64,000 bases of DNA, from NCBI GenBank assembly GCA_030429545.1, contig JAUIFF010000002.1:620001-684000 (forward strand). The letters are read 5' to 3'. Shown one piece after another: positions 1-64,000 of this stretch. The position numbers and the translations under genes were made by a program. Source of the stretch: Polyangia bacterium (GTDB lineage Bacteria; Myxococcota_A; Polyangia; Nannocystales; Nannocystaceae). The notes under the pieces are model-generated. The model did not search any database, had not been told where the DNA came from, and worked only from the letters and a program-made list of their open reading frames with translations. Each line of letters starts with the position of its first letter. Within the stretch, counting starts at the first letter, position 1.

Positions 1-1232
1 GCCCGAAACAACACCACGTTGCCCTTGCGGGCACCCATCGGGCCATCGGGCAGTTCGACCATTTCGTAGGGCACGTGCTGGCAGGCCTTGGCCTGGGCAA
101 ATCCCATTTTCTCGAGCGTCAAAAACACGTGGCGAAAGTGGTCGCTTTGGCGAACATCGACGACATAGATCGAGCGGTCGATGTTGTGGCCGTCGAACTT
201 GAGCTTGGCGAGGGCGAGGTCCTTGGTCGCGTAGAGGCTGGTGCCATCTTGCTTGCGCAGCATAAAAAACGGCATGTGCTTGACCTCGGGGTTGAAGATC
301 CCAACTGCCCCTTGGCTGACCTCAAAGACACCTTTTTGGAGAAACTCCTCGACGATCTCGAGCCCTGGCTCGTCGGCCTGGCTCTCGTAAAACCGCACGT
401 CAAAGTGGATGTCGCAGTAGCGGTAAATCTCTTCAAAGTCGTCGAGCGACCACTTTTTGGTCTCATCCCAAACCTTGGTGATCTCGGGTTCGCGGGCCTC
501 TAGGCGCTGCAGGATTTCGGTGATCCGGGCCTTGGCCTCGGCCAGGCGTTTTGCGGCAGCCGGATCGGTTTTACCGGCCTCCTCCCAATCGGCGAGTGCC
601 ATCGCGGCCTTGGTGTAAATCTTGCCCAACCACTCGCCGCGGTTGTCGGCCGGAGGCTGGCGTTGCTCCTCGCTAAGATGGTCGAGGTACCACCACAGGC
701 AGCGGGCGATATGGGTGCCGACATCACCAAAGTAGTTGGCGGCGATCACCGGGTAACCCTGCGAACGCAACAATCGCACCAGCGAGTCACCCAGGCACAT
801 GTTGCGCAGGTGGCCAACATGCAACGCCTTGTGGGTGTTGGGCTGGCTAAACTCGACCATCAACCGCTCGTCTTGTGTAGCTGCATCTATGGCCGAGCCT
901 TCGCCGGCGAGGGCCGGCAGCAGGAGGGCTCCGGCGCGCCCGGGGTCGAGCGTGAAGTTGAGGTAGGGCCCGGTGGCGAGGATCTTGGCGATCAGCGAAG
1001 TGTCTGAAAGTGCATCTTGTAGTTGGGGCACAAGCTCGGCGGCGATTTTTGGGGGGGCCTTGCGCAGCACCCGGGCGAGTTTGAAACAGGGAAACGCAAC
1101 GTCGCCGAGCTCGGGCTTGGGCGGCTTGGCCAACAGGTCCACGATGTCGTCGGCACCGAGGCCAACTTCGCTTGGCAACGCAGCGGCGAGTTCACAGGCG
1201 ACGGCACGGGCGAGTGAATGGGCAGTGGACAT
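1..1232 (-). CDS. argS: Arginyl-tRNA synthetase, 5' part (gene runs off the left edge)
   Basis: Class I aminoacyl-tRNA synthetase that charges tRNA-Arg in the cytoplasm. Reading leftwards from the ATG at 1232, the protein begins MSTAHSLARAVACELAAALP, has the N-terminal tRNA-recognition domain in roughly residues 1-105, and then the diagnostic block FSQPNTHKALHVGHLRN, whose HVGH (residues 138-141) is the class I HIGH signature. Further on, near 30-60, the frame reads GARKGNVV, the part that follows the KMSKS-like loop in this family. The frame stays open to base 1, so the C-terminal anticodon-binding domain lies outside the window. One copy of the iterated TGYANNTRCA palindrome (876-885) falls inside the gene in a stretch read AIDAATQDE, just before the HIGH block. 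Confidence 0.95.
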   Translation of the reverse strand, partial: MSTAHSLARAVACELAAALPSEVGLGADDIVDLLAKPPKPELGDVAFPCFKLARVLRKAPPKIAAELVPQLQDALSDTSLIAKILATGPYLNFTLDPGRAGALLLPALAGEGSAIDAATQDERLMVEFSQPNTHKALHVGHLRNMCLGDSLVRLLRSQGYPVIAANYFGDVGTHIARCLWWYLDHLSEEQRQPPADNRGEWLGKIYTKAAMALADWEEAGKTDPAAAKRLAEAKARITEILQRLEAREPEITKVWDETKKWSLDDFEEIYRYCDIHFDVRFYESQADEPGLEIVEEFLQKGVFEVSQGAVGIFNPEVKHMPFFMLRKQDGTSLYATKDLALAKLKFDGHNIDRSIYVVDVRQSDHFRHVFLTLEKMGFAQAKACQHVPYEMVELPDGPMGARKGNVVLFR

Positions 1233-1331
1233 GGCGCGTGAGCCTAGTCGAAAACCCGAAGATCTCGCAAACGCCTGATGTCACGAAATCACCGGGTGTC
1301 TCGGCCCAAGTTTTTGAGCGCAACCCGGATA

Positions 1332-2801
1332 TCAAGCGGCCAACAGCCAACATACAACTGTGATCACCGCGATCCCAATGAGGTTGAGGGCAAACCCCTC
1401 GCGCGCCATCTGCCCGGTCGTGACCCGACCCGTGCCGTAGACAATCGCGTTGGGTGCGGTCGCAACCGGCAGCATAAACGCGTAGTTGAGGCCAAACACT
1501 GCCGGCAACATCAGGCTTTGGGGGTCGAGCCCTCCAGCGATCGCAGCCGCCCCGAGGATCGGCATGAGGATGTTGGCGGTGGCCGTATTGCTGGTGACTT
1601 CAGTGGTAAAGGTCGCGACCACGCACAACAGTGGAATCACCAACCACGTGGGCCAATGGGCCAAAAACACCAGGGCTTGGCCGAGGTCGTCGCTGAGGTT
1701 GGAGGCACCAAATGCCTTGCCGATGGCAATGCCCCCGCCGATCAACAAAAAGATGCCCCAGGGGATCGGCGTTGGCGTGTTGTCACGCTCGGGATCGTGG
1801 GCCCGTGGGGTAAACACCTCGGCGTCGAGCAGACGTTTGCCGCGGCCCTCACCACTTGGTAGTACAAATAAAACCACAACCGCAAGCAGGGCCACGGTGC
1901 TGTCGCCGGCGTAGGCCTCGACGCCGAGAAGGCTGCCCCAGCCGCCAAACGGCCCGCTGCGAGTCATCCACAAAAGTGCCATCAGGGCAAACACCAGCAA
2001 CACCCGGACTTCGGCTGGGCGCCACGGGCCGAGGTCGGGCAGGGACAATGGCGACTGACCTCGGACCTTGCGGCACAGCCACAGCCAGCTGAGGGGAATC
2101 ATGCCGAGGACCACCGGTAGGCCAAATCCCATCCACTCGGTAAAACTGATTTCGGTGCCGGTAAGCCCGTGGTACTGCTCCAAAAAGATGAGGTTGGGTG
2201 GGGTTGCAATCGGTGTCCCACTGCCGCCTATCGAGGCACCGTAAGGCACGGCGAGCAGCAGCGGCAGGGTGAGCGAGCGACCTTGTGAGGCGGCGATGAC
2301 TGCGAGCACAACCGGTAGCAGCATCACCGTGGTGGCGGTGTTGGACATCCACATGCTGCACACGGCAGCCGCGATCAAAAAGCCGAGCACCAGCCGGCGA
2401 CCGCCATCGCGGCCGACCGTCCGTACCAGGCCCAGGGCGATCCGCCGGTGGGCGCCGGTGCGTTCCATCGCGTGCGACACGATCGTGCCGCCGAGCATCA
2501 GCAATACGAGGTGGTGGCCATAGGCCGTTGCGACCGTGCGAAAGTCGATCACGCCGACCAGCGGAAACAGGGCAAACGGCACCAGCGAGGTGGCAGCGAG
2601 GGGAATGGGCTCGCCTATCCACCACACCGCACACAGGGTGGTGATGACCGCTGTCCAACATGCCTGTGGGGACAGGCCGGCAAGTTGCCAGGTCAACAGC
2701 CCGACGCCCAGTGCGAGCACTGGCCCGAGCCAAAGGCTCATCTGCCGCCAGGTGGCGAGGCGTTCAGTCGGCGCTGCCGGGTTGGGTGTCGACATCGACA
2801 T
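1332..2801 (-). CDS. DASS/SLC13-family sodium-coupled anion (dicarboxylate) transporter
   Basis: Predicted inner-membrane protein of 489 residues with many hydrophobic segments. It carries two copies of the Ser-Asn-Thr signature of the divalent anion:Na+ symporter family: MWMSNTATTVMLLP near residue 150 and TSNTATANILMP near residue 405. In characterised members these SNT motifs build the sodium and carboxylate sites. Substrates are usually C4-dicarboxylates, but sulfate or citrate cannot be excluded from sequence. The start at 2801 overlaps the 3' end of the upstream DUF3604 gene by 38 bases, and a second in-frame ATG lies two codons in, so translational coupling is likely. The DUF3604 neighbour gives no clear hint of the substrate. 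Confidence 0.85.
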   Translation of the reverse strand: MSMSTPNPAAPTERLATWRQMSLWLGPVLALGVGLLTWQLAGLSPQACWTAVITTLCAVWWIGEPIPLAATSLVPFALFPLVGVIDFRTVATAYGHHLVLLMLGGTIVSHAMERTGAHRRIALGLVRTVGRDGGRRLVLGFLIAAAVCSMWMSNTATTVMLLPVVLAVIAASQGRSLTLPLLLAVPYGASIGGSGTPIATPPNLIFLEQYHGLTGTEISFTEWMGFGLPVVLGMIPLSWLWLCRKVRGQSPLSLPDLGPWRPAEVRVLLVFALMALLWMTRSGPFGGWGSLLGVEAYAGDSTVALLAVVVLFVLPSGEGRGKRLLDAEVFTPRAHDPERDNTPTPIPWGIFLLIGGGIAIGKAFGASNLSDDLGQALVFLAHWPTWLVIPLLCVVATFTTEVTSNTATANILMPILGAAAIAGGLDPQSLMLPAVFGLNYAFMLPVATAPNAIVYGTGRVTTGQMAREGFALNLIGIAVITVVCWLLAA

Positions 2802-4935
2802 AGATCGGGCTCGACCAGCAAAGATGCCCGTCGCATTGGGTCACCTTGACAAATAACCGCAACGGGCACTCCACCGCCAATTTCTCGGTAAGCGCGAGCT
2901 GGGTTTCGCGTGGGTTTTCGGGGTAGCGCAGGATCGTCGCCCGCAGGTCGAGGCCACCAAAGTCGACGCTGTGCGGCGTGGTGCCCAGGGTTTGCAGGTC
3001 GACCTCGACGGTCCCAAGTGGCGAGACAAACCGAACCGTGCCCTGCGAGGCCTGGTCGAGCCAGATATCGATGCCGTCGTGGTCCCCGGTGGTCCGCGAA
3101 CGAAACGTCACCTTGTCGGATGTTTGCGAGGTGATGCCATCGAGTGGCGAATCGAAGGCAAACGTCTCGGCGCGGGTGATGTTGGCCCCACAGACCTCGA
3201 TCGAGCCGTCCCACTCAGCCCGTCGCCCGCGGCCCCGAATCCGGGCACCGCCCCACCGCAGGCGAATGCGTCGGGAAGTTTGACAGTTGGCAAACGCCTT
3301 CGGGCGCTCGGTGTGGATACATGTTTTGCCGTCGAACAGCTCGATCGATTCAACCGCGGCTGTGCCGGTCACGCTCGCCCGTACTTCCACCTGGTTTGAG
3401 GCCGGCCGGTAGTCGCTCCCCATCGGCTGACCGTCGACCGTAAAGTCGAGGTCGATCCGCGGTCCGGTGGTCCCGTAGCAGCGCCGTTTCTTGAGCGCGG
3501 TGAACACATCCTGGCGGGTGAGCGACGCACTCAGGACACAGGTCAGCCCGCCGAAAATACCAAACTGACCGGCACCCGGCCCCTCGGCCCCGGGTCGGCC
3601 CTTGTGGCCATCGCTGCTGCAAATCACCCCGACGCGGTAATTCTTGTCAAACGCATCCCACAGCAGCCACTCAAACACGCCCCAGCACGAAGACACCTCG
3701 ATCAGGGGGCCTAGGTCCTCGTCGAAGTACTTGCGGATGTCGGCGTAGCGGCCCCCGCAGTGGGCGGCCAAAATCACCTTCTCGCGGGGAACATGCTTAT
3801 GCAATTTTTTGAACAGGTCGTCGGCCGGATGGGCCGGGCTGAGTTCGTTTTCGGGGGTATCGATTTGCCAGTGGGACGAGCGCATGATCGGCAAATCCTC
3901 TTCGAGGTAGATGACATTGCGGTCGCCCCCGGCGGTGGTGTTGGCCGACCACTCGAACCCGGGAAACACGACAAACCGGCCGTCTTCGTGGAACTCGCGG
4001 ACCACGGCGTTGAGCCGGCGCCAGTCCTCGTCGTCCATCTGAAAGTCGTTGCCCTGGTGCGACATGATATCGACACGGGCGTAGTCGCGGCCAAACGTGA
4101 AGTACTCGACCTCGGTGCCGGTGCCGACGGTGGCATCGGACTGGGCGTGGAGCTCGGCCCAGTAGCGCTGCAGGTTGGGTTTTGTTGTATATCCAGTGAT
4201 CGGATTGCTGCGGACCTCCTGGTCGCCAAACGTCGCGACCACAACCCCTGTGCCCGGGTTTGCAAAGCGGAGTTTGCCAGCCTCGACTGCGGCGACATTG
4301 CTTGCCGACTCGCTCGCCTCAAATCGCAAGGTCACGCCCTCGGGCGCGGGCGTGGGGTTGCCCCACCGGTCCTCACCTTTGACAAACACCTCGACGGGTT
4401 CGCCGACGACGGCCTGGGTTGGCACGATCGGTACCACCGTGACAGGCTCGCCCGAGATCACGGCCACCACCGGTGAGGTCGGCAACCTGCGGACCAGGCA
4501 GGCATTGGTGGCGTCGACCAGCACCCGAATTTCGTGGGCCGACTCGATAAACGATTGGGCCTGGATACCGGGTGAGCCGTGGCTACGGTCGCCAAATGTA
4601 ATCGTGACAACATCGCCGGGGGCGAGGCATCCGTCGTAGACATCGATCACCAGGCACTTCATCCACGGTCGGATATGGGCCTTGCGGCTATATGAAAGTC
4701 GTAGGCTCGCTTCGCCGGTGGTGGTTGCGGTGGTGTAGCCAATACCCGTTGGGTCGTGAAACTGCGGGCGGCCCCAATCGCTGGCAAACCTGCGGGCGAC
4801 CTTGATGGTGCCCCCCTCGTCGATCCCGTAACTGCCAACTGTATAGGTCAGTGTCCACTGTCCCAGGGTGCCGGCCACCACAGGTTCGTTGGGCGAGAGG
4901 GTGACGTGGCCTAGGCGATGGGTCCGGTACTCCAT
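2764..4935 (-). CDS. DUF3604 family PHP-like metal-dependent hydrolase
   Basis: A 723-residue protein. Its central part (about residues 270-520) matches the DUF3604 family, which resembles PHP/metal-dependent phosphoesterases: YWAELHAQSD, a VDIMSHQGN block, GRFVVFPGFEWS, ILAAHCGGRYADIRKY, EVSSCWG and VICSSDGHKGRPG place His, Asp and Cys residues where metal ligands are expected. The N-terminal 250 residues look beta-rich. There is no signal peptide, so a cytoplasmic location is likely. The open frame can be extended to a TTG at 4971, but the added residues (TRCICRCHDAP) look non-coding, so the ATG at 4935 (MEYRTHRLGHV) is preferred. The family has no firmly assigned reaction. The gene is the first of a two-gene operon with the DASS transporter. 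Confidence 0.8.
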   Translation of the reverse strand: MEYRTHRLGHVTLSPNEPVVAGTLGQWTLTYTVGSYGIDEGGTIKVARRFASDWGRPQFHDPTGIGYTTATTTGEASLRLSYSRKAHIRPWMKCLVIDVYDGCLAPGDVVTITFGDRSHGSPGIQAQSFIESAHEIRVLVDATNACLVRRLPTSPVVAVISGEPVTVVPIVPTQAVVGEPVEVFVKGEDRWGNPTPAPEGVTLRFEASESASNVAAVEAGKLRFANPGTGVVVATFGDQEVRSNPITGYTTKPNLQRYWAELHAQSDATVGTGTEVEYFTFGRDYARVDIMSHQGNDFQMDDEDWRRLNAVVREFHEDGRFVVFPGFEWSANTTAGGDRNVIYLEEDLPIMRSSHWQIDTPENELSPAHPADDLFKKLHKHVPREKVILAAHCGGRYADIRKYFDEDLGPLIEVSSCWGVFEWLLWDAFDKNYRVGVICSSDGHKGRPGAEGPGAGQFGIFGGLTCVLSASLTRQDVFTALKKRRCYGTTGPRIDLDFTVDGQPMGSDYRPASNQVEVRASVTGTAAVESIELFDGKTCIHTERPKAFANCQTSRRIRLRWGGARIRGRGRRAEWDGSIEVCGANITRAETFAFDSPLDGITSQTSDKVTFRSRTTGDHDGIDIWLDQASQGTVRFVSPLGTVEVDLQTLGTTPHSVDFGGLDLRATILRYPENPRETQLALTEKLAVECPLRLFVKVTQCDGHLCWSSPIYVDVDTQPGSAD

Positions 4936-4992
4936 GGGCGCATCGTGGCACCGGCATATGCAGCGAGTCAAACCCGTGGTAGACAGGCGTTG

Positions 4993-5148
4993 GTGTCTAG
5001 CGGAAACCTGTTTGCGATCATCGCGTTCGCGTGTTTGTGGTTGGGCCTGGGCGGATTTTTTTGGCTGGTGTTTCGGTTTTTAGCCACTCGCAAACGCGGC
5101 GCCGGCCAAAACCCAGAGGACCCGACCATCCGTGAGCACGGGCTATAG
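4993..5148 (+). CDS. Small single-pass membrane protein, hypothetical
   Basis: A possible 51-residue protein starting at a GTG (4993) and reading MSSGNLFAIIAFACLWLGLG and onwards. It has one strong membrane segment (about residues 5-28) followed by a basic stretch (FLATRKRGAG) and a polar tail, which predicts a cytoplasmic C-terminus by the positive-inside rule. A longer frame from 4918 exists but overlaps the start region of the divergent DUF3604 gene. There is no clear ribosome binding site. I do not recognise a family. The hydrophobic-then-basic composition is the only argument that it is real. Confidence 0.4.
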   Translation: MSSGNLFAIIAFACLWLGLGGFFWLVFRFLATRKRGAGQNPEDPTIREHGL

Positions 5149-5686
5149 ATGTAGCTGCATGTGAACCGGCTCGGGCGTCGCGAACGAACCGACCCTCGAC
5201 AGCCGCCCGCATTGTCCATTTCCGGAGGTGGCCGCGTCGAAAACGTGTCGACCGGTCGAGCACGCCGTCGCTGTCGGGGATGGTGATGGCCCCATCACCG
5301 GTCGCCCCGTTCGAGCTCGCGGGCCGCGATATTCCGGCGAAGGCACAGGATCGCTGGTTGCTGATACACAGAGACTCGCTTGCACAAACCCCGGTGACGA
5401 GTGCGCAGGCAAGCGCGGTCGAGAGCAAAGACCGAGCTGCCGGGGCGTGGGAACATCGAACCGTGGGCCTGAGCCGAGTTCTCGCGCCACGCTTGTTTTT
5501 GCGAGCGGCCCCCCGACTGTCGTTGGCGCGACTTGGCACCCCGTAATCTGTCAGCTGGCGCGGCCGTGGGCGGGCTAGCCAGTCCGGGCACAGCTCACTG
5601 GCGAGTCCATGCCACAGTGGCCCGTGGCCGCCGGTTTTTCGGTTCGAGAGCCATACGGCCGGCCGTACTTCGGTACACTCGGGCCG
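5149..5686. other. Spacer with no convincing gene
   Basis: 538 bases between the small membrane ORF and the AAA+ gene. Several arginine/proline-rich open frames on both strands look like chance frames of GC-rich DNA. The least bad candidate is a minus-strand stretch around 5300-5450 that contains a signal-peptide-like run (LLSTALACALVTGVCASE) but has no good start and no recognisable continuation. One iterated palindrome, TGTAGCTGCA, lies at 5150-5159, directly after the upstream stop codon. A promoter for the AAA+ gene presumably lies near 5640-5680, but I cannot define it. Confidence 0.5.
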
Positions 5687-7372
5687 ATGCCCAATGCGCT
5701 TGTTGTCACTCCTCCCGTCGGCGGTTTTGACCGTTCTGGCCTGCGCGACCTTGTCAAAGATTCGGGACTTGCCGCGGCCCTGCACACCCGTGTACGTGCA
5801 CCGTTTGGCCATACCGTATTGACCCTGCGTACTCTCGAGGCGGTGATCGAAGCCGGCGACTTGGCCTTGCAGACAGGTGAAGCCCTGCACGCGGCCCTGC
5901 TCGAAGATATCGCTGCCACTGGCACGCTGGCGATTCCCGAGCCCACCCTCGACCAGCGCCTGTTTATTGGTGCATTTACAATTATTGTGTTGTGCGACGG
6001 GCTCATCCCCCAGCTCGCCGCGCTGGCCCCCTCACCGCAGCTGACCTCCGACCTAGAGCTCAGCGGGCTCGAGGAGCTTTTGCAAGAGAGCCCGCGACTG
6101 GTGATGGAGCGGCTGCTGGCGATGGCGGGCCGCTACCTCGATGTGCAGGCCAAGCGCAAGGGCGCGGGCGGGGACACGGTTGAGGAGCGGGCGCGCTGGG
6201 TTGTCACCACTGTACATGCATTTATTGCCCAGCTGCGTGGCGCCGTCGAACGCCTCACCCACCTCGGTCGCCTGCGTCCGTTTGGCCTGGCCCTGCGCCA
6301 GCGCAAGGTTGTGATAGGCGACCGCCGCTACGAAGGTTTTTTGGCGCGCAACCTGGCCGAGCCGGCTTCCGACCTCAAACCCGTGCAGATCGACGATGTC
6401 GTTGGCAACCGCGAGTACATCGATGCCGCGCTGAGGCTTTGTCGCGATGTTGCCGCCTACGACCTCAACACCCGCAAAAGCCCCAAGACGATCAACCCGG
6501 TGCTGTTTGGCCTGGGTCGCCCGGGTTGTGGCAAAACCATTACCGCCCACGCCGTTGGCAATTACTTTTTGGAGTACTGCCGCGAACGCGACATCCCAGC
6601 TCGGTTTAAAGTGATTCGCCGGACCGACTGGGCAAGTTCCTACCAAAATGCAAGTGCGGCCACCCTGATCAAGATTTTCAAGGAGGAGGTCTACGGGTTT
6701 GAGGGGGTGTGTGGGGTCTACTGGCCCGACATCGACACTGCGTTTGCCTCGCGCGGGAGCGGCAACCTACGCATGGAGGAGAAAAACAACCTCGGGGCCG
6801 TGTTTGGAATCTTTGACGGTACATTGATTCCCAAGGACGGCAAGTGGTTTATGCTGTGCGACGCCAACTACATGCAAATGGACGAGGCCACGACCTCGCG
6901 GATTGCCCAAAACCCGTTTACCGTGCGCGGCCCGACTTCCCCCGAGGATTATGTCCGGTTGCTGCGCGATGTCTTGCTACGCGACGTTCGTCAAAACGTG
7001 CACCCTGACGATCCGGCCTGGCAACAGGTTGGCGAGGCGCTGGTCAAGGCCGACCTCAGCGGCCGCCAGTGTGAGAGCATTGCCGGCAACATCCGTGCCC
7101 ATATCCAGGACTTTGAGTACCCCGAGCACTATTTCAAGGCGAGCTTTGCCGACCGCCAAAAAATTATCGCCGAGCTAAGCAAAAAGGTGGGAACCGCCGA
7201 GGTGTTGCAGCGAATTGATGACTATACAAAGTTTCACCGCGAGGCCGAGGAAAAGGAAATGACCGAACGTTTCGAGCGCGAGGTTTCGCAGTTGGTCGAG
7301 CGCCTCAACGCCGGACGCGAGGCCACCGCGCGGGCAGCCAAAGATGCCGAGAAGGCGATTTTGGAGGGTTAG
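5687..7372 (+). CDS. AAA+ ATPase with atypical Walker B, C-terminal coiled coil
   Basis: A 561-residue protein. The first 220 residues are a helical domain I do not recognise. An AAA+ core follows, with Walker A GRPGCGKT at residues 277-284. Where Walker B should read hhhhDEID, the sequence is VYWPDID (residues 344-350), so Pro and Asp replace the usual Asp-Glu. The following TAFASRGS and the sensor-1 segment LCDANY (390-395) align well with AAA proteins, as does ATTSRI for the arginine-finger side. The last 60 residues are charged and probably coiled coil. The ATG at 5687 is preferred over a frame extension to 5609. Three iterated palindromes (5791, 5971, 6211) fall inside. The gene is followed at 11 bases by a lipoprotein gene on the same strand. 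Its job is unknown. Remodelling of a protein complex is the generic AAA+ role. Confidence 0.8.
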   Translation: MPNALVVTPPVGGFDRSGLRDLVKDSGLAAALHTRVRAPFGHTVLTLRTLEAVIEAGDLALQTGEALHAALLEDIAATGTLAIPEPTLDQRLFIGAFTIIVLCDGLIPQLAALAPSPQLTSDLELSGLEELLQESPRLVMERLLAMAGRYLDVQAKRKGAGGDTVEERARWVVTTVHAFIAQLRGAVERLTHLGRLRPFGLALRQRKVVIGDRRYEGFLARNLAEPASDLKPVQIDDVVGNREYIDAALRLCRDVAAYDLNTRKSPKTINPVLFGLGRPGCGKTITAHAVGNYFLEYCRERDIPARFKVIRRTDWASSYQNASAATLIKIFKEEVYGFEGVCGVYWPDIDTAFASRGSGNLRMEEKNNLGAVFGIFDGTLIPKDGKWFMLCDANYMQMDEATTSRIAQNPFTVRGPTSPEDYVRLLRDVLLRDVRQNVHPDDPAWQQVGEALVKADLSGRQCESIAGNIRAHIQDFEYPEHYFKASFADRQKIIAELSKKVGTAEVLQRIDDYTKFHREAEEKEMTERFEREVSQLVERLNAGREATARAAKDAEKAILEG

Positions 7373-7383
7373 GGCCCGGTTTG

Positions 7384-8127
7384 ATGTTGTTGCCCCTAGA
7401 CTTAGACCCTGTTCGGCTCGCGCCCCGAGTGCTCTGGCTGCTGGCGTTAGGCTTGATGGGCTGTCAACCCGAGGCGGCCGCTGGACCTGAGGAGCAGCGC
7501 TTGGTGGCCGCTGCGGTGCAGCCTCCCGATGTCGCGGACCAACTTCGCGAGCTGACCAAAACCTGCAACCCGGTGCCCGGTACAGGCCGGTTTCGGACCG
7601 ACGCTGGCAAGTCGCCGACGGTGCAGTTGTGCCAACTTCCCGGGGCGATTTTTTGGCGGGCCGACGCCGATATCGACTGCGATGGCCAGACCGATCCCCG
7701 GTGTGCCAAAGACCCGTGGCGACAACCCGAAACCTCGGCCAAGGGCACCGACGGGCAATTTATCAATGCCGCCGACGTTCCATTTTTGGTGGTGCCGATG
7801 GCCAGCGAAGGATTTGAGCCCAAGGCCCATGGGATCAAAACCGGGTGGTCGGGCTATGGCAGCGCGGGGGTGGTGCTGTACAACGGCCGCATGGTCTTTG
7901 CGCCATACGCCGATGCCGGGCCCAAGGGGGTGATCGGAGAGCTGTCGTTTGCCGCAGCCCAAGCCCTGGGTATCGACCCCGACCCGGTCCGCGGTGGGGT
8001 GGCCGAGGGCGTGACCTATATTGTATTTACAGGCGAGCAGGCCTATGTGAAGCCGGTTGAAGACCCGGTGATGGCCCGTGAAGTGGGGCTCAGGTTGGCA
8101 CGACAACTCGTGGGCGAGTCCCAATAA
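7384..8127 (+). CDS. Lipoprotein with GH75-type chitosanase-like domain
   Basis: A 247-residue protein. Residues 10-25 form a lipoprotein signal ending in LGLMGC, so it should be lipidated and held at the envelope. The mature part contains AIFWRADADIDCDGQTDPRC, a cluster like the acidic DxDxDCDG region of glycoside hydrolase family 75, then YGSAGVVLYNGRMVFAPYAD and GVIGELSFAAAQALGI, where the Glu in GELS matches the GE-S segment of that family. GH75 enzymes cleave chitosan. Whether this one does, or acts on peptidoglycan or another amino sugar polymer, is open. The ATG at 7384 is chosen over a TTG one codon earlier. One iterated palindrome (8022-8031) lies in the frame. Confidence 0.6.
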   Translation: MLLPLDLDPVRLAPRVLWLLALGLMGCQPEAAAGPEEQRLVAAAVQPPDVADQLRELTKTCNPVPGTGRFRTDAGKSPTVQLCQLPGAIFWRADADIDCDGQTDPRCAKDPWRQPETSAKGTDGQFINAADVPFLVVPMASEGFEPKAHGIKTGWSGYGSAGVVLYNGRMVFAPYADAGPKGVIGELSFAAAQALGIDPDPVRGGVAEGVTYIVFTGEQAYVKPVEDPVMAREVGLRLARQLVGESQ

Positions 8128-8160
8128 TTCGTGTTGTTGGCCGCAGCGCTTGGTGTGGGT

Positions 8161-8760
8161 TTACTGGCTCGGAGTTTGGCAAAACCTCGCCAATGAGGCC
8201 GCCGATTCGCGGGCAAAGCGTTTTTGAAACAACGTCGCGTAGGGGCGGCCGACGGCTGTCAGCCAGGTCGCCGGCTTTGTATAGGCACATAACTCGTAGG
8301 TGACCGCCTCAGTTTTTGGGTCGAACCGCACGCTAAACCGCTCTTCGCCAAAAAACACATGCCCGGGGAGGGTAACGTAGCCAAACTCTGCCGTGTTGGG
8401 GGCGTTCGGGTTGTCGCCAGCAAGTTGCTGATACACAATTTTACAAGGGTTGAGCGCCCACAGCCCGCCGGGCCGGGCGAGTGTGGCGACGACCTGGCCG
8501 ATGGCAACCGCCGGTGCCGGTCGGCACAGGGTGAGCCAGCCAAGGTCGCGGACCATGGCCCAGGTCATGAGCCCTCGGCACGCCCGCGCAAAGCACTCGC
8601 GCCCGTGGCCGAGTTGATGGCTGAGGTAGTTTTTGCGGTAGCCGGGTGGGCACGCACCCCGGCTGATGCCGGGGTTTGGGTAGTTGACCTCAACCCCGGT
8701 CAAGCTCGCGAGATAGCTGTGGATCGTCGCGTGTGTCGGTTTGCGCAGGTGCCATACCAT
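8161..8760 (-). CDS. DUF1990 family protein
   Basis: A 199-residue soluble protein starting MVWHLRKPTHATIHSYLASL. It matches the DUF1990 family: NYPNPGISRG near residue 25, PPGYRKNYLSHQLGHG, then TWAMVRDLGWL, EFGYVTLPGHVFFGEERFSV and a C-terminal TYELCAYTKPATW. Plant and bacterial relatives share this order, and no enzymatic activity is firmly established. The long frame extends to 8994, but the added N-terminus is an antisense shadow of the epimerase gene, so the ATG at 8760 is used. The start lies 32 bases from the divergent epimerase start at 8793, so the two genes share a very short promoter region. Confidence 0.75.
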   Translation of the reverse strand: MVWHLRKPTHATIHSYLASLTGVEVNYPNPGISRGACPPGYRKNYLSHQLGHGRECFARACRGLMTWAMVRDLGWLTLCRPAPAVAIGQVVATLARPGGLWALNPCKIVYQQLAGDNPNAPNTAEFGYVTLPGHVFFGEERFSVRFDPKTEAVTYELCAYTKPATWLTAVGRPYATLFQKRFARESAASLARFCQTPSQ

Positions 8761-8792
8761 CGGCTGCTCGGTCGAGATACCATACCGGCCAC

Positions 8793-9818
8793 ATGAGCGG
8801 ATCGACCTCTTCAACCACCACGTCTTCACAACCCCTCGACCTCGTGACCGGCGGGGCGGGGTTTTTGGGGAGTGAGATCGTTCGCCAACTACTCGCGGCT
8901 GGCCGGAGCGTGCGTGTGCTGGCGTTGCCCGATGAGCAGCTCGACAACATTGAGGGGCTCGATGTCGAAGTTGTGCGCGGCGATGTGCGCTCACGCGAAG
9001 ACTGCGAGGCCGCGGTTTTGGGGTGTTCTCGGGTCTATCACGCCGCGGCGATCTATCGCGACTACATGCCCGACCCCACGCCGCTTTACGAAGTCAACAT
9101 GCGCGGGACCTTCAACATGCTCGAGGCGTCGCGGCGCGAGGGGGTTGAGCACGTTGTGTTTACGGCGAGTGTGGTGGCCCTCGGGCGGCCCAAACCCGGG
9201 GAGCTCGGCGATGAGACAACCCCCTACGAGGCCTGGAACATCGACTTTCCCTACAGCCGCAGCAAGTACCACAGCCGGCGGCTCGCCGAGGACTTTGTCA
9301 CCTGGGGGATGGATGTTCGGATCGTCTGTCCGGGGATGGTTTTTGGCCCCGGCGATGTTGGGCCAACACCGTCGGGGCAGCTCATTGTCAATGTCGCAAG
9401 TGGCAAGGCTCCGGGCTGGACCGAAGGGGGCTGTGGCTATGTCGATGTGCGCGACGCTGCCCGGGTCCATGTACTTGCATCCGAAAAGGGGCGGCCCGGC
9501 CGGCGCTACCTCGCAGTTGGCCACAACCTCGACAACCGCGACTTTTTGACGACCGTGGCCAAGATCGCCGGACGTAGCCACAAACTGCCCAAGATCCCCA
9601 AACCGCTGGCACGGATGTATTTGCAAACACTCGGCAAGTTGGCGATTCGTCGCGGCGACACCCCGATGATGACCCGGGCGATGTTCGATTATAGCTGCCA
9701 GCCGGTGTTTTTTAACAACCGGCGGTCGGTCGACGAACTCGGGATGATCTACCGCCCGATCACCGAAACAATTGCAGATGCAATTCGTTATTTTCGCGAC
9801 CAGAAGTTGATCGACTAG
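8793..9818 (+). CDS. NAD-dependent epimerase/dehydratase, HpnA-like
   Basis: Extended short-chain dehydrogenase of 341 residues. After a Ser/Thr-rich N-terminus comes the Rossmann signature VTGGAGFLGSEIV (GxxGxxG). The segment VYHAAAIYRDYMPDPTPLYE, then NMRGTFNMLEA and the catalytic YSRSKY (YxxxK), resemble the hopanoid-associated sugar epimerase HpnA and dihydroflavonol-4-reductase groups. A nucleotide-sugar or prenyl-linked substrate is plausible, but no hopanoid genes are nearby, so the exact reaction is not assigned. Three iterated palindromes (9470, 9616, 9773) occur in the last third, two of them within 160 bases. A terminator follows. Confidence 0.75.
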   Translation: MSGSTSSTTTSSQPLDLVTGGAGFLGSEIVRQLLAAGRSVRVLALPDEQLDNIEGLDVEVVRGDVRSREDCEAAVLGCSRVYHAAAIYRDYMPDPTPLYEVNMRGTFNMLEASRREGVEHVVFTASVVALGRPKPGELGDETTPYEAWNIDFPYSRSKYHSRRLAEDFVTWGMDVRIVCPGMVFGPGDVGPTPSGQLIVNVASGKAPGWTEGGCGYVDVRDAARVHVLASEKGRPGRRYLAVGHNLDNRDFLTTVAKIAGRSHKLPKIPKPLARMYLQTLGKLAIRRGDTPMMTRAMFDYSCQPVFFNNRRSVDELGMIYRPITETIADAIRYFRDQKLID

Positions 9819-9829
9819 TCCAAACGGCC

Positions 9830-9865
9830 AAGGCCGACGTGCGCGTGGGCACCCGTCGGCCTTTT
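9830..9865 (+). terminator. Rho-independent terminator of the epimerase gene
   Basis: A perfect 10-bp stem AAGGCCGACG / CGTCGGCCTT (9830-9839 and 9854-9863) with a 14-base loop is followed by T residues, 11 bases after the epimerase stop. It lies between convergent genes and may also serve the minus-strand lipoprotein gene. Confidence 0.75.
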
Positions 9866-9882
9866 ACCGGTTGGTTTGACTC

Positions 9883-11163
9883 CTAGTTGTTGCACGCGCA
9901 GTTTACGTAGCACGCGTTGTGGGAGAAGTTGGCGTCGGGCGACTGCCCGTTGGCGCCCCAGTTGGTGTTGTTGTCGGTCGAGGAGCACTCGATCGTGACC
10001 CAGTTGGAGCCGTTGTTTTTGTTGGGCCAAAACAAAAACCCAACCGCGTTGCCGGTGTGTTGGGTGGCTGCGCTGTCGAAGCCTCCGTGGGGTTGGCAGA
10101 CTTGGGTGCAGTTCATGCCGAGGTTGGGTGCGGTATACCAACAGCCCTGGATGCCGTTTCCGGGGTCGAACAGTTCGCCGCCGCAGTTGGCCATGCAGTT
10201 GTTGTTGCAGTCGTCGTTGTCGATGTCGTTACCGTCATCGCACTGCTCGTCGTTGTTGACGATCCCATCGCCACATACCGGGTTGGTACAGGCGTTTGTA
10301 CACGCGTCGTCGTCGACCTGGTTACCGTCGTCGCATTCCTCTGAACCGGCGACGACCCCATCGCCACATACGGGTAGGGCGCACATGTTGGAGCAGTCGT
10401 CGTCATCGACGTCATTGCCGTCGTCGCACTCCTCCATGTTGTTGACGATCCCGTCGCCACAGCTCGGCAGCGTGCAAGTGTTGGTGCAGTCGTCGTCGTC
10501 GATTTGGTTGCCGTCGTCGCAGGCCTCGTCACCGGCCGTGACACCGTCGCCGCAGACCGGGAACAGGCAGGCGTTGGAGCAGGCGTCGTCGTCGATGTCG
10601 TTGGCGTCGTCGCACTCTTCACCACCGTTGACATAGCCATCTCCGCATGCCGGGAGTGCACACTCCGTTGTACAATCATCTTCATTGACATCGTTGCCGT
10701 CGTCGCAGGCCTCGTCGCCGGCGACAATGCCATCGCCGCACACAGGCAGGGTGCAGGCATTGGAACAGGCGTCGTCGTCGACATCGTTGGCGTCGTCGCA
10801 CTCTTCGCCCATTTCGACCACGCCATTGCCACAGGCCGGCTCCTCGCAAACGCCGGCGATACAGGTCAGGCCGGTGTTACAAACGTCGCCGTCGAGGCAC
10901 GCACACCCGAGATCGCCGTCGGTGCAACTGTCGGTGTCGGTGTTCGGGTCTTCGGTGGTCGTTTCGCCACCGCTGCCCTCACTCGGGTCGTCGGTCGCGT
11001 CGCTCGTGTCGGTCGCGTCGGTTTCGGTTTGGTCCGTGTCGCTGGTGGTTGTGGTGGTCGCGGTGGAGGTTGTGCCGATCGTATCGTCACGGGTCTCTTC
11101 GCCACCGCAGCCGATAAATAGGACAGAAGACAGGCATAGGGGGGTCCAAAGGGCTACTCGCAT
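9883..11163 (-). CDS. Cys-rich repeat lipoprotein (DUF4215 / Myxo-Cys type)
   Basis: A 426-residue surface lipoprotein. The signal ends at LFIGC (about residue 19), followed by a roughly 60-residue Thr/Asp/Ser/Glu linker. The body has about seven tandem units of about 35 residues with the pattern CGDGxVxxGEECDDGNxxDxDxCxxxC, the cysteine-rich repeat abundant in myxobacteria. The conserved Asp/Asn residues suggest calcium binding and the cysteines disulfides. The last 95 residues form a different domain with six or so cysteines (GGELFDPGNGIQGCWYTAPN to NACYVNCACNN). No enzymatic function is visible. An adhesive or matrix role would be inference. The repetitive DNA explains several long antisense open frames here. 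Confidence 0.85.
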   Translation of the reverse strand: MRVALWTPLCLSSVLFIGCGGEETRDDTIGTTSTATTTTTSDTDQTETDATDTSDATDDPSEGSGGETTTEDPNTDTDSCTDGDLGCACLDGDVCNTGLTCIAGVCEEPACGNGVVEMGEECDDANDVDDDACSNACTLPVCGDGIVAGDEACDDGNDVNEDDCTTECALPACGDGYVNGGEECDDANDIDDDACSNACLFPVCGDGVTAGDEACDDGNQIDDDDCTNTCTLPSCGDGIVNNMEECDDGNDVDDDDCSNMCALPVCGDGVVAGSEECDDGNQVDDDACTNACTNPVCGDGIVNNDEQCDDGNDIDNDDCNNNCMANCGGELFDPGNGIQGCWYTAPNLGMNCTQVCQPHGGFDSAATQHTGNAVGFLFWPNKNNGSNWVTIECSSTDNNTNWGANGQSPDANFSHNACYVNCACNN

Positions 11164-11180
11164 GGCCCGAGCTTAGTATT

Positions 11181-11207
11181 AATATGTCTCTTAAGACATA
11201 TTTTTAC
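11181..11207. terminator. AT-rich hairpin between gpsA-like gene and lipoprotein gene
   Basis: A 9-bp inverted repeat AATATGTCT / AGACATATT (11181-11189, 11194-11202) with loop CTTA is followed by T residues on the plus strand. It sits in the 40-base gap between the stop of the GpsA-like gene and the start of the lipoprotein gene, both on the minus strand. It could attenuate readthrough or be an operator for the lipoprotein gene. Its AT content contrasts with the surroundings. Confidence 0.45.
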
Positions 11208-12142
11208 TCGCCGTCAACGTCGAGCGTCATCAGTCGCGTAAAAAATTCGGTCCCACCCATTCGACCCTCGAAAACTTCGTTCATAAGCCTGAGTACGGGC
11301 ATTTCGCAGTTGATGCGATCGAGGTACGAAGCGATCCAGCGCGCCCCGAGGATGCCTTCGATGTAGGTTCCAGCTTCCGTGCCGGCGTCTGCGGTGGCTG
11401 CCCCTGCGGCTAGGCGGGCTCCGACCGTGAGCTCCGGTCGGTCGTCGCCGGCAAGCGCCGCAAACAGGTCGCCCGTGCCCGCGAGACCGTGGAATGTCTC
11501 CGCCCGTGCCCCGAGCCGAACGCCGAGTTGACTGGCCTCGCGTAGGCCCCGTGTGACGAGCATGGCAAGGGTGGAGGGGTGCAGGCCATTGTGACGCGCA
11601 TAGCCAATCGCGAGTGAGAGCAGGCCGACAACGGTCGATGCGAGCTCGACTCCGAGGACGTCATCTGTTGCATATACTTGGAAATTTTCGCTGCTCAGGG
11701 CGTCGCGGACCGCGGCTTGGACCTCGGGAAAGCGCGAGCCGATGATCGCCGCCGAGGGTTTGCCCTGCTGGAGGGCATGGGCGACAACCGGACCCGCGAG
11801 TGCACCGATTCGCCGACAGGGGGTTTGCTGGCGCAACACCTGGGTGAGGCTCAACAGGTTCTCGCCGACGATCCCGCGACTGATGTGGACCAACAGATGA
11901 CTGCCATCGATGTGCGTCGCCAGCTGTTGCGCGACCTCGGTGACATAGATCGAGGGAATCGCAAAGATGATCAGCTCGGCCAAGGCGGCGCGCTCGAGTT
12001 CGGTGGTGACAGTGATCGAATCGGTGGCTTCGCGCTGGGGGCGACGACTCCAAAGCAGGACTTGCTTGCCGGTGCGAGTGGCCGCAGCCGCGAGGCCCCA
12101 GCCAAAGTCACCACCGCCTAGAATCGCAATATCGGTCGTCAT
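11204..12142 (-). CDS. GpsA-like glycerol-3-phosphate dehydrogenase homologue lacking the catalytic lysine
   Basis: 312 residues with the full NAD(P)-dependent glycerol-3-phosphate dehydrogenase layout: Rossmann motif ILGGGDFGWGLA (residues 7-18), VPS-type segment FAIPSIYV, SRGIVGEN, GPVVAHAL, then GVELASTVVGLLSLAIG and TFHGLAGTGDLFAAL. In GpsA the third block reads GVxLxxxxKNVIAI, whose Lys is the catalytic residue. Here that position is Val172 and the Asn is Gly. The Lys of KGLE is Arg, and the Lys of GPSFAKE is His. I therefore expect cofactor binding but doubt normal catalysis. The ATG at 12142 has a good ribosome binding site (GGAGGT, 4 bases before). It lies 56 bases downstream of a PlsB-like acyltransferase gene on the same strand. 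Confidence 0.75.
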   Translation of the reverse strand: MTTDIAILGGGDFGWGLAAAATRTGKQVLLWSRRPQREATDSITVTTELERAALAELIIFAIPSIYVTEVAQQLATHIDGSHLLVHISRGIVGENLLSLTQVLRQQTPCRRIGALAGPVVAHALQQGKPSAAIIGSRFPEVQAAVRDALSSENFQVYATDDVLGVELASTVVGLLSLAIGYARHNGLHPSTLAMLVTRGLREASQLGVRLGARAETFHGLAGTGDLFAALAGDDRPELTVGARLAAGAATADAGTEAGTYIEGILGARWIASYLDRINCEMPVLRLMNEVFEGRMGGTEFFTRLMTLDVDGE

Positions 12143-12198
12143 GTGTACCTCCGCTGGGTCCAACTCAAATTTACATGTTGATACAATTGAGTCGCCAT

Positions 12199-13920
12199 CT
12201 ACACGCCTCCTGCGAGCGCGGTGATCTCCCGGGCCGCGGCCATGGTCTCATCGGTAGCCAACTCCTCGGCCCAGGGCACGAGGCGGTTTTGGTAAAACAA
12301 CAGTAGGTTCGGATCTTCGATCCGCAGGCGGTCGCCGACCCGCTCGACGACCGTGGTCGAGTGATAGCCTTCCCAGGCGTCGAGGGCGGTCTCGAGCAGA
12401 CCGGCTGGGGTTTCGCAGCGCAGGCTCGGGTCGACCCGTACACGCCCTTCGCTTTCGAGACCGAGCAGGGCATTTCGTGCATGTGCAATGTCTTCGATGA
12501 GTTGCTGGCGCGGCATTTCGACTTCCCCGCGCAGGCGTTGGCGGCTAAATAGGTCGCGGCCACGGGTTTCGGCGACAAAGTAGCGATACAGCAGGTGGGC
12601 GACCAGCTGGGTCCACATAATGACGGTTTCGCGGTGGTAGGCCGCGGTCAGGTATTCTCCGAGCTCGCGGGTGTAGCCGGCGTCGCGGGCCGCATCGACC
12701 GAGGCCACGCCACCGCGGCGGACGTAGGTGCCGGGGTCAATCGTGCGACCGCCGGGGACCAGCGACTGGCCGTTGTCGTCGACGGGATTGCAAAACGGAT
12801 CGATCGGGTCGGCAAACCGAATCACGCAGGCGCTTTGCAGACCCCGGAGTTTCGCTGTAAATGCAAGCATCCGATCGAGCTGCGAGGACTCGTCGTCGGT
12901 GATGATGTAGCGTGCCTTGCCTGCGCCCTTGAGGTGGTCGGCAATCAGGGTTTCGGCCTCGAGCACGAGTGCATAGTTGATGGTGACGGGGACAAAAAAC
13001 AGGGGCCGCGGGGTTCCGCGGACCTGGTTGCGAGCAAACGCTTCGATCGCCGTGCCGGCCAGCCCGAGCTTGACCTTGCGCTCGATCATCCCGGAGCGCG
13101 AGCGTGTCCCCCCGGGGAAAAACAGCGAGTGATAGCCGCGCTCGAGCATCAGGCACGAGTAGGTCTTGAGGACATCTTTGTAGACCTGTGCACGGATCCG
13201 ACGGTCGACGCGATAGGCCCCGAGGTTGTGCATAAAAAAGCTGAGCACCGGGTTTGAAAACAGGTTTTTGCCGGCACCGTAGACGACGGGGGGCAGGCCC
13301 TCGCGCACCAGGGTATAGCCGAGGGCGACCGAGTCGAGGTTGGAGCTGTGGGTTGGGACCAGCACCAGGGTGCCGATTTGGGCGAGGCGCTTGAGTTTGT
13401 CGATGTCCCCCTCGGCCTGCAGCCGCTGGTTGAGCATGGTCCATTGTAGCTGCAACAAATCCCGGGGGAGGGCGCGGGGGTTCATCACTCCGGTGAGCAC
13501 GCCCGGGACAATATGTTGGGTCATGCGGTAGACCCGGGTGTCGAAGTTGCCAGCGATGTCGCTGGCGAGATGGTCGACGATCTTGCGCAGCTCCTCGGTG
13601 AGCTCGGCATGCGAGAGTTTGGCGATCCGGCGTGAGAGCTTGCGCCAGCGGTCGAGCTCAAACGCGGTCTCGTCGTCTTTTTGCCCGGCGAGACGCCGGG
13701 TTTCGCTGTTGGCCGCGTCGTTGAGGATGTACTCGACATGGGCCCGCGAGCTGGCGTGGCGATCGACAACCCGGGCAACGACGTCGGCGATCACCTGTTG
13801 ACGCTCGGCGTTAAAGTGAAAGATCCGCGGATCGCCAGGTTGCTCGGCCCGGGGAAAGAGGTTTGGCACCCGCAGGGGCCTGGCCTTGAGAACACGGGCG
13901 ACGATCGACTTGATGCGCAT
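12199..13920 (-). CDS. PlsB/PlsC-superfamily glycerophospholipid acyltransferase
   Basis: A 573-residue protein with the LPLAT-type catalytic motifs: THSSNLD (His191, Asp196; the HX4D pair) and FFPGGTRSRSG (residues 267-277; usually FPEGTRSR), plus GAGKNLFSNP and VPVTINY matching the PlsB-type sub-motifs. These enzymes acylate glycerol-3-phosphate or lysophosphatidate at the membrane. The long N-terminal (190 residues) and C-terminal (250 residues) extensions favour the GPAT (PlsB) class over PlsC. The neighbouring GpsA-like gene would supply or sense glycerol-3-phosphate, which supports a role in phospholipid or storage-lipid synthesis. Three iterated palindromes (12478, 12856, 13445) lie inside. 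The start ATG at 13920 is the only good one. Confidence 0.8.
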   Translation of the reverse strand: MRIKSIVARVLKARPLRVPNLFPRAEQPGDPRIFHFNAERQQVIADVVARVVDRHASSRAHVEYILNDAANSETRRLAGQKDDETAFELDRWRKLSRRIAKLSHAELTEELRKIVDHLASDIAGNFDTRVYRMTQHIVPGVLTGVMNPRALPRDLLQLQWTMLNQRLQAEGDIDKLKRLAQIGTLVLVPTHSSNLDSVALGYTLVREGLPPVVYGAGKNLFSNPVLSFFMHNLGAYRVDRRIRAQVYKDVLKTYSCLMLERGYHSLFFPGGTRSRSGMIERKVKLGLAGTAIEAFARNQVRGTPRPLFFVPVTINYALVLEAETLIADHLKGAGKARYIITDDESSQLDRMLAFTAKLRGLQSACVIRFADPIDPFCNPVDDNGQSLVPGGRTIDPGTYVRRGGVASVDAARDAGYTRELGEYLTAAYHRETVIMWTQLVAHLLYRYFVAETRGRDLFSRQRLRGEVEMPRQQLIEDIAHARNALLGLESEGRVRVDPSLRCETPAGLLETALDAWEGYHSTTVVERVGDRLRIEDPNLLLFYQNRLVPWAEELATDETMAAAREITALAGGV

Positions 13921-14073
13921 AGCGGCCGTCAGGATACGTGTTCGCGGGCCGTAGTGAAATACGCTAGCTCCGCGCCGGCGGTCATTCGCGACCGCAGCTC
14001 AAAACCGAGATGGCTGTGTTCGCGCCATCGGCCCCGGCTTTTGTGCAGATGCAACCGGAACCGGCCGCGGTGT

Positions 14074-14376
14074 TTATTCGCAGTACAGCGAGTAGTTGGC
14101 GTTGGTGTAACCCGCGTCGCAGATGCAGGACGGTTTGCCACCGGCCGGGGTACAGGTTCCGTTGCTATTGCAAAAAAATCCCTCGCACGGATCGAGCGGG
14201 TTGTAACAAAAGTTACCCTTGGCGTCGCACAGAGCCTCGGGATCTGCACATCCGCCACCGTCGAGGCAAAGCCCGCCAGCGTAGCCTTTGGGCGCTTGTT
14301 TTTCGCGTTCTCCCCCGCCGTAGCAGGCGAGACACAGGCCGAGCGTCAGGCCGAAGGTCGCCATCACCATGCGCAT
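14074..14376 (-). CDS. Small lipoprotein with EGF-like domain
   Basis: About 100 residues, starting MRMVMATFGLTLGLCLAC, so lipidation is expected at the Cys of LCLAC. The mature part is Cys-rich (GGLCLDGGGCADPEALCDAKGNFCYN) and ends in an EGF-like module DPCEGFFCNSNGTC and CICDAGYTNANYSLYC. The start at 14376 is preferred over an ATG three codons upstream because GGTGGA stands 9 bases before it. The frame extension to 14481 lacks signal-peptide character. A surface role is likely and the partner is unknown. Confidence 0.7.
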   Translation of the reverse strand: MRMVMATFGLTLGLCLACYGGGEREKQAPKGYAGGLCLDGGGCADPEALCDAKGNFCYNPLDPCEGFFCNSNGTCTPAGGKPSCICDAGYTNANYSLYCE

Positions 14377-14682
14377 CGCAGGCATTCCACCGCGAGCGCG
14401 ACTTGCAATGCTGTCACTCGTCTGCACCGCCGCGAACCTATCACATCGCTGCATTGGCGCGGGGGTTTTGTCGCGGCTCAACGACCGGTATGGGATGTGT
14501 CGGGGGCACCTGTCCCCATCTACAAACTAGGAATCGGTGTACAGGCACGGTCGTCCACCCTCAAGACCGCGGTCGTCGCCCGTTCGGCTACGCGGCTGGT
14601 GGTGGCTGGGTGAGATATCCGTGCTCAAAACAGGGTTGGGCATGCGTTGTCAAATGGGGTGGGTACTTGGTAGCGTCGTCCC
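14377..14682. other. Divergent spacer, no gene seen
   Basis: 306 bases between the minus-strand EGF-like lipoprotein and the plus-strand EP-repeat protein. The open frames across it are not convincing. It must hold two promoters, but I cannot place -35/-10 boxes with confidence. Confidence 0.4.
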
Positions 14683-15597
14683 GTGACCAGCCCCAATTTG
14701 TTTTTTAGGCGTTCGAGTGTCGGTCGCCGGTTGACCGCGGTCGCCACGGGCCTTGCCCTGGTCAGCTTGCCGGTCCACGCGACCGCAGCTCCCACGGTTG
14801 ATCTTGCAGCGGCCATGCTCGTTGCCCCCGAGGGTCCTGTCTCCGAGTCCGACGCTTCGAAGGCGCGCAGCGAGGCGCAGGACCGTGCGCGTAGTTTGGT
14901 CCAATCCGATGAGCCGGATAAGGCCGCGGAGATGCTCGAGCAATGGGCCTACGACAAGGGTGACCCGCTGTTGTTTATCGATGCCGCCGAGGCCCACAAG
15001 CTCCACGGCGAACGTGACCGCGACATCGATGCGGTTGAGCGCGGCATTGAGATGGCCCGGATCAGCCTCGATATCTTGTACTTCTTGCAGGGCGATCGCG
15101 CCTCGCCCGACTGGCGGGTGATTTCGGTGTCGGAGGTGACCCCGGCAATCCGCCGGGCCGAAGATTTGGTCGAGTCGTCCGAGCGGCTGATCCAAGAGAT
15201 CGAAGATGAAAATGCCGAGCCTGAGCCTGAGCCTGAGCCGGAGCCCAAGGAAAAGCCGGGTGGCACGGGATTGATCGTCGCCGGTTCGTTGCTCACGGGT
15301 GTTGGGGCCGCAGGTGTTGGCCTGCTGGGTTTTGGCGCCGCCAAGGGGGCGAGCGTTCAAAGGAAGGTCAACCAGCCCGAGATCTACGGCGACGAGTTTG
15401 ATGCCCTCGATGCCGAGGGCAAAAAAGCCAATGTATTTGCATTTGTCGGCATTGGCCTCGCCGTGGTCGGCCTCGCCGCCGGGACCACGCTGTTGGTACT
15501 CGGTGTCAAAAAACGCAAGCAGTCCAAACAGTCAGATGACGTGGCCTTTCGCGTGGCACCCACGTTTGGTGGCATGAGCATTTCGGGGAGGTTCTAA
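14683..15597 (+). CDS. Exported protein with Glu-Pro repeat and two membrane segments
   Basis: 304 residues from a GTG start. A signal peptide (ALVSLPVHATAAP, about residues 20-36) is followed by a helical domain of about 150 residues rich in Ala/Glu/Asp, a run of Glu-Pro repeats (about residues 175-185), and a C-terminal half with two hydrophobic segments (TGLIVAGSLLTGVGAAG and FVGIGLAVVGLAAGTTLLVL) ending in a basic cluster KKRKQSKQ. The layout is common in Nannocystales envelope proteins with no assigned function. The PEGA-domain gene starts one base after its stop, so the two should be co-translated. An iterated palindrome (15432-15441) lies in the second hydrophobic segment. Confidence 0.65.
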   Translation: MTSPNLFFRRSSVGRRLTAVATGLALVSLPVHATAAPTVDLAAAMLVAPEGPVSESDASKARSEAQDRARSLVQSDEPDKAAEMLEQWAYDKGDPLLFIDAAEAHKLHGERDRDIDAVERGIEMARISLDILYFLQGDRASPDWRVISVSEVTPAIRRAEDLVESSERLIQEIEDENAEPEPEPEPEPKEKPGGTGLIVAGSLLTGVGAAGVGLLGFGAAKGASVQRKVNQPEIYGDEFDALDAEGKKANVFAFVGIGLAVVGLAAGTTLLVLGVKKRKQSKQSDDVAFRVAPTFGGMSISGRF

Positions 15598-15598
15598 G

Positions 15599-16006
15599 AT
15601 GGGAAAATCCAATTATCTGCGCGCATTTTGCCTGGCGACGGCACTCGGATTTACCGGCTCAGTGGTCGCCCCGAGTCTCGCCCACGCCTGTGGCGAGAGC
15701 CTGTGTGTGACCGCGGGCAAGGGGGCCAAATGGAAGGCCGGCGGGTCGATGTCGGCCAAGCAAATCAAAAAAGAGCGGCGAAAAAATCGCAAGCGCAAGA
15801 CGTCTAACGTTTCGATCACAATCGACGGCGGCCGCGGCAGCGTGTTTGTCGATGGCTACTACAAGGGCACCGCACCGATTAGCGAGGTCGAACTCAAGCC
15901 GGGCAAGCACGACATCCAGGTGCGAAACGGCGACGAAGTGCTCGCCGAGGGGGTACTGACAGTCCCCCGCAAATCGACCGACATCGAGATCACCGTCTCC
16001 GGTTAG
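15599..16006 (+). CDS. Secreted PEGA-domain protein
   Basis: 135 residues. A signal peptide ends near SLAHA (residue 29). A short basic linker (KKERRKNRKRKT) precedes a PEGA-like beta domain (SNVSITIDGGRGSVFVDGYY, then GTAPISEVELKPGKHDIQV), which usually packs in surface or cell-wall proteins and often has a PEGA or SVYVDG-type core. The gene follows the EP-repeat gene without a gap, and a strong terminator ends the pair, so they form a two-gene envelope operon. The binding partner is unknown. Confidence 0.7.
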   Translation: MGKSNYLRAFCLATALGFTGSVVAPSLAHACGESLCVTAGKGAKWKAGGSMSAKQIKKERRKNRKRKTSNVSITIDGGRGSVFVDGYYKGTAPISEVELKPGKHDIQVRNGDEVLAEGVLTVPRKSTDIEITVSG

Positions 16007-16026
16007 GATTTGTTGCTCCTACAATC

Positions 16027-16060
16027 ATCCCGGCAAGCGTTGTGCCTGCCGGGATTTTTT
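16027..16060 (+). terminator. Rho-independent terminator
   Basis: A perfect 9-bp stem ATCCCGGCA / TGCCGGGAT (16027-16035, 16047-16055) is followed by a run of T to 16060. It ends the EP-repeat/PEGA operon. An iterated palindrome, TGTAGGTGCA, starts two bases further on (16062-16071). Confidence 0.85.
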
Positions 16061-16109
16061 GTGTAGGTGCATGGATACCCGGCGCCAGGTGCCAGGGAAG
16101 TTGCCCCGG

Positions 16110-16964
16110 TCAGATAAGCGCGAGTTGCCGCGCCGGTTCGGGGATGTGGTCCCACGGCAGCTGTGGCAGGGGCGTGCCGGCAGCGAGTAGGCGGTGGTAA
16201 AACTCGCGACAGGTCGTCGGCGATGTGTCTTCGATTGGGCAGTGGACAAAAAAGTACACCTGTGTGCCCTGTGCCAGCCAGGATTGCACCGTTGGTACCC
16301 AGCTGGTCAGCCAGCGCGTGTTGAACGAAGCCTTGGGGTGGGAGATCAGGCGTACCATCGTAAACGGGGCCGTGAGCACGAGGTCGAGCGGAACCTGGGG
16401 CTTTTTGCGTTCACAGGTCGCCTGCGGGTCGGGGCCGATGCCGGTAAACACCGGGCGTGTATCGAGCAACACCCGCGCAACTGCATGCTGTTGCAACAAA
16501 TCGTTGAGGCGCTCGCGGTGGGGGCTATGAAACCATCCGCCGTTGCGCACTTCGAGGGCGAGCCGCTGTGTCTTGGGCCAGGCGGCCAAAAAGGCCGCGA
16601 GGTCCCGCAGGCGCTCGGGGCCGTAGGAAGGTGACAGCACCCCAAAGTAGGGACCTAGGCGTGGCCCCAACAGGGCTGTGCGTTCAATAAATCGTTGGGC
16701 CTGGTCGATTTTTGGGGCCAGCAATCCGTAGTGTGAAATCGTTCGCGGGAGTTTGAGGCAAAACTCAAAGCTCTCAGGAGTTTGGTCGCGCCAGCGGGCG
16801 ACGACCTCGACCGAGGGCGGCGAGTAAAACGTGGTGTTGCCCTCGACCGCCGTCATTCGTTGTGCATACAAGGAGAGCAGGTCCGAGGGGTCGGCCGTGG
16901 GTGGGTAAAAGTTGTCGAGCCAGGGGCGATGACCCCACACGGCACATCCGGTGCGATATTGCAT
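16110..16964 (-). CDS. DUF72 family protein (YecE-like)
   Basis: 284 residues with the DUF72 TIM-barrel pattern: YRTGCAVWGHRPWLDNFYP at the N-terminus, VEGNTTFYSPPSVEVVARW, FEFCLKLPRTISH, PYFGVLSPSYGPERLRDL, LEVRNGGWF and VYFFVHCPIEDTSPTTCREF (the usual YFNN region). No reaction is established for the family. The ATG at 16964 (MQYRTGCAVWG) is chosen because the conserved N-terminus starts there. An iterated palindrome (16968-16977) lies 3 bases upstream of the start codon, where a ribosome binding site would be expected, and no Shine-Dalgarno is visible. Confidence 0.8.
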   Translation of the reverse strand: MQYRTGCAVWGHRPWLDNFYPPTADPSDLLSLYAQRMTAVEGNTTFYSPPSVEVVARWRDQTPESFEFCLKLPRTISHYGLLAPKIDQAQRFIERTALLGPRLGPYFGVLSPSYGPERLRDLAAFLAAWPKTQRLALEVRNGGWFHSPHRERLNDLLQQHAVARVLLDTRPVFTGIGPDPQATCERKKPQVPLDLVLTAPFTMVRLISHPKASFNTRWLTSWVPTVQSWLAQGTQVYFFVHCPIEDTSPTTCREFYHRLLAAGTPLPQLPWDHIPEPARQLALI

Positions 16965-17088
16965 GCTTGTAGGTGCAATAACACAACGGGCGAAATCAGC
17001 CAATGGTCGTCAAATGGACCAGAGCAACGTTCTAGTGCGGTCGGAGGTGGTTATGTGGCAACCTCGGTCGCCGGTGTAAACTCGAGCT

Positions 17089-17430
17089 ATGCGCATCGCG
17101 GCCACGGTCCTCCAGGTTTTGCTCGCCCTCGCATTTTTAGGTGCCGGCGGCAGCAAACTCTACAAGGCAGAGCAGCTCATTCCCGAGTTTCAAGAGTTCG
17201 GGCTGCCGTTTGCCGCGATTTATATTATCGGCGGCCTAGAGATTGCGGGGGCGATTGGCCTGTGGATTCGGCCGCTACGTAAGCTCGCGGCCCTGGGCCT
17301 TGCCTGCCTGATGCTCGGGGCGATCGGTTCGCATATCAAAGCTGCCCACGCGCTGGGCCAAAGTGTGCCGTCTGCGGTGCTGCTGGTGTTGCTGGTCAGC
17401 TTGCTGTTGTTGTGGCGCAAGGCGGACTAA
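17089..17430 (+). CDS. DoxX-family membrane protein
   Basis: 113 residues with four hydrophobic segments. The pattern LAFLGAGGSKLYKAEQLIPEF, GLEIAGAIGLWIRPLRKLAA, HIKAAHALG is that of DoxX-like small membrane proteins, which often accompany redox or oxidoreductase genes but have no general function. The ATG start at 17089 follows a 124-base divergent spacer with DUF72. Its stop overlaps the stop of the convergent VWA gene by three to four bases. Confidence 0.75.
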   Translation: MRIAATVLQVLLALAFLGAGGSKLYKAEQLIPEFQEFGLPFAAIYIIGGLEIAGAIGLWIRPLRKLAALGLACLMLGAIGSHIKAAHALGQSVPSAVLLVLLVSLLLLWRKAD

Positions 17431-18644
17431 CCGGTACTGGCCAACCGAGCCACCCGGGCTCGCCTGCGCGGGTCGCCGGGCCGGCGCATGCCTTTGACCA
17501 TTTCGTCGAGTCCATCGAGTGTAAGTGCATACATCGGGAAGACCTCGCGGATTTCGGCGATTGTGCCGTGTGGCCATAACCGCGGCGGTTCGGGGTTGAG
17601 CCAGGCCGCCCGGGGAAACCGGTCGGCGAGTTTTGCCAGCCAGTTGAGGCCACTTGGGCCGCGTTGGCTGTCCCACCAATCGCTGCTGCTCATCATCAGC
17701 TCGCCCGGGTGCATATAGGCATCGCCGACAATGATCACATACCAACGGCGGTCGAGGGTGCGCAGCAACTCGGTGGTTTTGATGCCGTCGGTAAAGCTGG
17801 CGTCGTCGTAGACTTTGCTGTATATACAATTATGAAAGTAGTAGGTGCGCAGCTCTTTAAAGTCGCCGCTTTGGTGGGCCGCCGAAAACAGCCGGGACAC
17901 AAGGTGGGCGTGGGGGTCCATGCTGCCGCCGACGTCGAGCAACAGCAGCAGGCGGACCGAGTTGTTGCGCGGGGGCTGCATCACAACTTCGATGTCGCCG
18001 CAGTTACGTGCAGTTGCATCGATTGTGCCGTCTAAATCGAGCTCGGGCTCGCCGTCTTCGCGGCTGAGCTTGCGCAGGCGTTTGAGGGCACTGGCGATTT
18101 GCCGAGTGTCGAGCACGAGGTCGCGGCGGAAGTTTTGAAACCGGCGCTCGTCGGCGACGATCAGGGCACTGCGACCACCTCCGGCACCGCCGATGCGAAT
18201 CCCACTCGGATGGGCGCCACCCTGGCCAAACGGCGAAGTGCCGCCGGTGCCGATCCAATGGCTACCACCTTCGTGGCGCTCTTTTTGGCGTTTGAGCCGG
18301 TCCATCAACTCGCGCCGCAGCGTCTGCATGTCGAGCGCCTTCAAGGCCTCGCGCAGGGCCGGATCTAGAAACTCCAATTTCTTGGGGTTTTTGAGCCAGT
18401 CATCGAGGTTGTTGAGCAGCGCCTGGGCATCGATCGCGACCCCGCGGAAGGTCTCGGCAAACACCTGGTCGAACACGTCGTAGTCGCCCTCGGTGTTGAC
18501 GAGCAGACAACGGGCGACCGCGTAAAACCCATCGAGCGAATCGCCGTGGAGCCCCTTGGCCAATGCCTCCAACAGCGACAACCAGTTGTGGGTTGTGACC
18601 TTGAGGCCGCGGGCGCGGAGGTTGAAAAAGAAGTCGAGGAACAT
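17427..18644 (-). CDS. VWA-domain protein of the MoxR-associated (CoxE/YehP) type
   Basis: 405 residues. The N-terminus (FLDFFFNLRARGLKVTTHNW) and the MRRELMDRLKRQKERHEGGS region are typical of VWA proteins paired with MoxR ATPases. The C-terminal VWA domain holds the metal site VLLLDVGGSMDPHA (DxGxS; residues about 230-240) and the later WYVIIVGDAYMHPGEL. MoxR/VWA pairs act as chaperones that insert metals or remodel partner complexes. The gene lies directly downstream (6 bases) of the moxR-type gene. Three iterated palindromes (17520, 17819, 18009) are clustered within 500 bases, the densest group in one gene. Confidence 0.8.
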   Translation of the reverse strand: MFLDFFFNLRARGLKVTTHNWLSLLEALAKGLHGDSLDGFYAVARCLLVNTEGDYDVFDQVFAETFRGVAIDAQALLNNLDDWLKNPKKLEFLDPALREALKALDMQTLRRELMDRLKRQKERHEGGSHWIGTGGTSPFGQGGAHPSGIRIGGAGGGRSALIVADERRFQNFRRDLVLDTRQIASALKRLRKLSREDGEPELDLDGTIDATARNCGDIEVVMQPPRNNSVRLLLLLDVGGSMDPHAHLVSRLFSAAHQSGDFKELRTYYFHNCIYSKVYDDASFTDGIKTTELLRTLDRRWYVIIVGDAYMHPGELMMSSSDWWDSQRGPSGLNWLAKLADRFPRAAWLNPEPPRLWPHGTIAEIREVFPMYALTLDGLDEMVKGMRRPGDPRRRARVARLASTG

Positions 18645-18650
18645 GGAGCC

Positions 18651-19484
18651 CTAGCGCTTGCCGAACATGCCCCTTCGGACTTGTTTGCCGACGAGTTCGA
18701 TGTCCTGTTCTTTTTTTAGCAGGGTTCCCAAAAATGGCAGGCCGGAGCCGAGGAGTTTGGCCGGGTCCATGCCGCTGTGGCGCAGGGCCGAGATCCAATC
18801 GATGAGTTCGCTGGTGCTCGGGGGTTTGCGCAGACCGTCGACCGAGCGCAGCCGGTAAAACGCCTGCAGGGCACTGGCGAGCAGGTTGTCTTCGATGTCG
18901 GGGTGGTGGACCCGGACGATCCGCTGCATCAACTCGCGCCCCGGAAACGCGATCCAGTGGAACACACAGCGGCGCAAAAATGCGTCGGGCAGTTCTTTTT
19001 CGTTGTTGCTGGTGATGATGACGACGGGCCGCTTGGCCGCCACAACTTCGCGACCGGTTTCGGCGATCGTAAAGCTCATGGTGTCGAGCTCGTGCAGCAG
19101 GTCGTTGGGGAATTCCATGTCGGCCTTGTCGATTTCGTCGATCAACAGGACCACGCGCTCGGCATTGGTAAAGGCGCGGCCGACCGGCCCAAGCTCGATG
19201 TACTGCTCGATGTTGCGAACGTCGGCATCGCCAAACCGGCTGTCGTGGAGGCGACGGACCGCATCGTATTGGTAGAGGCCATCGACGGCTTTGGTGGTGG
19301 ACTTGACGGTCCAGCACTCAAACGGCGCCTCAAAGAAGTTGGCGATATCGCGGGCGAGCAGGGTTTTGCCTGTGCCGGGTTCGCCCTTGATCAAAAGCGG
19401 GCGGCCGAGGGCGACGGCGACATCGACCGCGCGGCCGAGTTCTTCAGAAACAATGTACTGCGAGGTTCCGGTAAAACGCTTCAC
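18651..19484 (-). CDS. MoxR-type AAA+ ATPase
   Basis: 277 residues starting at a GTG (MKRFTGTSQYIVSEEL). Walker A is GEPGTGKT, Walker B VVLLIDEIDKAD, sensor-1 IITSNNEKELPDAFLRR, and arginine fingers follow, all canonical for the MoxR/RavA group (note FFEAPFECWTVKSTTKAVDG, the MoxR insert region). With the downstream VWA protein it forms a MoxR-VWA module. Client proteins are not evident in the window. The open frame continues upstream to 19817 antisense to the L,D-transpeptidase gene, but the added residues lack family similarity. Only 40 bases separate this start from the divergent transpeptidase start. Confidence 0.85.
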   Translation of the reverse strand: MKRFTGTSQYIVSEELGRAVDVAVALGRPLLIKGEPGTGKTLLARDIANFFEAPFECWTVKSTTKAVDGLYQYDAVRRLHDSRFGDADVRNIEQYIELGPVGRAFTNAERVVLLIDEIDKADMEFPNDLLHELDTMSFTIAETGREVVAAKRPVVIITSNNEKELPDAFLRRCVFHWIAFPGRELMQRIVRVHHPDIEDNLLASALQAFYRLRSVDGLRKPPSTSELIDWISALRHSGMDPAKLLGSGLPFLGTLLKKEQDIELVGKQVRRGMFGKR

Positions 19485-19524
19485 CGCGCAGGAGTATGGC
19501 ACAGGACTGTGGCATACAGGAGAG

Positions 19525-21159
19525 GTGCAAAGGTGGGGCCCATCACCCGGGTCGCGGGGCTCGTCGCGACCGTCTGCCGATGTGGCACGGTTTGTCGTGC
19601 TCGCGGTTGGACTGTGCACCTGTTCGACGGGCCAGGAAAGTCGGCACCTCGCCAGCTCGCCCGAGGAGGTGGCCCAACCGGCATCGGCACCGGCACCGGC
19701 CAAGCTATCCGGATCGTCGGTTGTCGAAGACGACAACGCAGTCCCCAATACGCAGGCGCCCGGGATGCTCGGGCAGGTCGCAGCCGCGGAGGCAAGCGAC
19801 GGTGCCGACGAACCCACGGCCGAGGTGTCGACACCGAGCCCGGCAAAACCGATTGCGACCTATCTGTCCAAGCGCACGACCGTGACCTATGCCGAGCCGG
19901 CCTGGGGGACGACGATCCGTGGGCGCATCGACCCGGAGCACGCCTTTCATGTCTATGCAATGGTCCCCGAGGGGGCCGACTGCGAGGGCGATGGTTGGGC
20001 CGAGACGGCTGCGGGCTATGTGTGCCTACAACGTTCACGCAAGGTCGAAGACCCGGTGGTGCAACTGCCGGCGATCCCGGAGGGGCAAAACACGCCCTAT
20101 ATCTACGCCAGGCCCAAGCAAAGTCGTCAGGGAGTGCTCGAGGCCGAGGTCCCGGTCTATCGCAACAAGTGGGGGTTTTATCGCCAGCGCGAGCCCGTTG
20201 CCTACCTCGAGGCTCGCCACCAGTATGCGTTTGTCGACCTCAAACGCAGCAGACACGGCAAGTTTTTGGTCGATGCCGATGACCAGGCGGTGCCGACCGA
20301 ACACATGCAGGTGTTCAAGCCGAGCAAGCTGGTTGGTCGAACCATTGCAGATGCACCGATTCCCGAGGGGTTGTACGCGGCCTGGTCGGTGCGTCGCCGG
20401 GCCGAGGTCTACGACCGCCCAGACCTGACCCGCGGCAAGGTGACCCGTCGGCTCGACTACCACGAGGCGGTCGAGATCCGGCCTGCGCCGGTGCGCAAAA
20501 AGGGCGAGGTGTTTGAGCTCATCCCGGGGGCGGGGCGCGACGGTGGCGACGGCTATGTGTTGACCGCAGACATTCGCCATTACGTGCCGGGGCCCAAGCG
20601 GACAGATGTCGGCGACGATGAGGTCTGGGTCGATGTCGATGTCGCGCAGCAGGTACTTGCCGTGATGGTTGGTGATACAACCGAATTTGTGACGCTGATT
20701 TCCTCGGGCAGCCACAAGCACCCGACCCCCTCGGGGCTCTATCGCGTTCGCTACAAGCTCGCCTACGGCAAGATGGAAAGCCGCGACGATGCCGACCCCG
20801 ACGAGGTCTACTATGTCGAGGCGGTTCCATGGGTGCTGTACTTCCACAACCGCTACGCCCTGCACGCGGCGTTTTGGCACAACAACTTTGGTCGCCGGCG
20901 CAGCCACGGGTGTATCAACCTGGCCCCGGCCGACGCGCGCTATGTGTTTGAGCGGGCCTCGCCCACGTTGCCCCCCGCGTTTACGTCGATCCACGAACGC
21001 GAGGATGAGCCGGGCACGGTGGTCCGGATCCGTCGCGGGCAAGACCCGGTCGAGGACAAGCGGCGAGGCTTTAAAGATGCTCGTCCCGACGACGACGAGA
21101 TGGCCGAGCCCGAGGCGCCTGAAGCCGACCCAGATGATGCGCAGCCAGGCGAGCCGTAG
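19525..21159 (+). CDS. L,D-transpeptidase (YkuD domain), lipoprotein
   Basis: About 544 residues. From a GTG at 19525 the protein has a hydrophobic segment ending in VGLCTC, a possible lipobox, then a Pro/Ala/Glu linker, a beta-rich middle part resembling SH3-like domains, and a C-terminal YkuD catalytic domain: VWVDVDVAQQVLAVMVGD, LISSGSHKHPTPSGLYRV, YALHAAFWHNNFG and RRRSHGCINLAPADARYVFE, where SHGCIN carries the catalytic Cys. Such enzymes make 3-3 peptidoglycan cross-links or attach lipoproteins. A later start (19582) is possible. The acidic C-terminal tail (EPEAPEADPDD) is unusual. mraY and murD follow, making a peptidoglycan neighbourhood. One palindrome is at 20346. Confidence 0.85.
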   Translation: MQRWGPSPGSRGSSRPSADVARFVVLAVGLCTCSTGQESRHLASSPEEVAQPASAPAPAKLSGSSVVEDDNAVPNTQAPGMLGQVAAAEASDGADEPTAEVSTPSPAKPIATYLSKRTTVTYAEPAWGTTIRGRIDPEHAFHVYAMVPEGADCEGDGWAETAAGYVCLQRSRKVEDPVVQLPAIPEGQNTPYIYARPKQSRQGVLEAEVPVYRNKWGFYRQREPVAYLEARHQYAFVDLKRSRHGKFLVDADDQAVPTEHMQVFKPSKLVGRTIADAPIPEGLYAAWSVRRRAEVYDRPDLTRGKVTRRLDYHEAVEIRPAPVRKKGEVFELIPGAGRDGGDGYVLTADIRHYVPGPKRTDVGDDEVWVDVDVAQQVLAVMVGDTTEFVTLISSGSHKHPTPSGLYRVRYKLAYGKMESRDDADPDEVYYVEAVPWVLYFHNRYALHAAFWHNNFGRRRSHGCINLAPADARYVFERASPTLPPAFTSIHEREDEPGTVVRIRRGQDPVEDKRRGFKDARPDDDEMAEPEAPEADPDDAQPGEP

Positions 21160-21298
21160 GCAAGTTTTTGCCGACCCCTGCGCTCGCTCGACAAAGTTGC
21201 GGCTAACGGAACAGGCCTCGCATCCCGCGCGTTGTCTATTCCCCGGAATTTTGCTGTGCAGCCCCGGAATATGTCAGTTCTAAGGGGAGGATCGGCGC

Positions 21299-22486
21299 TT
21301 GCTGTACCAACTACTTTATTCGCTTCACGCCCAGTTCAGCTGGCTCAATGTTCTGCGCTACACGTCGACCCGAATCCTCGCGGCCACGTTGACGGCGCTG
21401 CTGCTGTCGCTGCTTTTGTACCCGTGGTTTATCCGCACCCTGCAAAAGATCCAGCTCGGGCAGGTGGTGCGCGACGACGGGCCGGAGTCTCACTTCTCCA
21501 AGCGCGGCACGCCGACCATGGGCGGCAGCCTGATCCTGTTTTGCGTGATCATCCCGACCGCGTTGTGGTCGGACATGGACAACAACTTTGTCGTCGGCGC
21601 GATGCTGGTGACGGCGGCGACGGGCGTGGTCGGGTTTTTAGATGACGCCCTCAAGGTCCGGCGCAAAAGCTCGGGCGGGATGCCGGGCAAGATCAAGTTC
21701 ACGTGCCAGGTGGTGATCGCCGCAATGGCGACCTGGTTTTTGTTTGATGTCGAACCCGGGGCGCTGTTCGATTCGTGCTCGTGGTACCCGGGCGACATGT
21801 GTTCGGTGGTGGCTGCCGGCGATGAGTCGGGGACGGTGCCGGCCAACATCCGTTACCGGCTGGCGCTGCCATTTGTCAGCTTTTACAAGACCGCACCCTA
21901 TGTACCGATGGGGCTGTATTTGGCCTTCACGGTGTTTGTGATCGTCGCGTTTTCGAATGCCGTCAACCTCACCGACGGCCTCGATGGCCTGGCCATTGGT
22001 CCGGTAATTGTCTCCGCCGGGGCGTTTTTGGTGCTGACCTACGCGGCCGGGACGTTGATCGCCGGATTCGACATTGCGCGTTACCTCAACATCGCGCATA
22101 TCCCCGGCGTCGGCGAGTTGGCCGTGTATTGCGGGGCGATCTGCGGAGCTGGGATAGGCTTCCTTTGGTACAACACGTTCCCCGCGAGTGTGTTTATGGG
22201 GGACGTCGGTAGCCTGCCTTTGGGGGCAGGTCTCGGCTACCTCGCGGTCGCCTCTAAAAACGAGTTCACCCTGGTGATCATCGGCGGCATCTTTGTGCTC
22301 GAGACGGTGAGCGTGGTGGTCCAGGTCGTCAGCTTTAAGCTCACCGGCAAGCGGGTGTTTAAGATGGCACCGATCCACCACCACTTTGAACTCAAGGGTT
22401 GGAGCGAGCCCAAGGTCGTGGTCCGATTTTGGATTATCAGCATCATTCTGGCCCTCATTGGCCTGGCGACACTGAAGTTGCGGTAA
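21299..22486 (+). CDS. mraY: Phospho-N-acetylmuramoyl-pentapeptide transferase
   Basis: 395 residues. Integral membrane enzyme that transfers phospho-MurNAc-pentapeptide to undecaprenyl phosphate (lipid I). Signature blocks are visible: KRGTPTMGGSLIL, FLDDALKVRRKSSGG with the catalytic DD, FSNAVNLTDGLDGLA, FLWYNTFPASVFMGDVGSLPLG, and MAPIHHHFELKGW. A loop of about 35 extra residues (around residues 160-190, GALFDSCSWYPGDMCSVV) makes it longer than the usual 360 residues. The start is TTG at 21299 with a strong AGGGGAGG 8 bases upstream. murD begins two bases after its stop. Confidence 0.95.
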   Translation: MLYQLLYSLHAQFSWLNVLRYTSTRILAATLTALLLSLLLYPWFIRTLQKIQLGQVVRDDGPESHFSKRGTPTMGGSLILFCVIIPTALWSDMDNNFVVGAMLVTAATGVVGFLDDALKVRRKSSGGMPGKIKFTCQVVIAAMATWFLFDVEPGALFDSCSWYPGDMCSVVAAGDESGTVPANIRYRLALPFVSFYKTAPYVPMGLYLAFTVFVIVAFSNAVNLTDGLDGLAIGPVIVSAGAFLVLTYAAGTLIAGFDIARYLNIAHIPGVGELAVYCGAICGAGIGFLWYNTFPASVFMGDVGSLPLGAGLGYLAVASKNEFTLVIIGGIFVLETVSVVVQVVSFKLTGKRVFKMAPIHHHFELKGWSEPKVVVRFWIISIILALIGLATLKLR

Positions 22487-22488
22487 CC

Positions 22489-23868
22489 ATGGAAAACCCT
22501 GTCCAACTCCCCTGGTCGTGTGCGCTGGTCATTGGTGCGGGTGCCAGTGGTCGGGCTGCGGCCGCACTTTTGCGGCATCTCGGGTGCGAGGTTCGTGTCT
22601 ACGACCGTTCGGCCAAGGCAACTGTTCCCGAAGGTTGTGTTGCATTTGTTGGCAGACCCGAAGTCCCCCGCGAGGCTTTCACTGACATCGACTTGTTGGT
22701 GTTGAGCCCCGGTGTTCCGCCCGAGCCAATCCGCCAAGCGGCAGCCACGTTGGGCGCGAATGTTCAGTTCCACGGCGAGTTGAGCCTGGCGCTCGAGTTG
22801 TTTGAGCAACTCGCACCCGGGCGACCGGCGGTGTTGATCACGGGGACCAATGGCAAGAGCACGGTCACGGCCCTGCTCGGCTGCCTGCTCGAAAGTGCAG
22901 GCCGTGAGCCATTTGTCGGGGGCAATTTGGGCGAGCCGCTATCCACCCGCATGTTGGCATGCCTACGCGACGGGGCGGCCCTGCCCGACAGCTTGGTGAT
23001 CGAGTGTTCGAGCTACCAGTTGGAGACCCTCGAGCACCACCCGACGGCCGTGGCCATGGTTCTCAATGTCACGCCCGACCACCTCGAGCGCTATGCCTCG
23101 TTCGATGCCTATGCCATGACCAAGGCACGGATTTTCGCCGGGTTGTCGGCCGGCGGCCTGGCTTTGGTCGACGCCACCGACAGTTACACCCCGCGGTTTC
23201 GCGGCGAGATTCCGAGCGCGGCTACGTGTGTCGAAGTCGATGGCCAAACGCCAACGTCCGCACGGATTGAGGGCGACGGTCCCGGGCATACGCTGCACCT
23301 TCCGGGCGGTCAAAGCCTGCCGCGCAAGGCCCTGCAATTGGCCGGGCGCCACAACTCCAAAAACGCGCTGTTTGCCGTGCTCGCAGCCCGACACCTCGGC
23401 CTCACACTCGCCCAATGTCGCCACGGGCTCGGCCAGTTTTCGGGGCTCGCCCACCGCATGGTGAAGGTCGCCGAGATCGACGGGGTGGCCTACTACAACG
23501 ATTCCAAGGCGACCAATGTCGCCAGTGTGCTCGCCGGGCTCGACGGGTTTGCCCGCAAGTTTGTGTTGATCGCCGGCGGTCGCGCCAAGGGCGACGACTA
23601 CAGTTTGTTGCGAGGTGTACTCACCCACGGCGGGCGTGGACTGGTGACGATTGGCGAGGCCGGTCCGGCGATTGCCGAGGCCACAGCCGGCATTGTGCCG
23701 ACAACCTCCGCGAGTTCGATGGTGCAGGCCCTGCAAAAAGCCCGCGCGATGGCCAGGCCGGGGGATGCCGTGATCTTGAGCCCTGCCTGCTCGAGCTTTG
23801 ATTGGTACGACAATTTTCGTCACCGCGGCGAGGTGTTTGACGCGGCAGTTCGCCAGCTGGCCGGGTAG
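22489..23868 (+). CDS. murD: UDP-N-acetylmuramoylalanine--D-glutamate ligase
   Basis: 459 residues. ATP-dependent cytoplasmic Mur ligase that adds D-Glu to UDP-MurNAc-L-Ala. Seen: N-terminal VIGAGASGRAAA, VLSPGVPPE, the ATP loop TGTNGKSTVTALLG, ECSSYQLE, NVTPDHLERY, GRHNSKNA, YNDSKATNVASVLAGL, IAGGRAKGDDY and the C-terminal VILSPACSSFDWYDNFRHRGEVF, all family hallmarks. The ATG at 22489 is two bases after the mraY stop. In most bacteria mraY-murD sit inside the dcw cluster, but here no murF, ftsW or murG flank them. Confidence 0.95.
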   Translation: MENPVQLPWSCALVIGAGASGRAAAALLRHLGCEVRVYDRSAKATVPEGCVAFVGRPEVPREAFTDIDLLVLSPGVPPEPIRQAAATLGANVQFHGELSLALELFEQLAPGRPAVLITGTNGKSTVTALLGCLLESAGREPFVGGNLGEPLSTRMLACLRDGAALPDSLVIECSSYQLETLEHHPTAVAMVLNVTPDHLERYASFDAYAMTKARIFAGLSAGGLALVDATDSYTPRFRGEIPSAATCVEVDGQTPTSARIEGDGPGHTLHLPGGQSLPRKALQLAGRHNSKNALFAVLAARHLGLTLAQCRHGLGQFSGLAHRMVKVAEIDGVAYYNDSKATNVASVLAGLDGFARKFVLIAGGRAKGDDYSLLRGVLTHGGRGLVTIGEAGPAIAEATAGIVPTTSASSMVQALQKARAMARPGDAVILSPACSSFDWYDNFRHRGEVFDAAVRQLAG

Positions 23869-23934
23869 GGTGTTTGTAGCAGCATCAAACCCAGGGCCAG
23901 CTCGCCGCTGACGAACGCCTGCTACTCTCGCCGC

Positions 23935-24756
23935 GTGCCACACACGATCATCGACGCCTGGGCCCAGCATCCCACCCAACAGTTTTTGAGCGACCCGATT
24001 TTTGATTCGCTCAAGCGCTGGACCGGGCAAACCGGCCCGATACCCAAGATTCCGATCGAGGCCACGCTTGCGGTGATGGACCAGGCCGGGGTCAGCAAAA
24101 GCCTGCTGAGTGCCTGGTGGGGGCCCCGGGGTCCGATGATCACAAACGACGAAGTTGCTGCCTGGGTAGCTGCCGCCCCCGGGCACTTCAAGGGTATTTG
24201 TAGTGTCAACCTTTACCGGCCGATGGCGGCGGTCCGCGAGCTTCGGCGCTGCGTCAAGGAACTCGGGTTTGTCGGTCTGCGGATATTGCCGTGGCTGTGG
24301 GGCCTACCCCCAGATGATCGCCGCTATTACCCGCTGTATGCCGAGTGTTGCGAGCTCGGGGTGCCGTTTTGCCTGCAGGTTGGCCACGCAGGTCCCTTGT
24401 GTGCCTCGGAGCCCGGGCGGCCGATTCCCTACCTCGACCATGTCGCCCTCGAGTTCCCCGAACTCACGATTGTGGGCGGGCACATCGGCTACCCGTGGAC
24501 CGACGAGATGATTGCATTGGCAACTAAATACGAGAATGTGTTTATCGACACCTCGGCCTACAAATCGAAGCGCTACCCGGTGTCGCTGGTTTCGTACATG
24601 CGTGGGCACGGTCGCCGCAAGGTGTTGTTTGGCAGCAACTACCCCATGATTACGCCGGGGGCCTGCCTCAAAGATTTGGATGCGCTCGGGCTCGACGACG
24701 AGGCGACCGGATTGTTTTTGGCGGGCAACGCCGCCCGGGTGTTTGGCCTCGCCTAA
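23935..24756 (+). CDS. Amidohydrolase-2 family metal-dependent hydrolase
   Basis: 273 residues with a TIM-barrel amidohydrolase pattern: HTIIDAWAQHP at the N-terminus (in place of the usual HxH), ICSVNLYRPMAAVRELRRC, GFVGLRILPWLWGLPPDDRRYYPLYA, VGHAGP, IVGGHIGYPW, NVFIDTSAYKS and KVLFGSNYP, the last three being the usual metal and substrate segments (GHxG, D-S, FGSDxP). The Asp of FGSDYP is Asn here, and the first motif has only one His, so the metal site may be altered. GTG start. The substrate is unknown. An iterated palindrome (24763-24772) follows the stop at six bases. Confidence 0.75.
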   Translation: MPHTIIDAWAQHPTQQFLSDPIFDSLKRWTGQTGPIPKIPIEATLAVMDQAGVSKSLLSAWWGPRGPMITNDEVAAWVAAAPGHFKGICSVNLYRPMAAVRELRRCVKELGFVGLRILPWLWGLPPDDRRYYPLYAECCELGVPFCLQVGHAGPLCASEPGRPIPYLDHVALEFPELTIVGGHIGYPWTDEMIALATKYENVFIDTSAYKSKRYPVSLVSYMRGHGRRKVLFGSNYPMITPGACLKDLDALGLDDEATGLFLAGNAARVFGLA

Positions 24757-24825
24757 TTTAGGTGCAGGTACAATTGGAAATGCCCAGGTCGCCCCGGGCA
24801 CTCGTCTCACTGGCGTTGCCGCTGG

Positions 24826-25770
24826 CTACTTGAGGTTGGCCCGCGAGAAGTCGGTGAGGTGGGCAAACCGGTCAAACCGGTCCTGGACTTGATCGATGGT
24901 CAACTCGCGCAGGCGGTCGTAGCTAAAGCCCTCGACACAAAAGCTCGCCATCACCGAGCCGCAGATCATCGCCGTGCGCAGCACTGGCCCGGCGACTGCG
25001 GTGCCCTGGCCGGCGAGGTAGCCCATGAAGCCGCCGGCGAAACTGTCGCCGGCACCTGTCGGATCGACCACGTCTTCGAGGGGCAGGGCGGGCGCGGCAA
25101 AGATGTCCCCGTCGCGCTCAAACAACAACGCACCGTGCTCGCCGCGTTTGATCACCAAGCTGTGCGGCCCCATCTTCAGGATTTCCTGGGCGGCCTTGAC
25201 GAGGTTGTCCTTGCCGCTGAGCTGACGCGCTTCTTCGTCGTTGATTGTCAGTACATCGATCCCATTGAGCACCTTGGCCAAGTCGCCGCGGGCGATCTCG
25301 ATCCACAGGTTCATGGTGTCCATACCGACCAGCACCGGCTTTTTCATTTGCTCGCGCACCTGCTGCTGCAGCGACGGCTGGATGTTGGCCAAAAACAGGT
25401 ACTCGCTGTCGGCGTAGTCGGCCGGGAGCTTGGGCGCAAAGCTCTCAAACACGTTGAGATGCGTCTCCAGGGTCGTGCGGTCGTTCATGTTGTCGTGGTA
25501 GCGGCCCTTCCAGCGGAAGGTTTTGCCACCCTCGATCACCTCTAGCCCACGCAGGTCGACCCCGGCGTTGCGCAGGTCGTTGGTGGTTTGCTCGGGGAAG
25601 TCGCTGCCGACCACGCCGACGAGCCGCACCGGCGTAAAAAACGAGGCGGCCATGGCAAAGTAGGTTGCCGAACCACCCACGCTCTCAGCCCGCTCGGCCT
25701 TGGGGGTGATGATCCAGTCGATGGCGACGCTGCCGACCACGAGGAGATTAGAACGCTGCGAGGTAGTCAT
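24826..25770 (-). CDS. PfkB-family carbohydrate (ribokinase-like) kinase
   Basis: 314 residues. Pattern of the PfkB family: LLVVGSVAIDWIITP near the N-terminus, GGSATYFAMAASFF (substrate side), FRWKGRYHDNMNDRTT, INDEEARQLSG, LVIKRGEHGALLF, and the catalytic DPTGAGDSFAGGFMGYLA with the GAGD anion hole and Asp base. Related proteins are annotated as adenosine or sugar kinases, and the substrate here is not decided by sequence. The ATG at 25770 (MTTSQRSNLL) is preferred over the extension to 25839. It is a single gene with convergent and divergent neighbours. Confidence 0.85.
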   Translation of the reverse strand: MTTSQRSNLLVVGSVAIDWIITPKAERAESVGGSATYFAMAASFFTPVRLVGVVGSDFPEQTTNDLRNAGVDLRGLEVIEGGKTFRWKGRYHDNMNDRTTLETHLNVFESFAPKLPADYADSEYLFLANIQPSLQQQVREQMKKPVLVGMDTMNLWIEIARGDLAKVLNGIDVLTINDEEARQLSGKDNLVKAAQEILKMGPHSLVIKRGEHGALLFERDGDIFAAPALPLEDVVDPTGAGDSFAGGFMGYLAGQGTAVAGPVLRTAMICGSVMASFCVEGFSYDRLRELTIDQVQDRFDRFAHLTDFSRANLK

Positions 25771-25943
25771 GGTGCGAACGCCCGCATAACACAGCCCGGG
25801 CGGTGGGATGGTGGTCGCCAGGAGCCAAAAACGGAGCATTCACACATCGATTGTGCGAAATTGCGCCGCGGGACGGGAGGCGATGATGTCTGCGTTGAGT
25901 TGTATATGCGAAGATATATTTGCATAGGCATGGATAACCCGAC

Positions 25944-25969
25944 AAAAAAGCCCCGACCGAAGTCGGGGC
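25944..25969 (-). terminator. Rho-independent terminator of the BlaI/M56 operon
   Basis: Read on the minus strand: stem GCCCCGAC - TTCG - GTCGGGGC (25969-25950), an 8-bp perfect stem closed by a stable tetraloop, then six T. It lies about 60 bases beyond the stop of the M56 peptidase gene. Confidence 0.9.
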
Positions 25970-26027
25970 AGCGGGAGTTGGTTCGCCGGTGGCCTTAGCA
26001 GCCCGTGGAGAGAGAAGCCACGGGCTC

Positions 26028-27713
26028 CTACAGCGAACCGCCAAATGGATCTTTGAGATCGCGTGGTTGTTGGCGCCGTGGCGGTGCAACCCGGCCGGCA
26101 AATGGGTCGCGCAGCTCGTGCCGGATTGGGGTGCGTTGCGCCCGGGGTTGGTGCAGCCGGTAGTAGGTCTCGACTTCCGGCTCGTCTAAGTCGTCGAGCA
26201 TGCTGTCGAGGATCATCAGGCCGATACCGCCGACGATGATCGCTCCCCAGATGTCGCCATCGTCAAACTCTACCTGCGGGGGGGCGTAGTGGTACTCGAA
26301 GTGGGGCGGCGGCTCGGGGACGTGAATCTGCGGCGGCACCGGAGGCATGGGCGGTTCGGGGATCGCCACGACCGGGGGAGGTGGAGGTTCGGGCGCAGCC
26401 GGGGGATCGGGAACTTGTACACGCAATTTTGTTCCGTCGGCCAGGGTCACAACTACGGCTTTGCCGTCCTCGCTGGCGACCACTTCGGTAGCGGACGGCG
26501 CTTCTTCGACCTCCGGCGCCTGTGCGATCTGTGGTTCGCTTTCGACTTCGGTGGTGGCTCCGGCAACCCGCGGGGCCACCAGGGCGAGCAAGGCCATTGG
26601 CCCTAAGATGGCACCCACGCGCCACGGCGAGGCGTGGATGTCCAAACGTTCATGTTTGCCATCGATCAAGCGTGAGATCCGATCGACCAGCGGGCTGCGG
26701 CGATCGACCATGCCCGGAAGCATCTGCGGGTGGGGGCTGGCCTCCGACCAAACCGCGACTTCGGCGAGGGACTTGGCCAACGGCTCTCCGGTGCCGACAT
26801 AGTGGGCCGACCAGTCGTCGCACAGGTACTCGGCGGAGTCTTGCAGGCCGCGGCGGGCGAGGGCGTTGAGCGGTTGGAAAAACAGCACCGACTCGATCGC
26901 CGTGGCGAGGCCTGCCCACACAAAGTCGCGGCGCTCGAGGTGGGCGAGCTCGTGGGCCAACACCGCGGAGACCTGCTCGGGCGTGAGTTTGTCGAGGGCC
27001 TGCTGCGGCAACACAACCTCGGAGCGACCGAGCGCGACCGGGGAGCAGATGTTTTCGGAGACCGTCAGGCGGACCTTGCGGTTGATGCCCGCGCGCTGGC
27101 AAAGCACGACAAAACCCTCCAAAACAGCATCGTCGAGGACTTCTGTACGCTTTTTGAGCTGATGGTAAAACCGCCGAAGCCCAAGTAGTTGCATACTCAA
27201 GGCCGCCGCGCCGCCGAGCACCCACAGGCTGGCGAGGACGGCCGGCCACAGTGGTGCTTCGGGGAGGGCGGGGGCTGCTGGGGTGACCACTGGGGCTGCC
27301 GCAGCGGCGACCTGCTCGGCCGGCGAAATCACATCGACACTGACCACACCGGCTTCGCTCGCGATCTCGTGGCGGGCGACCACCGGTTGGGTGGCTTCAG
27401 GGGCCGCGACGGTGGCAACCGTGGCCGGCGAGACCTCGGTAACCGTTGACTGTGCAAGTTTTTGTCCGGCCTCAAACCCCAACACACCCAGCGGCGGCCG
27501 GTAGTCGGTCGCCTGTTGGAAGCTCGCGGTTAAAATGCCCCCGACCATCGCCAACTTCCACAGGGTGTTGCGCGTGGGGTTTTTGAGCCCGCGGATGTAC
27601 CGGGTTGCCAGCCACACCCCGCAGATTAGGATGGTGCTGTGAATGAGATAGGTGAGCAGCCAGCCACTCATTGACGCAAAGACTTCAGACCACGCAAACG
27701 TTCCCACGATCAT
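26028..27713 (-). CDS. M56 (BlaR1/MecR1-like) membrane metallopeptidase
   Basis: 561 residues. Two or three N-terminal membrane segments (MSGWLLTYLIHSTILICGVW, then residues 52-66), an Ala/Val/Pro-rich periplasmic linker (about 90-150), a further membrane helix (155-175), and a zinc peptidase domain with HELAHLERRD (His254-His258, HExxH). Further C-terminal are a helix near 370, a Glu/Ala linker, a Pro-rich stretch (about 435-480), a hydrophobic helix (AIIVGGIGLMILDSML) and a tail with two related motifs, RDPFAGR and KDPFGG. Unlike BlaR1 there is no penicillin-binding sensor domain. The start codon overlaps the stop of the BlaI-type gene (ATGA), so the two form a sensor-repressor operon that ends in a strong terminator. 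Confidence 0.85.
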   Translation of the reverse strand: MIVGTFAWSEVFASMSGWLLTYLIHSTILICGVWLATRYIRGLKNPTRNTLWKLAMVGGILTASFQQATDYRPPLGVLGFEAGQKLAQSTVTEVSPATVATVAAPEATQPVVARHEIASEAGVVSVDVISPAEQVAAAAAPVVTPAAPALPEAPLWPAVLASLWVLGGAAALSMQLLGLRRFYHQLKKRTEVLDDAVLEGFVVLCQRAGINRKVRLTVSENICSPVALGRSEVVLPQQALDKLTPEQVSAVLAHELAHLERRDFVWAGLATAIESVLFFQPLNALARRGLQDSAEYLCDDWSAHYVGTGEPLAKSLAEVAVWSEASPHPQMLPGMVDRRSPLVDRISRLIDGKHERLDIHASPWRVGAILGPMALLALVAPRVAGATTEVESEPQIAQAPEVEEAPSATEVVASEDGKAVVVTLADGTKLRVQVPDPPAAPEPPPPPVVAIPEPPMPPVPPQIHVPEPPPHFEYHYAPPQVEFDDGDIWGAIIVGGIGLMILDSMLDDLDEPEVETYYRLHQPRAQRTPIRHELRDPFAGRVAPPRRQQPRDLKDPFGGSL

Positions 27714-28120
27714 GATGTCGACTCCTCATCGCCCTGTTGCTGGGCTTTTTCCCGGGCCTCGATCATGGCCTTGACCTGCGCGAGGTCGCCGGGACCGACA
27801 TCGCGAGCGTGCAGGAGGTGACTGAACACGGCTGTGACGTCACCGGAGAAAAGTGTTTTGGTCAGCCGGGAGAGCACCGACCGTTGCAGGTCGTGCTCTT
27901 CAACCGTGGCTGAGTAAATGTATTGCCGACCGTTTCGCCGGTGGCGGACATAGCCGCGTTTTTCGAGGCGGCCCAACACCGTGGCGACGGTGGTTGGGGC
28001 GAGTGCCCGACCGAGGCCGTCGAGTGCCTGTTGGACGTCGTGGACACTGCCTTCTTGGAGGTTCCAAAGGGCCCGCATAAACGCGAGCTGAAGTTCGCTG
28101 AGCTGTTCCGACTTTGGCAT
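27710..28120 (-). CDS. BlaI/MecI/CopY-family transcriptional repressor
   Basis: 136 residues. Winged-helix repressor of the BlaI/MecI type: LSELQLAFMRALWNLQEGSVHDVQQAL, then recognition region APTTVATVLGRLEKRGYVRHRRNGRQYIYSA and a helical dimer domain. In the family, the partner M56 protease triggers cleavage of the repressor. Here the gene is co-transcribed with an M56 protease gene (4-base overlap). Three tandem operator-like palindromes lie 11-51 bases upstream of the start, consistent with autoregulation. Confidence 0.9.
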   Translation of the reverse strand: MPKSEQLSELQLAFMRALWNLQEGSVHDVQQALDGLGRALAPTTVATVLGRLEKRGYVRHRRNGRQYIYSATVEEHDLQRSVLSRLTKTLFSGDVTAVFSHLLHARDVGPGDLAQVKAMIEAREKAQQQGDEESTS

Positions 28121-28130
28121 CTGAGTTTGG

Positions 28131-28171
28131 ACTACAAGTGTAGAACTACGATTGTAGTACTACGACTGTCG
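28131..28171. promoter_or_regulatory. Triple BlaI/MecI-type operator
   Basis: Three direct copies of a 12-bp imperfect palindrome with a 14-base period: CTACAAGTGTAG (28132-28143), CTACGATTGTAG (28146-28157), CTACGACTGTCG (28160-28171). The TACA/TGTA half-sites match the known BlaI/MecI recognition pattern TACA-N2-TGTA. Copy 1 is the best match and copy 3 the weakest. The array starts 12 bases upstream of the repressor start codon, so binding would block its transcription. Confidence 0.75.
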
Positions 28172-28419
28172 TCGAACGATCAAGCGAGAAATTCGCCCGC
28201 ACGAGGGCAAATAAACTCCGAATGGACTTGCGCACTCGACGCGCTCGTCCCGGCAAAAGTCAGAGGCGGGCAAAACACGGCATACATGTGGCAGCTGTGG
28301 CCCGCGGGCCGCCACCGCGGGATAAATGCATGTGCAAGGATGTCCAGATTTCGACTTGGTCGGCGCCGAGATTTTTTTTGTGGCCCCGAATGAAATCGCC
28401 GCAGGTCGACACTCCTATA

Positions 28420-29394
28420 ATGATGTCGCCGCAAACCGCCCACGTCGCCCAAACTGTGGATGCCCTGTTTGATGGGTTTGTCGCCAAGCTGCCCCGCAAG
28501 CTCAAGGCTCCGGCCCGGGATTTGCCGCGGCGGCTGGGGCTGACCTCGGTCAAAAACACGCCGTGGTCCGCGGTGTTTAGCAACCCTGCGGTGCTCGGCT
28601 TACCTTCGCTGGTGTTGGCGAACGGGCGTTGCCCGTGCTCGCCGGCAACGTTGCACGCAGCGGCCCGTGCCCACCTGATGGCGACGATTGGCGCGATCGG
28701 GATTACCCGGATCGATGCTGGCCAGGTTTCGGTGACCTCGGTGACCGCAGAGTTGGTCAGCCAGGTGCAACGTCTGCGCAACGCCGCACTCAATCACCTC
28801 GATCAGGGGGATGCGCCGGTGACGTGGAACTGGGCGCAGCGCCAGGTTTGGGGGGCGTCGCTCGGTGAGCGCACTGTGTTTCGCGGCAACGAGCCCGCCA
28901 CCTGGGAATCGTACCGGGCGATCGCGCTGATGAAGCAGGGGCTGGCACTGCCGGCGATCCTGGCAGCGGCAAAGGCCGAGGGGTGGTCGAGCGAAGTCCA
29001 GCAGCTGGCGGGCGAAGCTATCCGCGGGGTGATGCTCGGGCTGCAGTATCGCAACGATGTACTGAACTGGTGTGAAGACCATGTCCGTAAGGCCTCGTGG
29101 GCAGTTGCCCTGTTACCCCCCGAAACCGCCGAGATTCCAGTTGAGCGGCGCCTGGCTGCCCACGGTGTGTTGGTGAAGATGCTCGAGCTGTCGCGCGATG
29201 CCTTTGAACGCGCGAACGTTGCCGCAGCCGCACTCGAGGCCGGCCACTTGGCCCATTGGACGGCCCAGCAGGCGAGCCTGACAGGTGGGTTGGCCCGGAT
29301 GGAAGCGCATTGTCCGGGGGCTGCGGTCTCGTGGTCGCAAAAGCGTCGGGCCTACAGCGAGCGCCAACAATCGGTCCTCGCCGCGGTTGCCTGA
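28420..29394 (+). CDS. Class 1 isoprenoid-synthase-like protein, acidic motifs altered
   Basis: 324 residues, all-helical by composition. The segment VMLGLQYRNDVLNWCEDHVRKASW resembles the second Asp-rich region of trans-prenyltransferase-fold proteins (LQ-hDDhhD-xED), but two Asp positions are Asn. No clear first DDxxD motif is visible (around DRDYPD no; the local sequence is GAIGITRIDAGQ). Similar divergent proteins are annotated in myxobacteria as class 1 isoprenoid biosynthesis enzymes. Activity is doubtful. ATG at 28420 (tandem ATG ATG) is preferred, and an ATG at 28390 is possible. The 300-base upstream spacer is shared with the repressor operator and holds an iterated palindrome at 28327. 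Confidence 0.45.
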   Translation: MMSPQTAHVAQTVDALFDGFVAKLPRKLKAPARDLPRRLGLTSVKNTPWSAVFSNPAVLGLPSLVLANGRCPCSPATLHAAARAHLMATIGAIGITRIDAGQVSVTSVTAELVSQVQRLRNAALNHLDQGDAPVTWNWAQRQVWGASLGERTVFRGNEPATWESYRAIALMKQGLALPAILAAAKAEGWSSEVQQLAGEAIRGVMLGLQYRNDVLNWCEDHVRKASWAVALLPPETAEIPVERRLAAHGVLVKMLELSRDAFERANVAAAALEAGHLAHWTAQQASLTGGLARMEAHCPGAAVSWSQKRRAYSERQQSVLAAVA

Positions 29395-29530
29395 GCTGCT
29401 GAGGGGAAAACTTGACCCGCTGGTAAAAATTACCCGGGTGTATGCGCACAATGAAATGTGCATACAATCAAATCAACGGGCCGCATCGCACGTTGGCGAT
29501 GTGGCACGAAAGTTGATGGGTGATGGGTTT

Positions 29531-29947
29531 ATGTACGAACCGAAGACCGTCAGCGACATCATGCATACCCCCGTGCACACGATCGGCAGCCAACAGAGCT
29601 TGGCCAGTGCCGCCCAACGCATGCGTGAGCTCGGTTGTCGCCATCTGCCCGTGCTTGTCGGCGGACGCATCTGCGGGATCTTGAGCGACCGCGACATCGA
29701 TCTTGTGATGGGTTTGCCGGGGCTCGACGGCACCGAGTTGACGGTCGAAGAGGCGATGGTGACCGACCCGTTTACGGTAGAGCCCACCGCCGAGTTGGCG
29801 CCCACGCTCGAGGTCATGGCGGGGCACAAATACGGCGCGGCGGTGGTGGTCGAAGCCGGCAAAGTAGTCGGCATTGTTACAACTGTGGATGTGTTGACGG
29901 CATTTGCCAGCCATCTGCGGGGCCACGCCGCGGCGTTGGCGTCTTAG
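29531..29947 (+). CDS. CBS-domain pair protein
   Basis: 138 residues made almost entirely of two CBS motifs: TVSDIMHTPVHTIGSQQSLASAAQRMRELG with HLPVLVGGRICGILSDRDID, then TVEEAMVTDPFTVEPTAELAPTLEVMAGH with GAAVVVEAGKVVGIVTTVDVL. Such stand-alone pairs bind adenine nucleotides and regulate partners. A second, similar two-CBS protein is encoded at 45226-45750. The start at 29531 is the ATG nearest the conserved region, and earlier in-frame starts at 29516 and 29456 are possible. Confidence 0.8.
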   Translation: MYEPKTVSDIMHTPVHTIGSQQSLASAAQRMRELGCRHLPVLVGGRICGILSDRDIDLVMGLPGLDGTELTVEEAMVTDPFTVEPTAELAPTLEVMAGHKYGAAVVVEAGKVVGIVTTVDVLTAFASHLRGHAAALAS

Positions 29948-30341
29948 CAGCGAGCTAGACGGCGACCGGGCGTGGTTTGCCCGCCCGGGAGTCCACACAT
30001 GTGGGATCGTTGTCGGCCACGGACCCCCGGCGGACGGTGGCCGGCGAGCGCCGGGCGACGAAGCCCGTTCCCAGTTGCAGTTCCCCGGGCACCAGCTTCG
30101 GCGAGCTACTCGCACCGCTCGCCATCTGCAACCGCCTCGCCCCGCTCGTCCGCAACCGCCCCGCCCCGCTCGTCAGCCATCCGCAACCGCCTCGTTCCCC
30201 GCAGTCAGGCGTGCGGGTCAGCTTATGGCTAAAAGGACAGACTCTGGTAGTGGGCCGGCGTGTGTGGCCAGGGTGCACGCTCGTGAGAAGGCCGTAGGTG
30301 CCGAGGACACGCGGCCGTCGAGGTCCCAGATATTTGCGGAT
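29948..30341. other. Spacer with short tandem repeat, no gene assigned
   Basis: About 390 bases between the CBS gene and the lipoprotein terminator. It holds two and a half copies of a 24-base repeat (GCAACCGCCTCGCCCCGCTCGTC and variants) at 30128-30199. The open frames here are Arg/Pro-rich with no protein character. Confidence 0.4.
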
Positions 30342-30376
30342 ACAAAAATAGCGCCCCCGGACCATTCCGGGGACGC
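30342..30376 (-). terminator. Terminator of the Cys-rich lipoprotein gene
   Basis: On the minus strand a 10-bp stem with one mismatch (GCGTCCCCGG / CCGGGGGCGC; 30376-30367 and 30360-30351), loop AATGGT, is followed by ATTTTT. It lies 45 bases after the stop at 30421. Confidence 0.7.
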
Positions 30377-30420
30377 CTGCCACACGCTCACTAGTTGTTG
30401 TTACAATAAAATCGTGGAAC

Positions 30421-31158
30421 TCAGTTGCCGGGCTTGGGCGCGGGGTGGGGAGGCATGGGCACGCCTTCTTCGCACAGTTGGGCCATGTGGGCGCAGTGCT
30501 GGTCGTCTTCGTTGCCCTCACAGGCGGCGAGGTTTTCAGAGCACAGGGCATCAAACGCGGTTGTGACAGCATCCTTGATGCAGGTGTGGAGGGTTTCGCC
30601 GCAGGCTTGGAGGTCGCCGCCATCGTCGACACAGGCCTTGGCCGAGTCGTGGCAGGCACGGATTTCCTCAAACGCCAACGGGGGGCGGCAACCGGGTCCT
30701 TTGCCGTGTTTACCGCCTTCGGGACGGTCGCCTTCTTCACCTTCGGGCGGCGGGGGGCGGTCACCCTCGTCACCATCTTGCGGGGGTGGAGGACGGTCGC
30801 CTTCGTCACCACCTTCGGGAGGAGGCGGACGGTCGCCATCACCTTCGGGGCGGTCACCGTCTTTTTTGGGCGGTTTACACATGCCCTGGTCGAGGTCGAT
30901 GTCGGGGCGCTCGCAGCCGTCGATTTGTCCGTGACAGGTTTGGCCGTCGCCCCCCTGCTCGATGCACTCGTGGAAGGCCGCGATACAGGCGTCGTTTTGC
31001 TCGTGAAAGGTCTCGGCACCTTCTTGGGCAGCCTCGACTTCGGCCGCGCGCACACTCAAGTCGGTTTCGCTGTCGCACCCGCTGATGCCACCGCAGATTC
31101 CGAGGGCGACAACGAGGACTGAAGTACGGGAGAACAGGTTGTTGATAAGAGATTGCAT
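30421..31158 (-). CDS. Cys-rich lipoprotein with Asp/Arg/Pro tandem repeats
   Basis: 245 residues. The signal peptide MQSLINNLFSRTSVLVVALG runs to the lipobox ISGC. Two four-helix-like Cys modules (CIAAFHECIEQGG-CHGQIDGC and, near the C-terminus, CHDSAKACVDDGG-CGETLHTC plus C-C-C) flank a central low-complexity stretch of about four GDRPPPPEGGDE-type repeats of 10-13 residues. The start has GGAAG 7 bases upstream. The paired CxxxxxxC spacings suggest disulfides or metal binding, but no family is recognised. The long plus-strand frame opposite is a shadow of the repeats. Confidence 0.7.
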   Translation of the reverse strand: MQSLINNLFSRTSVLVVALGICGGISGCDSETDLSVRAAEVEAAQEGAETFHEQNDACIAAFHECIEQGGDGQTCHGQIDGCERPDIDLDQGMCKPPKKDGDRPEGDGDRPPPPEGGDEGDRPPPPQDGDEGDRPPPPEGEEGDRPEGGKHGKGPGCRPPLAFEEIRACHDSAKACVDDGGDLQACGETLHTCIKDAVTTAFDALCSENLAACEGNEDDQHCAHMAQLCEEGVPMPPHPAPKPGN

Positions 31159-31332
31159 CGGTGAACTTCCTTTTGTTGTACATGCGAGGATCGCGGCGAG
31201 GTGGTGTGGGGTTCGCGGCGACGCTTGCTTCACTCGATGGGTCAGTGCCCTGGGAGGTCCGCGACGGGTCAACTTTTTTTGGCGCCTTACGGCGGTTTAC
31301 AAACCGGCTACAAACCAGTGCGAAGAGCTTGA

Positions 31333-31377
31333 GAAAACCCGCCAAAATGGGCATTCACGCCCGTATTTGGCGGTTTG
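31333..31377 (-). terminator. Long hairpin terminator of the APH-type kinase gene
   Basis: Imperfect 16-17 bp stem (left arm 31335-31352, right arm 31359-31376, loop ATTCAC) lying about 40 bases after the kinase stop. On the minus strand it ends in GGGTTTTC, a short T tract. Confidence 0.6.
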
Positions 31378-31416
31378 ACGGCCAGGCTCTGGTCAGTCTC
31401 TGGCCAGCCTCTCTGG

Positions 31417-32379
31417 TCAGTCCCTGGCGTCGACAAGGTTTTGCAGTGCCCATTGGCCCTCGTTGACCAGGGCTCGGTCGCCGATGTCGTTGCCATACAC
31501 AGCAATCATCAGCGACGAGTACAGGCTGCGAAACCGAGCGAGCTTCCAGGTGTCTTGGGAGACAGGTCCGCGTTTTGCCTCGTAGCCGCGCCAAAACGCC
31601 TGGCGAGCGGCGGTTGGCAACAGGCTGTGGGCAAGCGCGAGGTCGAGGTACGGGTCGCCGCGGTGGACATCGCCCCAGTCGATGATGCCCGCGAGTTCGG
31701 TCCGGCGATCTTCTATAGAAGTTTGGACGATCAAATGCCGGGCATAAAGATCGCCGTGAACGAGTATGTCGTTGCGAAACACAACATCGCGGGGAACCGC
31801 CTCAATGATCGCCGCAAACACGCGCGGGTCGTCGATCAGTCCCCGGTCGACGGCATCGCCTAGGCGGGCATGGGCATGGTCGATGCGCTTGGGGAGATCG
31901 TTGCGACCAAACGTATCGCCACCGACACCCGGGACCTGGGCTGGGGTCAAGCCGTGCAAGCTGGCCATAAACTCGACAAGCGCGGGCACCAACTGGCTGC
32001 GTTGGTCACCGCTGAGCCGGGCCCGACAGGCGGTCTGGCCTGGGATTTCGCGGGCACCGGTAAACGGCCACTCAAACCGCTCGCTCGGTTGCCCGACAAA
32101 CACCGGCGCCGAAATTTGTATTTGCAAATGCTTGGCAATCGTCGGCAACACCCGGGCCTCGGTCCGCAACAGCGGGACAGCGATCGCCCGCCGGGGAAAG
32201 CGAAACACAAACTCGTCGTTGACGAGGTAGGCGGTGTTGTCCCAGCCCGACCCGTAGGCGACAAGCCGCACGGGGGCGAGTTGCGGGAACTGCTCGGCGA
32301 TCAATGCCTGCGCGAGCTCGGCACCCACGGTCTGCTCGGGCTCCCAGGGTTGCGCGGCTTGGTTTGCATCGGCGGTCAT
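31417..32379 (-). CDS. Aminoglycoside phosphotransferase (APH)-family kinase
   Basis: 320 residues with the APH/choline-kinase fold: ATP-binding FVFRFPRRAIAVPLLRTEARVLP, the Brenner motif ILVHGDLYARHLIV (HGDLxxxN position; Asn replaced by His), and the metal motif GIIDWGDVHRGDPYLDLALAHSLLP. Family members phosphorylate aminoglycosides, macrolides or small metabolites. The sequence does not tell which, and resistance should not be assumed. One palindrome at 32117 lies in the frame. Confidence 0.8.
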   Translation of the reverse strand: MTADANQAAQPWEPEQTVGAELAQALIAEQFPQLAPVRLVAYGSGWDNTAYLVNDEFVFRFPRRAIAVPLLRTEARVLPTIAKHLQIQISAPVFVGQPSERFEWPFTGAREIPGQTACRARLSGDQRSQLVPALVEFMASLHGLTPAQVPGVGGDTFGRNDLPKRIDHAHARLGDAVDRGLIDDPRVFAAIIEAVPRDVVFRNDILVHGDLYARHLIVQTSIEDRRTELAGIIDWGDVHRGDPYLDLALAHSLLPTAARQAFWRGYEAKRGPVSQDTWKLARFRSLYSSLMIAVYGNDIGDRALVNEGQWALQNLVDARD

Positions 32380-32602
32380 GGGCGAGGCTAGTGATACCCG
32401 ATAGTGGCGGGAGCAATTGTCGCAGTTGTATGGTCAAGCAACTCATGAGCGCTTGAACGCCGGCACGCGGACATTCGGCTAGATCCGCTCTCGCGCCAGG
32501 GGGTTGCCCGGGAGGTCGCGGGCGGCCCCCGTTTGAAAAACATGCGCCGCTCGTCGAGAACTTGTCAGGCGCGTGCAGATTCGCCAAAGTGCCGGCGAAC
32601 CG

Positions 32603-33079
32603 ATGGCTGGCGATCGCGACGAGTTTTATATGCGGCATGCGCTCGACCTCGCCGAACGCGCGGGGCAGCGTGGCGATGTCCCGGTTGGGGCATTGGTCGT
32701 GCGCGACGATGCGATCATCGGGGTCGGGATGAACACCCGCGAGGTTTGTGGAGATCCCACCGGCCACGCCGAAGTTGTGGCCCTGCGCGAGGCGGGAACA
32801 ACCGCCGGGCGGTGGCGACTCGACGACTGCACGCTGTATGTCACGCTGGAGCCCTGTCCGATGTGTGCCGGTGCAATCATCAATGCGCGTGTCCACCGGT
32901 TGGTGTTTGGCGCCACCGATCTCAAGGCAGGCGCGGTGCGTAGCCTGTACGCGCTGTGCGAGGACCCGCGACTCAACCACCGCACGGAGGTACGCGCCGG
33001 GGTGTTGGCCGAGCCGTGTGCGGCGGTGTTGCAGCGGTTTTTCCAGTCGGCGCGTGCCCGGCAGCGGGGGCCCTCATGA
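32603..33079 (+). CDS. tadA: tRNA adenosine(34) deaminase
   Basis: 158 residues. Zinc deaminase that converts A34 of tRNA-Arg(ACG) to inosine. Seen: VPVGALVVRDDAIIG, the catalytic GHAEVVALREA (His ligand, Glu acid/base) and TLEPCPMCAGAIINARVHRLVFGA (two Cys ligands), then DLKAGAVRSLY and the C-terminal AVLQRFFQSAR. The ATG at 32603 gives the usual length; a GTG at 32573 is possible. Its stop overlaps the next start (ATGA), so the unknown gene after it is translationally coupled. Confidence 0.9.
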   Translation: MAGDRDEFYMRHALDLAERAGQRGDVPVGALVVRDDAIIGVGMNTREVCGDPTGHAEVVALREAGTTAGRWRLDDCTLYVTLEPCPMCAGAIINARVHRLVFGATDLKAGAVRSLYALCEDPRLNHRTEVRAGVLAEPCAAVLQRFFQSARARQRGPS

Positions 33080-34035
33080 AGAAAACATCCGACGGCTTGC
33101 AGCCGGTCCAGAGTTTGTTGGCGCGCGAGCGGTTGAGCATCGACGCGATGTATCCCGGGCGGACCTGTTTTTTGTCGCACCTGGGAGCAGTCCGCAAACT
33201 CGTTGTCGGGCCGTGGATCGGCCACCGCGATCTCCTCTACTCACTCGCACTCGCCAACCTCTCACCCGATCAACGGACCTCACTTGGGCGGGCTGTGTTG
33301 GTCGACTATGGGCGCGAGTTTGGCGTGGGGCGGGTGGTGCTGACCGCCCTCGACTCGGGGTTGCCACTCGGGGGCAGCTCGCTGTTGCTCACGCCGCGAA
33401 AACAGGGTCCTGTTTGTCTATACACCTGGGCGCTTGGCGACCAGGCCAGTGCCGCCCCGTGTCAGTGGGTGCTGATGCGGGCGCAGCCACAGTGGGCCCT
33501 CGAAAAGCCACCCAAACCCCTCACGGCGCGGGCGCTCGAAACCTTGGATGCCCTCGACGCCAAGGTTGTGATTGCGGTCGCCACCGCGGTTGAGGCTGTC
33601 CAGGTCGCCGAGCAATGCCTGCGTGGGCTCCAGTTTGCCGCCCATCCGCGGTTTGCCCCCCACCTGGCCACCGATCCGCGACCGGCCGATGCACCTGGCG
33701 GGATGTGGTTGTGGCCCCACGACGCGTTGACCGTCGACAGTCTGCGTCGGCGCGAGCCCAATGTTGTGGTGTTGGTCGACGCTCCCGAGCGTCTGCAAAA
33801 AACCGCCGAGCGCTGGGCGGCAACCCAACCACAGAGCATTGAGCTCACCCAGGCGAGTTGCCCTGGGCGAAAGGGCCGCGAGGGGATCACTGCATTTTTG
33901 CAGGCCTGCGACGGGCCGCGGGTTTTATTGCGCGGCGATCCAACCTGGGCGCAGTCCGGCGAGCAATGGTTGCGTGACCAAGGGATCGACGTTGAGACCC
34001 AGTCCGACGCCACCCAACTCGGGTTGTTTGCCTGA
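33076..34035 (+). CDS. Unknown protein ending in a beta-clamp-binding motif, coupled to tadA
   Basis: 319 residues, alpha/beta composition, no family recognised. The N-terminal part contains RLSIDAMYPGRTCFLSHLGAV; a central part reads KVVIAVATAVEAVQVAEQCL; later NVVVLVDAPERLQKTAERWA, and the last residues are DATQLGLFA. QLGLF (residues 314-318) fits the bacterial sliding-clamp motif QL(S/D)LF, at the very C-terminus where such motifs usually sit. The ATG at 33076 overlaps the tadA stop. A DNA-related role is an inference from that motif only. Confidence 0.6.
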   Translation: MKKTSDGLQPVQSLLARERLSIDAMYPGRTCFLSHLGAVRKLVVGPWIGHRDLLYSLALANLSPDQRTSLGRAVLVDYGREFGVGRVVLTALDSGLPLGGSSLLLTPRKQGPVCLYTWALGDQASAAPCQWVLMRAQPQWALEKPPKPLTARALETLDALDAKVVIAVATAVEAVQVAEQCLRGLQFAAHPRFAPHLATDPRPADAPGGMWLWPHDALTVDSLRRREPNVVVLVDAPERLQKTAERWAATQPQSIELTQASCPGRKGREGITAFLQACDGPRVLLRGDPTWAQSGEQWLRDQGIDVETQSDATQLGLFA

Positions 34036-34137
34036 CGCTTCGCCCACAATCGATAGGGTTTTGGCCCGCGGGCGCAATTGCCCCTCGCGGACACAACCCT
34101 GGAGTCCTTGTGCTAGCTCCCGTACAATCGCGGCAAT

Positions 34138-36033
34138 TTGAGCGAGGTCAGTCTACCGTTCCCATCCTGGACGCCGTTGATGATCGGCATGTTTGGTGCC
34201 GTGATCGTGTTCGGGACCAACGAGCAGCCGATGATCGGTGCGGCCGCTTGTTTGGTTACCGGTGTCACCGGTTGGTTGCTCGCTAGCCGTGCCGAGCTGT
34301 TGCTCGCACAGCAGGCTGAACGAGCCAAGGGCCTCAAGGAGGCCGACGGCGATCGCAAGCGCTTTGAGCTGCAGCTCAGCGAGAGCCAAAGCCAGCTCAA
34401 GAGCCAATCGTCGGAGCTGTTGGCGGCCCAGAAGCAGGCCAAGGATTTGCAAACCCAGTTGCAAACCGTCCAGGGGCAACTCGGCGATGCCCTCGGTCAA
34501 ATCCAAAAGCTTCAATTGGCAGCTGCCCCTGGGGCCAGCTCGCAAAAGATCGCCGACTTGGAGCACAAGCTCGCCCGCGCCAACGAGCAAGTTGCCGACG
34601 AGCAGCGCAAGGCTCAGCAACAGCTCGACGAGCAGCGCCGGCAGTTTGAGCAGCGGATCGACAACCTCGACAAGCAACTCAGCGACCTGGCCGATCGCGC
34701 ACAAAACCTCGCGCTTCAACGGGATGATGCCGCTAGGGCGGTGGAATCGTTGCAGGAGCAACTAGATTCGCGGGCCCGCAACATCGATCAAAATGTGCAA
34801 AAACTCGTCGGTCGTCTGACCTCCGGGTTTGCCCGCACGGTCACTTCGCTCGAGGAGACCTTCCAGGCCCTCACCCACATGAACGTCGGGCTCAAGGGCA
34901 TTGCCGACAACGTCGAGCAACTGGCCTCCAACGCCGAGGAGAGCAGCAGCTCGATCCTCGAGATGGCGGCCGCCAACGACGAAGTTGCCGAGAGCATGTT
35001 CAACCTGGCTTCGTCGGTCCAAGAAACCGCGACCTCGATCGAGGAGATGACGTTCTCGGTCAAGGAAGTCGCCAAGAACATCGAGGCCCTGAGTTCGACC
35101 GCCGAGGAGACCTCGTCGGCGATGAACGAAATGGACATCTCGATTCAGCAGGTCGAAAACAACGCCAACGAAACGGCGCAGCTGTCCGAAGAGGTGGTGT
35201 GGGCGGCCGAGGGTGGGGTCGATGCCATCAACCAAACCATCGAAGTCATCAACCTGATCAAGACCTACTCGGCCGACGGTGTTTCGGTGATCAGCCGCCT
35301 CGGCAATCGGATTAGTGAAATCGGCAAGATCCTGAGCGTGATCGATGACGTGTCTGAGCAGACCAACTTGCTGGCCCTCAACGCGGCCATCATCGCCGCC
35401 CAGGCCGGCGAGCACGGCAAGGGGTTTGCGGTTGTCGCCGACGAGATCAAAGACCTGGCCGAACGGTCAGCCTCTTCGACCAAGGAAATCGCCGAGATCA
35501 TCAAGGCCGTGCAGCGCGAGAGCCACAACGCCGTGCAGGCCGTGCAGCGCTCGTCCAAGGCCGTCGACGACGGTGTGCGTGTGAGTCACCAGGCCGAGGA
35601 TGCGCTCAAGCGGATTTCCGATGCCGCCCGCCGCTCCACCCAGATGGTCCGCGAGATTGCCCGTGCCGCGGTCGAGCAGACCAAGGGCTCCAAGCAGGTC
35701 ACCGACGCGATCAACGTGGTCGCCACCACCGTGCAACAAGTTGCAACTGCAACGGCTGAGCAGGCCCGCGGGGCCGAGCAGATCATGCGTTCGGCCGAGA
35801 AGATGAAGTCGATCACCCGGCACGTTGAGCGTTCGACCCAGGAGCAGACCCGTGGCTCTCGCCAGATCACCCGGGCGATCGAAACCATCTCCGAAATGGT
35901 CAGCCAGCTCAGCAAGGCCCATCGCGGCCAAACCCAAAGTGCCGACACCATCCTCGACGGGCTCGAGTCGGTGCGTGGAGCCATGGGTGACCAGCGGACC
36001 AACATCGACAACCTGTCGAATATCGTCAACTAA
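34138..36033 (+). CDS. Methyl-accepting chemotaxis protein with long coiled coil, no sensor domain
   Basis: 631 residues. One or two short hydrophobic segments at the N-terminus ([12 protein letters not shown] and [17 protein letters not shown]), then a predicted coiled coil of about 180 residues (Gln/Leu/Glu/Ala-rich), and a full MCP signalling domain with the highly conserved hairpin tip [41 protein letters not shown]. No periplasmic ligand domain is present. Such receptors signal through CheA/CheW; in myxobacteria relatives belong to Che or Frz-like systems, but no che genes are in the window. TTG start at 34138 is weakly supported; an ATG at 34180 is an alternative. One palindrome is at 35742. 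Confidence 0.85.
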
Positions 36034-37088
36034 GAGCCAGTTTCGATGGTTTTGGCACGCCGCGGCTTGCCGTAGCGCACCAGCACATGCCATAGCAACT
36101 TGAGTAGTTGGTAGCGCGCGGGGTCGGCGTTGGCGGCCTTGCCAATCATTGCAGCATCAAGTTGTTGACCCCCCGCGAGTTCGCGCGCGAGTGCAGGCAT
36201 CGACGGGCCGCGAAAGTCGGGTGGAACATCCGCCGGGGCGAGCACATAGCCAGGGTGCCAGCAAAGCTCGATGCCATAGGTCGCGCACAGGTGCTTGAGC
36301 GTGTCACCAGTCTCGGTATCGCGAAACGCTGGGTCGGCCACCAGTGCTTGGACATCGCGTGCAAGCTCGATGTCGCCGTGGACTTGGGCCTCGACGTAGT
36401 GGTCGAGGTTGTGGCTGAGGGGGCCTTGGCCGGGCGCAACCCGGGAGGCCGGACTCAGCTGCGCTAGCAGCCGTTTGATCAGCGCAGGCGGGCGCAGGCC
36501 GGTGGTGCCCAGTGCCGCCTCGCGGGAAAAAGCATCGCCAAACATCGCTGCGAGGATATCGTCCCAGCACCCCCAGGTGCCGCGGTGATCGGGCTGCTCG
36601 CAGGAATCACCATAGGTGAATGTACATGTTTGGCTACACGTTGGATGTAACAGCAAATAACAACAGCCGAACCGCGGGGCCGGGCCATCGGCGTATCCCA
36701 TGAGTGCCAGTGCGCCGTATTTGGGCCGCGACTCGGGCGGAGCATCGCGGTAGGTCCCGGCAAATAGCTGCTGCTCCCACCTGTCGCGGGGGCCACCTAG
36801 CTCGGGTGAGAGGCCGCCGTTGGACACCCCGGTGACAAACTGCCCGTGGTAGCGACCGCTGCGTAGCAGCCCCTCGCACACCTTTTCTCCCCGCGGGGTG
36901 CGGCGATCTGGATGTAGATGCAACGCGACGTGGGCACGGCGGTTGAGATCTGCTTTAAGCGCCTCTAGCTGGCGAGAGTCGAGGTTGGCCATGGCCCACA
37001 CCTCGTCGAGTTGTTCGCGGGCCCTGGCGAGCCGAGGTGTTGTGTGCCGGCGAACCTCGTCGAGTGCACGCTTGTGTTCATCGGCCAC
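36030..37088 (-). CDS. DUF3626 family protein
   Basis: 352 residues from a GTG start. Matching DUF3626: ALHLHPDR near residue 60, [51 protein letters not shown] and [10 protein letters not shown] with later [21 protein letters not shown] and [11 protein letters not shown]. The family has no assigned function. The stop overlaps that of the convergent chemoreceptor gene. A palindrome lies at 36913. Confidence 0.6.
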
Positions 37089-37127
37089 ACTCGAGTTGGT
37101 AGCAGCTTGTCGCTACCGCGACAAGGA

Positions 37128-38123
37128 TCACAGCGGCCGCGGAGGTGGCATGCCAGGGGGGAGGCGCTCGACCATCAGGGCACCATGGGGCTCGGTCGGG
37201 TCACCGACGATAAGTTGGCGCTCGCGGGCAATCGCCTCGGCTGAGAGGGCGCCTTCGAGGGTTACCTGGAATTTGAATGTATGAACAATTAAAATTGGGC
37301 CCGGCAGCTCCGGCGGCAGGCTTGTATCGGCATCCCACGGAATTTCGAGCAGGGCCGGGGTGACATATGTACGGGTTTGGTCGTCGGTATGCAGGCGCTC
37401 GCCGGGGCAGCGAACCCGAGCATGGGGTAGCTGGGCCAGGTTGCTTAGGGTTAAAATGAATGTATCTGCAATATCTTTGGGGAGCGGGCCGGCAAACGAG
37501 CGGTGGCTGTCGGGTGAGCCGATCACCACGCCGAGCCACAGCCGTTGGAGGCGACGCAACAGCGAGGCGTGTTCGCCACACACAAACACGCGTTTGACTG
37601 CCCGTGGGTCGAGGCCACAACGCCGCAGGCTTACGCGGGCAAGGAGGTAGGCCGCGAGTTCGCGGTCGGCCTCGGCATCGACGATCGCCACGCGCGTCTG
37701 CGCCGGATGGACCCCGATGGTCGGGGGAATCGGTCCCGGCGCAGCGATCGAAAGTTGCCCGGAACCGGGAATATTTCCCACCAATGGGGAAACGAGCTCA
37801 GCAACTGTTGGCAGGGCGCCGGGTTCGGTATGTAGATGCACATGGTTTCCCGCGCGAAGGGCTCGCCACACCACGGCCAGGGCTTCGAGGGGTTGGTTGG
37901 CGCGCTCGACCACATGGACCGACTCGCCGTTGCCAGGCGAGACTTGGCGCCGGGCGAGTTGCTGAAATTCGCGCTGGGCCGCACCGAGCACCCGTTCGCG
38001 GTCCCAAGCGACATAGCCGCGGCGGCCGAGGGTGCACGCGATGTCCTCGGCCGCGGCCGCAAGCGCGTGCAAAACCTGGGTCTCGAGGGGGATAAACGCG
38101 GTGCGATGTGACCTTTCCTGCAT
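37128..38123 (-). CDS. Divergent aldehyde-dehydrogenase-superfamily-like protein
   Basis: 331 residues, with no close family recognised. Several stretches recall the ALDH/LuxC fold: NGESVHVVERANQPLEALAV, ALRAGNHVHLHTEPGALPTV (cf. the ALDH xxAGNAVVLKPSE region), TRVAIVDAEADRELAAYLLA and RRCGLDPRAVKRVFVCGEHA (cf. GQxCxAxxRVhV). The catalytic Cys does not line up with the Cys present, and there is no obvious Glu. It may be a non-catalytic relic. ATG at 38123 (MQERSHRTAFI) is preferred. It lies 39 bases upstream of, and co-directional with, the DUF3626 gene. Two palindromes, 37461 and 37831, lie inside. Confidence 0.4.
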   Translation of the reverse strand: MQERSHRTAFIPLETQVLHALAAAAEDIACTLGRRGYVAWDRERVLGAAQREFQQLARRQVSPGNGESVHVVERANQPLEALAVVWRALRAGNHVHLHTEPGALPTVAELVSPLVGNIPGSGQLSIAAPGPIPPTIGVHPAQTRVAIVDAEADRELAAYLLARVSLRRCGLDPRAVKRVFVCGEHASLLRRLQRLWLGVVIGSPDSHRSFAGPLPKDIADTFILTLSNLAQLPHARVRCPGERLHTDDQTRTYVTPALLEIPWDADTSLPPELPGPILIVHTFKFQVTLEGALSAEAIARERQLIVGDPTEPHGALMVERLPPGMPPPRPL

Positions 38124-38204
38124 GTTGCTCGGGAGCTGCGATTTTAGCAAATTCGCAGACGCCTGGGTACTGTGCGCGATCCTTCGAGGTTGTTGTAGGA
38201 CCAA

Positions 38205-38233
38205 TTAAAAATCGGAGCCAAGTGGCTCCGATT
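38205..38233 (-). terminator. Terminator of the universal stress protein gene
   Basis: Perfect 10-bp stem AATCGGAGCC / GGCTCCGATT with loop ACTT on the minus strand, followed by TTTTTAATT, 20 bases after the stop at 38253. Confidence 0.9.
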
Positions 38234-38252
38234 GAAAAACATGGTGATGCAT

Positions 38253-39200
38253 CTAGTCGGCGGTCTCAGCCACATCGGGGGGCACAACCGCCACACTGCA
38301 ACGGGCACTGGCCGCGAGCTCAGAAGCGACCGAGCCAACAAACACGCGGGTGAGGGGCCCGGATTGCCGCGAGCCACAGACGATCAGCGGGGTCTTGCGC
38401 CCGTGGGCGAGGTGCTCGACACAGGCGGTGACATCACCAACTTCGACAACCCGCTCGTCGACCTCGATTTGGTGTTGCTTGAGCCACTCGTCGATCCGCG
38501 TGGCGCCGTCGCTGCGCATCTGCTCGTGGACACCGGCAAACGGTTGCAACATGACATCTTGCACCCACACCCGGGGCATGGGCACGACATGGATCAGGCA
38601 CAGTTTGGTGCCCAGCCGGCGGGCGAGTTGTTGGCCAAATTTACAGGCGGCGATCGAGTCGTCACTGCAATCCGCCGCAACAACGATGGGGCCGTTGCCG
38701 ATGTCCTCGGCCTGAAGGTCGGGCGGGGTGACGATCACCGGGCTCGGGAGGCGGCGCAAAATCCTGCGGGCAGCCCGGCCTAGGCGAATGAAGCGGTCCT
38801 TGCCCGTGGGGGCGCGGCGGCCAATCACAAGACCGGAGCCCGGCGTTTCGCTGGCGAGTTTGCAAAGCCCGGTCTCGGCAGTCGTGTCGTGGAGCACGTG
38901 CAGCCGGCTAAAGTGCTCGCGGGTGCCGGTGCGGTCGAGTTGGGTGGCCATGGCCTCGCGCGAGGCCGCCAACAGTGCCGCCGGCTCCACAAGGTCGCTC
39001 CATTGATGATCGGCACCCCACAGGTCACGGCTGCGAAGAATGTAGTCCCAACTGGTTTCTTCGATCACGTGAACCCCAGCGATACGGTCGCCGGTGCCCG
39101 ACTTTGCCGTTGCTTTGGTGAGCCAGGCCGCAAAATGGATGGGGCCATCACAGCCCGCACGGAGGTCTAAACCGACTGTCCAGAACATGCTTGGGTACAT
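38253..39200 (-). CDS. Universal stress protein with two UspA domains
   Basis: 315 residues, tandem Usp domains. The second (residues about 165-310) is clear: PIVVAADCSDDSIAACKFGQQLA, LCLIHVVPMP and the ATP-type end LIVCGSRQSGPLTRVFVGSVASELAASARCSVAVV (G-S-R-x2-G-x9-GS). The first (about 1-155) ends GSGLVIGRRAP-RLGRAARRILRRLPSPVIVT. ATG at 39200 (a second ATG four codons in). Role: stress adaptation, ATP binding likely. Single gene with its own terminator. Confidence 0.85.
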   Translation of the reverse strand: MYPSMFWTVGLDLRAGCDGPIHFAAWLTKATAKSGTGDRIAGVHVIEETSWDYILRSRDLWGADHQWSDLVEPAALLAASREAMATQLDRTGTREHFSRLHVLHDTTAETGLCKLASETPGSGLVIGRRAPTGKDRFIRLGRAARRILRRLPSPVIVTPPDLQAEDIGNGPIVVAADCSDDSIAACKFGQQLARRLGTKLCLIHVVPMPRVWVQDVMLQPFAGVHEQMRSDGATRIDEWLKQHQIEVDERVVEVGDVTACVEHLAHGRKTPLIVCGSRQSGPLTRVFVGSVASELAASARCSVAVVPPDVAETAD

Positions 39201-39334
39201 AGCAAGAAGCGAACCAAAATTTTCACGGTGGTTTCGGATTTCAAAAATACTGAAGTGGGGAATTTTTCGCAGTTCGCGAAATCTTCACCAGTCGCACCGG
39301 TGCACGGGTCTGGCCAGATTAGAAAAATTACACA

Positions 39335-39370
39335 TGCCCAAGGAACCCCGACGTTGGGATGCCTTGGGCA
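39335..39370 (-). terminator. Probable terminator of the two-component operon
   Basis: Inverted repeat TGCCCAAGG / CCTTGGGCA (39335-39343, 39362-39370) 17 bases after the kinase stop at 39387. On the minus strand a T tract follows about seven bases after the stem. Stem complementary but interrupted near the loop. Confidence 0.5.
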
Positions 39371-39386
39371 AAAATACGCGTGTTGA

Positions 39387-41180
39387 CTAGCGCCGCTGTC
39401 GCGGGAGTTCGACGGCAATACTGGTGCCATCGGGTCCGGTGGCGGCGACACGCACCTCACCGCCGTGGGCGAGGGCGATTCGCCGGGCCTGTGCGAGGCC
39501 GAGCCCGACACCCTGATTGCGGGTGGTAAAAAACGGGTCGAACAACCGGGCGCGGACTTCGGGAGATAGGCCCGGGCCATGGTCGGAAATGTTGATAATA
39601 CATGTTGTTGGGGTGGCCGTGAGGCGCACGCGAACAGGGCGTTTACCCCCGCGATGCACGCGACATGCATTGTCGAGCAGGTGGGTAAACATCTCCTCGA
39701 GCAATTTGAGGTCGCCATCGACCAGGCAATCGCCGTGCTCCTCGCAGGTGATGCCGGTGGTCGTGTACTTGCGCCGCATGGTGCTTGCGACATTGCCAAT
39801 CAGGCTCATCAAATTGGTTTGCATGGGGTGCTGCACACGAATCGGCCGGGCAAACCGCGACAGGCCATTGACGAGTTCGTTGAGTTTGTGCAGACGTGCC
39901 TGGATCTCCCCCAAAATCTCGCGCTCGGGCGTGGCCTCGGGCAGTCGCTCCGAGATGATTTGCAGGGCCCCGCCAATGCCGGCAAGCGGGTTTTTGACCT
40001 CGTGGGCAACCACCGCAGCCATCTCACCCAACTTGGCCAGCTGCGAGGTATTGCGCAGTTGAATCGCGGCCTCGTGCAGACTACTTGTATCCTCAAACAT
40101 ATGGGCGAGGACCGAGGGGTGGCCCGGCGGGGTAGGCAGGCGCCAGGTTGTCAGCCGGACCCACAGGACACGCTGCCCCGGGACCTTGAGTTGGTACTCG
40201 CCACGCACACTCTCGCGCCGGCCGGCAAACACATCCATCCACGCATGGGTGAGATCGTGGTCGTCGGGGAGGTAGGTGTGTAGCTGTGAACCAACGACCT
40301 CCTGCTCGGGGCGATCGAGCAACTTGAGCAGGGCCGCGTTGGCCTCATCGACCAGGCCCTGGGCGTTGGTCAGGGCAACCCCAACCGGGGCATCGTCGAA
40401 CCACCGGCTCGGACGCACTGGTTTCGGCGGGCGTGGGGTGGCCTCGTCCGCGGGCGCGCGCACGAGGTTACGGATCGCCAAAAACCGCACGGGCTGGTTG
40501 TGGTTGTCGTTGAGCGGGACAATCGTTGTATATACCCAGTGGTAGGTACCGTCCTTGGCCCGGTTGCGGATGGTGCCACTCCACACGTCGCCGGCGAGAA
40601 TGGTCGACCACAGCTGGGCCATGAACGCCTTGGGGTGATACCCCGAGTTGACGATTCGATGATTTTTGCCAATCAGTTCGCTGCGGCTGTAGCCGGTGAC
40701 CTGGCAAAACAGGTCGTTGACGTGGACGATCCGCCCCTCGCGATCGGTCATCGACAGGATGCTCGAACGGTCGAGAGCATGTTTGTAGTCGGCGACCTCG
40801 GCAAGGGCCCGGGCAACCCCCTCGTGGTGATGAAAAAATGCAGATACATCTGTCAGGCGAATGACAACCCCGGGGTGCTCGTCGGCTTGCCGACCCGTGG
40901 GGTCGTGGGCAATTCGAACGAGCAGGGCCGCACCGTCGCGCCCACGCACCTGTTTTTCGCTGGCGACCAGGCCGGCACGCACGGCCTGGGCATCCTCGGT
41001 GACACCCGGGTAGAGAGCTCCGGCAGCTTCGAGCTCCCGCAGGCTGACACCCGGACATACGGCGTCGGAGCCGAGCTGTGCGCCCGCCTGTGCGGTCGCC
41101 TCGGTGAGCCGCATAGCGGCATCAAAACGCAGGGCGACGAGGCCAACGAGATCGGCGAGGGATGATGGGGAGGCGACCAT
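39387..41180 (-). CDS. PAS-domain sensor histidine kinase (NtrB-like)
   Basis: 597 residues, no membrane segment, so cytoplasmic. After a 120-residue N-terminal region come a PAS domain (about 135-245; SMTDREGRIVHVNDLFCQVTGYSRSE with a PAC tail), a second PAS (about 260-365), the H-box AVVAHEVKNPLAGIGG with His393 as phosphorylation site, and an ATPase domain with N-box HLLDNACRVH, G1 ISDHGPGLSPE, FFTT and G2 GVGLGLAQARRIALAHGG. It lies 30 bases downstream of the NtrC-type regulator gene, its likely partner. ATG at 41180; an iterated palindrome (41194-41203) precedes it. Confidence 0.9.
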   Translation of the reverse strand: MVASPSSLADLVGLVALRFDAAMRLTEATAQAGAQLGSDAVCPGVSLRELEAAGALYPGVTEDAQAVRAGLVASEKQVRGRDGAALLVRIAHDPTGRQADEHPGVVIRLTDVSAFFHHHEGVARALAEVADYKHALDRSSILSMTDREGRIVHVNDLFCQVTGYSRSELIGKNHRIVNSGYHPKAFMAQLWSTILAGDVWSGTIRNRAKDGTYHWVYTTIVPLNDNHNQPVRFLAIRNLVRAPADEATPRPPKPVRPSRWFDDAPVGVALTNAQGLVDEANAALLKLLDRPEQEVVGSQLHTYLPDDHDLTHAWMDVFAGRRESVRGEYQLKVPGQRVLWVRLTTWRLPTPPGHPSVLAHMFEDTSSLHEAAIQLRNTSQLAKLGEMAAVVAHEVKNPLAGIGGALQIISERLPEATPEREILGEIQARLHKLNELVNGLSRFARPIRVQHPMQTNLMSLIGNVASTMRRKYTTTGITCEEHGDCLVDGDLKLLEEMFTHLLDNACRVHRGGKRPVRVRLTATPTTCIINISDHGPGLSPEVRARLFDPFFTTRNQGVGLGLAQARRIALAHGGEVRVAATGPDGTSIAVELPRQRR

Positions 41181-41210
41181 GGTTTGAAAACCTTGTAGCT
41201 GCAAATAGAT

Positions 41211-42581
41211 CTAGCCAGTTGAGCGTCGACGCGACAGGCCAAATTTCTCGATGCGGTAGCGGATCTGGTCGCGGTTCATGCCCAGCAGGGTCGCAGCCCG
41301 GGTTTGGTTGCCACCGGCACGGGCGAGTGCCTGCTCGACGAAGTCCTGTTCGAGGGCGCGAAAGTCGATGCCCTCGGCCGGCAAGCGAAAGGCTGTCCCC
41401 GGGGCGTTGCCGCGGCGCAAAAACTCAAAGTCCGAGGCGCCGAGCATTTCGCTGTCGGTCAGCAACACGGCGCGCTCGAGGGCGTTGCGAAGCTCTCGCA
41501 CATTGCCGGGCCAGGGGTGGTGGCGCAGCATCAACAGGCCGTCGCGGTCGATCCCGCGGACCTGTTTGCCAAACTCCTTGCAAAAGTGCTGCAGGAAAAA
41601 CGCACACAGGCGCTCGACGTCCCCCTCGCGCTCGCGCAGGGGGGGCATCTCGACGGTGAGGACGGCGAGTCGGTAGTAGAGATCCTCGCGAAAGGTGCCC
41701 TTGCGGACAGCTTCTCGCAGGTCGACATTTGTAGCTGCAATCACCCGGACATCGGCCCGGATATCGACGGCCCCGCCGACCCGGCGAAACGACTTGGACT
41801 CGAGCACCCGCAGGAGTTTGGCCTGTAGCGAGGGCGACATTTCGCCGATTTCGTCGAGAAAAATCGTGCCGCCGATCGCGTGTTCAAACAGACCCTGTTT
41901 GCGGGATTTGGCGTCGGTAAACGCCCCGCGCTCGTGGCCAAACAACTCACTTTCGAGGAGGTTCTCGGGCAGGGCCGAGCAGGTGATGTTGAGAAACGGG
42001 CCATCTTTGCGGGTCGATGTCGCGTGCAGGGCCCGGGCTGCGAGGTCCTTGCCGGTACCACTTTCGCCGGTGATCAGTACGGTCGAGCCGGGGCTTTGGG
42101 CGATCCGCTGCAGCAGGCGTTTGAGCTGTTGCATGGCTGGGGAGTTGCCAACGATGCCGGCGAGCGAAGGGGCCTGCTCGCGGGTTGCTTTGAGCGCTCG
42201 AACTTCGCGGCGCAGGCGGTTGGTCTCGAGCGCATTTTTGACGGTCAGGGCAACTTCGTCGAGGTTGAACGGCTTGCCGGCGTAGTGAAAGGCACCGGCT
42301 TGCATTGTGAAAACAGCGTGCTCGATGCTGCCGTGGGCGGTGAGCATGACAACCGGGACATCCGGGTCTTCTGCCCGCATGCGCTGCAACACTTCTAGGC
42401 CGTCGATATCTGGCATCCGGTAGTCGAGCAGGACCGTGTCGACGCCGCGGGTAAAGCAGGCTAGCGCCTCGGTCCCGTCGGCGGCCTCAATCACCTCGTA
42501 CCCCTCGGCTTCGAGTCGCTGGCGTAGCGACCAGCGGATCAAACGTTCGTCGTCGACGACTAGGATGGTTGCCTTCCCCAT
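41211..42581 (-). CDS. NtrC-family sigma-54-dependent response regulator
   Basis: 456 residues. Receiver domain (VVDDERLIRWSLRQ; phospho-Asp53 in LLDYRMPD), AAA+ activator domain with Walker A GESGTGKD, ELFGHERGAFTDA (GAFTGA loop with Asp in place of Gly; contacts sigma-54), Walker B GGTIFLDEIGE, and a C-terminal Fis-type helix-turn-helix (NQTRAATLLGMNRDQIRYRIEKFGL). Start ATG at 42581 with GAGGAGA 8 bases upstream; the frame extension to 42650 is ignored. A sigma-54 promoter lies immediately upstream, so the activator probably controls itself. Followed by its kinase gene. Confidence 0.95.
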   Translation of the reverse strand: MGKATILVVDDERLIRWSLRQRLEAEGYEVIEAADGTEALACFTRGVDTVLLDYRMPDIDGLEVLQRMRAEDPDVPVVMLTAHGSIEHAVFTMQAGAFHYAGKPFNLDEVALTVKNALETNRLRREVRALKATREQAPSLAGIVGNSPAMQQLKRLLQRIAQSPGSTVLITGESGTGKDLAARALHATSTRKDGPFLNITCSALPENLLESELFGHERGAFTDAKSRKQGLFEHAIGGTIFLDEIGEMSPSLQAKLLRVLESKSFRRVGGAVDIRADVRVIAATNVDLREAVRKGTFREDLYYRLAVLTVEMPPLREREGDVERLCAFFLQHFCKEFGKQVRGIDRDGLLMLRHHPWPGNVRELRNALERAVLLTDSEMLGASDFEFLRRGNAPGTAFRLPAEGIDFRALEQDFVEQALARAGGNQTRAATLLGMNRDQIRYRIEKFGLSRRRSTG

Positions 42582-42607
42582 ATATCGGTTCTCCTCGACG
42601 AACTCCC

Positions 42608-42625
42608 TTGCAGCTTCGGTGCCAC
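42608..42625 (-). promoter_or_regulatory. Sigma-54 promoter of the NtrC-type operon
   Basis: On the minus strand GTGGCACCGAAGCTGCAA matches the -24/-12 consensus TGGCAC-N5-TTGC: GG and GC are exactly 12 bases apart, with one change (CTGC for TTGC). The predicted start is near 42598, leaving a leader of about 16 bases that holds the GAGGAGA ribosome binding site. Confidence 0.75.
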
Positions 42626-42681
42626 TTTCGGATCTGATAAATCGCCACACTGGGGACGATTACCGCAGTGATATGGGGATT

Positions 42682-42710
42682 TTTCCCGATTTTTCCGGAA
42701 AAGTGGGAAA
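42682..42710. promoter_or_regulatory. Candidate enhancer (activator binding) palindrome
   Basis: Nested inverted repeat: core TTTTCCGGAAAA (42691-42702) flanked by TTTCCC (42682-42687) and GGGAAA (42705-42710). It lies about 85-110 bases upstream of the predicted sigma-54 start, the usual position of enhancer sites, and between the divergent kinase genes. The AT content is markedly above the surroundings. Confidence 0.55.
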
Positions 42711-42756
42711 TATTACCCGCTCGAACAACCGGTTCGGCGTCGTAGGATGGCGGCAA

Positions 42757-44250
42757 ATGGACGTCGGTGAGACCCTAAAACGCGAGGCTCGACTTCGCGC
42801 GATCGTCGATTCGGCTGTCGATGGGATCATCACCATTGATGAGCGGGGGCAGGTTGAGACCATGAACCCAGCGGCCGAACGGATGTTTGGCTACGCCGCC
42901 GAGGAAGTCGTCGGTTCGAGTGTGGCCATGCTGATGACCGAGCCCGACGCCAGCCGCCACGACGGATACATCCAGTCCTACCGCGGGGGCGGGCAGGCCA
43001 AGATCATCGGTATCGGCCGCGAGGTCACCGGCCTGCGCAAAGACGGGACTACGTTTCCCTTGCATCTTTCGGTGGGCGAAGCGCGGTTTCCCGGGGGGCG
43101 ACTATTTACCGGCATCCTGCGCGACCTCACCCGCGTCAAGCAACTCGAGCGGGAGTTTTTGCAGGCTCAAAAAATGGAGGCGGTGGGCCGACTCGCCAGC
43201 GGGATTGCCCACGATTTCAACAACCTGTTGATGGGGATCAGCGGCTGTGCCGACATGGCCCTCGAGCACCTTCCACCCGACCACGCTGCATGTAGCTACA
43301 TCGATGATCTGCGTCGGGCCTCGCGGCGGGGCGGTGCCCTCGTGCGACGGTTGCTGAGTTTTAGCCGCCGTCCCCCCGAAGAAACGCAGGCCTGCGACCT
43401 GGTTGACCTGGTCTTTGAGCTCGGTCCGATGCTCGAGCGCCTGATTGGGGAAAATATCACCCTGACCCGGGAACTTCCCCAGCAACCGGTGTGGGTCCGC
43501 TGTGGCGCAGGTCAGGTTGAACAGGTCCTACTCAACCTCGTGGTCAATGCTCGGCATGCCATGAGCGACGGTGGACGGCTCGACCTAGAGGTGTTTGTCG
43601 ACGACCCGATGGCCGTTTTGGTGGTCCGCGACACCGGCTGTGGAATGGACGAAGAGACCCGTAGCCACGCGTTTGAGCCGTTTTTTACAACCCGGGGTGA
43701 GGGCGAGGGGACCGGCCTTGGGCTGTCGACGGTCTACGGCATTGTCGACCGCGTGGGAGGCTCGATCGCCGTCGAAAGCGAGATTGGCAAGGGCTCGTGC
43801 TTTCGCATTCGGTTTCCCACCTGTTCCGCACCGAGCGGTTCGCCGGCCAAGTCACGACCGAAGCCGCGGCAAACAGCGGCCACGGTGTTGATCGTTGAGG
43901 ACGACACCCTCGTGCGCATGACCCTGCGTCACTACCTCGAAAAGCACGGGTTTACCGTGTCCGAGGCGGCCGATGGGGAGACGGCCCTCGACCTGCTGCA
44001 ACAGCCAGGTTGCCCGGTAACCGTGCTGGTGACCGATATGATCTTGCCCGGGATGACCGGCGCCGAGTTGGCCTCAAAGTCAGCTGAAAACCAACTCGCG
44101 ACGGTTTACATGTCTGCCCACGACCCCGAGTATTTGCGGGCTGAAGGCAAGATCCAAGACGGGGACATCGCTATCAACAAGCCGTTTAGCGAGGGTGAGT
44201 TGTTGCAGGCCATCGAACGCGCGCGCGCACTTCAGTCGCAGCAGGGTTAG
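42757..44250 (+). CDS. Hybrid sensor histidine kinase (PAS-HisKA-HATPase-REC)
   Basis: 497 residues, cytoplasmic. PAS domain (residues about 10-125; IVDSAVDGIITIDERGQVET, NPAAERMFGYAAEEVVG), H-box GRLASGIAHDFNNLLMGISG with His152, N-box LLNLVVNARHAM, G1 VRDTGCGMDEE, EPFFTTRGEGEGTGLGLSTVYG, and a C-terminal receiver domain (VLIVEDDTLVRMTLR, VLVTDMILPGMTG). The start ATG at 42757 follows the divergent regulatory region shared with the NtrC-type operon, so cross-regulation is possible. One perfect palindrome TGTAGCTACA (43291) lies in the frame. Confidence 0.9.
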   Translation: MDVGETLKREARLRAIVDSAVDGIITIDERGQVETMNPAAERMFGYAAEEVVGSSVAMLMTEPDASRHDGYIQSYRGGGQAKIIGIGREVTGLRKDGTTFPLHLSVGEARFPGGRLFTGILRDLTRVKQLEREFLQAQKMEAVGRLASGIAHDFNNLLMGISGCADMALEHLPPDHAACSYIDDLRRASRRGGALVRRLLSFSRRPPEETQACDLVDLVFELGPMLERLIGENITLTRELPQQPVWVRCGAGQVEQVLLNLVVNARHAMSDGGRLDLEVFVDDPMAVLVVRDTGCGMDEETRSHAFEPFFTTRGEGEGTGLGLSTVYGIVDRVGGSIAVESEIGKGSCFRIRFPTCSAPSGSPAKSRPKPRQTAATVLIVEDDTLVRMTLRHYLEKHGFTVSEAADGETALDLLQQPGCPVTVLVTDMILPGMTGAELASKSAENQLATVYMSAHDPEYLRAEGKIQDGDIAINKPFSEGELLQAIERARALQSQQG

Positions 44251-44393
44251 ACCTCGACGTCCTCATGGACGCGGCTGCTGACAAAGAAAAACGCGGCGGC
44301 GACGTGGAGGATAAAAAATAGCCAAAACCCCACGAAGGTGGCGAGGGTTGCCCATTCGACGTGCCAGGGTGAGATTGCGGTAAGCGTTTGCAT
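44247..44393 (-). CDS. 48-aa single-pass membrane protein
   Basis: Starts MQTLTAISPWHVEWATLATF and continues with a strong hydrophobic segment (VGFWLFFILHVAAAFFFV, residues 21-38), ending SSRVHEDVEV. The start is preceded by AAAAGGAG at 8 bases, an excellent ribosome binding site. The stop overlaps the stop of the convergent hybrid kinase. No family is recognised. The N-terminus and initiation context resemble the small plus-strand gene at 44643. Confidence 0.65.
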   Translation of the reverse strand: MQTLTAISPWHVEWATLATFVGFWLFFILHVAAAFFFVSSRVHEDVEV

Positions 44394-44642
44394 GGTGTTT
44401 GCTCCTTTTAGAAGTTGTCGCTCCCTGACATTGCAACGGCGGTGCCAACTTCATTTGTCGCCAACGTGCCCATACGGGCCCGATAGCGTGAAGATGTGTC
44501 GGAACCTCTGAGGAAGAATTGGCGGACGTGGGGATGATTTCCCGCGGGGCCTCGCGGCGGTCGCCAGGCCGGTGTCCAAACCCGGGTTTGCGCGAAAGTT
44601 CCGGCCGCTGGCGATGCCACGGTTCTTGCAAGGTGAACCACC

Positions 44643-44774
44643 ATGCAGACGCTTTCCTCGTGGACGATCATGTTTATCAACGGCTTTTTTATGACCATGC
44701 TGTTTGGGTTTTTGGCCAGCTACTTAAAAGCTGCGAGCAAAGCGGGTCGCAGGGGCCCGTCCGCGCACTCGTAG
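44643..44774 (+). CDS. 43-aa membrane protein, MQTL-type
   Basis: Reads MQTLSSWTIMFINGFFMTML then FGFLASYLKAASKAGRRGPS. One membrane segment (residues 8-26) and a basic tail. Preceded by AAGGTG at 8 bases. Its first codons (ATGCAGACGCTT) match those of the divergent 48-aa gene (ATGCAAACGCTT). The C-terminal half overlaps one copy of a duplicated terminator-like element (see 44699-44785), so that part of the protein may be fortuitous. Confidence 0.5.
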   Translation: MQTLSSWTIMFINGFFMTMLFGFLASYLKAASKAGRRGPSAHS

Positions 44775-44785
44775 GTGCATGCTGG
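44699..44785. repeat. Duplicated element, copy A
   Basis: About 85 bases (CTGTTTGGGTTTTTGG..ACTTAAAAG..GAGC..AGCGGGTCGCAGGG.CCCGTCCGC..TGCATG) reappear 440 bases further on at 45139-45224 with about 75-80% identity by eye. Copy A runs through the 3' half of the 43-aa gene. Confidence 0.6.
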
Positions 44786-45138
44786 AGGTTGAGCGCAGCA
44801 GGTTCAGCTTGGTCGAGGGCAGACGTCGGTCGTCGACTCCACGTGCCTAGCGAGCTTCGATGGGCGTCGCGGGTCCTGCCGCGAGGGCCGGCTTGTCCGG
44901 TCACCACTTCGAGCCTCCGGGAGCACACAGTGGTGACGCGATGAAGAGGCACAAGTCGCGGTCTGGTGGCGATCGTGTTGAAGGTTTAACGTCGGTGCGG
45001 CCTCCGGTCGAAGTGCGGGACCCCCCGCGTCACCCGCTCAACACACTTCGATGGGCGTTTAGGGTTCTTGACTTTGGAGGAATATCGGCGCTTTGAGAGT
45101 TGAGCGGGTTTAGCGAAGGTGTTTGACCCTGACCGTAC
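44775..45138. other. Spacer without recognised gene
   Basis: Roughly 360 bases. A second short repeated phrase, CTTCGATGGGCG, occurs at 44855 and 45046. A 78-codon plus-strand frame (44860-45096) has no ribosome binding site and no family character. The region looks like decayed or duplicated intergenic DNA. Confidence 0.35.
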
Positions 45139-45224
45139 TGTTTAGGGTTTTTGGTGAGCGACTTAAAAAGCGTCGAGCGGAGCGGGTCGCAGGGACCCGT
45201 CCGCTCACGAGATGTATGTGCATG
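45139..45224. repeat. Duplicated element, copy B, containing a strong hairpin
   Basis: Second copy of the 44699-44785 element. It contains a 13-bp stem with a one-base bulge: GAGCGGAGCGGGTC / GACCCGTCCGCTC (45175-45188, 45194-45206). On the minus strand the hairpin is followed by GACGCTTTTTAAG, so this copy can terminate transcription of the CBS gene that stops at 45226. An iterated palindrome (45213-45222) lies inside the copy. Confidence 0.6.
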
Positions 45225-45225
45225 T

Positions 45226-45750
45226 TTAGCCGAGGTTTTGGCCGAGCGCGGTGCCGACTTTGGTCGCCGGTGCGAGATCGCCTAGGCGCACGTGGTGTTT
45301 GATTTTCTCGCGTTCATGCGGGGCCATTTCGTGGCTGGGACGCACCTGTGGCGGGACCTTGACCCCGAGCAGTTGCGCACGTAGGGCACGCAGCGCATCG
45401 GTGGTCGTAAAAATCCCCACCGGTTTACCCTGATCGATGACCACCGCACAGCCATAGCGATGAGCCTCCATCTCGCGGGCGACATCGAGTAGGGGGGTCT
45501 GCGGGCCGCACGTAAATGGTTTGACCGCCATCGCCGAGGCCACCGTCACTTCGGCCTGGTCGAGCTTGACCAGCGAAGCAAGCAGGTAGAGGTCGCGGGT
45601 ACTCAGCACGCCGACAACGGTCGGCCCGTCGACGACCACGAGGTGACGGATGTTGTTGACGTACATCCGCTCGCGGGCATCTTCAAGCCGGAGGTTGGGG
45701 GCGATGGTCATGGGGTTTCGCGTCATGTACTCACTAATGGTCGTGGTCAT
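45226..45750 (-). CDS. CBS-domain pair protein with C-terminal tail
   Basis: 174 residues. Two CBS motifs: TISEYMTRNPMTIAPNLRLEDARERM with HLVVVDGPTVVGVLSTRDL, and TVASAMAVKPFTCGPQTPLLDVAREME with CAVVIDQGKPVGIFTTTDAL. A 45-residue charged tail follows (PSHEMAPHEREKIKHHVRLG). Likely adenine-nucleotide sensor. ATG at 45750 with GAGGAA 9 bases upstream. Same type as the protein at 29531-29947 but not a close copy. Confidence 0.85.
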   Translation of the reverse strand: MTTTISEYMTRNPMTIAPNLRLEDARERMYVNNIRHLVVVDGPTVVGVLSTRDLYLLASLVKLDQAEVTVASAMAVKPFTCGPQTPLLDVAREMEAHRYGCAVVIDQGKPVGIFTTTDALRALRAQLLGVKVPPQVRPSHEMAPHEREKIKHHVRLGDLAPATKVGTALGQNLG

Positions 45751-45888
45751 CTTGTTTCCTCGTATTCAGCCTATGCAAGTCGTGGGCCGGTCTTACCAAT
45801 CCGTCGCCAGAAAACTGCAGGCTGTGCCAATCGGTCGCATGTTGCTACCCTCGGCCGGGTGAGCACGGGCCCTGCAAGAGGTTTGAAT

Positions 45889-46587
45889 ATGCATCGTTTT
45901 TTCGTTGTCGCGCTTGCCGTAACCGCCTGCGACCCGACCGCGCAGACCGGTCAAGCCGGTAAGGCCGGTCACGACGCGCCCCCAAAATCGCAACCGCAAT
46001 CGGCAACGGAGACCCGCGCGCACGCGCCACAGCTCGATCGGGCGCTGTTGCAGGTGCGTGCCAAGTTGATCGCTGGCCAACATGGTGGCGCCACCCAGAA
46101 GTCTGTAGATGCACTGATCTCGAAGTTGCCGACCGCCGGCGACGCTTTCTTTGGTGGCGTGGCGACGGCAGCCAAGCTTGTGCCCGCGGGTCGCCACCCG
46201 AAAGCTGCGGCCTCGGCCTTTGCCGACGCGAGCCAAATGTGTGGGGCCTGCCACCAAAAACATGGAGTGTCGCCGGCGGTCAAAAGCCCGACTGAGCCCG
46301 ATGCACCCACGCCCGCCATGCAGATGCAACTACATCAGTGGGCGATGGATCGGATGTGGGAGGGGCTGGTCCGCCCGTCCGACGACGACTGGCAACGCGG
46401 TGCCGAAGCCCTGCTGCGAGACCCGCTCGCCGATGCCAACCACGAGCGTACGCCAGCCGAACAACACGCCGGGATTGCCCACATCGGCGAGCTGGCGCAG
46501 GCAGCGAGCAAGGCGTCTACAGTTCCGCAGCGGACAAAGGTGTATGGCCAATTACTTGTGACCTGCGGAGCCTGTCACGGTCGTTGA
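45889..46587 (+). CDS. Di-heme c-type cytochrome lipoprotein
   Basis: 232 residues. The signal peptide ends in the lipobox VTAC (Cys14). Two CxxCH heme-attachment sites: MCGACHQKHG (Cys118-His122) and the C-terminal TCGACHGR (Cys226-His230). Several Met residues between could be axial ligands (MQMQLHQWAMDRMWEGLV). Periplasmic electron transfer is likely, but the partner is unknown. ATG at 45889 preceded by AAGAGG. Three palindromes lie inside, two overlapping by four bases at 46319-46334. Confidence 0.8.
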   Translation: MHRFFVVALAVTACDPTAQTGQAGKAGHDAPPKSQPQSATETRAHAPQLDRALLQVRAKLIAGQHGGATQKSVDALISKLPTAGDAFFGGVATAAKLVPAGRHPKAAASAFADASQMCGACHQKHGVSPAVKSPTEPDAPTPAMQMQLHQWAMDRMWEGLVRPSDDDWQRGAEALLRDPLADANHERTPAEQHAGIAHIGELAQAASKASTVPQRTKVYGQLLVTCGACHGR

Positions 46588-46597
46588 TATAGCGATG

Positions 46598-47275
46598 TCA
46601 GCTAGCAGCGCCCGCAGGGGCCGTGGTTGTGATCACCCGATCCACGCCAAACGCACGGGCGCGCGCAAGTTGCTCAGGCGACTTTGTTGTATAAACACCA
46701 ACTTTGAGTCCCTGTCCGTGGTAGCGCTCGACAATCGCCGCTGTGGTCAGGCGGTGGTCAATGTGCACGCCCTGAAACCGGTAATGCGCGGCCCCTTGAA
46801 GGTGTAAAAACGGGGTGCTCTTGGCCGACAAACCGAGTACGTGTTCGTAGCCACTGCCGGCCCGGCGGGCGTGTAGCAGGGGTCGCGGGTCGGTGCTACT
46901 CAAGATCACGCTCGGACGTCCGCGCAGGATCTCGACACAGGCGCTGGCGAGGGTTTCGCTGATCCCCTTGAGGTCGATGCATAACCAACTTCCGGTGGGC
47001 CAGATATCCACGACATCACCCAGGCGCGGAATTTTACCGCCCCCGGGCAGGCGAAGACCGGCGAGCTGTCGCCACGTCAGTGTGTCGACCCGTTCGTAGC
47101 GGCCAAACATGCGTCGCAGGTCGCGGTCGTGAAACACCACAACCTCGTGGTCGCGGGTGAGTTGGACATCGAGCTCGACTCCATCTAGGCCAGACTCGAG
47201 TGCGTTGCGAAACGCGGGGATCGTATTTTCGACAGCATCGCCTTTCGGCAGACCGCGGTGGCCAAACGCAAGCAT
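46598..47275 (-). CDS. Glycerophosphodiester phosphodiesterase (GDPD) family
   Basis: 225 residues. GDPD TIM barrel: AFGHRGLPKGDAVENTIPAF (HRG and ENT), ALESGLDGVELDVQLTRDHEVVVFHDRDLRRM (ExDxxxTxDxxxVxxHD), CIDLKG and the C-terminal KVGVYTTKSPEQLARARAFGVDRVITTT. Hydrolyses glycerophosphodiesters to glycerol-3-phosphate plus an alcohol. The start ATG at 47275 is supported by AGGAG 7 bases upstream; an ATG at 47296 is possible. No signal peptide. Confidence 0.85.
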   Translation of the reverse strand: MLAFGHRGLPKGDAVENTIPAFRNALESGLDGVELDVQLTRDHEVVVFHDRDLRRMFGRYERVDTLTWRQLAGLRLPGGGKIPRLGDVVDIWPTGSWLCIDLKGISETLASACVEILRGRPSVILSSTDPRPLLHARRAGSGYEHVLGLSAKSTPFLHLQGAAHYRFQGVHIDHRLTTAAIVERYHGQGLKVGVYTTKSPEQLARARAFGVDRVITTTAPAGAAS

Positions 47276-47610
47276 CGCAAGACTCCTGGGCCCCATGATA
47301 GCCCGATACGTCTGCTCGATGTGGTGCGGTCCGCCCGGAGAACCTTGTATATCGAAGTTATGTGATGAAGTTGTGACGCGATCGGACAACTTCGCCCGCC
47401 TGTGCGATGGCCGCGTGTCATCTACAGGCCATTTGGTGGCAAGCGAGCCCAGACGCCTGCGAGCGAACCTCGACCGCACGCGGTGTCGGTTCGCTCGCCA
47501 TCTCGCAAACAAGTTGTCTGCTAGCAGCCCGAGGTTTTCTCGCGCGTCGCCTCGCACAGATGAGTTTGTCGAGGACGCGTTTCGTGAAACGTAGTTGTAC
47601 TGGTGGCCTG
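47276..47610. other. Spacer without recognised gene
   Basis: 335 bases between the GDPD start and the stop of the SpoIIAA-like gene, both minus strand. A plus-strand frame (47407-47718) lacks protein character. It should contain the GDPD promoter; the AT-richer part around 47345-47375 is the best candidate. Confidence 0.35.
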
Positions 47611-48006
47611 CTAGGCCGCGGCTACAGCCCCGTCGCCGGTCAACACCCAGGCGGTTGCCTCGGCGGCTTGGCTGTGGTCAAAAGCCCGGATGTGCATCGG
47701 TGTAAATGCATCGAGTAGATTGACCGCGGCCGTCATCCACGACCTGTCGATCACATAGGCGACGCGGTCGATCGCGTGCCACAGGGTTTTGACGTGGGAG
47801 ATTTTTTCGCGGATCACACCCAGCTCAAACCCCTCGTAGTGGACGAGGTCGAGGTAGCAGCGGGCCTTGTTGCCGGATGCCTCGATAGCTTCGAGACGCT
47901 CGATGAATGCGTGCATGGCCTCGGTGGTGAGGGGGCCGTGGACGCGAAAGCCAAAGGTGTTGGGACAGTCGGTGTCGAGCTCAAAAAATTCGTAGCTGTG
48001 GGTCAT
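47611..48006 (-). CDS. SpoIIAA-like (STAS-related) protein
   Basis: 131 residues resembling the SpoIIAA-like family: FELDTDCPNTFGFRVHGPLT, MHAFIERLEAIEASGNKARCYLDLVHYEGFELGVIREK and VKTLWHAIDRVAYVIDRSWM, and then HIRAFDHSQAAEATAWV. The family has a STAS-like fold and no defined partner here. ATG at 48006 preceded by GGAGG at 5 bases. One palindrome (47701) lies in the frame. Confidence 0.7.
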   Translation of the reverse strand: MTHSYEFFELDTDCPNTFGFRVHGPLTTEAMHAFIERLEAIEASGNKARCYLDLVHYEGFELGVIREKISHVKTLWHAIDRVAYVIDRSWMTAAVNLLDAFTPMHIRAFDHSQAAEATAWVLTGDGAVAAA

Positions 48007-48153
48007 GGTTGCCTCCGGTGGTCGATGCTCGGTGAGCACCCGTGCGGATGACTGAGCAACCATCGTGCCAACCAAAACCGATGTCGTCGGCCGCCAAGCA
48101 CCCGCGGGTGGATGCGAAAAAAGCCGCGGGTGGGGGAAGAATCCTCAGCTGGT

Positions 48154-50016
48154 CTACTCGACGGTGACCGACTTGGCGAGATTGCGCGGCTGGTCGACGT
48201 CGGTGCCCTTGAGGTCGGCAAAGTGGTAGGCCAGCAGCTGTAGCGGGACACTCGCGGGAATCGGCTGGAGCTCCTCGGGCACATCGGGAATCAAAATCAC
48301 ATCGTCGGCGAGGTCACCGATTTCGTGGTCGCCCATGGTTGCAACTGCAATGATTTTACCGCCGCGGGCCCGGACCTCTTCGAGGTTGGACACGACCTTT
48401 TCGTAACCGGGGCCCTTGAGTGCCAACACCACCACGGGGACCTGCTCGTCGATCAGGGCGATCGGGCCGTGCTTCATTTCGCCGCTGGCGTAGCCCTCGG
48501 CGTGGATATAGCTGATTTCCTTGAGCTTGAGTGCACCTTCGAGGGCGGCCGGGAAACACAGCCCGCGGCCGAGGTAGATGCAGTCGCGGGCGCCCATGTA
48601 GCGGCGCGCGATGATTTTGATCGCCGATTGTTGTGCCAGCAAGTTTTCGACCACGGCCGGGAGCTCGCGCAATCCGGTGAGCAACTCGGCCGCGCGTTCG
48701 GGGCTGAGGTTGCCGGTCCGGCGCCCGAGGTGGATCGCCAGCATCGTCATGACGGTGAGTTGGGTGGTAAACGCCTTGGTCGAGGCAACGCTTATCTCCG
48801 GACCGGCCCGGGTAAAGATGACGTTGTCGGCCACCCGTGTAAGGGTGGAGCCCTGGACGTTGCACACCGCAAACGTGTGGGTGTTGCGCGACTTGGCCTC
48901 GCGCAGGGCCGCGAGCGTGTCGGCGGTCTCGCCCGATTGGCTGATGGCGACGGCGATATCGCTGGGTTTCAAAATCGGGTCGCGGTAGCGAAATTCGCTG
49001 GCCAAATCGACCTCAACCGGGATCCGAGCCAGCCGCTCAATCAGGTATTTGCCGGTCAGGGCGGCGTGCCACGACGTCCCGCAGGCGACCATCACAAGGC
49101 GGGTTTCGGGGCAAAGCGGGAGGTCGAGGCCATCGAACTCGACATCGTCTTCGGTGACCGTTGCCCCGAGGGCCGTGTCGCGAATGGCCCGCGGCTGCTC
49201 GTGGATTTCCTTGAGCATAAAGTGCTTGTAGCCCTGCTTTTCGGCGGCCATCGGGCTCCAGTCGATCCGCCTGCGGGGACGCCGGATCGACTTGCCGTCG
49301 CGGTCGAGAATTTGCAGGTGACCCGGGCGAACACAGGCGACATCACCCTCTTCTAGGTCAACGATCAGCCGGGTGTGGGCGAGCACGGCCGAAACATCGG
49401 AGGCGATAAAGTTCTCCGGACCTTCAGCTGTCCCTTCAGACACACTCGGACCACTGCCGCCGAGGCCGATGACAAGCGGCGAGTTGTGGCGGGCAACGAC
49501 CAGCGCATCGGGCTCGCCTTCGTGCACGACCGCAAGCCCCCAACTGCCCGACAGTCGCCCCTGGATGTGATGGACCGCCTCGATCAGCTCACAGTCGAGT
49601 TCGGCGAGGGCCTGGACAATGAGGTGGGCGATGACCTCGGTATCGGTCTCGCTCTCAAACACACAACCCTTGGCGAGTAACTCGCGGCGCAGCTCGGCGT
49701 GGTTTTCGATGATCCCGTTGTGGACCACGGCCAGACGTCCGGCGCGGTGGGGGTGGGCATTGACCTGCGAAGGGGCCCCGTGGGTCGCCCAGCGCGTGTG
49801 CCCGATGCCGCAACTTCCGGCCAGCGGGTGGGCGTCGAGCTCCTCCGTCAAACCGGCGATTTTGCCTTCGCGCCGCGCTAGTTGTAGGCCCTTACCTTCG
49901 GGATGAACCACCGCGACGCCGGCTGAGTCGTAGCCGCGGTATTCGAGCCGACGAAGGCCTTCGAGTAACAGAGGGACCGCGTCCCGTGCTCCGGTATAGC
50001 CAATAATTCCGCACAT
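48154..50016 (-). CDS. glmS: Glutamine--fructose-6-phosphate aminotransferase (isomerizing)
   Basis: 620 residues. Makes glucosamine-6-phosphate for peptidoglycan and LPS. Mature N-terminus is the catalytic Cys of MCGIIGYTG, followed by LRRLEYRGYDSAGVA, GHTRWATHG, HNGIIENH, then two SIS domains (ACGTSWHAALTGKYLIERLA, ISQSGETADTL, VASTKAFTTQL) and the C-terminal DQPRNLAKSVTVE. ATG at 50016; the longer frame to 50061 would hide the catalytic Cys. No glmS ribozyme is apparent in the short leader. One palindrome at 48340. Confidence 0.97.
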   Translation of the reverse strand: MCGIIGYTGARDAVPLLLEGLRRLEYRGYDSAGVAVVHPEGKGLQLARREGKIAGLTEELDAHPLAGSCGIGHTRWATHGAPSQVNAHPHRAGRLAVVHNGIIENHAELRRELLAKGCVFESETDTEVIAHLIVQALAELDCELIEAVHHIQGRLSGSWGLAVVHEGEPDALVVARHNSPLVIGLGGSGPSVSEGTAEGPENFIASDVSAVLAHTRLIVDLEEGDVACVRPGHLQILDRDGKSIRRPRRRIDWSPMAAEKQGYKHFMLKEIHEQPRAIRDTALGATVTEDDVEFDGLDLPLCPETRLVMVACGTSWHAALTGKYLIERLARIPVEVDLASEFRYRDPILKPSDIAVAISQSGETADTLAALREAKSRNTHTFAVCNVQGSTLTRVADNVIFTRAGPEISVASTKAFTTQLTVMTMLAIHLGRRTGNLSPERAAELLTGLRELPAVVENLLAQQSAIKIIARRYMGARDCIYLGRGLCFPAALEGALKLKEISYIHAEGYASGEMKHGPIALIDEQVPVVVLALKGPGYEKVVSNLEEVRARGGKIIAVATMGDHEIGDLADDVILIPDVPEELQPIPASVPLQLLAYHFADLKGTDVDQPRNLAKSVTVE

Positions 50017-50165
50017 GTTGGGTTGCCTCGCTGACGCCTCGCAAGCGGCTGTTGTTCCCAAACATCTGTTCCATATTCGAGCCGAGTACCCAACTTATCG
50101 GCGGATCGCGGCCGGGCACAATCGATCGCCGGGGTGCACAGGGCAGCAGCAGCGTGCCCGGGCAG

Positions 50166-50933
50166 CTACATAAAGCAGGCCGCGACTTCGTCCGGGCAGT
50201 TGGCGTTGGTGCACTCGGCATCGAAGCACCCGTTTTCAACGGCGCACTCAAACAGCTCACCGAAGGTCGGCTGGTCGTCAAATGTCCCCTCGTACAGGCA
50301 GTTGAGCTCGCAGCCTTCGTAGCCCGGGTCGCAAAAAAAATCGAGGCAATCGATCATCTCGGGGCAGGTGAGTGGGCCGGAGTAGCAGGCAAAAAGCTCG
50401 TCGCCGCAGTTGGCTTCGAGGCACTGCTCATCGCCGTTACACATGTTTTCGATGTCACACAGCACCAGCGCATGGGCTTCGCCGGCCCCGATTTCGCTGC
50501 CGAGCTCTAGGCAGGCCTCGTAACAGGCCTCATCTTCGCAGGGCTCTGCACATGCAAGTACAAGGACACAGGTCAGCTCCTCGTAAACCACACCCCCGGT
50601 GTCGGTGTCGGTGTCAGTCTCGCTCGGATCGGTGGTCGCATCGGTTGTCGAGGTCGTAGGCTCGTCGGTGGTCTCGCTGGTGTCGCTGTCGCTTGTGGTC
50701 GCGTCGGATGTTGTCGCAGTTGTCGTGGTCGCGTCGGTGGTGGCATCCGAATCGGAGCCAGATGGGCCAGCTGTGGTCGGCTCTCCTGTGGTCCCGGTTG
50801 GCTCGCCACTTTCGCTGGTCTCGCTCGCCTGTGAGGTCGAAGCGTCGGTACTCGACCCGGTGCCGGGATCACCTCCACAGGCCGGGGGCAGGGTGAGCAA
50901 CAGGACAAGGGCAACAGGCGACAGAGATTTCAT
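50166..50933 (-). CDS. Lipoprotein with long Thr/Ser/Asp linker and Cys-rich domain
   Basis: 255 residues. Signal ending LPPAC, then about 95 residues of Thr/Ser/Asp/Glu/Pro low complexity (a typical Nannocystales spacer), then a Cys-rich domain with about 18 cysteines in repeated C-x3-C and C-x5-6-C spacings (CVLVLACAEPCEDEACYEAC, CLEANCGDELFAC, CPEMIDCLDFFCDPGYEGC, CFDAECTNANC). Surface-exposed, disulfide-rich; function unknown. Two overlapping iterated palindromes (50547-50562) fall near the start of the Cys-rich domain. Confidence 0.7.
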   Translation of the reverse strand: MKSLSPVALVLLLTLPPACGGDPGTGSSTDASTSQASETSESGEPTGTTGEPTTAGPSGSDSDATTDATTTTATTSDATTSDSDTSETTDEPTTSTTDATTDPSETDTDTDTGGVVYEELTCVLVLACAEPCEDEACYEACLELGSEIGAGEAHALVLCDIENMCNGDEQCLEANCGDELFACYSGPLTCPEMIDCLDFFCDPGYEGCELNCLYEGTFDDQPTFGELFECAVENGCFDAECTNANCPDEVAACFM

Positions 50934-51078
50934 GATGTCCGTGGACCAAAAGGGGCCGAGGGTATTTCACCGGCGACCGACGCTTGTGGCCGGTGTCACA
51001 CCGAATTGTCTGTGTATGTACCAGCACATAGATGTGCCAGCAAGTTCGTGCCTGATGACGCCGTTTGCAGCGGGCCCG

Positions 51079-52158
51079 TCAGTCGCGGGTGAGGTGTAGG
51101 GTTGCGCGTTGGCGGTGGCGAGCAAGCGCCAGCTCGCACAGCCGGGTGATGAGCTCGCAGTAGGCAACACCCGCGTGCGCCATCAACTTGGGGTACATCG
51201 AGATGCTGGTAAACCCGGGCAGGGTGTTGATCTCGTTGAGGTACGGCACCCCGGTCTTGCGCTCGAGCAAAAAATCGACCCGCGCCAGGCCATGGCAACC
51301 ACAGGCGCGAAATGCTTGTAGACTCAAGTGTTTTAGCTGGGCGATCACCGGGCCGGGAAGTTTGGCCGGGATCTCGAGGCCGGCGACATCGGCGATGTAC
51401 TTGGTGTCGTAGTCGTACCAGGTGTTCGGCGGGAGGACGATTTCACCGGGGTCGCTGACGATTGTCTCGGGGCCGCCATCGCCTAAAACAGCGAGCTCAA
51501 TCTCGCGGGCGTCGACGGCCTTCTCGACCACAACCTTGGCATCGTAGCGCCCGGCAAGTGCGAGTGCGGTGGCGAGTTCGGTCGCGTTGTGGGCCTTGGT
51601 AATGCCCACCGAACTGCCCTGGTTTGCCGGTTTGACAAAACACGGGTAGCCGAGCTTGCGCTCGACGGCAGCTGTGAGTGCGGGCAGCGACGAGGGCAAC
51701 AGCCGGGCATCACACTCGATCCACGGGATCTGCGGGACCGCGGGCTCGAGGTTGTGCAACACGTGTTTGCTGATGGCCTTGTCCATGCAAAGCGACGACC
51801 CGAGCACGCCCGAACCGACATAGGGAAGCCCGAACGCCTCGAGCAACCCTTGAAATGTGCCGTCTTCGCCGTAGGGCCCGTGCAACACCGGAAACACGAC
51901 GTCGGCGTGGAGGGCCCGAATGTCGGGGACCGGGGTGCCGTTGGCGACAATGTCAGCGAGCAGTGCTGGCGATGCTTGTTCGGCGCTCGGACACGGCCCG
52001 GTCGTCCACGAGCCATCGCGGCCAATGCCCAACAGCACGAGCTTGAACCGCTCGCGGTCGACAGCTTGCAGGACCGAGGTTGCGCTGCGCAGGGAGACTT
52101 CGTGCTCCGAGCTACGGCCACCAAACACGAGAACGAGGGTACGGGGCTGCGTGTGCAT
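51079..52158 (-). CDS. ddl: D-alanine--D-alanine ligase
   Basis: 359 residues, ATP-grasp enzyme making the D-Ala-D-Ala peptidoglycan dipeptide. Seen: VFGGRSSEHEVSLRSA, VFPVLHGPYGEDGTFQGLLE, GSGVLGSSLCMDKAISKHVL, YPCFVKPANQGSSVGITKA, REIELAVLG, ARVDFLLE and LNEINTLPGFTSISMYPKL, with the usual metal and substrate residues. The ATG at 52158 is itself covered by an iterated palindrome (52154-52163), and no Shine-Dalgarno is seen. Confidence 0.95.
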   Translation of the reverse strand: MHTQPRTLVLVFGGRSSEHEVSLRSATSVLQAVDRERFKLVLLGIGRDGSWTTGPCPSAEQASPALLADIVANGTPVPDIRALHADVVFPVLHGPYGEDGTFQGLLEAFGLPYVGSGVLGSSLCMDKAISKHVLHNLEPAVPQIPWIECDARLLPSSLPALTAAVERKLGYPCFVKPANQGSSVGITKAHNATELATALALAGRYDAKVVVEKAVDAREIELAVLGDGGPETIVSDPGEIVLPPNTWYDYDTKYIADVAGLEIPAKLPGPVIAQLKHLSLQAFRACGCHGLARVDFLLERKTGVPYLNEINTLPGFTSISMYPKLMAHAGVAYCELITRLCELALARHRQRATLHLTRD

Positions 52159-52163
52159 ATACA
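52154..52163. promoter_or_regulatory. Iterated palindrome overlapping the ddl start codon
   Basis: TGCATATACA on the plus strand; on the minus strand TGTATATGCA, whose ATG is the ddl initiation codon. A protein bound here would cover the start site. Confidence 0.4.
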
Positions 52164-52327
52164 GATCCGAGCGCGTCTAGCGTTGTTACCAGCCGCGCCA
52201 GAAGTTTGACCCGAAGTCGACCGAAAGCACAGTTACCTGCGATTTGGTCGTCACATCGGGTCTGGTTGGCGGATGAACCCGCCTCCCGGGACGTGAGATG
52301 CCCGGGATACGCTCGCCTCGTGGCGAA

Positions 52328-52450
52328 TTATTTCTTTTTGGCGCGCTCGGCCCGAACTTCGGCAGCGCGGCGACGCAGACGCGCCTTGAGCTTGAGCTGG
52401 CGACGGCGGCGACGCATTTTGATGGTCCGGCGGTTATCGAGTTTTCCCAT
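52328..52450 (-). CDS. 40-aa very basic protein, AURKAIP1/COX24 type
   Basis: Translation begins MGKLDNRRTIKMRRRRRQLK and ends in RAERAKKK. Half the residues are Arg or Lys. It resembles the short AURKAIP1/COX24-domain proteins of bacteria, which have a KMRRRR-type core and are thought to be ribosome-associated. It is too short for routine ORF cut-offs but has start, stop and composition of a real gene. It lies 316 bases from the divergent serS gene. Confidence 0.7.
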   Translation of the reverse strand: MGKLDNRRTIKMRRRRRQLKLKARLRRRAAEVRAERAKKK

Positions 52451-52765
52451 GAATCTGTCTCGCTTTGGGTTTTTCGCCGCATCGCGGCGGGGATTGGCGA
52501 GCGAGGATGGACGACCAAGCCACGCAGGTCAAGTGCCGCACCGGCCGGATTTCGTTGCGGTGGGCCGGCGCCGTTGTCGTGGGGACGATCGCAGGAGGCC
52601 GCGCTCGACAACATCGTTGGCGCGAGGCTCCAGTCTCCACGATGAAATCAGGTGACGGCAACGATACCTGTGAGCTGGCACAAGCACGGCTTTGGTCGCA
52701 CCGTGCCAAGCGGATCGCCGATACGACGTGAACAAACCAAGCGATCGCGTTACAAGTCCGGCGCC
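52451..52765. other. Divergent spacer between the COX24-like gene and serS
   Basis: 315 bases. No convincing gene. It must hold the promoters of both translation-related genes. I see no T-box-like structure upstream of serS. Confidence 0.4.
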
Positions 52766-54112
52766 ATGCTCGACATCAAGGTACTGCGCGAAGCGCCCGA
52801 GTCCGTTTGCGACAACCTCAAAAAACGCCGCGTGCGGATTTTTGACGACGTCGATTTGCAGGCCGATTCGTGGGCCGAGCAGACCACCGCGCGACTGCAA
52901 AAACTCGACCAAGACTACCTCGATTTACTGCATCAACAGGAGCAGCTGCGGCGTCAGCAAAACGACAACTCGGCGGCCATGCGCAAGGTCGGGAAGTTGC
53001 CCAAGGCCGAGCAGGCGGCGGCGCGCAAACCCCTGATCGCCACCGGCCGCGAGTTGCGAGAACGCGAAAAACAACTGGCCGAAGCGACTGAGCAGGCCCA
53101 AGCCGCCCGCGACGATGCCTGGCGTTGTGTCCCAAACCTGACCCATCCCGCAGTCCCCACCGGGCACCTAGACAGCGACCACAAGGAGCTGCGCAAGGTC
53201 GGGACACCCCGGGATTTTCAAGCCGAGGGGTTTGAGCCCAAAGATCACCTCGAGCTGGCCGAGGAGCGTGCCTGGGTCGACTTTGGTGCCGGTGCACGGG
53301 TCGCCGGGCAAAAGTGGTACTACCTGAAAAACGCCGCGGTCCTGCTCGACTTGGCCCTGCAGCGCTACGCCTTAGGGGTTGCCCAAAAGCACGGGTTTAC
53401 CCTCCACATCACCCCCGACTTGGCCCGCCGCGACATCCTCGACGGATTGGGTTTCAACCCGCGGGGCGAGTCGACCCAGGTCTACAGCATCGAGCGCTCC
53501 GACCTGTGCCTGGTGGGCACCGCCGAAATCACCCTCGGGGGCATGCTGGCCGACAGCATCCTCGCGGAGGAAGAACTACCGTTGCTGGTCGCCGGGCTTT
53601 CGCACTGCTTTCGCACCGAGGCCGGAGCCGCCGGCCAGGAGTCGCGCGGACTCTACCGTGTCCACCAGTTCACCAAGGTCGAGTTGTTTGCATTTACAAC
53701 ACCAGACCAAAGCGACCTGATGCACGACAAGCTGCTGGCGATCGAGGAGGAGATTTTTCAAGGTCTCGAAATCCCCTATCGCGTCCTCGACATCGCCAGT
53801 GGCGACCTAGGTGGCCCCGCCTACCGCAAGTACGACCTCGAGGCCTGGATGCCCGGGCGCAATGCCTACGGCGAGATCACCAGCACCAGTAACTGCACCG
53901 ACTACCAGGCACGCCGCCTCAAAATTCGCTATCGCCCGGAGGCGGTCGACGGCAAGAAGCAAAAGCCCAAGTACTGCCACATGCTCAATGGGACAGCCGT
54001 GGCATGCTCCCGGGCCCTGGTTGCGATATTCGAGAATCACCAGCAAGCCGACGGTCGGGTGAAGGTGCCCAAGGTGTTGGTGCCGTGGGTGGGGGCAGAG
54101 TTCATCGGCTAG
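52766..54112 (+). CDS. serS: Seryl-tRNA synthetase
   Basis: 448 residues, class II synthetase. Start ATG at 52766 (MLDIKVLREAPESVCDNLKK). The N-terminal long antiparallel coiled coil that grips tRNA-Ser spans about residues 25-110. Motif-2 and -3 blocks follow: LVGTAEITLGGML, GLSHCFRTEAGAAGQESRGLYRVHQFTKVE, DIASGDLGGPAYRKYDLEAWMPG, EITSTSNCTDYQARRL and MLNGTAVACSRALVAIFENHQ. The frame extension to 52652 is not family-like. A palindrome (53689) replaces the usual QF/LF segment after KVE by FAFTT. Confidence 0.97.
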   Translation: MLDIKVLREAPESVCDNLKKRRVRIFDDVDLQADSWAEQTTARLQKLDQDYLDLLHQQEQLRRQQNDNSAAMRKVGKLPKAEQAAARKPLIATGRELREREKQLAEATEQAQAARDDAWRCVPNLTHPAVPTGHLDSDHKELRKVGTPRDFQAEGFEPKDHLELAEERAWVDFGAGARVAGQKWYYLKNAAVLLDLALQRYALGVAQKHGFTLHITPDLARRDILDGLGFNPRGESTQVYSIERSDLCLVGTAEITLGGMLADSILAEEELPLLVAGLSHCFRTEAGAAGQESRGLYRVHQFTKVELFAFTTPDQSDLMHDKLLAIEEEIFQGLEIPYRVLDIASGDLGGPAYRKYDLEAWMPGRNAYGEITSTSNCTDYQARRLKIRYRPEAVDGKKQKPKYCHMLNGTAVACSRALVAIFENHQQADGRVKVPKVLVPWVGAEFIG

Positions 54113-54203
54113 TTAGCGAGGAGAGGTTGCGGCAGAGCTTCGCCGTGGACCGGTCACCAAGCTTATCCCGAGGGATGGATATCGGGGTTTGCTGAGAGTG
54201 GGT

Positions 54204-56459
54204 TCATTGGGTCATGCCGATGACCCGCCACGAACCAAACCGTTTTTCGAGCAGCAAGATCAGGTGGCTGCCGCCGATTTTTGTGACCGCGTAGTTGCGC
54301 GGGCGGCCCTCGACGACGCCGGCCGGGAGCCCTCCGAATTTCTTGCGCAGGCCGGCGGCGGTGTAGACCTTGACGGCGGTCGCCTTTTTCCCGCGGGCCT
54401 CGTCGGCCATCGAGCGCAGGACTTCGGTGAGCTCTTTTTTTGTACGTGCAACGATTTGGTCGCCGGCATAAAACGGCACGCTGCTGCGGCCGACCATGCG
54501 TTCGACGTCGGCCTTGCGCAGGAGGTTGATCCAGCCCTCGGCGGTTTGCTTGGCCCGCGGGTCGGCGGTTTCGTTGGCCTTGGGTTGCTCACTGCGCGAG
54601 GGCAGCAGCGGGACCGCCTGTTGACCCCGTGGGCCCTTGGCTATTGGGCCTGGCGGTGGATGACCGCCGGGACCGTGGTTGTGCCCCGCGTGTGAACCCG
54701 AACCGTGGCCGCCGGGACCGTGGTTGTGGCCCGCGTGTGAACCTCCCCCAGAACCGCCGCCGCGGGGTGTGCCTGGTGGTGGGGCCGGACCTTCTGGGCC
54801 ACTGGTGGTGGGACCCACCTGTTTGGCCAGGCGTTTGCTGCGATTGGCTCGCAGTTGCGACGTTGTCGGTCGGACCTCGTGGGTCGGGTCGGGGCGATCG
54901 CCCTGGCCGGCGTTGTCCAAAATAAATGGTGATGCACCGAATGTGCCGCAGGCCCGGGCGTCGCGGTGAAACGCCCAGTGCATATAAATCTTGCCATTGC
55001 CGCTGCGGATCGATCGCGGCGGGTTGGGGTAGGGACCGGCGGCGTAGACAATTTCCCTTGCAGCTGCATCGAATGTCATGTTGCCGGAGTAGCGCACGGT
55101 CCGGACCTTATCGATCGTGCCGTTGCCATTGAGGACAATCTCCACCCGGGTCCACAGTTTTTCGTCGTTGAGCGCGTGGCCGCGGCCGCGGGTATCGAGG
55201 CCGTCGAGGTAGCCCCATGCCCAGGCGTCGTGGATCGAGCGGTGCATCTGGGCGATGTAGCGGGCAAACGGGTGCTTGCGTGACTTGAGGGCCGTTTGGT
55301 TGCCGGGGCGAACCTCGGGGACCATGTTTTCAAGCGGCGACTGCCAGCGCTTGCGGGCATCTTCCCAGATGCCTTTTTTCTTACTCTCGCGCTGGCTGAT
55401 GATGTTTTTCTTGGCTTGCAGGTCCTTGCCGTAAAGCGCGTCGAGGTCGTTTTGCGAGAGCTTGAACTGGAATTTTTTGTCGTGGCGATCGACCCGGGCC
55501 TGCTGGTCGCGGGCCTGCAAACTCGCTGCCTCGGGCCGGTCGGGGTTGAGGTTGCCGTCGTCGGCGGCGTTGGCCAGGGCATCGTGACGGGTCATCGCCT
55601 CCTTGTGGTCGCGCGGCGCTTGCTCGCGTAGGGCCAACAGCGAGGTCGGTTTGGGGTCTTGCTGCTCCGGGCGCTTGTCGACCGGTTGCGGGGTCTCGTT
55701 GGGGGCCTTGCGGTTGACCTGACTTTTTTGTTCTTCGAGCTCGGCGATTTTGGTCTCGTCGGCGGTCCCAACCTCGGGCTCCTTGCTCGGCTCCTGTTGG
55801 CTGGCCTCGGGAACCTTTGCATCTTCAACTAAATTGGTGACCTCGGCCCGGGTTTGTTCCTCGACATCGCGGTTGATGTTCGACAGGTATTCCGCGTCGT
55901 CGGGGCTGTCCTGCTCGTCGAACTCATCGAGTTGCTCGACCATCTTGAGTTGCTCGAGCACAAAGTGTTGTTTTTCGGGCTCAGGCTCAGGCTCAGGTTG
56001 CGGCTCGGGCTCGGGCTCGGGCTCGGGCTGTGGCGTGACCTCGGGTTCGGGCTCAGGTTCGGGCTCGGGCTCTTGCGGCTTTTTTTCGGGTTTGGGCTCG
56101 GGCTCGGGCTCGGGTTGTAACTCGGGTTCGGGTGCGGGAGGTACAGGCGTTGGCTCCTCGAGCAACGCAACTTCCATGGGCACCGGTTCGGGCGGACATT
56201 CGGCCCCGAGCAAAAAAGCTTCGACCCCACCCGCGAGTTGCGAGACGTCACCGCTGAGCGAGTCTTGCAAAAGGTCCCCGCTACGCTCGAGCCCATCGCG
56301 ACACGATTTGATCCTCGCATCGGCGGTCACAAGCGTTGGCCGCTCGCGCTCGACAAGGACCTGCAGGCCAACCACAACCGCGGCGTAGTTAATCCCGAGT
56401 GACAGGGCGAAACACAGCGCCAAGATCCCTGTCGAAGTTCTTTTGCGGCTCGTCCGCAC
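54204..56459 (-). CDS. TonB-like energy-transducing protein with His-rich repeats and extra C-terminal domain
   Basis: 751 residues. Basic N-terminus and one membrane anchor (residues 11-35), a long Glu-Pro-repeat spacer (about 100-163), a polar/coiled region (165-390), a TonB-type C-terminal domain (about 397-500; [20 protein letters not shown], then [20 protein letters not shown] and [19 protein letters not shown]), a His/Gly tandem repeat (571-600, two copies of [13 protein letters not shown]) and a final domain (about 640-751; [41 protein letters not shown]) resembling NTF2/SnoaL-like sheets. The domains after TonB are unusual. Two palindromes at 54441 and 55059. Confidence 0.75.
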
Positions 56460-56631
56460 GTGCCTCCAAATGTAGCCGAAACTAGCGCGAGTGCGGTGTG
56501 ACCACTATCGCGTCTGCCAAACCAACTGTATGTGTCAGGTCGACATGCCAACGTTTTCAAACAAAAAACGGTGTGCGTCGACTGCCGGGCCGGAACGAGC
56601 CGAGGGGTTCGTGTCTGCAACTGGAGGAGGT

Positions 56632-57111
56632 TTAGCGACCAAAGTCGTAGACCACGACCTGCACGGAGTGCTTGGAGAGTTCCTCTTCGACAATCGCGCC
56701 GATCTTGTCCCAGGTGCCGCCGGCAAGCCCACAGCCGATTCTCGGCATGTGGACGGAAGCACCATGTGTGAGCGCGAAGGCTCGCACGCGGGCAAGGCAC
56801 GCGCGCACAGACTCGTAACGGATCGGCGGTACGCCCTTTTTCGGATAGTTTCCGACTTGCGCGAGCATGTTGGCGACCCACAGCGAGCCCGTTTCAACTT
56901 CGACGAACGCGACCTCGCCCAGCGCGAACGGGAGATCGACATCTCCCTTATGCCAGCGCCGGTACTGGCGCTCGGGGGCAGACCAGCGCTTCGAAATCGC
57001 CGTCACGAAGCCCTTTCCCCACCCACCTGTATCGCTCACGATATGAACGATCACCTGCGGGCCTGGACCGACCGGCGCGGTGGCGTCGCCCTTGACGTAA
57101 TCGATTGCCAT
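56632..57111 (-). CDS. Macrodomain (ADP-ribose-binding) protein
   Basis: 159 residues, a stand-alone macrodomain of the ADP-ribose-1''-phosphate phosphatase / OARD1-like group: YVKGDATAPVGPGPQVIVHIVSDTGGWGKGFVTAISKRW (the G-D-A and N/S-x-GGWGxG binding loop), FALGEVAFVEVETG, VANMLAQVGNY and the second loop MPRIGCGLAGGTWDKIGAIVEEEL. Such proteins remove ADP-ribose from proteins or DNA. It lies 14 bases downstream of lexA on the same strand, so it should be part of the SOS-controlled transcript. Confidence 0.85.
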   Translation of the reverse strand: MAIDYVKGDATAPVGPGPQVIVHIVSDTGGWGKGFVTAISKRWSAPERQYRRWHKGDVDLPFALGEVAFVEVETGSLWVANMLAQVGNYPKKGVPPIRYESVRACLARVRAFALTHGASVHMPRIGCGLAGGTWDKIGAIVEEELSKHSVQVVVYDFGR

Positions 57112-57125
57112 CGGGCGAGAGCTCG

Positions 57126-57761
57126 TTAGTTGTTGAAGTTGCGATACACCCCAACAACCTTGCCCAGGATGTCGAGTGAGCGCGCGTCGCTGCGATTGAC
57201 GAAGATCGGCTGCATCGTCGCGTTGGCCGGCTGCAGGCGGATGCGGTCGCCCTCGGGGAAGTAGCGCTTGACGGTGGCTTCGCCCTCGATCATCGCGACC
57301 ACGATTTCTCCACGCTCGGCCGTGGCTTGTTTGCGGACAAACAGGTAGTCGCCGTCGTAGATACCGTCTTCAATCATTGACTCGCCGGAGACGACGAGCC
57401 CGAACACTTCGTTGGCCTTGGCCGAGCCCAGAAAGTAGCGGTCGATACTGACGCGCTCGCTGATATTTTCCTCGGCCAGGATAGGTGCGCCAGCCGCGAC
57501 ACGTCCGAGGATGGGGACTTCGATGCGATTGGCCTTGGGCTTGATCATGTCGACCGGACGCAGGGCCCGGCTTTTGAGTTCTTCCCGCACGAGGTAGCCC
57601 TTGCGCTCGAGTGCCTTGAGGTGGTCGTTGACTCCGTTGGTCGAACGAATACCCATGTGCTCTCCGATTTCCCGGAGGGTGGGGGGGTAGCCACGTTCGG
57701 TGAGGCAGTTCGAGATGTAATCGAGCGCTTGGCGCTGACGCTGCGTGAGGGCTGGTTTCAC
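57126..57761 (-). CDS. lexA: LexA SOS repressor
   Basis: 211 residues from a GTG start with GGAG 7 bases upstream. N-terminal winged helix ([52 protein letters not shown]), autocleavage bond Ala90-Gly91 in RVAAGAPI, catalytic Ser128 (GESMIEDGI) and Lys165 (ATVKRYF). RecA filaments induce cleavage during DNA damage. A match to the Myxococcus LexA box lies about 30 bases upstream, so autoregulation is expected. Followed at 14 bases by the macrodomain gene. Confidence 0.97.
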
Positions 57762-57791
57762 CTGGTATCTCCGGTTGGCGTGAAATGGTGT

Positions 57792-57808
57792 ACTGAACGG
57801 GTGTATAT
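57792..57808. promoter_or_regulatory. LexA box upstream of lexA
   Basis: ACTGAACGGGTGTATAT. Read in the reverse sense it fits the published Myxococcus LexA consensus CTRHAMRYBYGTTCAGS at all but the outermost positions. It is about 30 bases from the lexA start codon. Confidence 0.65.
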
Positions 57809-57897
57809 AAACAATTCGCGCAGGTCAAGCAATTCGCATTGTTGTGAATTTGCGAGTTTAGAGGTGTTTTAGAGCGAAAATTCGGACATGCGCAGAC

Positions 57898-57934
57898 CCC
57901 GTGCATCTGTTCAGATAAACATCGTGTGTTCAGT
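57898..57934. promoter_or_regulatory. Two extra GTTCAG half-sites
   Basis: CGTGCATCTGTTCAGA (near-match to the LexA consensus, two or three mismatches) and GTGTGTTCAGT, 19 bases apart, about 160-190 bases before the divergent lipoprotein start. Weak. Confidence 0.3.
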
Positions 57935-58094
57935 TTGTGGAGATCACTTACACGGGGTTGCGCACGCGGGCGAAATGGGTGCGGCATGCGTGGGAATGAT
58001 CTGCGAGGAAATCTAGTATTTGCCGATTTGTCGGTTTTTGTGGCCGTTTTTGTTCGATGTTTGATACCGTCCACATGACGGAGACGAAAAAACC

Positions 58095-59057
58095 ATGCAG
58101 CGTACGACACTTCGCTTAACATGGCTCGTTTGTGCGGGGTTTTTGCTAGCCAGCCCCGGCTGCGGGTCCAAGACCGAGACAACCGGGAGCGCCAGCGCAA
58201 CCGACACGACGGGTGACGACCCGTCCGACACATCGACCGCTGGGCCGACCACCGACGACCCGACTGGGGAACCGACGACGGGGCAGCCGACAACGGGTGA
58301 GCCGACCACGGGTCAACCGACCACGGGGCAACCGACGACCGGTGATCCCTCGACCGGGGAGCCCTCCACGTTCCTCGTCGAGCCCGACATGATGACGTCC
58401 AACCAGTGCGACCCGATGGAGCAGAACTGTCCCGATGGACAGAAGTGCACCGCAGTCTCGCCCTCGGAGGGTGAGCCGTGGGGCATCAATGTCTGTGTCG
58501 ATGTCAACGGCAGTGGCCAGGTCGGTGACCCCTGCGACATCGAAGGGGGCAAGTACACCGGGGTCGACAACTGCGATGTCGGGTTCATTTGCCTGCTCAC
58601 CGACGACGATGGTTTTGGCGGCACCTGCACGGAGTTTTGCGACTCCAACATGGAGTGCCCACAAAGCGGGAACGACTGCGAAGTCTACAACGACGGTTCG
58701 CTACCGATCTGCCTGGGCACCTGCGACCCGCTGTTGCAGGACTGTCCCGAGGGACAGGGTTGTTATCGCGGTGGCGGAGGCACCACATTCGTGTGCTTTA
58801 AGGTTACCGGCGAGTCTGCCCACGCCGATGAGTGTGGATACATCAATCAATGCCTCGCCGGCTTCAACTGCTCCTCACCCGACGCAGTCGACGGTTGCCC
58901 CGGTGGCGTCAACGGTTGCTGCTCGTCGTTTTGCGACCTCAGCGATCCCGACCCCGATGCCGTCTGTGTCGGTGACGAACAGTGCATCTCGTTTTTCGAG
59001 GGGCAGCCGCCGCCGCAGTACGAGGACGTTGGGGTGTGCCTGATCCCGGCGCCATAG
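58095..59057 (+). CDS. Lipoprotein with GEPTTGQPTTG repeats and Cys-rich domain
   Basis: 320 residues. Signal ends LLASPGC (residue 23). Residues 30-93 are Thr/Gly/Pro/Asp repeats with a five-residue period (TTGEP, TTGQP). The remainder is a Cys-rich domain of about 24 cysteines, beginning NQCDPMEQNCPDGQKCTAVS and ending CISFFEGQPPPQYEDVGVCL, similar to other myxobacterial surface lipoproteins. Function unknown. Possible LexA half-sites upstream are not enough to place it in the SOS regulon. Terminated by a strong hairpin. Confidence 0.75.
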   Translation: MQRTTLRLTWLVCAGFLLASPGCGSKTETTGSASATDTTGDDPSDTSTAGPTTDDPTGEPTTGQPTTGEPTTGQPTTGQPTTGDPSTGEPSTFLVEPDMMTSNQCDPMEQNCPDGQKCTAVSPSEGEPWGINVCVDVNGSGQVGDPCDIEGGKYTGVDNCDVGFICLLTDDDGFGGTCTEFCDSNMECPQSGNDCEVYNDGSLPICLGTCDPLLQDCPEGQGCYRGGGGTTFVCFKVTGESAHADECGYINQCLAGFNCSSPDAVDGCPGGVNGCCSSFCDLSDPDPDAVCVGDEQCISFFEGQPPPQYEDVGVCLIPAP

Positions 59058-59118
59058 TGCGAGGGCAATAGCCAACTAGGCAGCCGGGTTCGCACCGGCT
59101 CGCCTACCCACGAAATAC

Positions 59119-59148
59119 GTCGCGTATGCCACACATACGCGACTTTTT
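59119..59148 (+). terminator. Terminator of the repeat lipoprotein gene
   Basis: Perfect 10-bp stem GTCGCGTATG / CATACGCGAC (59119-59128, 59134-59143), loop CCACA, followed by TTTTT, 62 bases after the stop. Confidence 0.9.
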
Positions 59149-59259
59149 CGGTTCGAACCCCATGCTCAAAAACCACCGCCCGGCGGGTGGCTTGGGTGCC
59201 CGTCAGACAAATTGCCGGGGTCGGTAGGATCGGCGATCGAACCTGCTAGGATCGGCCCC

Positions 59260-59466
59260 ATGCAGATCCTATTGCGCGCCGTCATCACCGGTTTCGGTCT
59301 CAAGCTCGGGGCCGACATCTACAAGCTGGTGACCAAAACCCTAGGTTTCACAACCGACGACGACGACGACGAAGGTGAGAAACACGAAGCCAGTCAGGCG
59401 ACGAGCCGCAGATCCGACGACGAAGACGATGATGCGAGCGACGACGATGAGGTTGCACCGGAGTAA
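59260..59466 (+). CDS. 68-aa protein with acidic tail
   Basis: Begins MQILLRAVITGFGLKLGADI. The first 30 residues are an amphipathic or membrane-associated helix (YKLVTKTLGF), and the last 37 are mostly Asp/Glu with a basic patch. No family recognised. It lies 61 bases upstream of a second acidic-tail protein gene on the same strand, suggesting an operon. Confidence 0.55.
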   Translation: MQILLRAVITGFGLKLGADIYKLVTKTLGFTTDDDDDEGEKHEASQATSRRSDDEDDDASDDDEVAPE

Positions 59467-59527
59467 TCGCAAACGCTTCGGTTTGTGGTCGACGCCTGCG
59501 CGCGACCGCAGTACCGTGGGGGTCGAC

Positions 59528-59962
59528 ATGCCAGCCTACGACGACGAAGACGAGTTCGACGACCGCGACAGTCACTCGAGTTTTCGCAGGCGCCTAGGGG
59601 AGGGCCTCGCCGGCCTGCTCGACCCCGAAGGCGCGCTCGGAAAAAGTCGCGGATACGTCACCGAACTCGCCTCGGGTACCAAGTCCGAAATTGTCCGCAT
59701 GGTCTCGGCCGAAGTCCGCTCATTTCTCGACGGGATGGACACCGTCGACTTGATGCAGCAGGTCATCGCCGGGCTTGTGATCGATGTCGAGGCGCGGGTG
59801 AAGTTTTCACTCGACCCCGAGCACAAGAAGTTGCAATCGACCGTGGAGACTCGCAAGGCCAAGGTCAGCAATCGCACACGTCCTGAGGCAAGTGGGGCTG
59901 CACCGGCTCCTCCAGAGGACGAGGATGACGACGACGACGACGAGACCCACTCGGCAGTTTAG
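59528..59962 (+). CDS. 144-aa hypothetical protein with acidic ends
   Basis: Acidic N-terminus (PAYDDEDEFDDRDSHSS), a helical middle (GYVTELASGTKSEIVRMVSA, then VRSFLDGMDTVDLMQQVIAGLVIDVEARVKFSL) and an acidic Asp-rich C-terminus (PPEDEDDDDDDETHSAV). No family recognised; the central helices recall small phasin-like or membrane-binding proteins only in composition. Start ATG at 59528. Confidence 0.6.
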   Translation: MPAYDDEDEFDDRDSHSSFRRRLGEGLAGLLDPEGALGKSRGYVTELASGTKSEIVRMVSAEVRSFLDGMDTVDLMQQVIAGLVIDVEARVKFSLDPEHKKLQSTVETRKAKVSNRTRPEASGAAPAPPEDEDDDDDDETHSAV

Positions 59963-59982
59963 CTGTAGCCGCTGCCGAGTGG
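59947..59982. terminator. Hairpin at the 3' end of the acidic-tail gene
   Basis: Perfect 11-bp stem CCACTCGGCAG / CTGCCGAGTGG (59947-59957, 59972-59982) spanning the stop codon, between convergent genes. No T tract, so a terminator role is uncertain. Confidence 0.4.
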
Positions 59983-60012
59983 TCGGTACTTGCAGTTACA
60001 CGAAAATCCCGA

Positions 60013-60606
60013 TCACAGGGCAGCCTCAACCGCCTCGGTGAGGGCGGCGTCGAGGGGCGCGACGTTGGGTTCAAACCGGCCGATCACCCGGCCTTCGCGG
60101 TCGACCAAAAACTTGGTGAAGTTCCATTTGACCTCACCCCGGATCCCCTCGGGTGTCTGCTCGCTCAGGGTTTTGTACAGCGGGTGGATGTCTGAGCCCT
60201 TGGCGTGGACCTTGGCGAACATCGGAAAACTGACCTGAAACTTTTGTTGGCAAAACGTTTTGATCTCGGCCTCGGTGCCCGGCTCCTGGCCGCCAAAGTC
60301 GTTGCTGGGAAAACCCAACACCACCAGGCCGCGCTCGCGATAGCGGTCGTAGAGCTGCTGCAGGCCCTCGTATTGCGGGGTAAAGCCACACTGTGAGGCC
60401 GTGTTGACGACCAGCGCAACCTTGCCCTGAAAGTCGCGCATGTTCTTTTTGTTGCCGTCGATGTCGACAACCTCGTGCTCGAGCACTGGATTCTGCGACG
60501 AATCCTTAGCGACTGGTTTTGGGGTGGGTTTTTGAGCCTGTGAACCACAGGCTGTGAGGGCAAGGGCAATGGCGAGGGTAAACGGTCGGGACAGCACGGC
60601 TGCCAT
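60013..60606 (-). CDS. Glutathione peroxidase-family lipoprotein
   Basis: 197 residues. Signal with lipobox ALTAC (Cys20), so periplasmic. Gpx fold: LVVNTASQCGFTPQYEGLQQLYDRY with peroxidatic Cys73, VLGFPSNDFGGQEPG (Gln) and VKWNFTKFLVDREGRVIGRF (Trp, Asn). Bacterial members usually use thioredoxin as reductant. Divergent from a peroxiredoxin gene across a 251-base spacer, giving an antioxidant gene pair. Palindromes flank it on both sides (59991 and 60663). Confidence 0.9.
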   Translation of the reverse strand: MAAVLSRPFTLAIALALTACGSQAQKPTPKPVAKDSSQNPVLEHEVVDIDGNKKNMRDFQGKVALVVNTASQCGFTPQYEGLQQLYDRYRERGLVVLGFPSNDFGGQEPGTEAEIKTFCQQKFQVSFPMFAKVHAKGSDIHPLYKTLSEQTPEGIRGEVKWNFTKFLVDREGRVIGRFEPNVAPLDAALTEAVEAAL

Positions 60607-60857
60607 GGTACCCGGCAAACGCCAACTGTCGACCACAGCGCGAGCGCCAATCATGATTGGCTTGCAGGTGCATCGAACGCACGACAGCAAAGATCCGCGT
60701 CATAACCCGGCGTGTTGCCGAAAAATGGCATGCGAGGATTACCACGGTCAGCTTTGGCAAAGGTCACGCGAAAGTCGTCAATCGGGTACATCGCTCGCGT
60801 ATAACACCCACACATACACCGGCCCTGCGGGCCGAACTTTGCAGCAAGGAGCAATCC

Positions 60858-61502
60858 ATGGCCATTCGTCTTGGCGACACCGCCCCCGATTTCACCGCCG
60901 ACAGCACCGCTGGCACCATCAACTTTCACGAATACCTCGGCGACAGCTGGGGAATTTTGTTCTCCCATCCCAAGGACTTCACCCCCGTGTGCACCACCGA
61001 GTTGGGTGAGGTTGCCCGGCTCAAGCCCGAATGGGACAAGCGCAACGTCAAGGTCGTTGGCCTGAGCGTCGACCCGGTCGCGGACCACAAGCGCTGGGCC
61101 GGTGATATCGAGGAGACCCAAGGGACAGCTCTCAACTACCCGCTGTTGGGCGACCCGGAGCGCAAGGTCGCAACCCTCTACGACATGATTCACCCCAACG
61201 CCGACAACACCCTCACGGTGCGCTCGGTGTTCATCATTGGCCCCGACAAAAAGGTCAAGCTCACGCTGACCTATCCCGCCGCCACCGGCCGCAACTTTCA
61301 GGAGATTTTGCGGGTGGTCGATTCGCTGCAGTTGACCGCCTATCACAAGGTCGCAACCCCGGTGAACTGGAAGCACGGCGAGGATGTCATCATTGTCCCC
61401 GGCGTTTCCTACGAGGAGGCCAAGGAGAAGTTCCCCGGTTACAAAACCATCAAGCCGTATCTGCGGGTGACCAAACAACCCAATACCGGTTCGGCCGACT
61501 AA
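60858..61502 (+). CDS. 1-Cys (Prx6-type) peroxiredoxin
   Basis: 214 residues, cytoplasmic. GDTAPDFTADSTAGTINFHE, the peroxidatic site SHPKDFTPVCTTELG (Cys45), GLSVDPVADHKRWAGDI, RSVFIIGPDKKVKLTLTYPAATGRN and the long C-terminal domain with VNWKHGEDVIIVPGVSYEEA are those of the Prx6/AhpC-TSA 1-Cys group. No resolving Cys is visible. ATG at 60858 with AAGGAG 6 bases upstream. Followed by a strong terminator. Confidence 0.95.
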   Translation: MAIRLGDTAPDFTADSTAGTINFHEYLGDSWGILFSHPKDFTPVCTTELGEVARLKPEWDKRNVKVVGLSVDPVADHKRWAGDIEETQGTALNYPLLGDPERKVATLYDMIHPNADNTLTVRSVFIIGPDKKVKLTLTYPAATGRNFQEILRVVDSLQLTAYHKVATPVNWKHGEDVIIVPGVSYEEAKEKFPGYKTIKPYLRVTKQPNTGSAD

Positions 61503-61520
61503 GCGTCGCAATCACCGGTC

Positions 61521-61549
61521 AAAAAGCCCGCCACAGTGCGGGTTTTTTT
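61521..61549 (+). terminator. Terminator of the peroxiredoxin gene
   Basis: AAAAAGCCCGC - CACAGT - GCGGGTTTTTTT; G/C core of 5 bp extended by A-T pairs, T7 tract. Confidence 0.85.
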
Positions 61550-61867
61550 GTATCAACAACTAAAATAAAATCGCCCATAGTGCCTACCGTTGCCACGAAA
61601 CGGGCGATTTAGTTCGAGCCGAGTTCGCGCATCTCGGTGGCCCACCCGGCCTGGGATCTCACCGTTTCTAGCTAACTCACATACATGTCGTCACGGACAC
61701 CTGTTTCAAACACCATGTGCTCGATATCGCCGAGAGCTGTCGACATAAACTTTTGGCCCACATTGTCCGATCGAGATCAACCTCTTGCGCGACATTACTA
61801 GGCGTCCCGGCGGGACGTCGACGTCCAATCGGTCCCACCACCTCCTCGCCCACTGCTGGAGTTCCCG
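61550..61867. other. Spacer with a 9-bp inverted repeat
   Basis: 318 bases before the coiled-coil genes, with no convincing gene. It holds AAATCGCCC (61568-61576) and its complement GGGCGATTT (61602-61610) with a 25-base loop. The repeat may be an operator or a structured leader. The promoter for the coiled-coil pair is probably within 61650-61850. Confidence 0.4.
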
Positions 61868-62848
61868 ATGAGTACAGCTACCCAACCAACAAGCCGAGAA
61901 GAAATCCAGAAAGCTTTTTCATCCCTGGTCAAGGCCCACGACCGGATGGCCGCCCAAATCACCACGAAGGCCGAGGAGGCTGCCCGTGCCGAAGACAAGC
62001 AAGTTGTCGACCGCGCCTCGGGCTACACGGTGAAAAACATCATCAACGGGCTGGCCCAATTACAGCTCGAGTTTGGTGCCAACTTGGAGACGCTCGCCGA
62101 CCGTATGGAGAGCGAGTCGAACAAGCTCGACGAGCTCCAACGGGCCATCAAAGTCGAGTCTGAGCGGCTTGCCGCGGTCAAAGATGTGACAGTTGCTGCC
62201 GAGGCACTGGCCATTTTAAAGCAGGACCACGCCCGCCGTTTGGCCGAGTTTGAGGAGGAGGCAAAGTCTGCACTTTCCGACCTCGAAGAGGAGATGAGCG
62301 AGCGCCGTGCCGAATGGGCCCGCGAACAGGCCGAGCACGAGGCCGATGTCGCGGCCTACGAGGCCAACCTCAAAAAGGAACGTGAGCAGGCCGAGGCCGA
62401 CCACGCCTATGAGCTCGCCCGCCAAGACAAGCTCAAGGCCGACGACAACGCGGCGGCCAAACGCGACCTCGAGCGCGAGCTTGCCGACACCGAAGCGACC
62501 AAGGAAAGAGATTGGGCCGCCCGCGAAAAGCAGCTCGATGCCCACGCCGACGAAATCGCGGCACTTCGCACCAAAATCGAAAACATGCCGGCGATCCTCG
62601 AGAAGGCCGAAACCTCGGCCCGCGAAAAAGCCATCAAGGCGGTCAACCGCGATGCCGCCCACGCGGCCCAACTGCTCGAGCGTCAGCTCCAAAGCGACGT
62701 CGAGGTTTACGAACTCAAAATCAAAACCCTGGAAGACCGGATCGGCAAGCAAGCGGCGCAGATCGAAGACCTCTCGCAGCGCCTCAGCGCCGCCCTCGAA
62801 CAGGCCCAAAACCTCGCCACCGAAGCCCTCAAGGGCAGCCACAAGTAA
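61868..62848 (+). CDS. Coiled-coil protein, first of a tandem paralogous pair
   Basis: 326 residues, almost wholly Ala/Glu/Lys/Arg/Leu-rich coiled coil from about residue 60 to the end, with a short N-terminal region (REEIQKAFSSLVKAHDRMAA, then YTVKNIINGLAQLQLEFGAN). The end (VYELKIKTLEDRIGKQAAQI, then LSQRLSAALEQAQNLATEALKG) is clearly related to the end of the next protein. No signal or membrane segment. Soluble filament, scaffold or cargo protein is a guess. GGAG stands 7-8 bases before the ATG. Confidence 0.7.
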   Translation: MSTATQPTSREEIQKAFSSLVKAHDRMAAQITTKAEEAARAEDKQVVDRASGYTVKNIINGLAQLQLEFGANLETLADRMESESNKLDELQRAIKVESERLAAVKDVTVAAEALAILKQDHARRLAEFEEEAKSALSDLEEEMSERRAEWAREQAEHEADVAAYEANLKKEREQAEADHAYELARQDKLKADDNAAAKRDLERELADTEATKERDWAAREKQLDAHADEIAALRTKIENMPAILEKAETSAREKAIKAVNRDAAHAAQLLERQLQSDVEVYELKIKTLEDRIGKQAAQIEDLSQRLSAALEQAQNLATEALKGSHK

Positions 62849-62860
62849 GGAGCCATCGAT

Positions 62861-63928
62861 ATGTCTGCCATTCGCAAAGTTTCAAATCGCGACACCAAAG
62901 CCCAAATACTTGCGGCCTACAACGACCTGGCCAAGGCCTATCGGGCGCTCGAGTCCAAAAAAGCCGCGGCCCCGGCTTCGGCTCCCAAGCAGGCTGCACC
63001 AACTCCCAAGGCTGCGCCCGCGGGTGATGCCTCCGGTGCCGATGTCGAGGATGTGATTCGCAAGTTGCAAACCATCCGTGCCCATATCGGTGAGTCGTGC
63101 AGCGGTCTGCAGCAGGACCTGACCACCGAGGCGACTTCGTTAGAGGCCCTGCGCACGGCCGTCAGCGAGACCCTCAACCGGCTCAAGCACCTGCATGGCA
63201 TCGAAGTTGGGGACAACACCCTGGCTGACCTTATCGCCACCTATCGCACCACCGACGAGGCCGCCGAGCAAACCCTCAGTGGCAAGCGCGAGGCCCACGA
63301 GTCTGACCTCGCCAACAAACGCAAGGCCTGGCGTAAAGACCAGGATGAGCACGCCCGCAAGGTCAAAGAAGCTCTCGTCGAACTCAAGAAGGTCCGCGCC
63401 CGCGATGCCCAGGAGTACAAGTACGAGTTGGCCCAAAAGCACAGCGCCGAGGCCGACGAGCGCGCCCAGGCACAAAAGACCTTCGAGGCCCAACTCGCCA
63501 GCATCCGTGAAGCCAAGGAAACCGCCTGGGCCGAGCGTGAAAATCAGGTCAACACCCGCGAGGAGGAGTTTGCCGAGCTGACCGACAAGGCTGAGGCCTT
63601 CGACAAAGAAGTTGCTTCTGCAAAGAAAAAGGGCGAGAGCGAAGGACTTTCGATCGCCCGCCGCGAGACCAAGGCCAAGGCCGAGTTGCTCGAAAAGGAG
63701 TCCGAGGGCAAGCGCCGTGTCTACGACCTGCGGATCACCTCGCTGCAAGAGACCATCGACAAGCAGCAGGACCAGATCCGCGAGCTGTCGGCCAAACTCG
63801 ACACCGCCCTCAAGCAGACCCAGCACCTGGCGGTCAAGGCCATCGACGGTGCGGCCAACACGACCTCGTTCGAGGCGATGAAGGAAATCGCCATGGAACA
63901 GGCCAAAAACAGCGGCAAGGGCAAGTAG
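62861..63928 (+). CDS. Coiled-coil protein, second of the pair
   Basis: 355 residues. N-terminal TKAQILAAYNDLAKAYRALE (like the first protein's EEIQKAFSSLVKAHD), an Ala/Pro linker (AAAPASAPKQAAPTPKAAP), then a region VEDVIRKLQTIRAHIGESCS and a long coiled coil. The end VYDLRITSLQETIDKQQDQI, then ELSAKLDTALKQTQHLAVKAIDG is collinear with the first protein. AAGGAG lies 9 bases before the ATG and only 12 bases after the upstream stop, so the two are one operon. Both should act together, probably as a hetero-oligomer. A terminator follows. Confidence 0.7.
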   Translation: MSAIRKVSNRDTKAQILAAYNDLAKAYRALESKKAAAPASAPKQAAPTPKAAPAGDASGADVEDVIRKLQTIRAHIGESCSGLQQDLTTEATSLEALRTAVSETLNRLKHLHGIEVGDNTLADLIATYRTTDEAAEQTLSGKREAHESDLANKRKAWRKDQDEHARKVKEALVELKKVRARDAQEYKYELAQKHSAEADERAQAQKTFEAQLASIREAKETAWAERENQVNTREEEFAELTDKAEAFDKEVASAKKKGESEGLSIARRETKAKAELLEKESEGKRRVYDLRITSLQETIDKQQDQIRELSAKLDTALKQTQHLAVKAIDGAANTTSFEAMKEIAMEQAKNSGKGK

Positions 63929-63948
63929 TCCACAGTCGTTGTACAAGC

Positions 63949-63978
63949 AAGGGCGCACCATTTGGTGTGCCCTTTTTT
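63949..63978 (+). terminator. Terminator of the coiled-coil operon
   Basis: 11-bp stem with one G-T pair, AAGGGCGCACC / GGTGTGCCCTT, loop ATTT, followed by T tract, 20 bases after the stop. Confidence 0.9.
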
Positions 63979-64000
63979 CTATGGCATTGCGACCTTTGGC

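What the first reader, a model, noticed from the sequence alone, without database searches (positions are those of the whole stretch)
876..60672. A degenerate 10-bp palindrome (TGYA-N2-TRCA) is iterated about 45 times in 64 kb
Seen: about 45 exact matches by eye in genes on both strands and in spacers, listed in the features. With roughly 64% G+C, independent bases predict only one or two. Inside genes the copies create locally AT-rich codons (TTT, GTA, ACA, TTG, ATA) unlike their neighbours, which argues for selection or copying of the DNA site rather than protein function. Half-sites are fixed and the middle two bases are free, as expected for a dimeric DNA-binding protein or a modification enzyme. 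Known precedent for iterated palindromes: HIP1 (GCGATCGC) in cyanobacteria, which is a different sequence. I know of no description of this site, but that is not proof of novelty.
Basis: partly seen in the sequence, partly recalled or inferred. Interest (0 to 1): 0.92.

Follow-up and report, generated by a model that had tools for sequence, protein, structure and literature searches.

The report
Species-specific DNA palindrome repeated 4,900 times
One myxobacterium has silently rewritten about 4,900 places in its genome into the same 10-letter palindrome, mostly through synonymous codon changes, which points to an unknown protein or process that reads this DNA word everywhere, and related genera carry thousands of copies of a different word.

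Summary
The organism belongs to the Nannocystaceae (Myxococcota). No other sampled genome of the phylum, the nearest sister included, is comparably enriched. Inside genes the excess is 8-fold overall and about 72-fold (415 vs 5.8) over a synonymous-codon shuffle in the frame (xxT GYA xxT RCA) where every A/T of the motif sits at a wobble position. Relatives encode the same residues with C/G, so copies arose by independent silent substitutions, not insertion. Sites also fill convergent spacers, are rarer upstream of genes and are poor in a low-GC, gene-poor region. Near-miss sites are graded without a transition bias. Flank preferences give a footprint of at least about 24 bp. I favour genome-wide pressure for binding by a dimeric DNA-bending protein. 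An orphan methyltransferase (HIP-like) and an uptake signal remain open rivals; no reader was identified. Unexpectedly, the related genus g12 (Nannocystis-like) carries about 2,100-3,300 copies of a different palindrome, TGTCYN4RGACA, with intermediate counts in g1 and g9: lineage-specific iterated palindromes outside cyanobacteria.

The parts
876..885 (.). TGTAGCTGCA, coding (- gene), frame 2 (all A/T at wobble)
5150..5159 (.). TGTAGCTGCA, divergent spacer
5791..5800 (.). TGTACGTGCA, coding, frame 2
5971..5980 (.). TGCATTTACA, coding, frame 2
6211..6220 (.). TGTACATGCA, coding, frame 2
8022..8031 (.). TGTATTTACA, coding, frame 2
9470..9479 (.). TGTACTTGCA, coding, frame 2
9616..9625 (.). TGTATTTGCA, coding, frame 1
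9773..9782 (.). TGCAGATGCA, coding, frame 2
12478..12487 (.). TGCATGTGCA, coding, frame 2
12856..12865 (.). TGTAAATGCA, coding, frame 2
13445..13454 (.). TGTAGCTGCA, coding, frame 1
14044..14053 (.). TGCAGATGCA, spacer
15432..15441 (.). TGTATTTGCA, coding, frame 2
16062..16071 (.). TGTAGGTGCA, convergent spacer
16968..16977 (.). TGTAGGTGCA, spacer
17520..17529 (.). TGTAAGTGCA, coding, frame 2
17819..17828 (.). TGTATATACA, coding, frame 0
18009..18018 (.). TGCAGTTGCA, coding, frame 2
20346..20355 (.). TGCAGATGCA, coding, frame 2
24763..24772 (.). TGCAGGTACA, convergent spacer
28327..28336 (.). TGCATGTGCA, divergent spacer
32117..32126 (.). TGTATTTGCA, coding, frame 1
35742..35751 (.). TGCAACTGCA, coding, frame 2
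36913..36922 (.). TGTAGATGCA, coding, frame 1
37461..37470 (.). TGTATCTGCA, coding, frame 2; ATT GCA GAT ACA, relative CTC GCC GAG GCC
37831..37840 (.). TGTAGATGCA, coding, frame 1
40839..40848 (.). TGCAGATACA, coding, frame 2
41194..41203 (.). TGTAGCTGCA, coding, frame 1
41730..41739 (.). TGTAGCTGCA, coding, frame 2; ATT GCA GCT ACA, sister GTG GCC GCG ACC
43291..43300 (.). TGTAGCTACA, coding, frame 0
45213..45222 (.). TGTATGTGCA, convergent spacer
46104..46113 (.). TGTAGATGCA, coding, frame 2
46319..46328 (.). TGCAGATGCA, coding, frame 1, overlaps the next site by 4 bp (6-bp register)
46325..46334 (.). TGCAACTACA, coding, frame 1
47701..47710 (.). TGTAAATGCA, coding, frame 2
48340..48349 (.). 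TGCAACTGCA in glmS, frame 2; ATT GCA GTT GCA, relatives ATC GCG/C GTC GCG/C
50547..50556 (.). TGCACATGCA, coding, frame 2, overlaps the next site (6-bp register)
50553..50562 (.). TGCAAGTACA, coding, frame 2
52154..52163 (.). TGCATATACA, divergent spacer
53689..53698 (.). TGCATTTACA, coding, frame 2; TTT GCA TTT ACA, four relatives TTC GCC/G TTC ACC/G for the same residues FAFT
54441..54450 (.). TGTACGTGCA, coding, frame 2; GTT GCA CGT ACA, relatives GTC GCC CGC ACC
55059..55068 (.). TGCAGCTGCA, coding, frame 2; GAT GCA GCT GCA, sister GAC GCC GCC GCC
59991..60000 (.). TGCAGTTACA, convergent spacer
60663..60672 (.). TGCAGGTGCA, coding, frame 0

Best explanation
Each copy is most likely a recognition site for a dimeric, sequence-specific, DNA-bending protein that acts genome-wide, for instance one that organises the chromosome. 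In this lineage a weak, recurrent pressure for binding wrote the site into nearly every kind of stretch free to change: synonymous wobble positions and convergent spacers. Shown: pressure on the DNA word; origin by point substitution at the sites that could be aligned; graded recognition (outer TG/CA strict, inner A/T softer); a symmetric footprint beyond the 10-bp core; avoidance of promoter-side spacers; under-population of an atypical low-GC region; confinement to this genome among those sampled. The protein was not identified.
For: 4,915 vs 412 mirrored. Frame 2: 415 vs 5.8, about 72-fold over synonymous shuffles; other wobble words ATAT, TTAA, AATT, TTTT and AAAA not comparably enriched. 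Near-misses: inner changes 3.2-6.7-fold for all six base changes, with no excess of transitions (A4 to C +48, to G +41). Outer transitions T1 to C 1.25-fold and A10 to G 1.6-fold. Mutational decay of sites would enrich all transitions alike, so this pattern fits selection on affinity. Flanks: position 0 not C, -3 not G, A-rich -7 to -2, then C-rich -8 to -11, mirrored on the other side. Relatives keep the residues but use C/G wobble in 61 of 64 same-residue codons, with no gaps; identity at site codons is 0.80 vs 0.64 elsewhere. Density in short spacers: convergent 2.38, tandem 0.70, divergent 0.42 per kb; in the low-GC region intergenic 0.10 vs 0.73-0.77 per kb and frame-2 occupancy 2.3% vs 3.8%. 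Spacing is close to exponential.
Against: No reader protein was found and no binding was measured. Pressure at about 4,900 separate loci is hard to explain by per-site fitness alone; a drive or repair process would need none. Part of the C-richness at -8 and -11 coincides with wobble positions. The low-GC region showed no mobile-element marker among ten proteins examined, so its foreign origin is unproven.
Confidence: 0.5

Rival explanations
1. HIP-like: an orphan DNA methyltransferase modifies the site, and methylation-directed mismatch repair or selection for methylation accumulates it, as proposed for HIP1 in cyanobacteria.
For: The survey of PMC4390886 concludes that all genomes with highly over-represented words have at least one putative methyltransferase able to methylate them, and HIP extensions are palindromic. 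This genome has two lineage-specific solitary methyltransferases: an Eco57I-like N6-adenine enzyme with NPPY motif at C24:18906-20993, in an arginine-biosynthesis neighbourhood without a recognised nuclease nearby, whose best family relative is 49% identical in the sister; and an SPPYW-type enzyme at C14:116919-118289, without a match at E<=1e-25 in 378 other phylum genomes.
Against: A footprint reaching 12 bp or more from the centre is wider than methyltransferases usually select (general knowledge). Changing A4/T7 still leaves 3-7-fold enrichment, so A4 is unlikely to be the essential modified base. The nearest relatives of the C14 enzyme are paired with NotI-family nucleases, which suggests a GC-rich target. 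The other three N6_N4 methyltransferases have 60-71% identical relatives in family genomes without the motif.
Confidence: 0.22
2. DNA uptake signal: a competence receptor prefers this word, and molecular drive spreads it through permissive positions of the core genome.
For: Uptake sequences lie in permissive core regions, are absent from recently acquired genes, show position-graded mismatch enrichment and include a 29-bp extended consensus in Haemophilus (PMC1939737, PMC2397512). Replacement of one word by another between related genera resembles uptake dialects (dialects from general knowledge).
Against: Known uptake sequences are not palindromes (PMC1939737). No competence genes or uptake were tested here. 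The g12 word concentrates in promoter-side spacers, unlike the word here.
Confidence: 0.18
3. A transcription factor with a very large regulon: the sites are operators.
For: Palindrome with graded positions and extended flanks. The other word in g12 is denser in divergent and tandem spacers.
Against: In this genome promoter-side spacers are the poorest and coding and convergent positions the richest; 35 of 45 window copies are inside genes.
Confidence: 0.05
4. Copied repeat or codon-usage by-product.
For: Sites are locally AT-rich in a GC-rich genome.
Against: Synonymous and codon-order shuffles do not reproduce it; intergenic excess; no gap in relatives and four separate silent changes at several sites; no conserved sequence beyond the flank preferences.
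Confidence: 0.01

Closest known systems
HIP1 (GCGATCGC) and alternate HIPs of cyanobacteria (PMC4390886)
   Same: Palindrome iterated at about one per 1-2 kb through coding and spacer DNA, lineage-specific alternates, palindromic extensions.
   Different: Different phylum; interrupted degenerate A/T-containing word with wide flank preferences; no matching methyltransferase demonstrated; HIPs are contiguous GC-rich words overlapping methylation sites.
DNA uptake sequences of Neisseria and Pasteurellaceae (PMC2397512, PMC1939737)
   Same: Thousands of copies, permissive location, poverty in acquired DNA, graded mismatches, 29-bp extended consensus in Haemophilus.
   Different: Uptake sequences are not palindromic; uptake was not tested here.
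Sites of global DNA-bending proteins such as Fis or CRP, and the AraR/GntR operator TTGTACGTACAA (from memory)
   Same: Two-fold symmetric core with A/T-rich flanks; the AraR operator contains TGTACGTACA.
   Different: Thousands of near-exact copies inside genes written by silent substitution are not known for these.
Chi, KOPS, SlmA and MatP sites (from memory)
   Same: Genome-wide short words read by chromosome-maintenance proteins.
   Different: Chi and KOPS are oriented; SlmA and MatP sites number tens and are regionally distributed.

Membership tests
HIP (highly iterated palindrome) | Palindromic word vastly over-represented genome-wide | tested here: met
   4,915 vs 412; 72-fold in wobble context
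HIP (highly iterated palindrome) | A methyltransferase specific for the word is present | not testable with these tools
   Two lineage-specific solitary methyltransferases of unknown specificity
HIP (highly iterated palindrome) | Contiguous GC-rich word of cyanobacteria | tested here: not met
   Interrupted word with N2 spacer only; Myxococcota
DNA uptake sequence (DUS/USS) | Non-palindromic word | tested here: not met
   TGYANNTRCA is two-fold symmetric with mirror-image flanks
DNA uptake sequence (DUS/USS) | Permissive location and poverty in acquired DNA | tested here: inconclusive
   Wobble positions and convergent spacers favoured, poor in a low-GC region; foreign origin of that region unproven
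DNA uptake sequence (DUS/USS) | Preferential uptake of DNA bearing the word | not testable with these tools
   needs a transformation assay
Restriction-modification target site | Site avoided in the genome, nuclease present | tested here: not met
   Strong over-representation; no nuclease recognised beside the two candidate methyltransferases
Repeated element (REP/BIME or transposon-derived) | Copies share sequence beyond the core and were inserted | tested here: not met
   Only flank preferences; no gaps in relatives at sites
Binding site of a dimeric DNA-bending protein | Graded two-fold symmetric recognition with extended flanks | tested here: met
Binding site of a dimeric DNA-bending protein | A protein binds it in vivo | not testable with these tools
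   needs pull-down or ChIP

The most novel reading that the evidence does not exclude
Probability: 0.3. Interest if true: 0.9.

Novelty: new variant of a known kind. Interest (0 to 1): 0.78.

Why it matters
Why some genomes accumulate thousands of copies of one palindrome has been open since HIP1 was found in cyanobacteria. Here is an independent case in another phylum with a clean codon-level signature (72-fold at wobble positions), a resolved symmetric footprint, and relatives that use a different word.

Tried and rejected
Genomes with moderately high counts (G096, G058, G119): samples of each give 6-9 sites against 4.9-6.3 under a Markov-3 null; two of them are about 40% G+C. C5 methylases and HsdM: none of the first and no convincing HsdM in this genome. 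The C14 methyltransferase looked like the best writer by uniqueness, but its relatives pair with NotI-family nucleases. The triple site C28:259839-259867 lies before an ABC-transporter gene and did not point to a regulator. The triple site C39:283423-283485 lies in a convergent spacer. Regular or helical spacing: gaps fit an exponential (KS p=0.56); close pairs show no clear phase apart from the 6-bp overlap, 7 pairs. Literature search for the words found nothing relevant. No structure prediction was run because no reader candidate was identified.
Full report
OBSERVATION. The window holds exactly 45 TGYANNTRCA, against 1.7 expected from composition and 4.3 from an order-5 Markov model. The genome (8.6 Mb, 39 contigs) holds 4,915, against 412 of the mirrored pattern. 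Only the spacing N2 is enriched. Density is similar across sampled contigs: 409 in 784 kb of C39 and 196 in 320 kb of C24 and C18.

ORGANISM AND DISTRIBUTION. The glmS protein in the window is nearest to Nannocystis pusilla (70%) and Paraliomyxa (63%) among named genomes, so the host most likely belongs to the Nannocystaceae, Myxococcota. In the sampled relatives (98 genomes) and phylum (379 genomes, partly the same ones), no other genome is comparably enriched. The nearest one held (G001, same genus) has 387 vs 609 control. It is 70% G+C against 61% here, with 76% glmS identity, so the sisters are not close. Three genomes with moderately raised counts are explained by composition.

CODON-LEVEL TEST. 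On C39, 339 coding copies compare with 42.9 +/- 4.7 after shuffling synonymous codons within each gene. In the frame xxT GYA xxT RCA all four A/T letters are wobble bases; there the count over 1.0 Mb of coding sequence is 415 vs 5.8, 72-fold. The other two frames are 2.6-fold and 1.6-fold. Other wobble words (ATAT, TTAA, AATT, TTTT, AAAA) show nothing comparable. Intergenic copies are 66 vs 5.9.

ORIGIN OF COPIES. Aligning window genes with relatives, residues at sites are conserved while the codons differ. FAFT at 53689 is TTT GCA TTT ACA here and TTC GCC/G TTC ACC/G in four relatives. Among same-residue codons the relatives use C or G at 61 of 64 wobbles. No gaps were seen. Amino-acid identity at site codons is 0.80 against 0.64 elsewhere. 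The copies that could be aligned are therefore mostly silent point substitutions, not insertions.

SPECIFICITY. In the same frame, changing the inner A4 or T7 leaves 3.2-6.7-fold enrichment for every alternative base. Changing the outer T1 or A10 leaves 1.25-1.6-fold for most bases; T1 to A and A10 to T, on small counts, give 3.3 and 2.4. Two changes leave 1.1-1.3-fold. Decay of abundant sites would enrich transitions at all four positions equally; it does not. The pattern is what graded selection, or graded drive, on recognition strength predicts. Flanks are constrained symmetrically: position 0 avoids C, -3 avoids G, -7 to -2 are A-rich, -8 to -11 modestly C-rich (intergenic sites alone show the same main features). 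The footprint is thus at least 24 bp and possibly 34.

WHERE COPIES LIE. In short spacers: convergent 2.38 per kb, tandem 0.70, divergent 0.42. A low-GC, gene-poor stretch (C39:360-500 kb) has 0.10 intergenic copies per kb vs 0.73-0.77 outside, and 2.3% vs 3.8% frame-2 occupancy; ten proteins from it showed no mobile-element family, so I call it atypical rather than foreign. Gaps between sites are close to exponential.

SEARCH FOR A WRITER OR READER. The genome has no C5 methylase, no convincing HsdM and four N6_N4 methyltransferases. Three of these have 60-71% identical relatives in motif-free family genomes; the fourth (C14) does not. Its closest relatives sit beside NotI-family nucleases. 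A solitary Eco57I-like adenine methyltransferase at C24 has a 49% relative only in the sister, and distant structural relatives such as BseCI and TaqI methylases. Either could in principle be a HIP-type partner; neither is shown. A DNA-binding protein was not searched for systematically, because only about 1.2 Mb of the genome could be read.

A SECOND WORD. The Nannocystis-like genus g12 carries another iterated palindrome, TGTCYN4RGACA: 2,141-3,312 copies vs 6-13 mirrored in six genomes, 458 vs 5 in a seventh, fragmented one. Intermediate counts occur in G001 (437/4), this genome (257/20) and genus g9 (167/7, 231/1). The rest of the family and class is near chance. In G027 it is enriched in all coding frames (21 vs 1.5) but densest in promoter-side spacers, so it need not share a function with the word studied here.

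JUDGEMENT. What is shown is genome-wide pressure on a DNA word with dimer-like graded recognition, written silently and confined to one sampled lineage. I favour a dimeric DNA-bending protein (0.5), then a HIP-type methyltransferase process (0.22), then an uptake signal (0.18). It works like a HIP; it is not filed as one, because the contiguous-word feature fails and the methyltransferase feature is untested.

Noticed in passing
relatives G020, G023, G025-G028 (genus g12), G001, G009, G017; window 11185, 31551, 49429, 58428, 58743: A different iterated palindrome, TGTCYNNNNRGACA, has 2,141-3,312 copies per genome in the Nannocystis-like genus (6-13 mirrored) and intermediate counts in two neighbouring genera; five copies lie in the window.
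   Followed up: partly
G000:C39 and G001:C4: TCGCGA is avoided (490 vs 992 expected here, 660 vs 968 in the sister), while TTCGAA is avoided here (178 vs 311) but over-represented in the sister (206 vs 72).
   Followed up: no
G000:C39:360000-500000: Low-GC (0.55-0.60), gene-poor stretch with flat GC skew and few palindrome copies; no mobile-element family among ten proteins examined.
   Followed up: partly
G000:C24:18906-20993 (L264:1904-3997): Solitary Eco57I-like adenine methyltransferase followed by a WYL-domain regulator, in an arginine-biosynthesis neighbourhood.
   Followed up: partly
G000:C14:116919-118289 (L218:6917-8290): SPPYW-type methyltransferase related (about 56-61%) to plasmid enzymes paired with NotI-family nucleases in Klebsiella and Acinetobacter, here without a recognisable nuclease.
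   Followed up: partly
G000:C28:259839-259867: Three palindrome copies in 29 bp, TGCATGTGCATGTACACCATGTACATGCA, at the junction before an ABC-transporter gene.
   Followed up: partly

Follow-up and report, generated by a model that had tools for sequence, protein, structure and literature searches.

Glycerol-3-phosphate dehydrogenases (GPDHs), among them bacterial GpsA and human GPD1, are dimeric enzymes. The human paralogue GPD1L (structure 2pla) has a proposed sensor or regulatory role and keeps the catalytic residues; to our knowledge, no pairing of GPD1L with an acyltransferase has been described. Catalytically dead homologues which activate or stabilize an enzyme are known from other pathways, examples being the trypanosomatid AdoMetDC prozyme and the LCB1 subunit of serine palmitoyltransferase, and in both cases the enzyme and its dead subunit are paralogues. 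For human GPD1, the review PMC12874384 gives the increase of the reaction barrier caused by exchange of single active-site residues as 5.3 kcal/mol for K120A, 3.1 for K204A, 9.1 for R269A, 5.6 for N270A, and 6.5 for D260G; these increases are not simply additive, because their sum exceeds the total stabilization (PMC12874384). Here we describe a GpsA-like protein of the Myxococcota whose gene is paired with that of an acyltransferase. We consider it probable, at roughly 60 %, that this protein is a pseudo-dehydrogenase whose ancestor was an active GpsA encoded in the same operon, and that it was retained to serve the acyltransferase as a non-catalytic partner with a regulatory or structural role.

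The window, i.e. the whole stretch of 64,000 nucleotides that was analysed, carries on its minus strand a two-gene unit composed of a gene for a GPAT/PlsB-like acyltransferase (positions 12199–13920, 573 amino acids) and, 56 nt downstream, the gpsA-like gene (positions 11204–12142, 312 amino acids), the product of which was studied by alignments to GPD1, Pfam searches, and a structure model. The co-directional acyltransferase gene 56 bases upstream, which had been noticed in the original prediction, is thus found as described. The spacer (positions 12143–12198, minus strand) contains a Shine-Dalgarno-like GGAGG about 7 nt 5′ of the ATG at position 12142 with which the gpsA-like reading frame starts, and a scan of promoters and terminators gave nothing above chance. 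In 21 of 27 loci of the order, with start codons as chosen by the script, the acyltransferase gene and the altered gpsA overlap by 4 nt instead of being separated by a 56-nt spacer. Just downstream of the pair, at positions 9883–11163 of the minus strand, a lipoprotein-like protein is encoded that is made up of repeated CGDG...EECDD...DDDxC units, which we take to be DUF4215-like cysteine-rich repeats.

Like GpsA and GPD1, the protein matches the two GPDH domains PF01210 (72.8 bits, cut-off 23.1) and PF07479 (80.7 bits, cut-off 25), possesses a GxGxxG motif (GGGDFG), and is modelled (mean pLDDT 93) with the full GPDH fold, for which Foldseek reports TM scores of 0.89–0.90 to 3k96 and of 0.80–0.90 to human GPD1 chains. 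Unlike them, it misses every NCBIfam GpsA cut-off (best score 201.7 bits, cut-off 257), lacks a segment of about 17 residues after β2 that bears the canonical N and Y, and has lost most of its active site. In the alignment to human GPD1, V172 and G173 are located at the positions of K204 and N205, R89 at that of K120, A229 at that of T264, and P236 and E237 at those of R269 and N270, the canonical S-R-N being replaced by R-P-E (R235-P236-E237). D225, the equivalent of D260, is the sole survivor of the seven catalytic positions; all these equivalences were counted by hand, using a housekeeping relative against human GPD1 (6e8y), the alignment of the window protein, and the family alignment. The original prediction of V-G in place of K-N and of a retained Rossmann motif is borne out by these alignments. 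It had also named an Arg and a His in place of two further conserved lysines, for which a Lys-to-Arg exchange at position 89 can be recognized and a Lys-to-His exchange was not found: among the columns with at least 85 % conservation in housekeeping and intact operon GpsA that the altered proteins have lost, only positions 89 and 172 are lysine columns. Conservation of the substitutions in relatives, a check named in the original prediction, was likewise observed, in that all order-level orthologues with readable sites share them, and a sequencing or annotation error was rejected as their source on these grounds. Taken together, the sequence strongly suggests that the window protein is devoid of G3P dehydrogenase activity, an inactivity which we infer from the replaced residues; with GPD1L it would share the status of a GPDH paralogue linked to a proposed sensor or regulatory role, and it differs from GPD1L in its catalytic residues. 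If this is so, the matches to the GPDH domains may lead genome annotation and metabolic modelling to treat a dead enzyme as active. A second, canonical gpsA, for which the original prediction had proposed to look, exists in the window genome: its product, with K-N and S-R-N, is encoded on contig C24, and the idea that the window protein is the only GpsA of the genome was rejected.

The acyltransferase contains PF01553 (63.7 bits, cut-off 23) with an HX4D motif (HSSNLD), the H and D of which reach at least 95 % conservation in an alignment of 79 homologues, and a GTRSRSG stretch, which is well, though not fully, conserved in this alignment. In phmmer searches it matches the PDB chains 9vuq, a glycerol-3-phosphate acyltransferase, and 8e4y, human GPAT1, and the best Foldseek match of its model (pLDDT 84) is also human GPAT1 (E 2.8e-12 over 567 columns), on which it superposes loosely (TM 0.50, rmsd 11.1). 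By motif and best match, it probably is an acyltransferase of the GPAT/PlsB type with G3P or DHAP as the acceptor. It differs from described members in size (573 amino acids compared to 901 and 767 for the two matched proteins), in its location beside a gpsA-like gene, and in missing the equivalog cut-off of TIGR03703 (plsB; 80.9 bits, cut-off 618.5).

An orthologue of the altered gpsA is present in 27 of the 29 genomes that represent the order (all of one family code, and including the window genome), and the 26 orthologues from other genomes share 37–59 % identity with the window protein. Contig ends truncate two of the 27 orthologues (G012, G028), and a third (G016) is broken; for G003 and G009 (65 % completeness), only canonical GpsA was shown. 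In G016, which is Nannocystis pusilla Na p29 (L028/L079), the acyltransferase gene and the pseudo-gpsA are each split over two frames, owing either to errors of sequencing or to decay of the pair. Directly upstream of the altered gpsA, the acyltransferase gene is found in all 27 loci, and the residues H86, S88, R89, R110, R111, R235, P236, and E237 are invariant in 24 aligned orthologues. An alignment scan with one genome per species yielded 51 loci. Fifty of them are relatives from Nannocystis, Paraliomyxa, Enhygromyxa, Plesiocystis, Sandaracinus, and further Myxococcota or MAGs without classification; the remaining locus, a weak Erythrobacter match (L083), was set aside. All 50 relatives have the acyltransferase gene upstream on the same strand, a count that is not independent of the 27 order loci, as the two sets overlap in part (e.g. 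L033 = L005).

Seen from the side of the acyltransferase, at least 212 of 377 sampled Myxococcota genomes contain this protein (E up to 1e-20), at most six (E up to 1e-30) or three (E up to 1e-20) candidates being scored per genome in these scans. Fifty-six assessable loci, picked for family spread and remaining from 60 after two repeats and two loci cut by contig ends had been dropped, were inspected for neighbours: in 50 of them a co-directional gpsA-like gene follows the acyltransferase gene, in one (L182) an altered gpsA is adjacent but convergent (tail to tail), and in five (L181, L183, L200, L229, L242) there is no gpsA-like neighbour, so that a GpsA-like partner is dispensable in some cases. 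Eight draft genomes of family code f2 retain both the altered gpsA and the acyltransferase gene, albeit on different contigs (L119, L124, L128, L129, L133–L136, and L207 versus L201–L206, L208, and L209); no gpsA-like gene stands beside the acyltransferase gene in these genomes, and the altered sites were confirmed by reading. In G370, a genome of 89 % completeness, an altered GpsA is present and the matches listed include no acyltransferase. Of 93 genomes that belong to the class but not to the family of the window genome, at least 70 of the 72 with the acyltransferase and at least one of the 21 without it show, among the matches listed, two or more of the GpsA-like kind (Fisher p 4e-17, a value which overstates the evidence, as the genomes are related). 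A fusion ORF of the acyltransferase and the gpsA-like gene, which was sought as a sign of contact, was absent from the loci examined for it.

In other families, the same operon position is occupied by GpsA proteins with an intact active site. An alignment of 90 operon GpsA, in which gaps were counted as lost residues, contains 19 proteins with all seven catalytic residues and 71 with 0–3 of them, and none with 4–6. For the trees, the column comparison, and the distance ratios, we had chosen 75 operon representatives, one or a few per lineage, omitting for the most part broken copies, copies at contig ends, and altered GpsA located apart from the acyltransferase; the 90-row comparison adds 15 to these and omits the incomplete L236. 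All seven residues are also present in 15 of 15 housekeeping GpsA, a set without the housekeeping GpsA of the window genome, the K-N and S-R-N of which were read separately. Because housekeeping and intact operon forms share these residues, the catalytic loss is the derived state. It is uneven among the 71 altered proteins, K89 being kept in 6, N173 in 2, and D225 in 43. An intact second pair also occurs in Enhygromyxa and Plesiocystis (L145, L219, L220) and in G256 (L143). On the tree of the partner, two changes of state were counted with 75 rows and three with 76 rows (14 added, 13 removed), and a single origin of the altered state was not rejected (p-AU 0.35); in a quick GpsA tree of 90 rows, all 57 altered rows fall on one side of a branch with an SH-aLRT of 91. 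Based on the two to three changes in the partner tree, the single origin that is not rejected, and the grouping in the GpsA tree, we would claim between one and three losses of the catalytic state.

Judged by the alignment, three further residues are characteristic of the operon family, in its intact as well as in its altered form: H86 is found in 0 of 15 housekeeping, 15 of 19 intact operon, and 54 of 71 altered proteins, T107 in 0, 19, and 51 of these, respectively, and G113 in 0, 19, and 66. In the secondary structure of the model, H86 ends the strand 83–86, T107 is located just after the helix 99–106, and G113 lies within the strand 112–116, and because of these places the three residues are candidates for a partner-facing patch.

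The altered protein of the window's type is under purifying selection. In 14 pairs of this type, which are 63–98 % identical, several of which share a sequence, and several of which have dS > 1, dN/dS is 0.064–0.236 for the altered GpsA and 0.041–0.279 for the acyltransferase, and simple drift was rejected on these values for the window's type. The median ratio of tree distances of the GpsA-like protein to those of the acyltransferase is 1.19 for 18 intact and 1.92 for 57 altered forms; the altered form thus evolves about 1.6 times faster, its constraint being eased, not gone.

Because the chemistry was lost while the gene, the fold, the pairing, and the operon-specific residues were retained, a role exerted on the acyltransferase is the reading that we favour. 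An active GpsA beside a GPAT makes sense as a supply of G3P. Starting from this state, a GpsA once co-encoded with the GPAT/PlsB-like acyltransferase would have lost its catalytic and phosphate-binding residues, with retention of the fold and, in most lineages, of the Rossmann cofactor motif, and the resulting pseudo-dehydrogenase would have been kept as a non-catalytic partner of an acyltransferase that presumably makes lysophosphatidic acid. We propose that it would bind the acyltransferase and stabilize or gate it, the gating probably occurring in response to NAD(P)H via the retained Rossmann site. The original prediction had left the choice between a sensor, a regulatory subunit, and a dehydrogenase for another substrate; the conserved pairing and the intact operon form found elsewhere favour a partner subunit, the dehydrogenase for another substrate being the less probable choice. 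The proposed role resembles that of the AdoMetDC prozyme and LCB1 in that a dead homologue would be retained to activate or stabilize an enzyme, and differs from it in that the window protein is a homologue of the enzyme one pathway step upstream. Whereas pseudoenzyme partners as such are known, the derivation of one from the preceding enzyme of the pathway would, by this analogy, be new. Judged by titles and openings of abstracts, none of the open-access papers listed in literature searches dealt with this pair or with a dead bacterial GpsA.

The main rival explanation, which we regard as rather unlikely, is a working oxidoreductase with another substrate, most plausibly a reductase of acyl-DHAP: the acyltransferase would acylate DHAP and the altered GpsA would reduce the 1-acyl-DHAP to lysophosphatidate, the acyl chain being accommodated in the space vacated by the DHAP-specific residues and the segment after β2. 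The Rossmann glycines and R33 are kept in the window's type, as this explanation would have it, but some altered lineages lack the third glycine of GxGxxG, a motif kept in 55 of the 67 altered proteins with the region present. A new catalytic site could be formed by R89, R110, R111, and R235-P236-E237, which are new and invariant in the 24 orthologues, and related superfamilies, among them P5C reductase and imine reductases, are known to have retained the chemistry without the lysine. Across lineages, however, the replacing residues differ (R, G, H, A, or still K at position 89; V, A, S, T, M, R, W, and others at position 172), and no shared new proton donor was seen. The intact GpsA in the same operon suggests, moreover, that the ancestral partner supplied G3P. 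With respect to lipid metabolism, acyl-DHAP chemistry would not be out of place in myxobacteria, since a plasmalogen review (PMC9131029) lists GNPAT-like and AGPS-like genes for Myxococcus xanthus and presents the early ether-lipid steps as incompletely characterized.

That the altered protein acts on the housekeeping GpsA instead, as a prozyme-like subunit of a heterodimer which brings catalytic GpsA to the acyltransferase and couples G3P supply to acylation, appears improbable. GPDHs are dimers, the window genome has both altered and canonical forms, and nearly all acyltransferase-bearing genomes of the class show two or more GpsA-like matches. However, in the Plesiocystis and Enhygromyxa genomes G022–G024 these two matches are the altered protein of one pair and the intact GpsA encoded with a second acyltransferase, with no third among the GpsA-like matches listed, so that the housekeeping enzyme may have given way to the operon GpsA there. 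H86, T107, and G113 are, in addition, present in intact operon GpsA, which would need no such partner. Very improbable is a residual DHAP reductase activity with Arg89 replacing Lys120: D225, a positive charge at position 89, and the fold are all kept, but the equivalents of K204, N205, T264, R269, and N270 are all gone and an intact GpsA is present. A decaying duplicate without function, to which the faster evolution relative to the partner than in the intact form and the frame-broken genes of the one Nannocystis genome might point, is scarcely credible in view of the open reading frames, the type-specific residues that are invariant across the order, and dN/dS values (0.06–0.24) similar to those of the partner (0.04–0.28).

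If the partner role of the pseudo-dehydrogenase is correct, a metabolic enzyme has come to serve the enzyme that follows it in the pathway, as a regulatory or scaffold component, and the coexistence of active and dead states in one phylum at the same operon position provides a natural series for studying the origin and the function of a pseudoenzyme. A bacterial GPAT could then be a two-gene system. As a tentative extension, more doubtful than not, the first committed step of phospholipid synthesis might throughout the Myxococcota be a two-subunit one, in which a GPAT-like enzyme is accompanied by a pseudo-dehydrogenase derived from a G3P-feeding GpsA and acting as an NAD(P)H/G3P-responsive gate, and in some families by the intact GpsA.

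The Myxococcota would in that case gain a control point of phospholipid synthesis beside PlsX/PlsY. In the window genome, one PlsY match and two PlsX matches were found, and because these and the canonical GpsA are also present, the GpsA-like/acyltransferase pair is an addition to the usual PlsX/PlsY route. The second PlsX match is located on contig C24 (G000 C24:1390087–1391049), beside the canonical PlsX, and at least two separate PlsX matches occur in 19 of the 29 genomes of the order.
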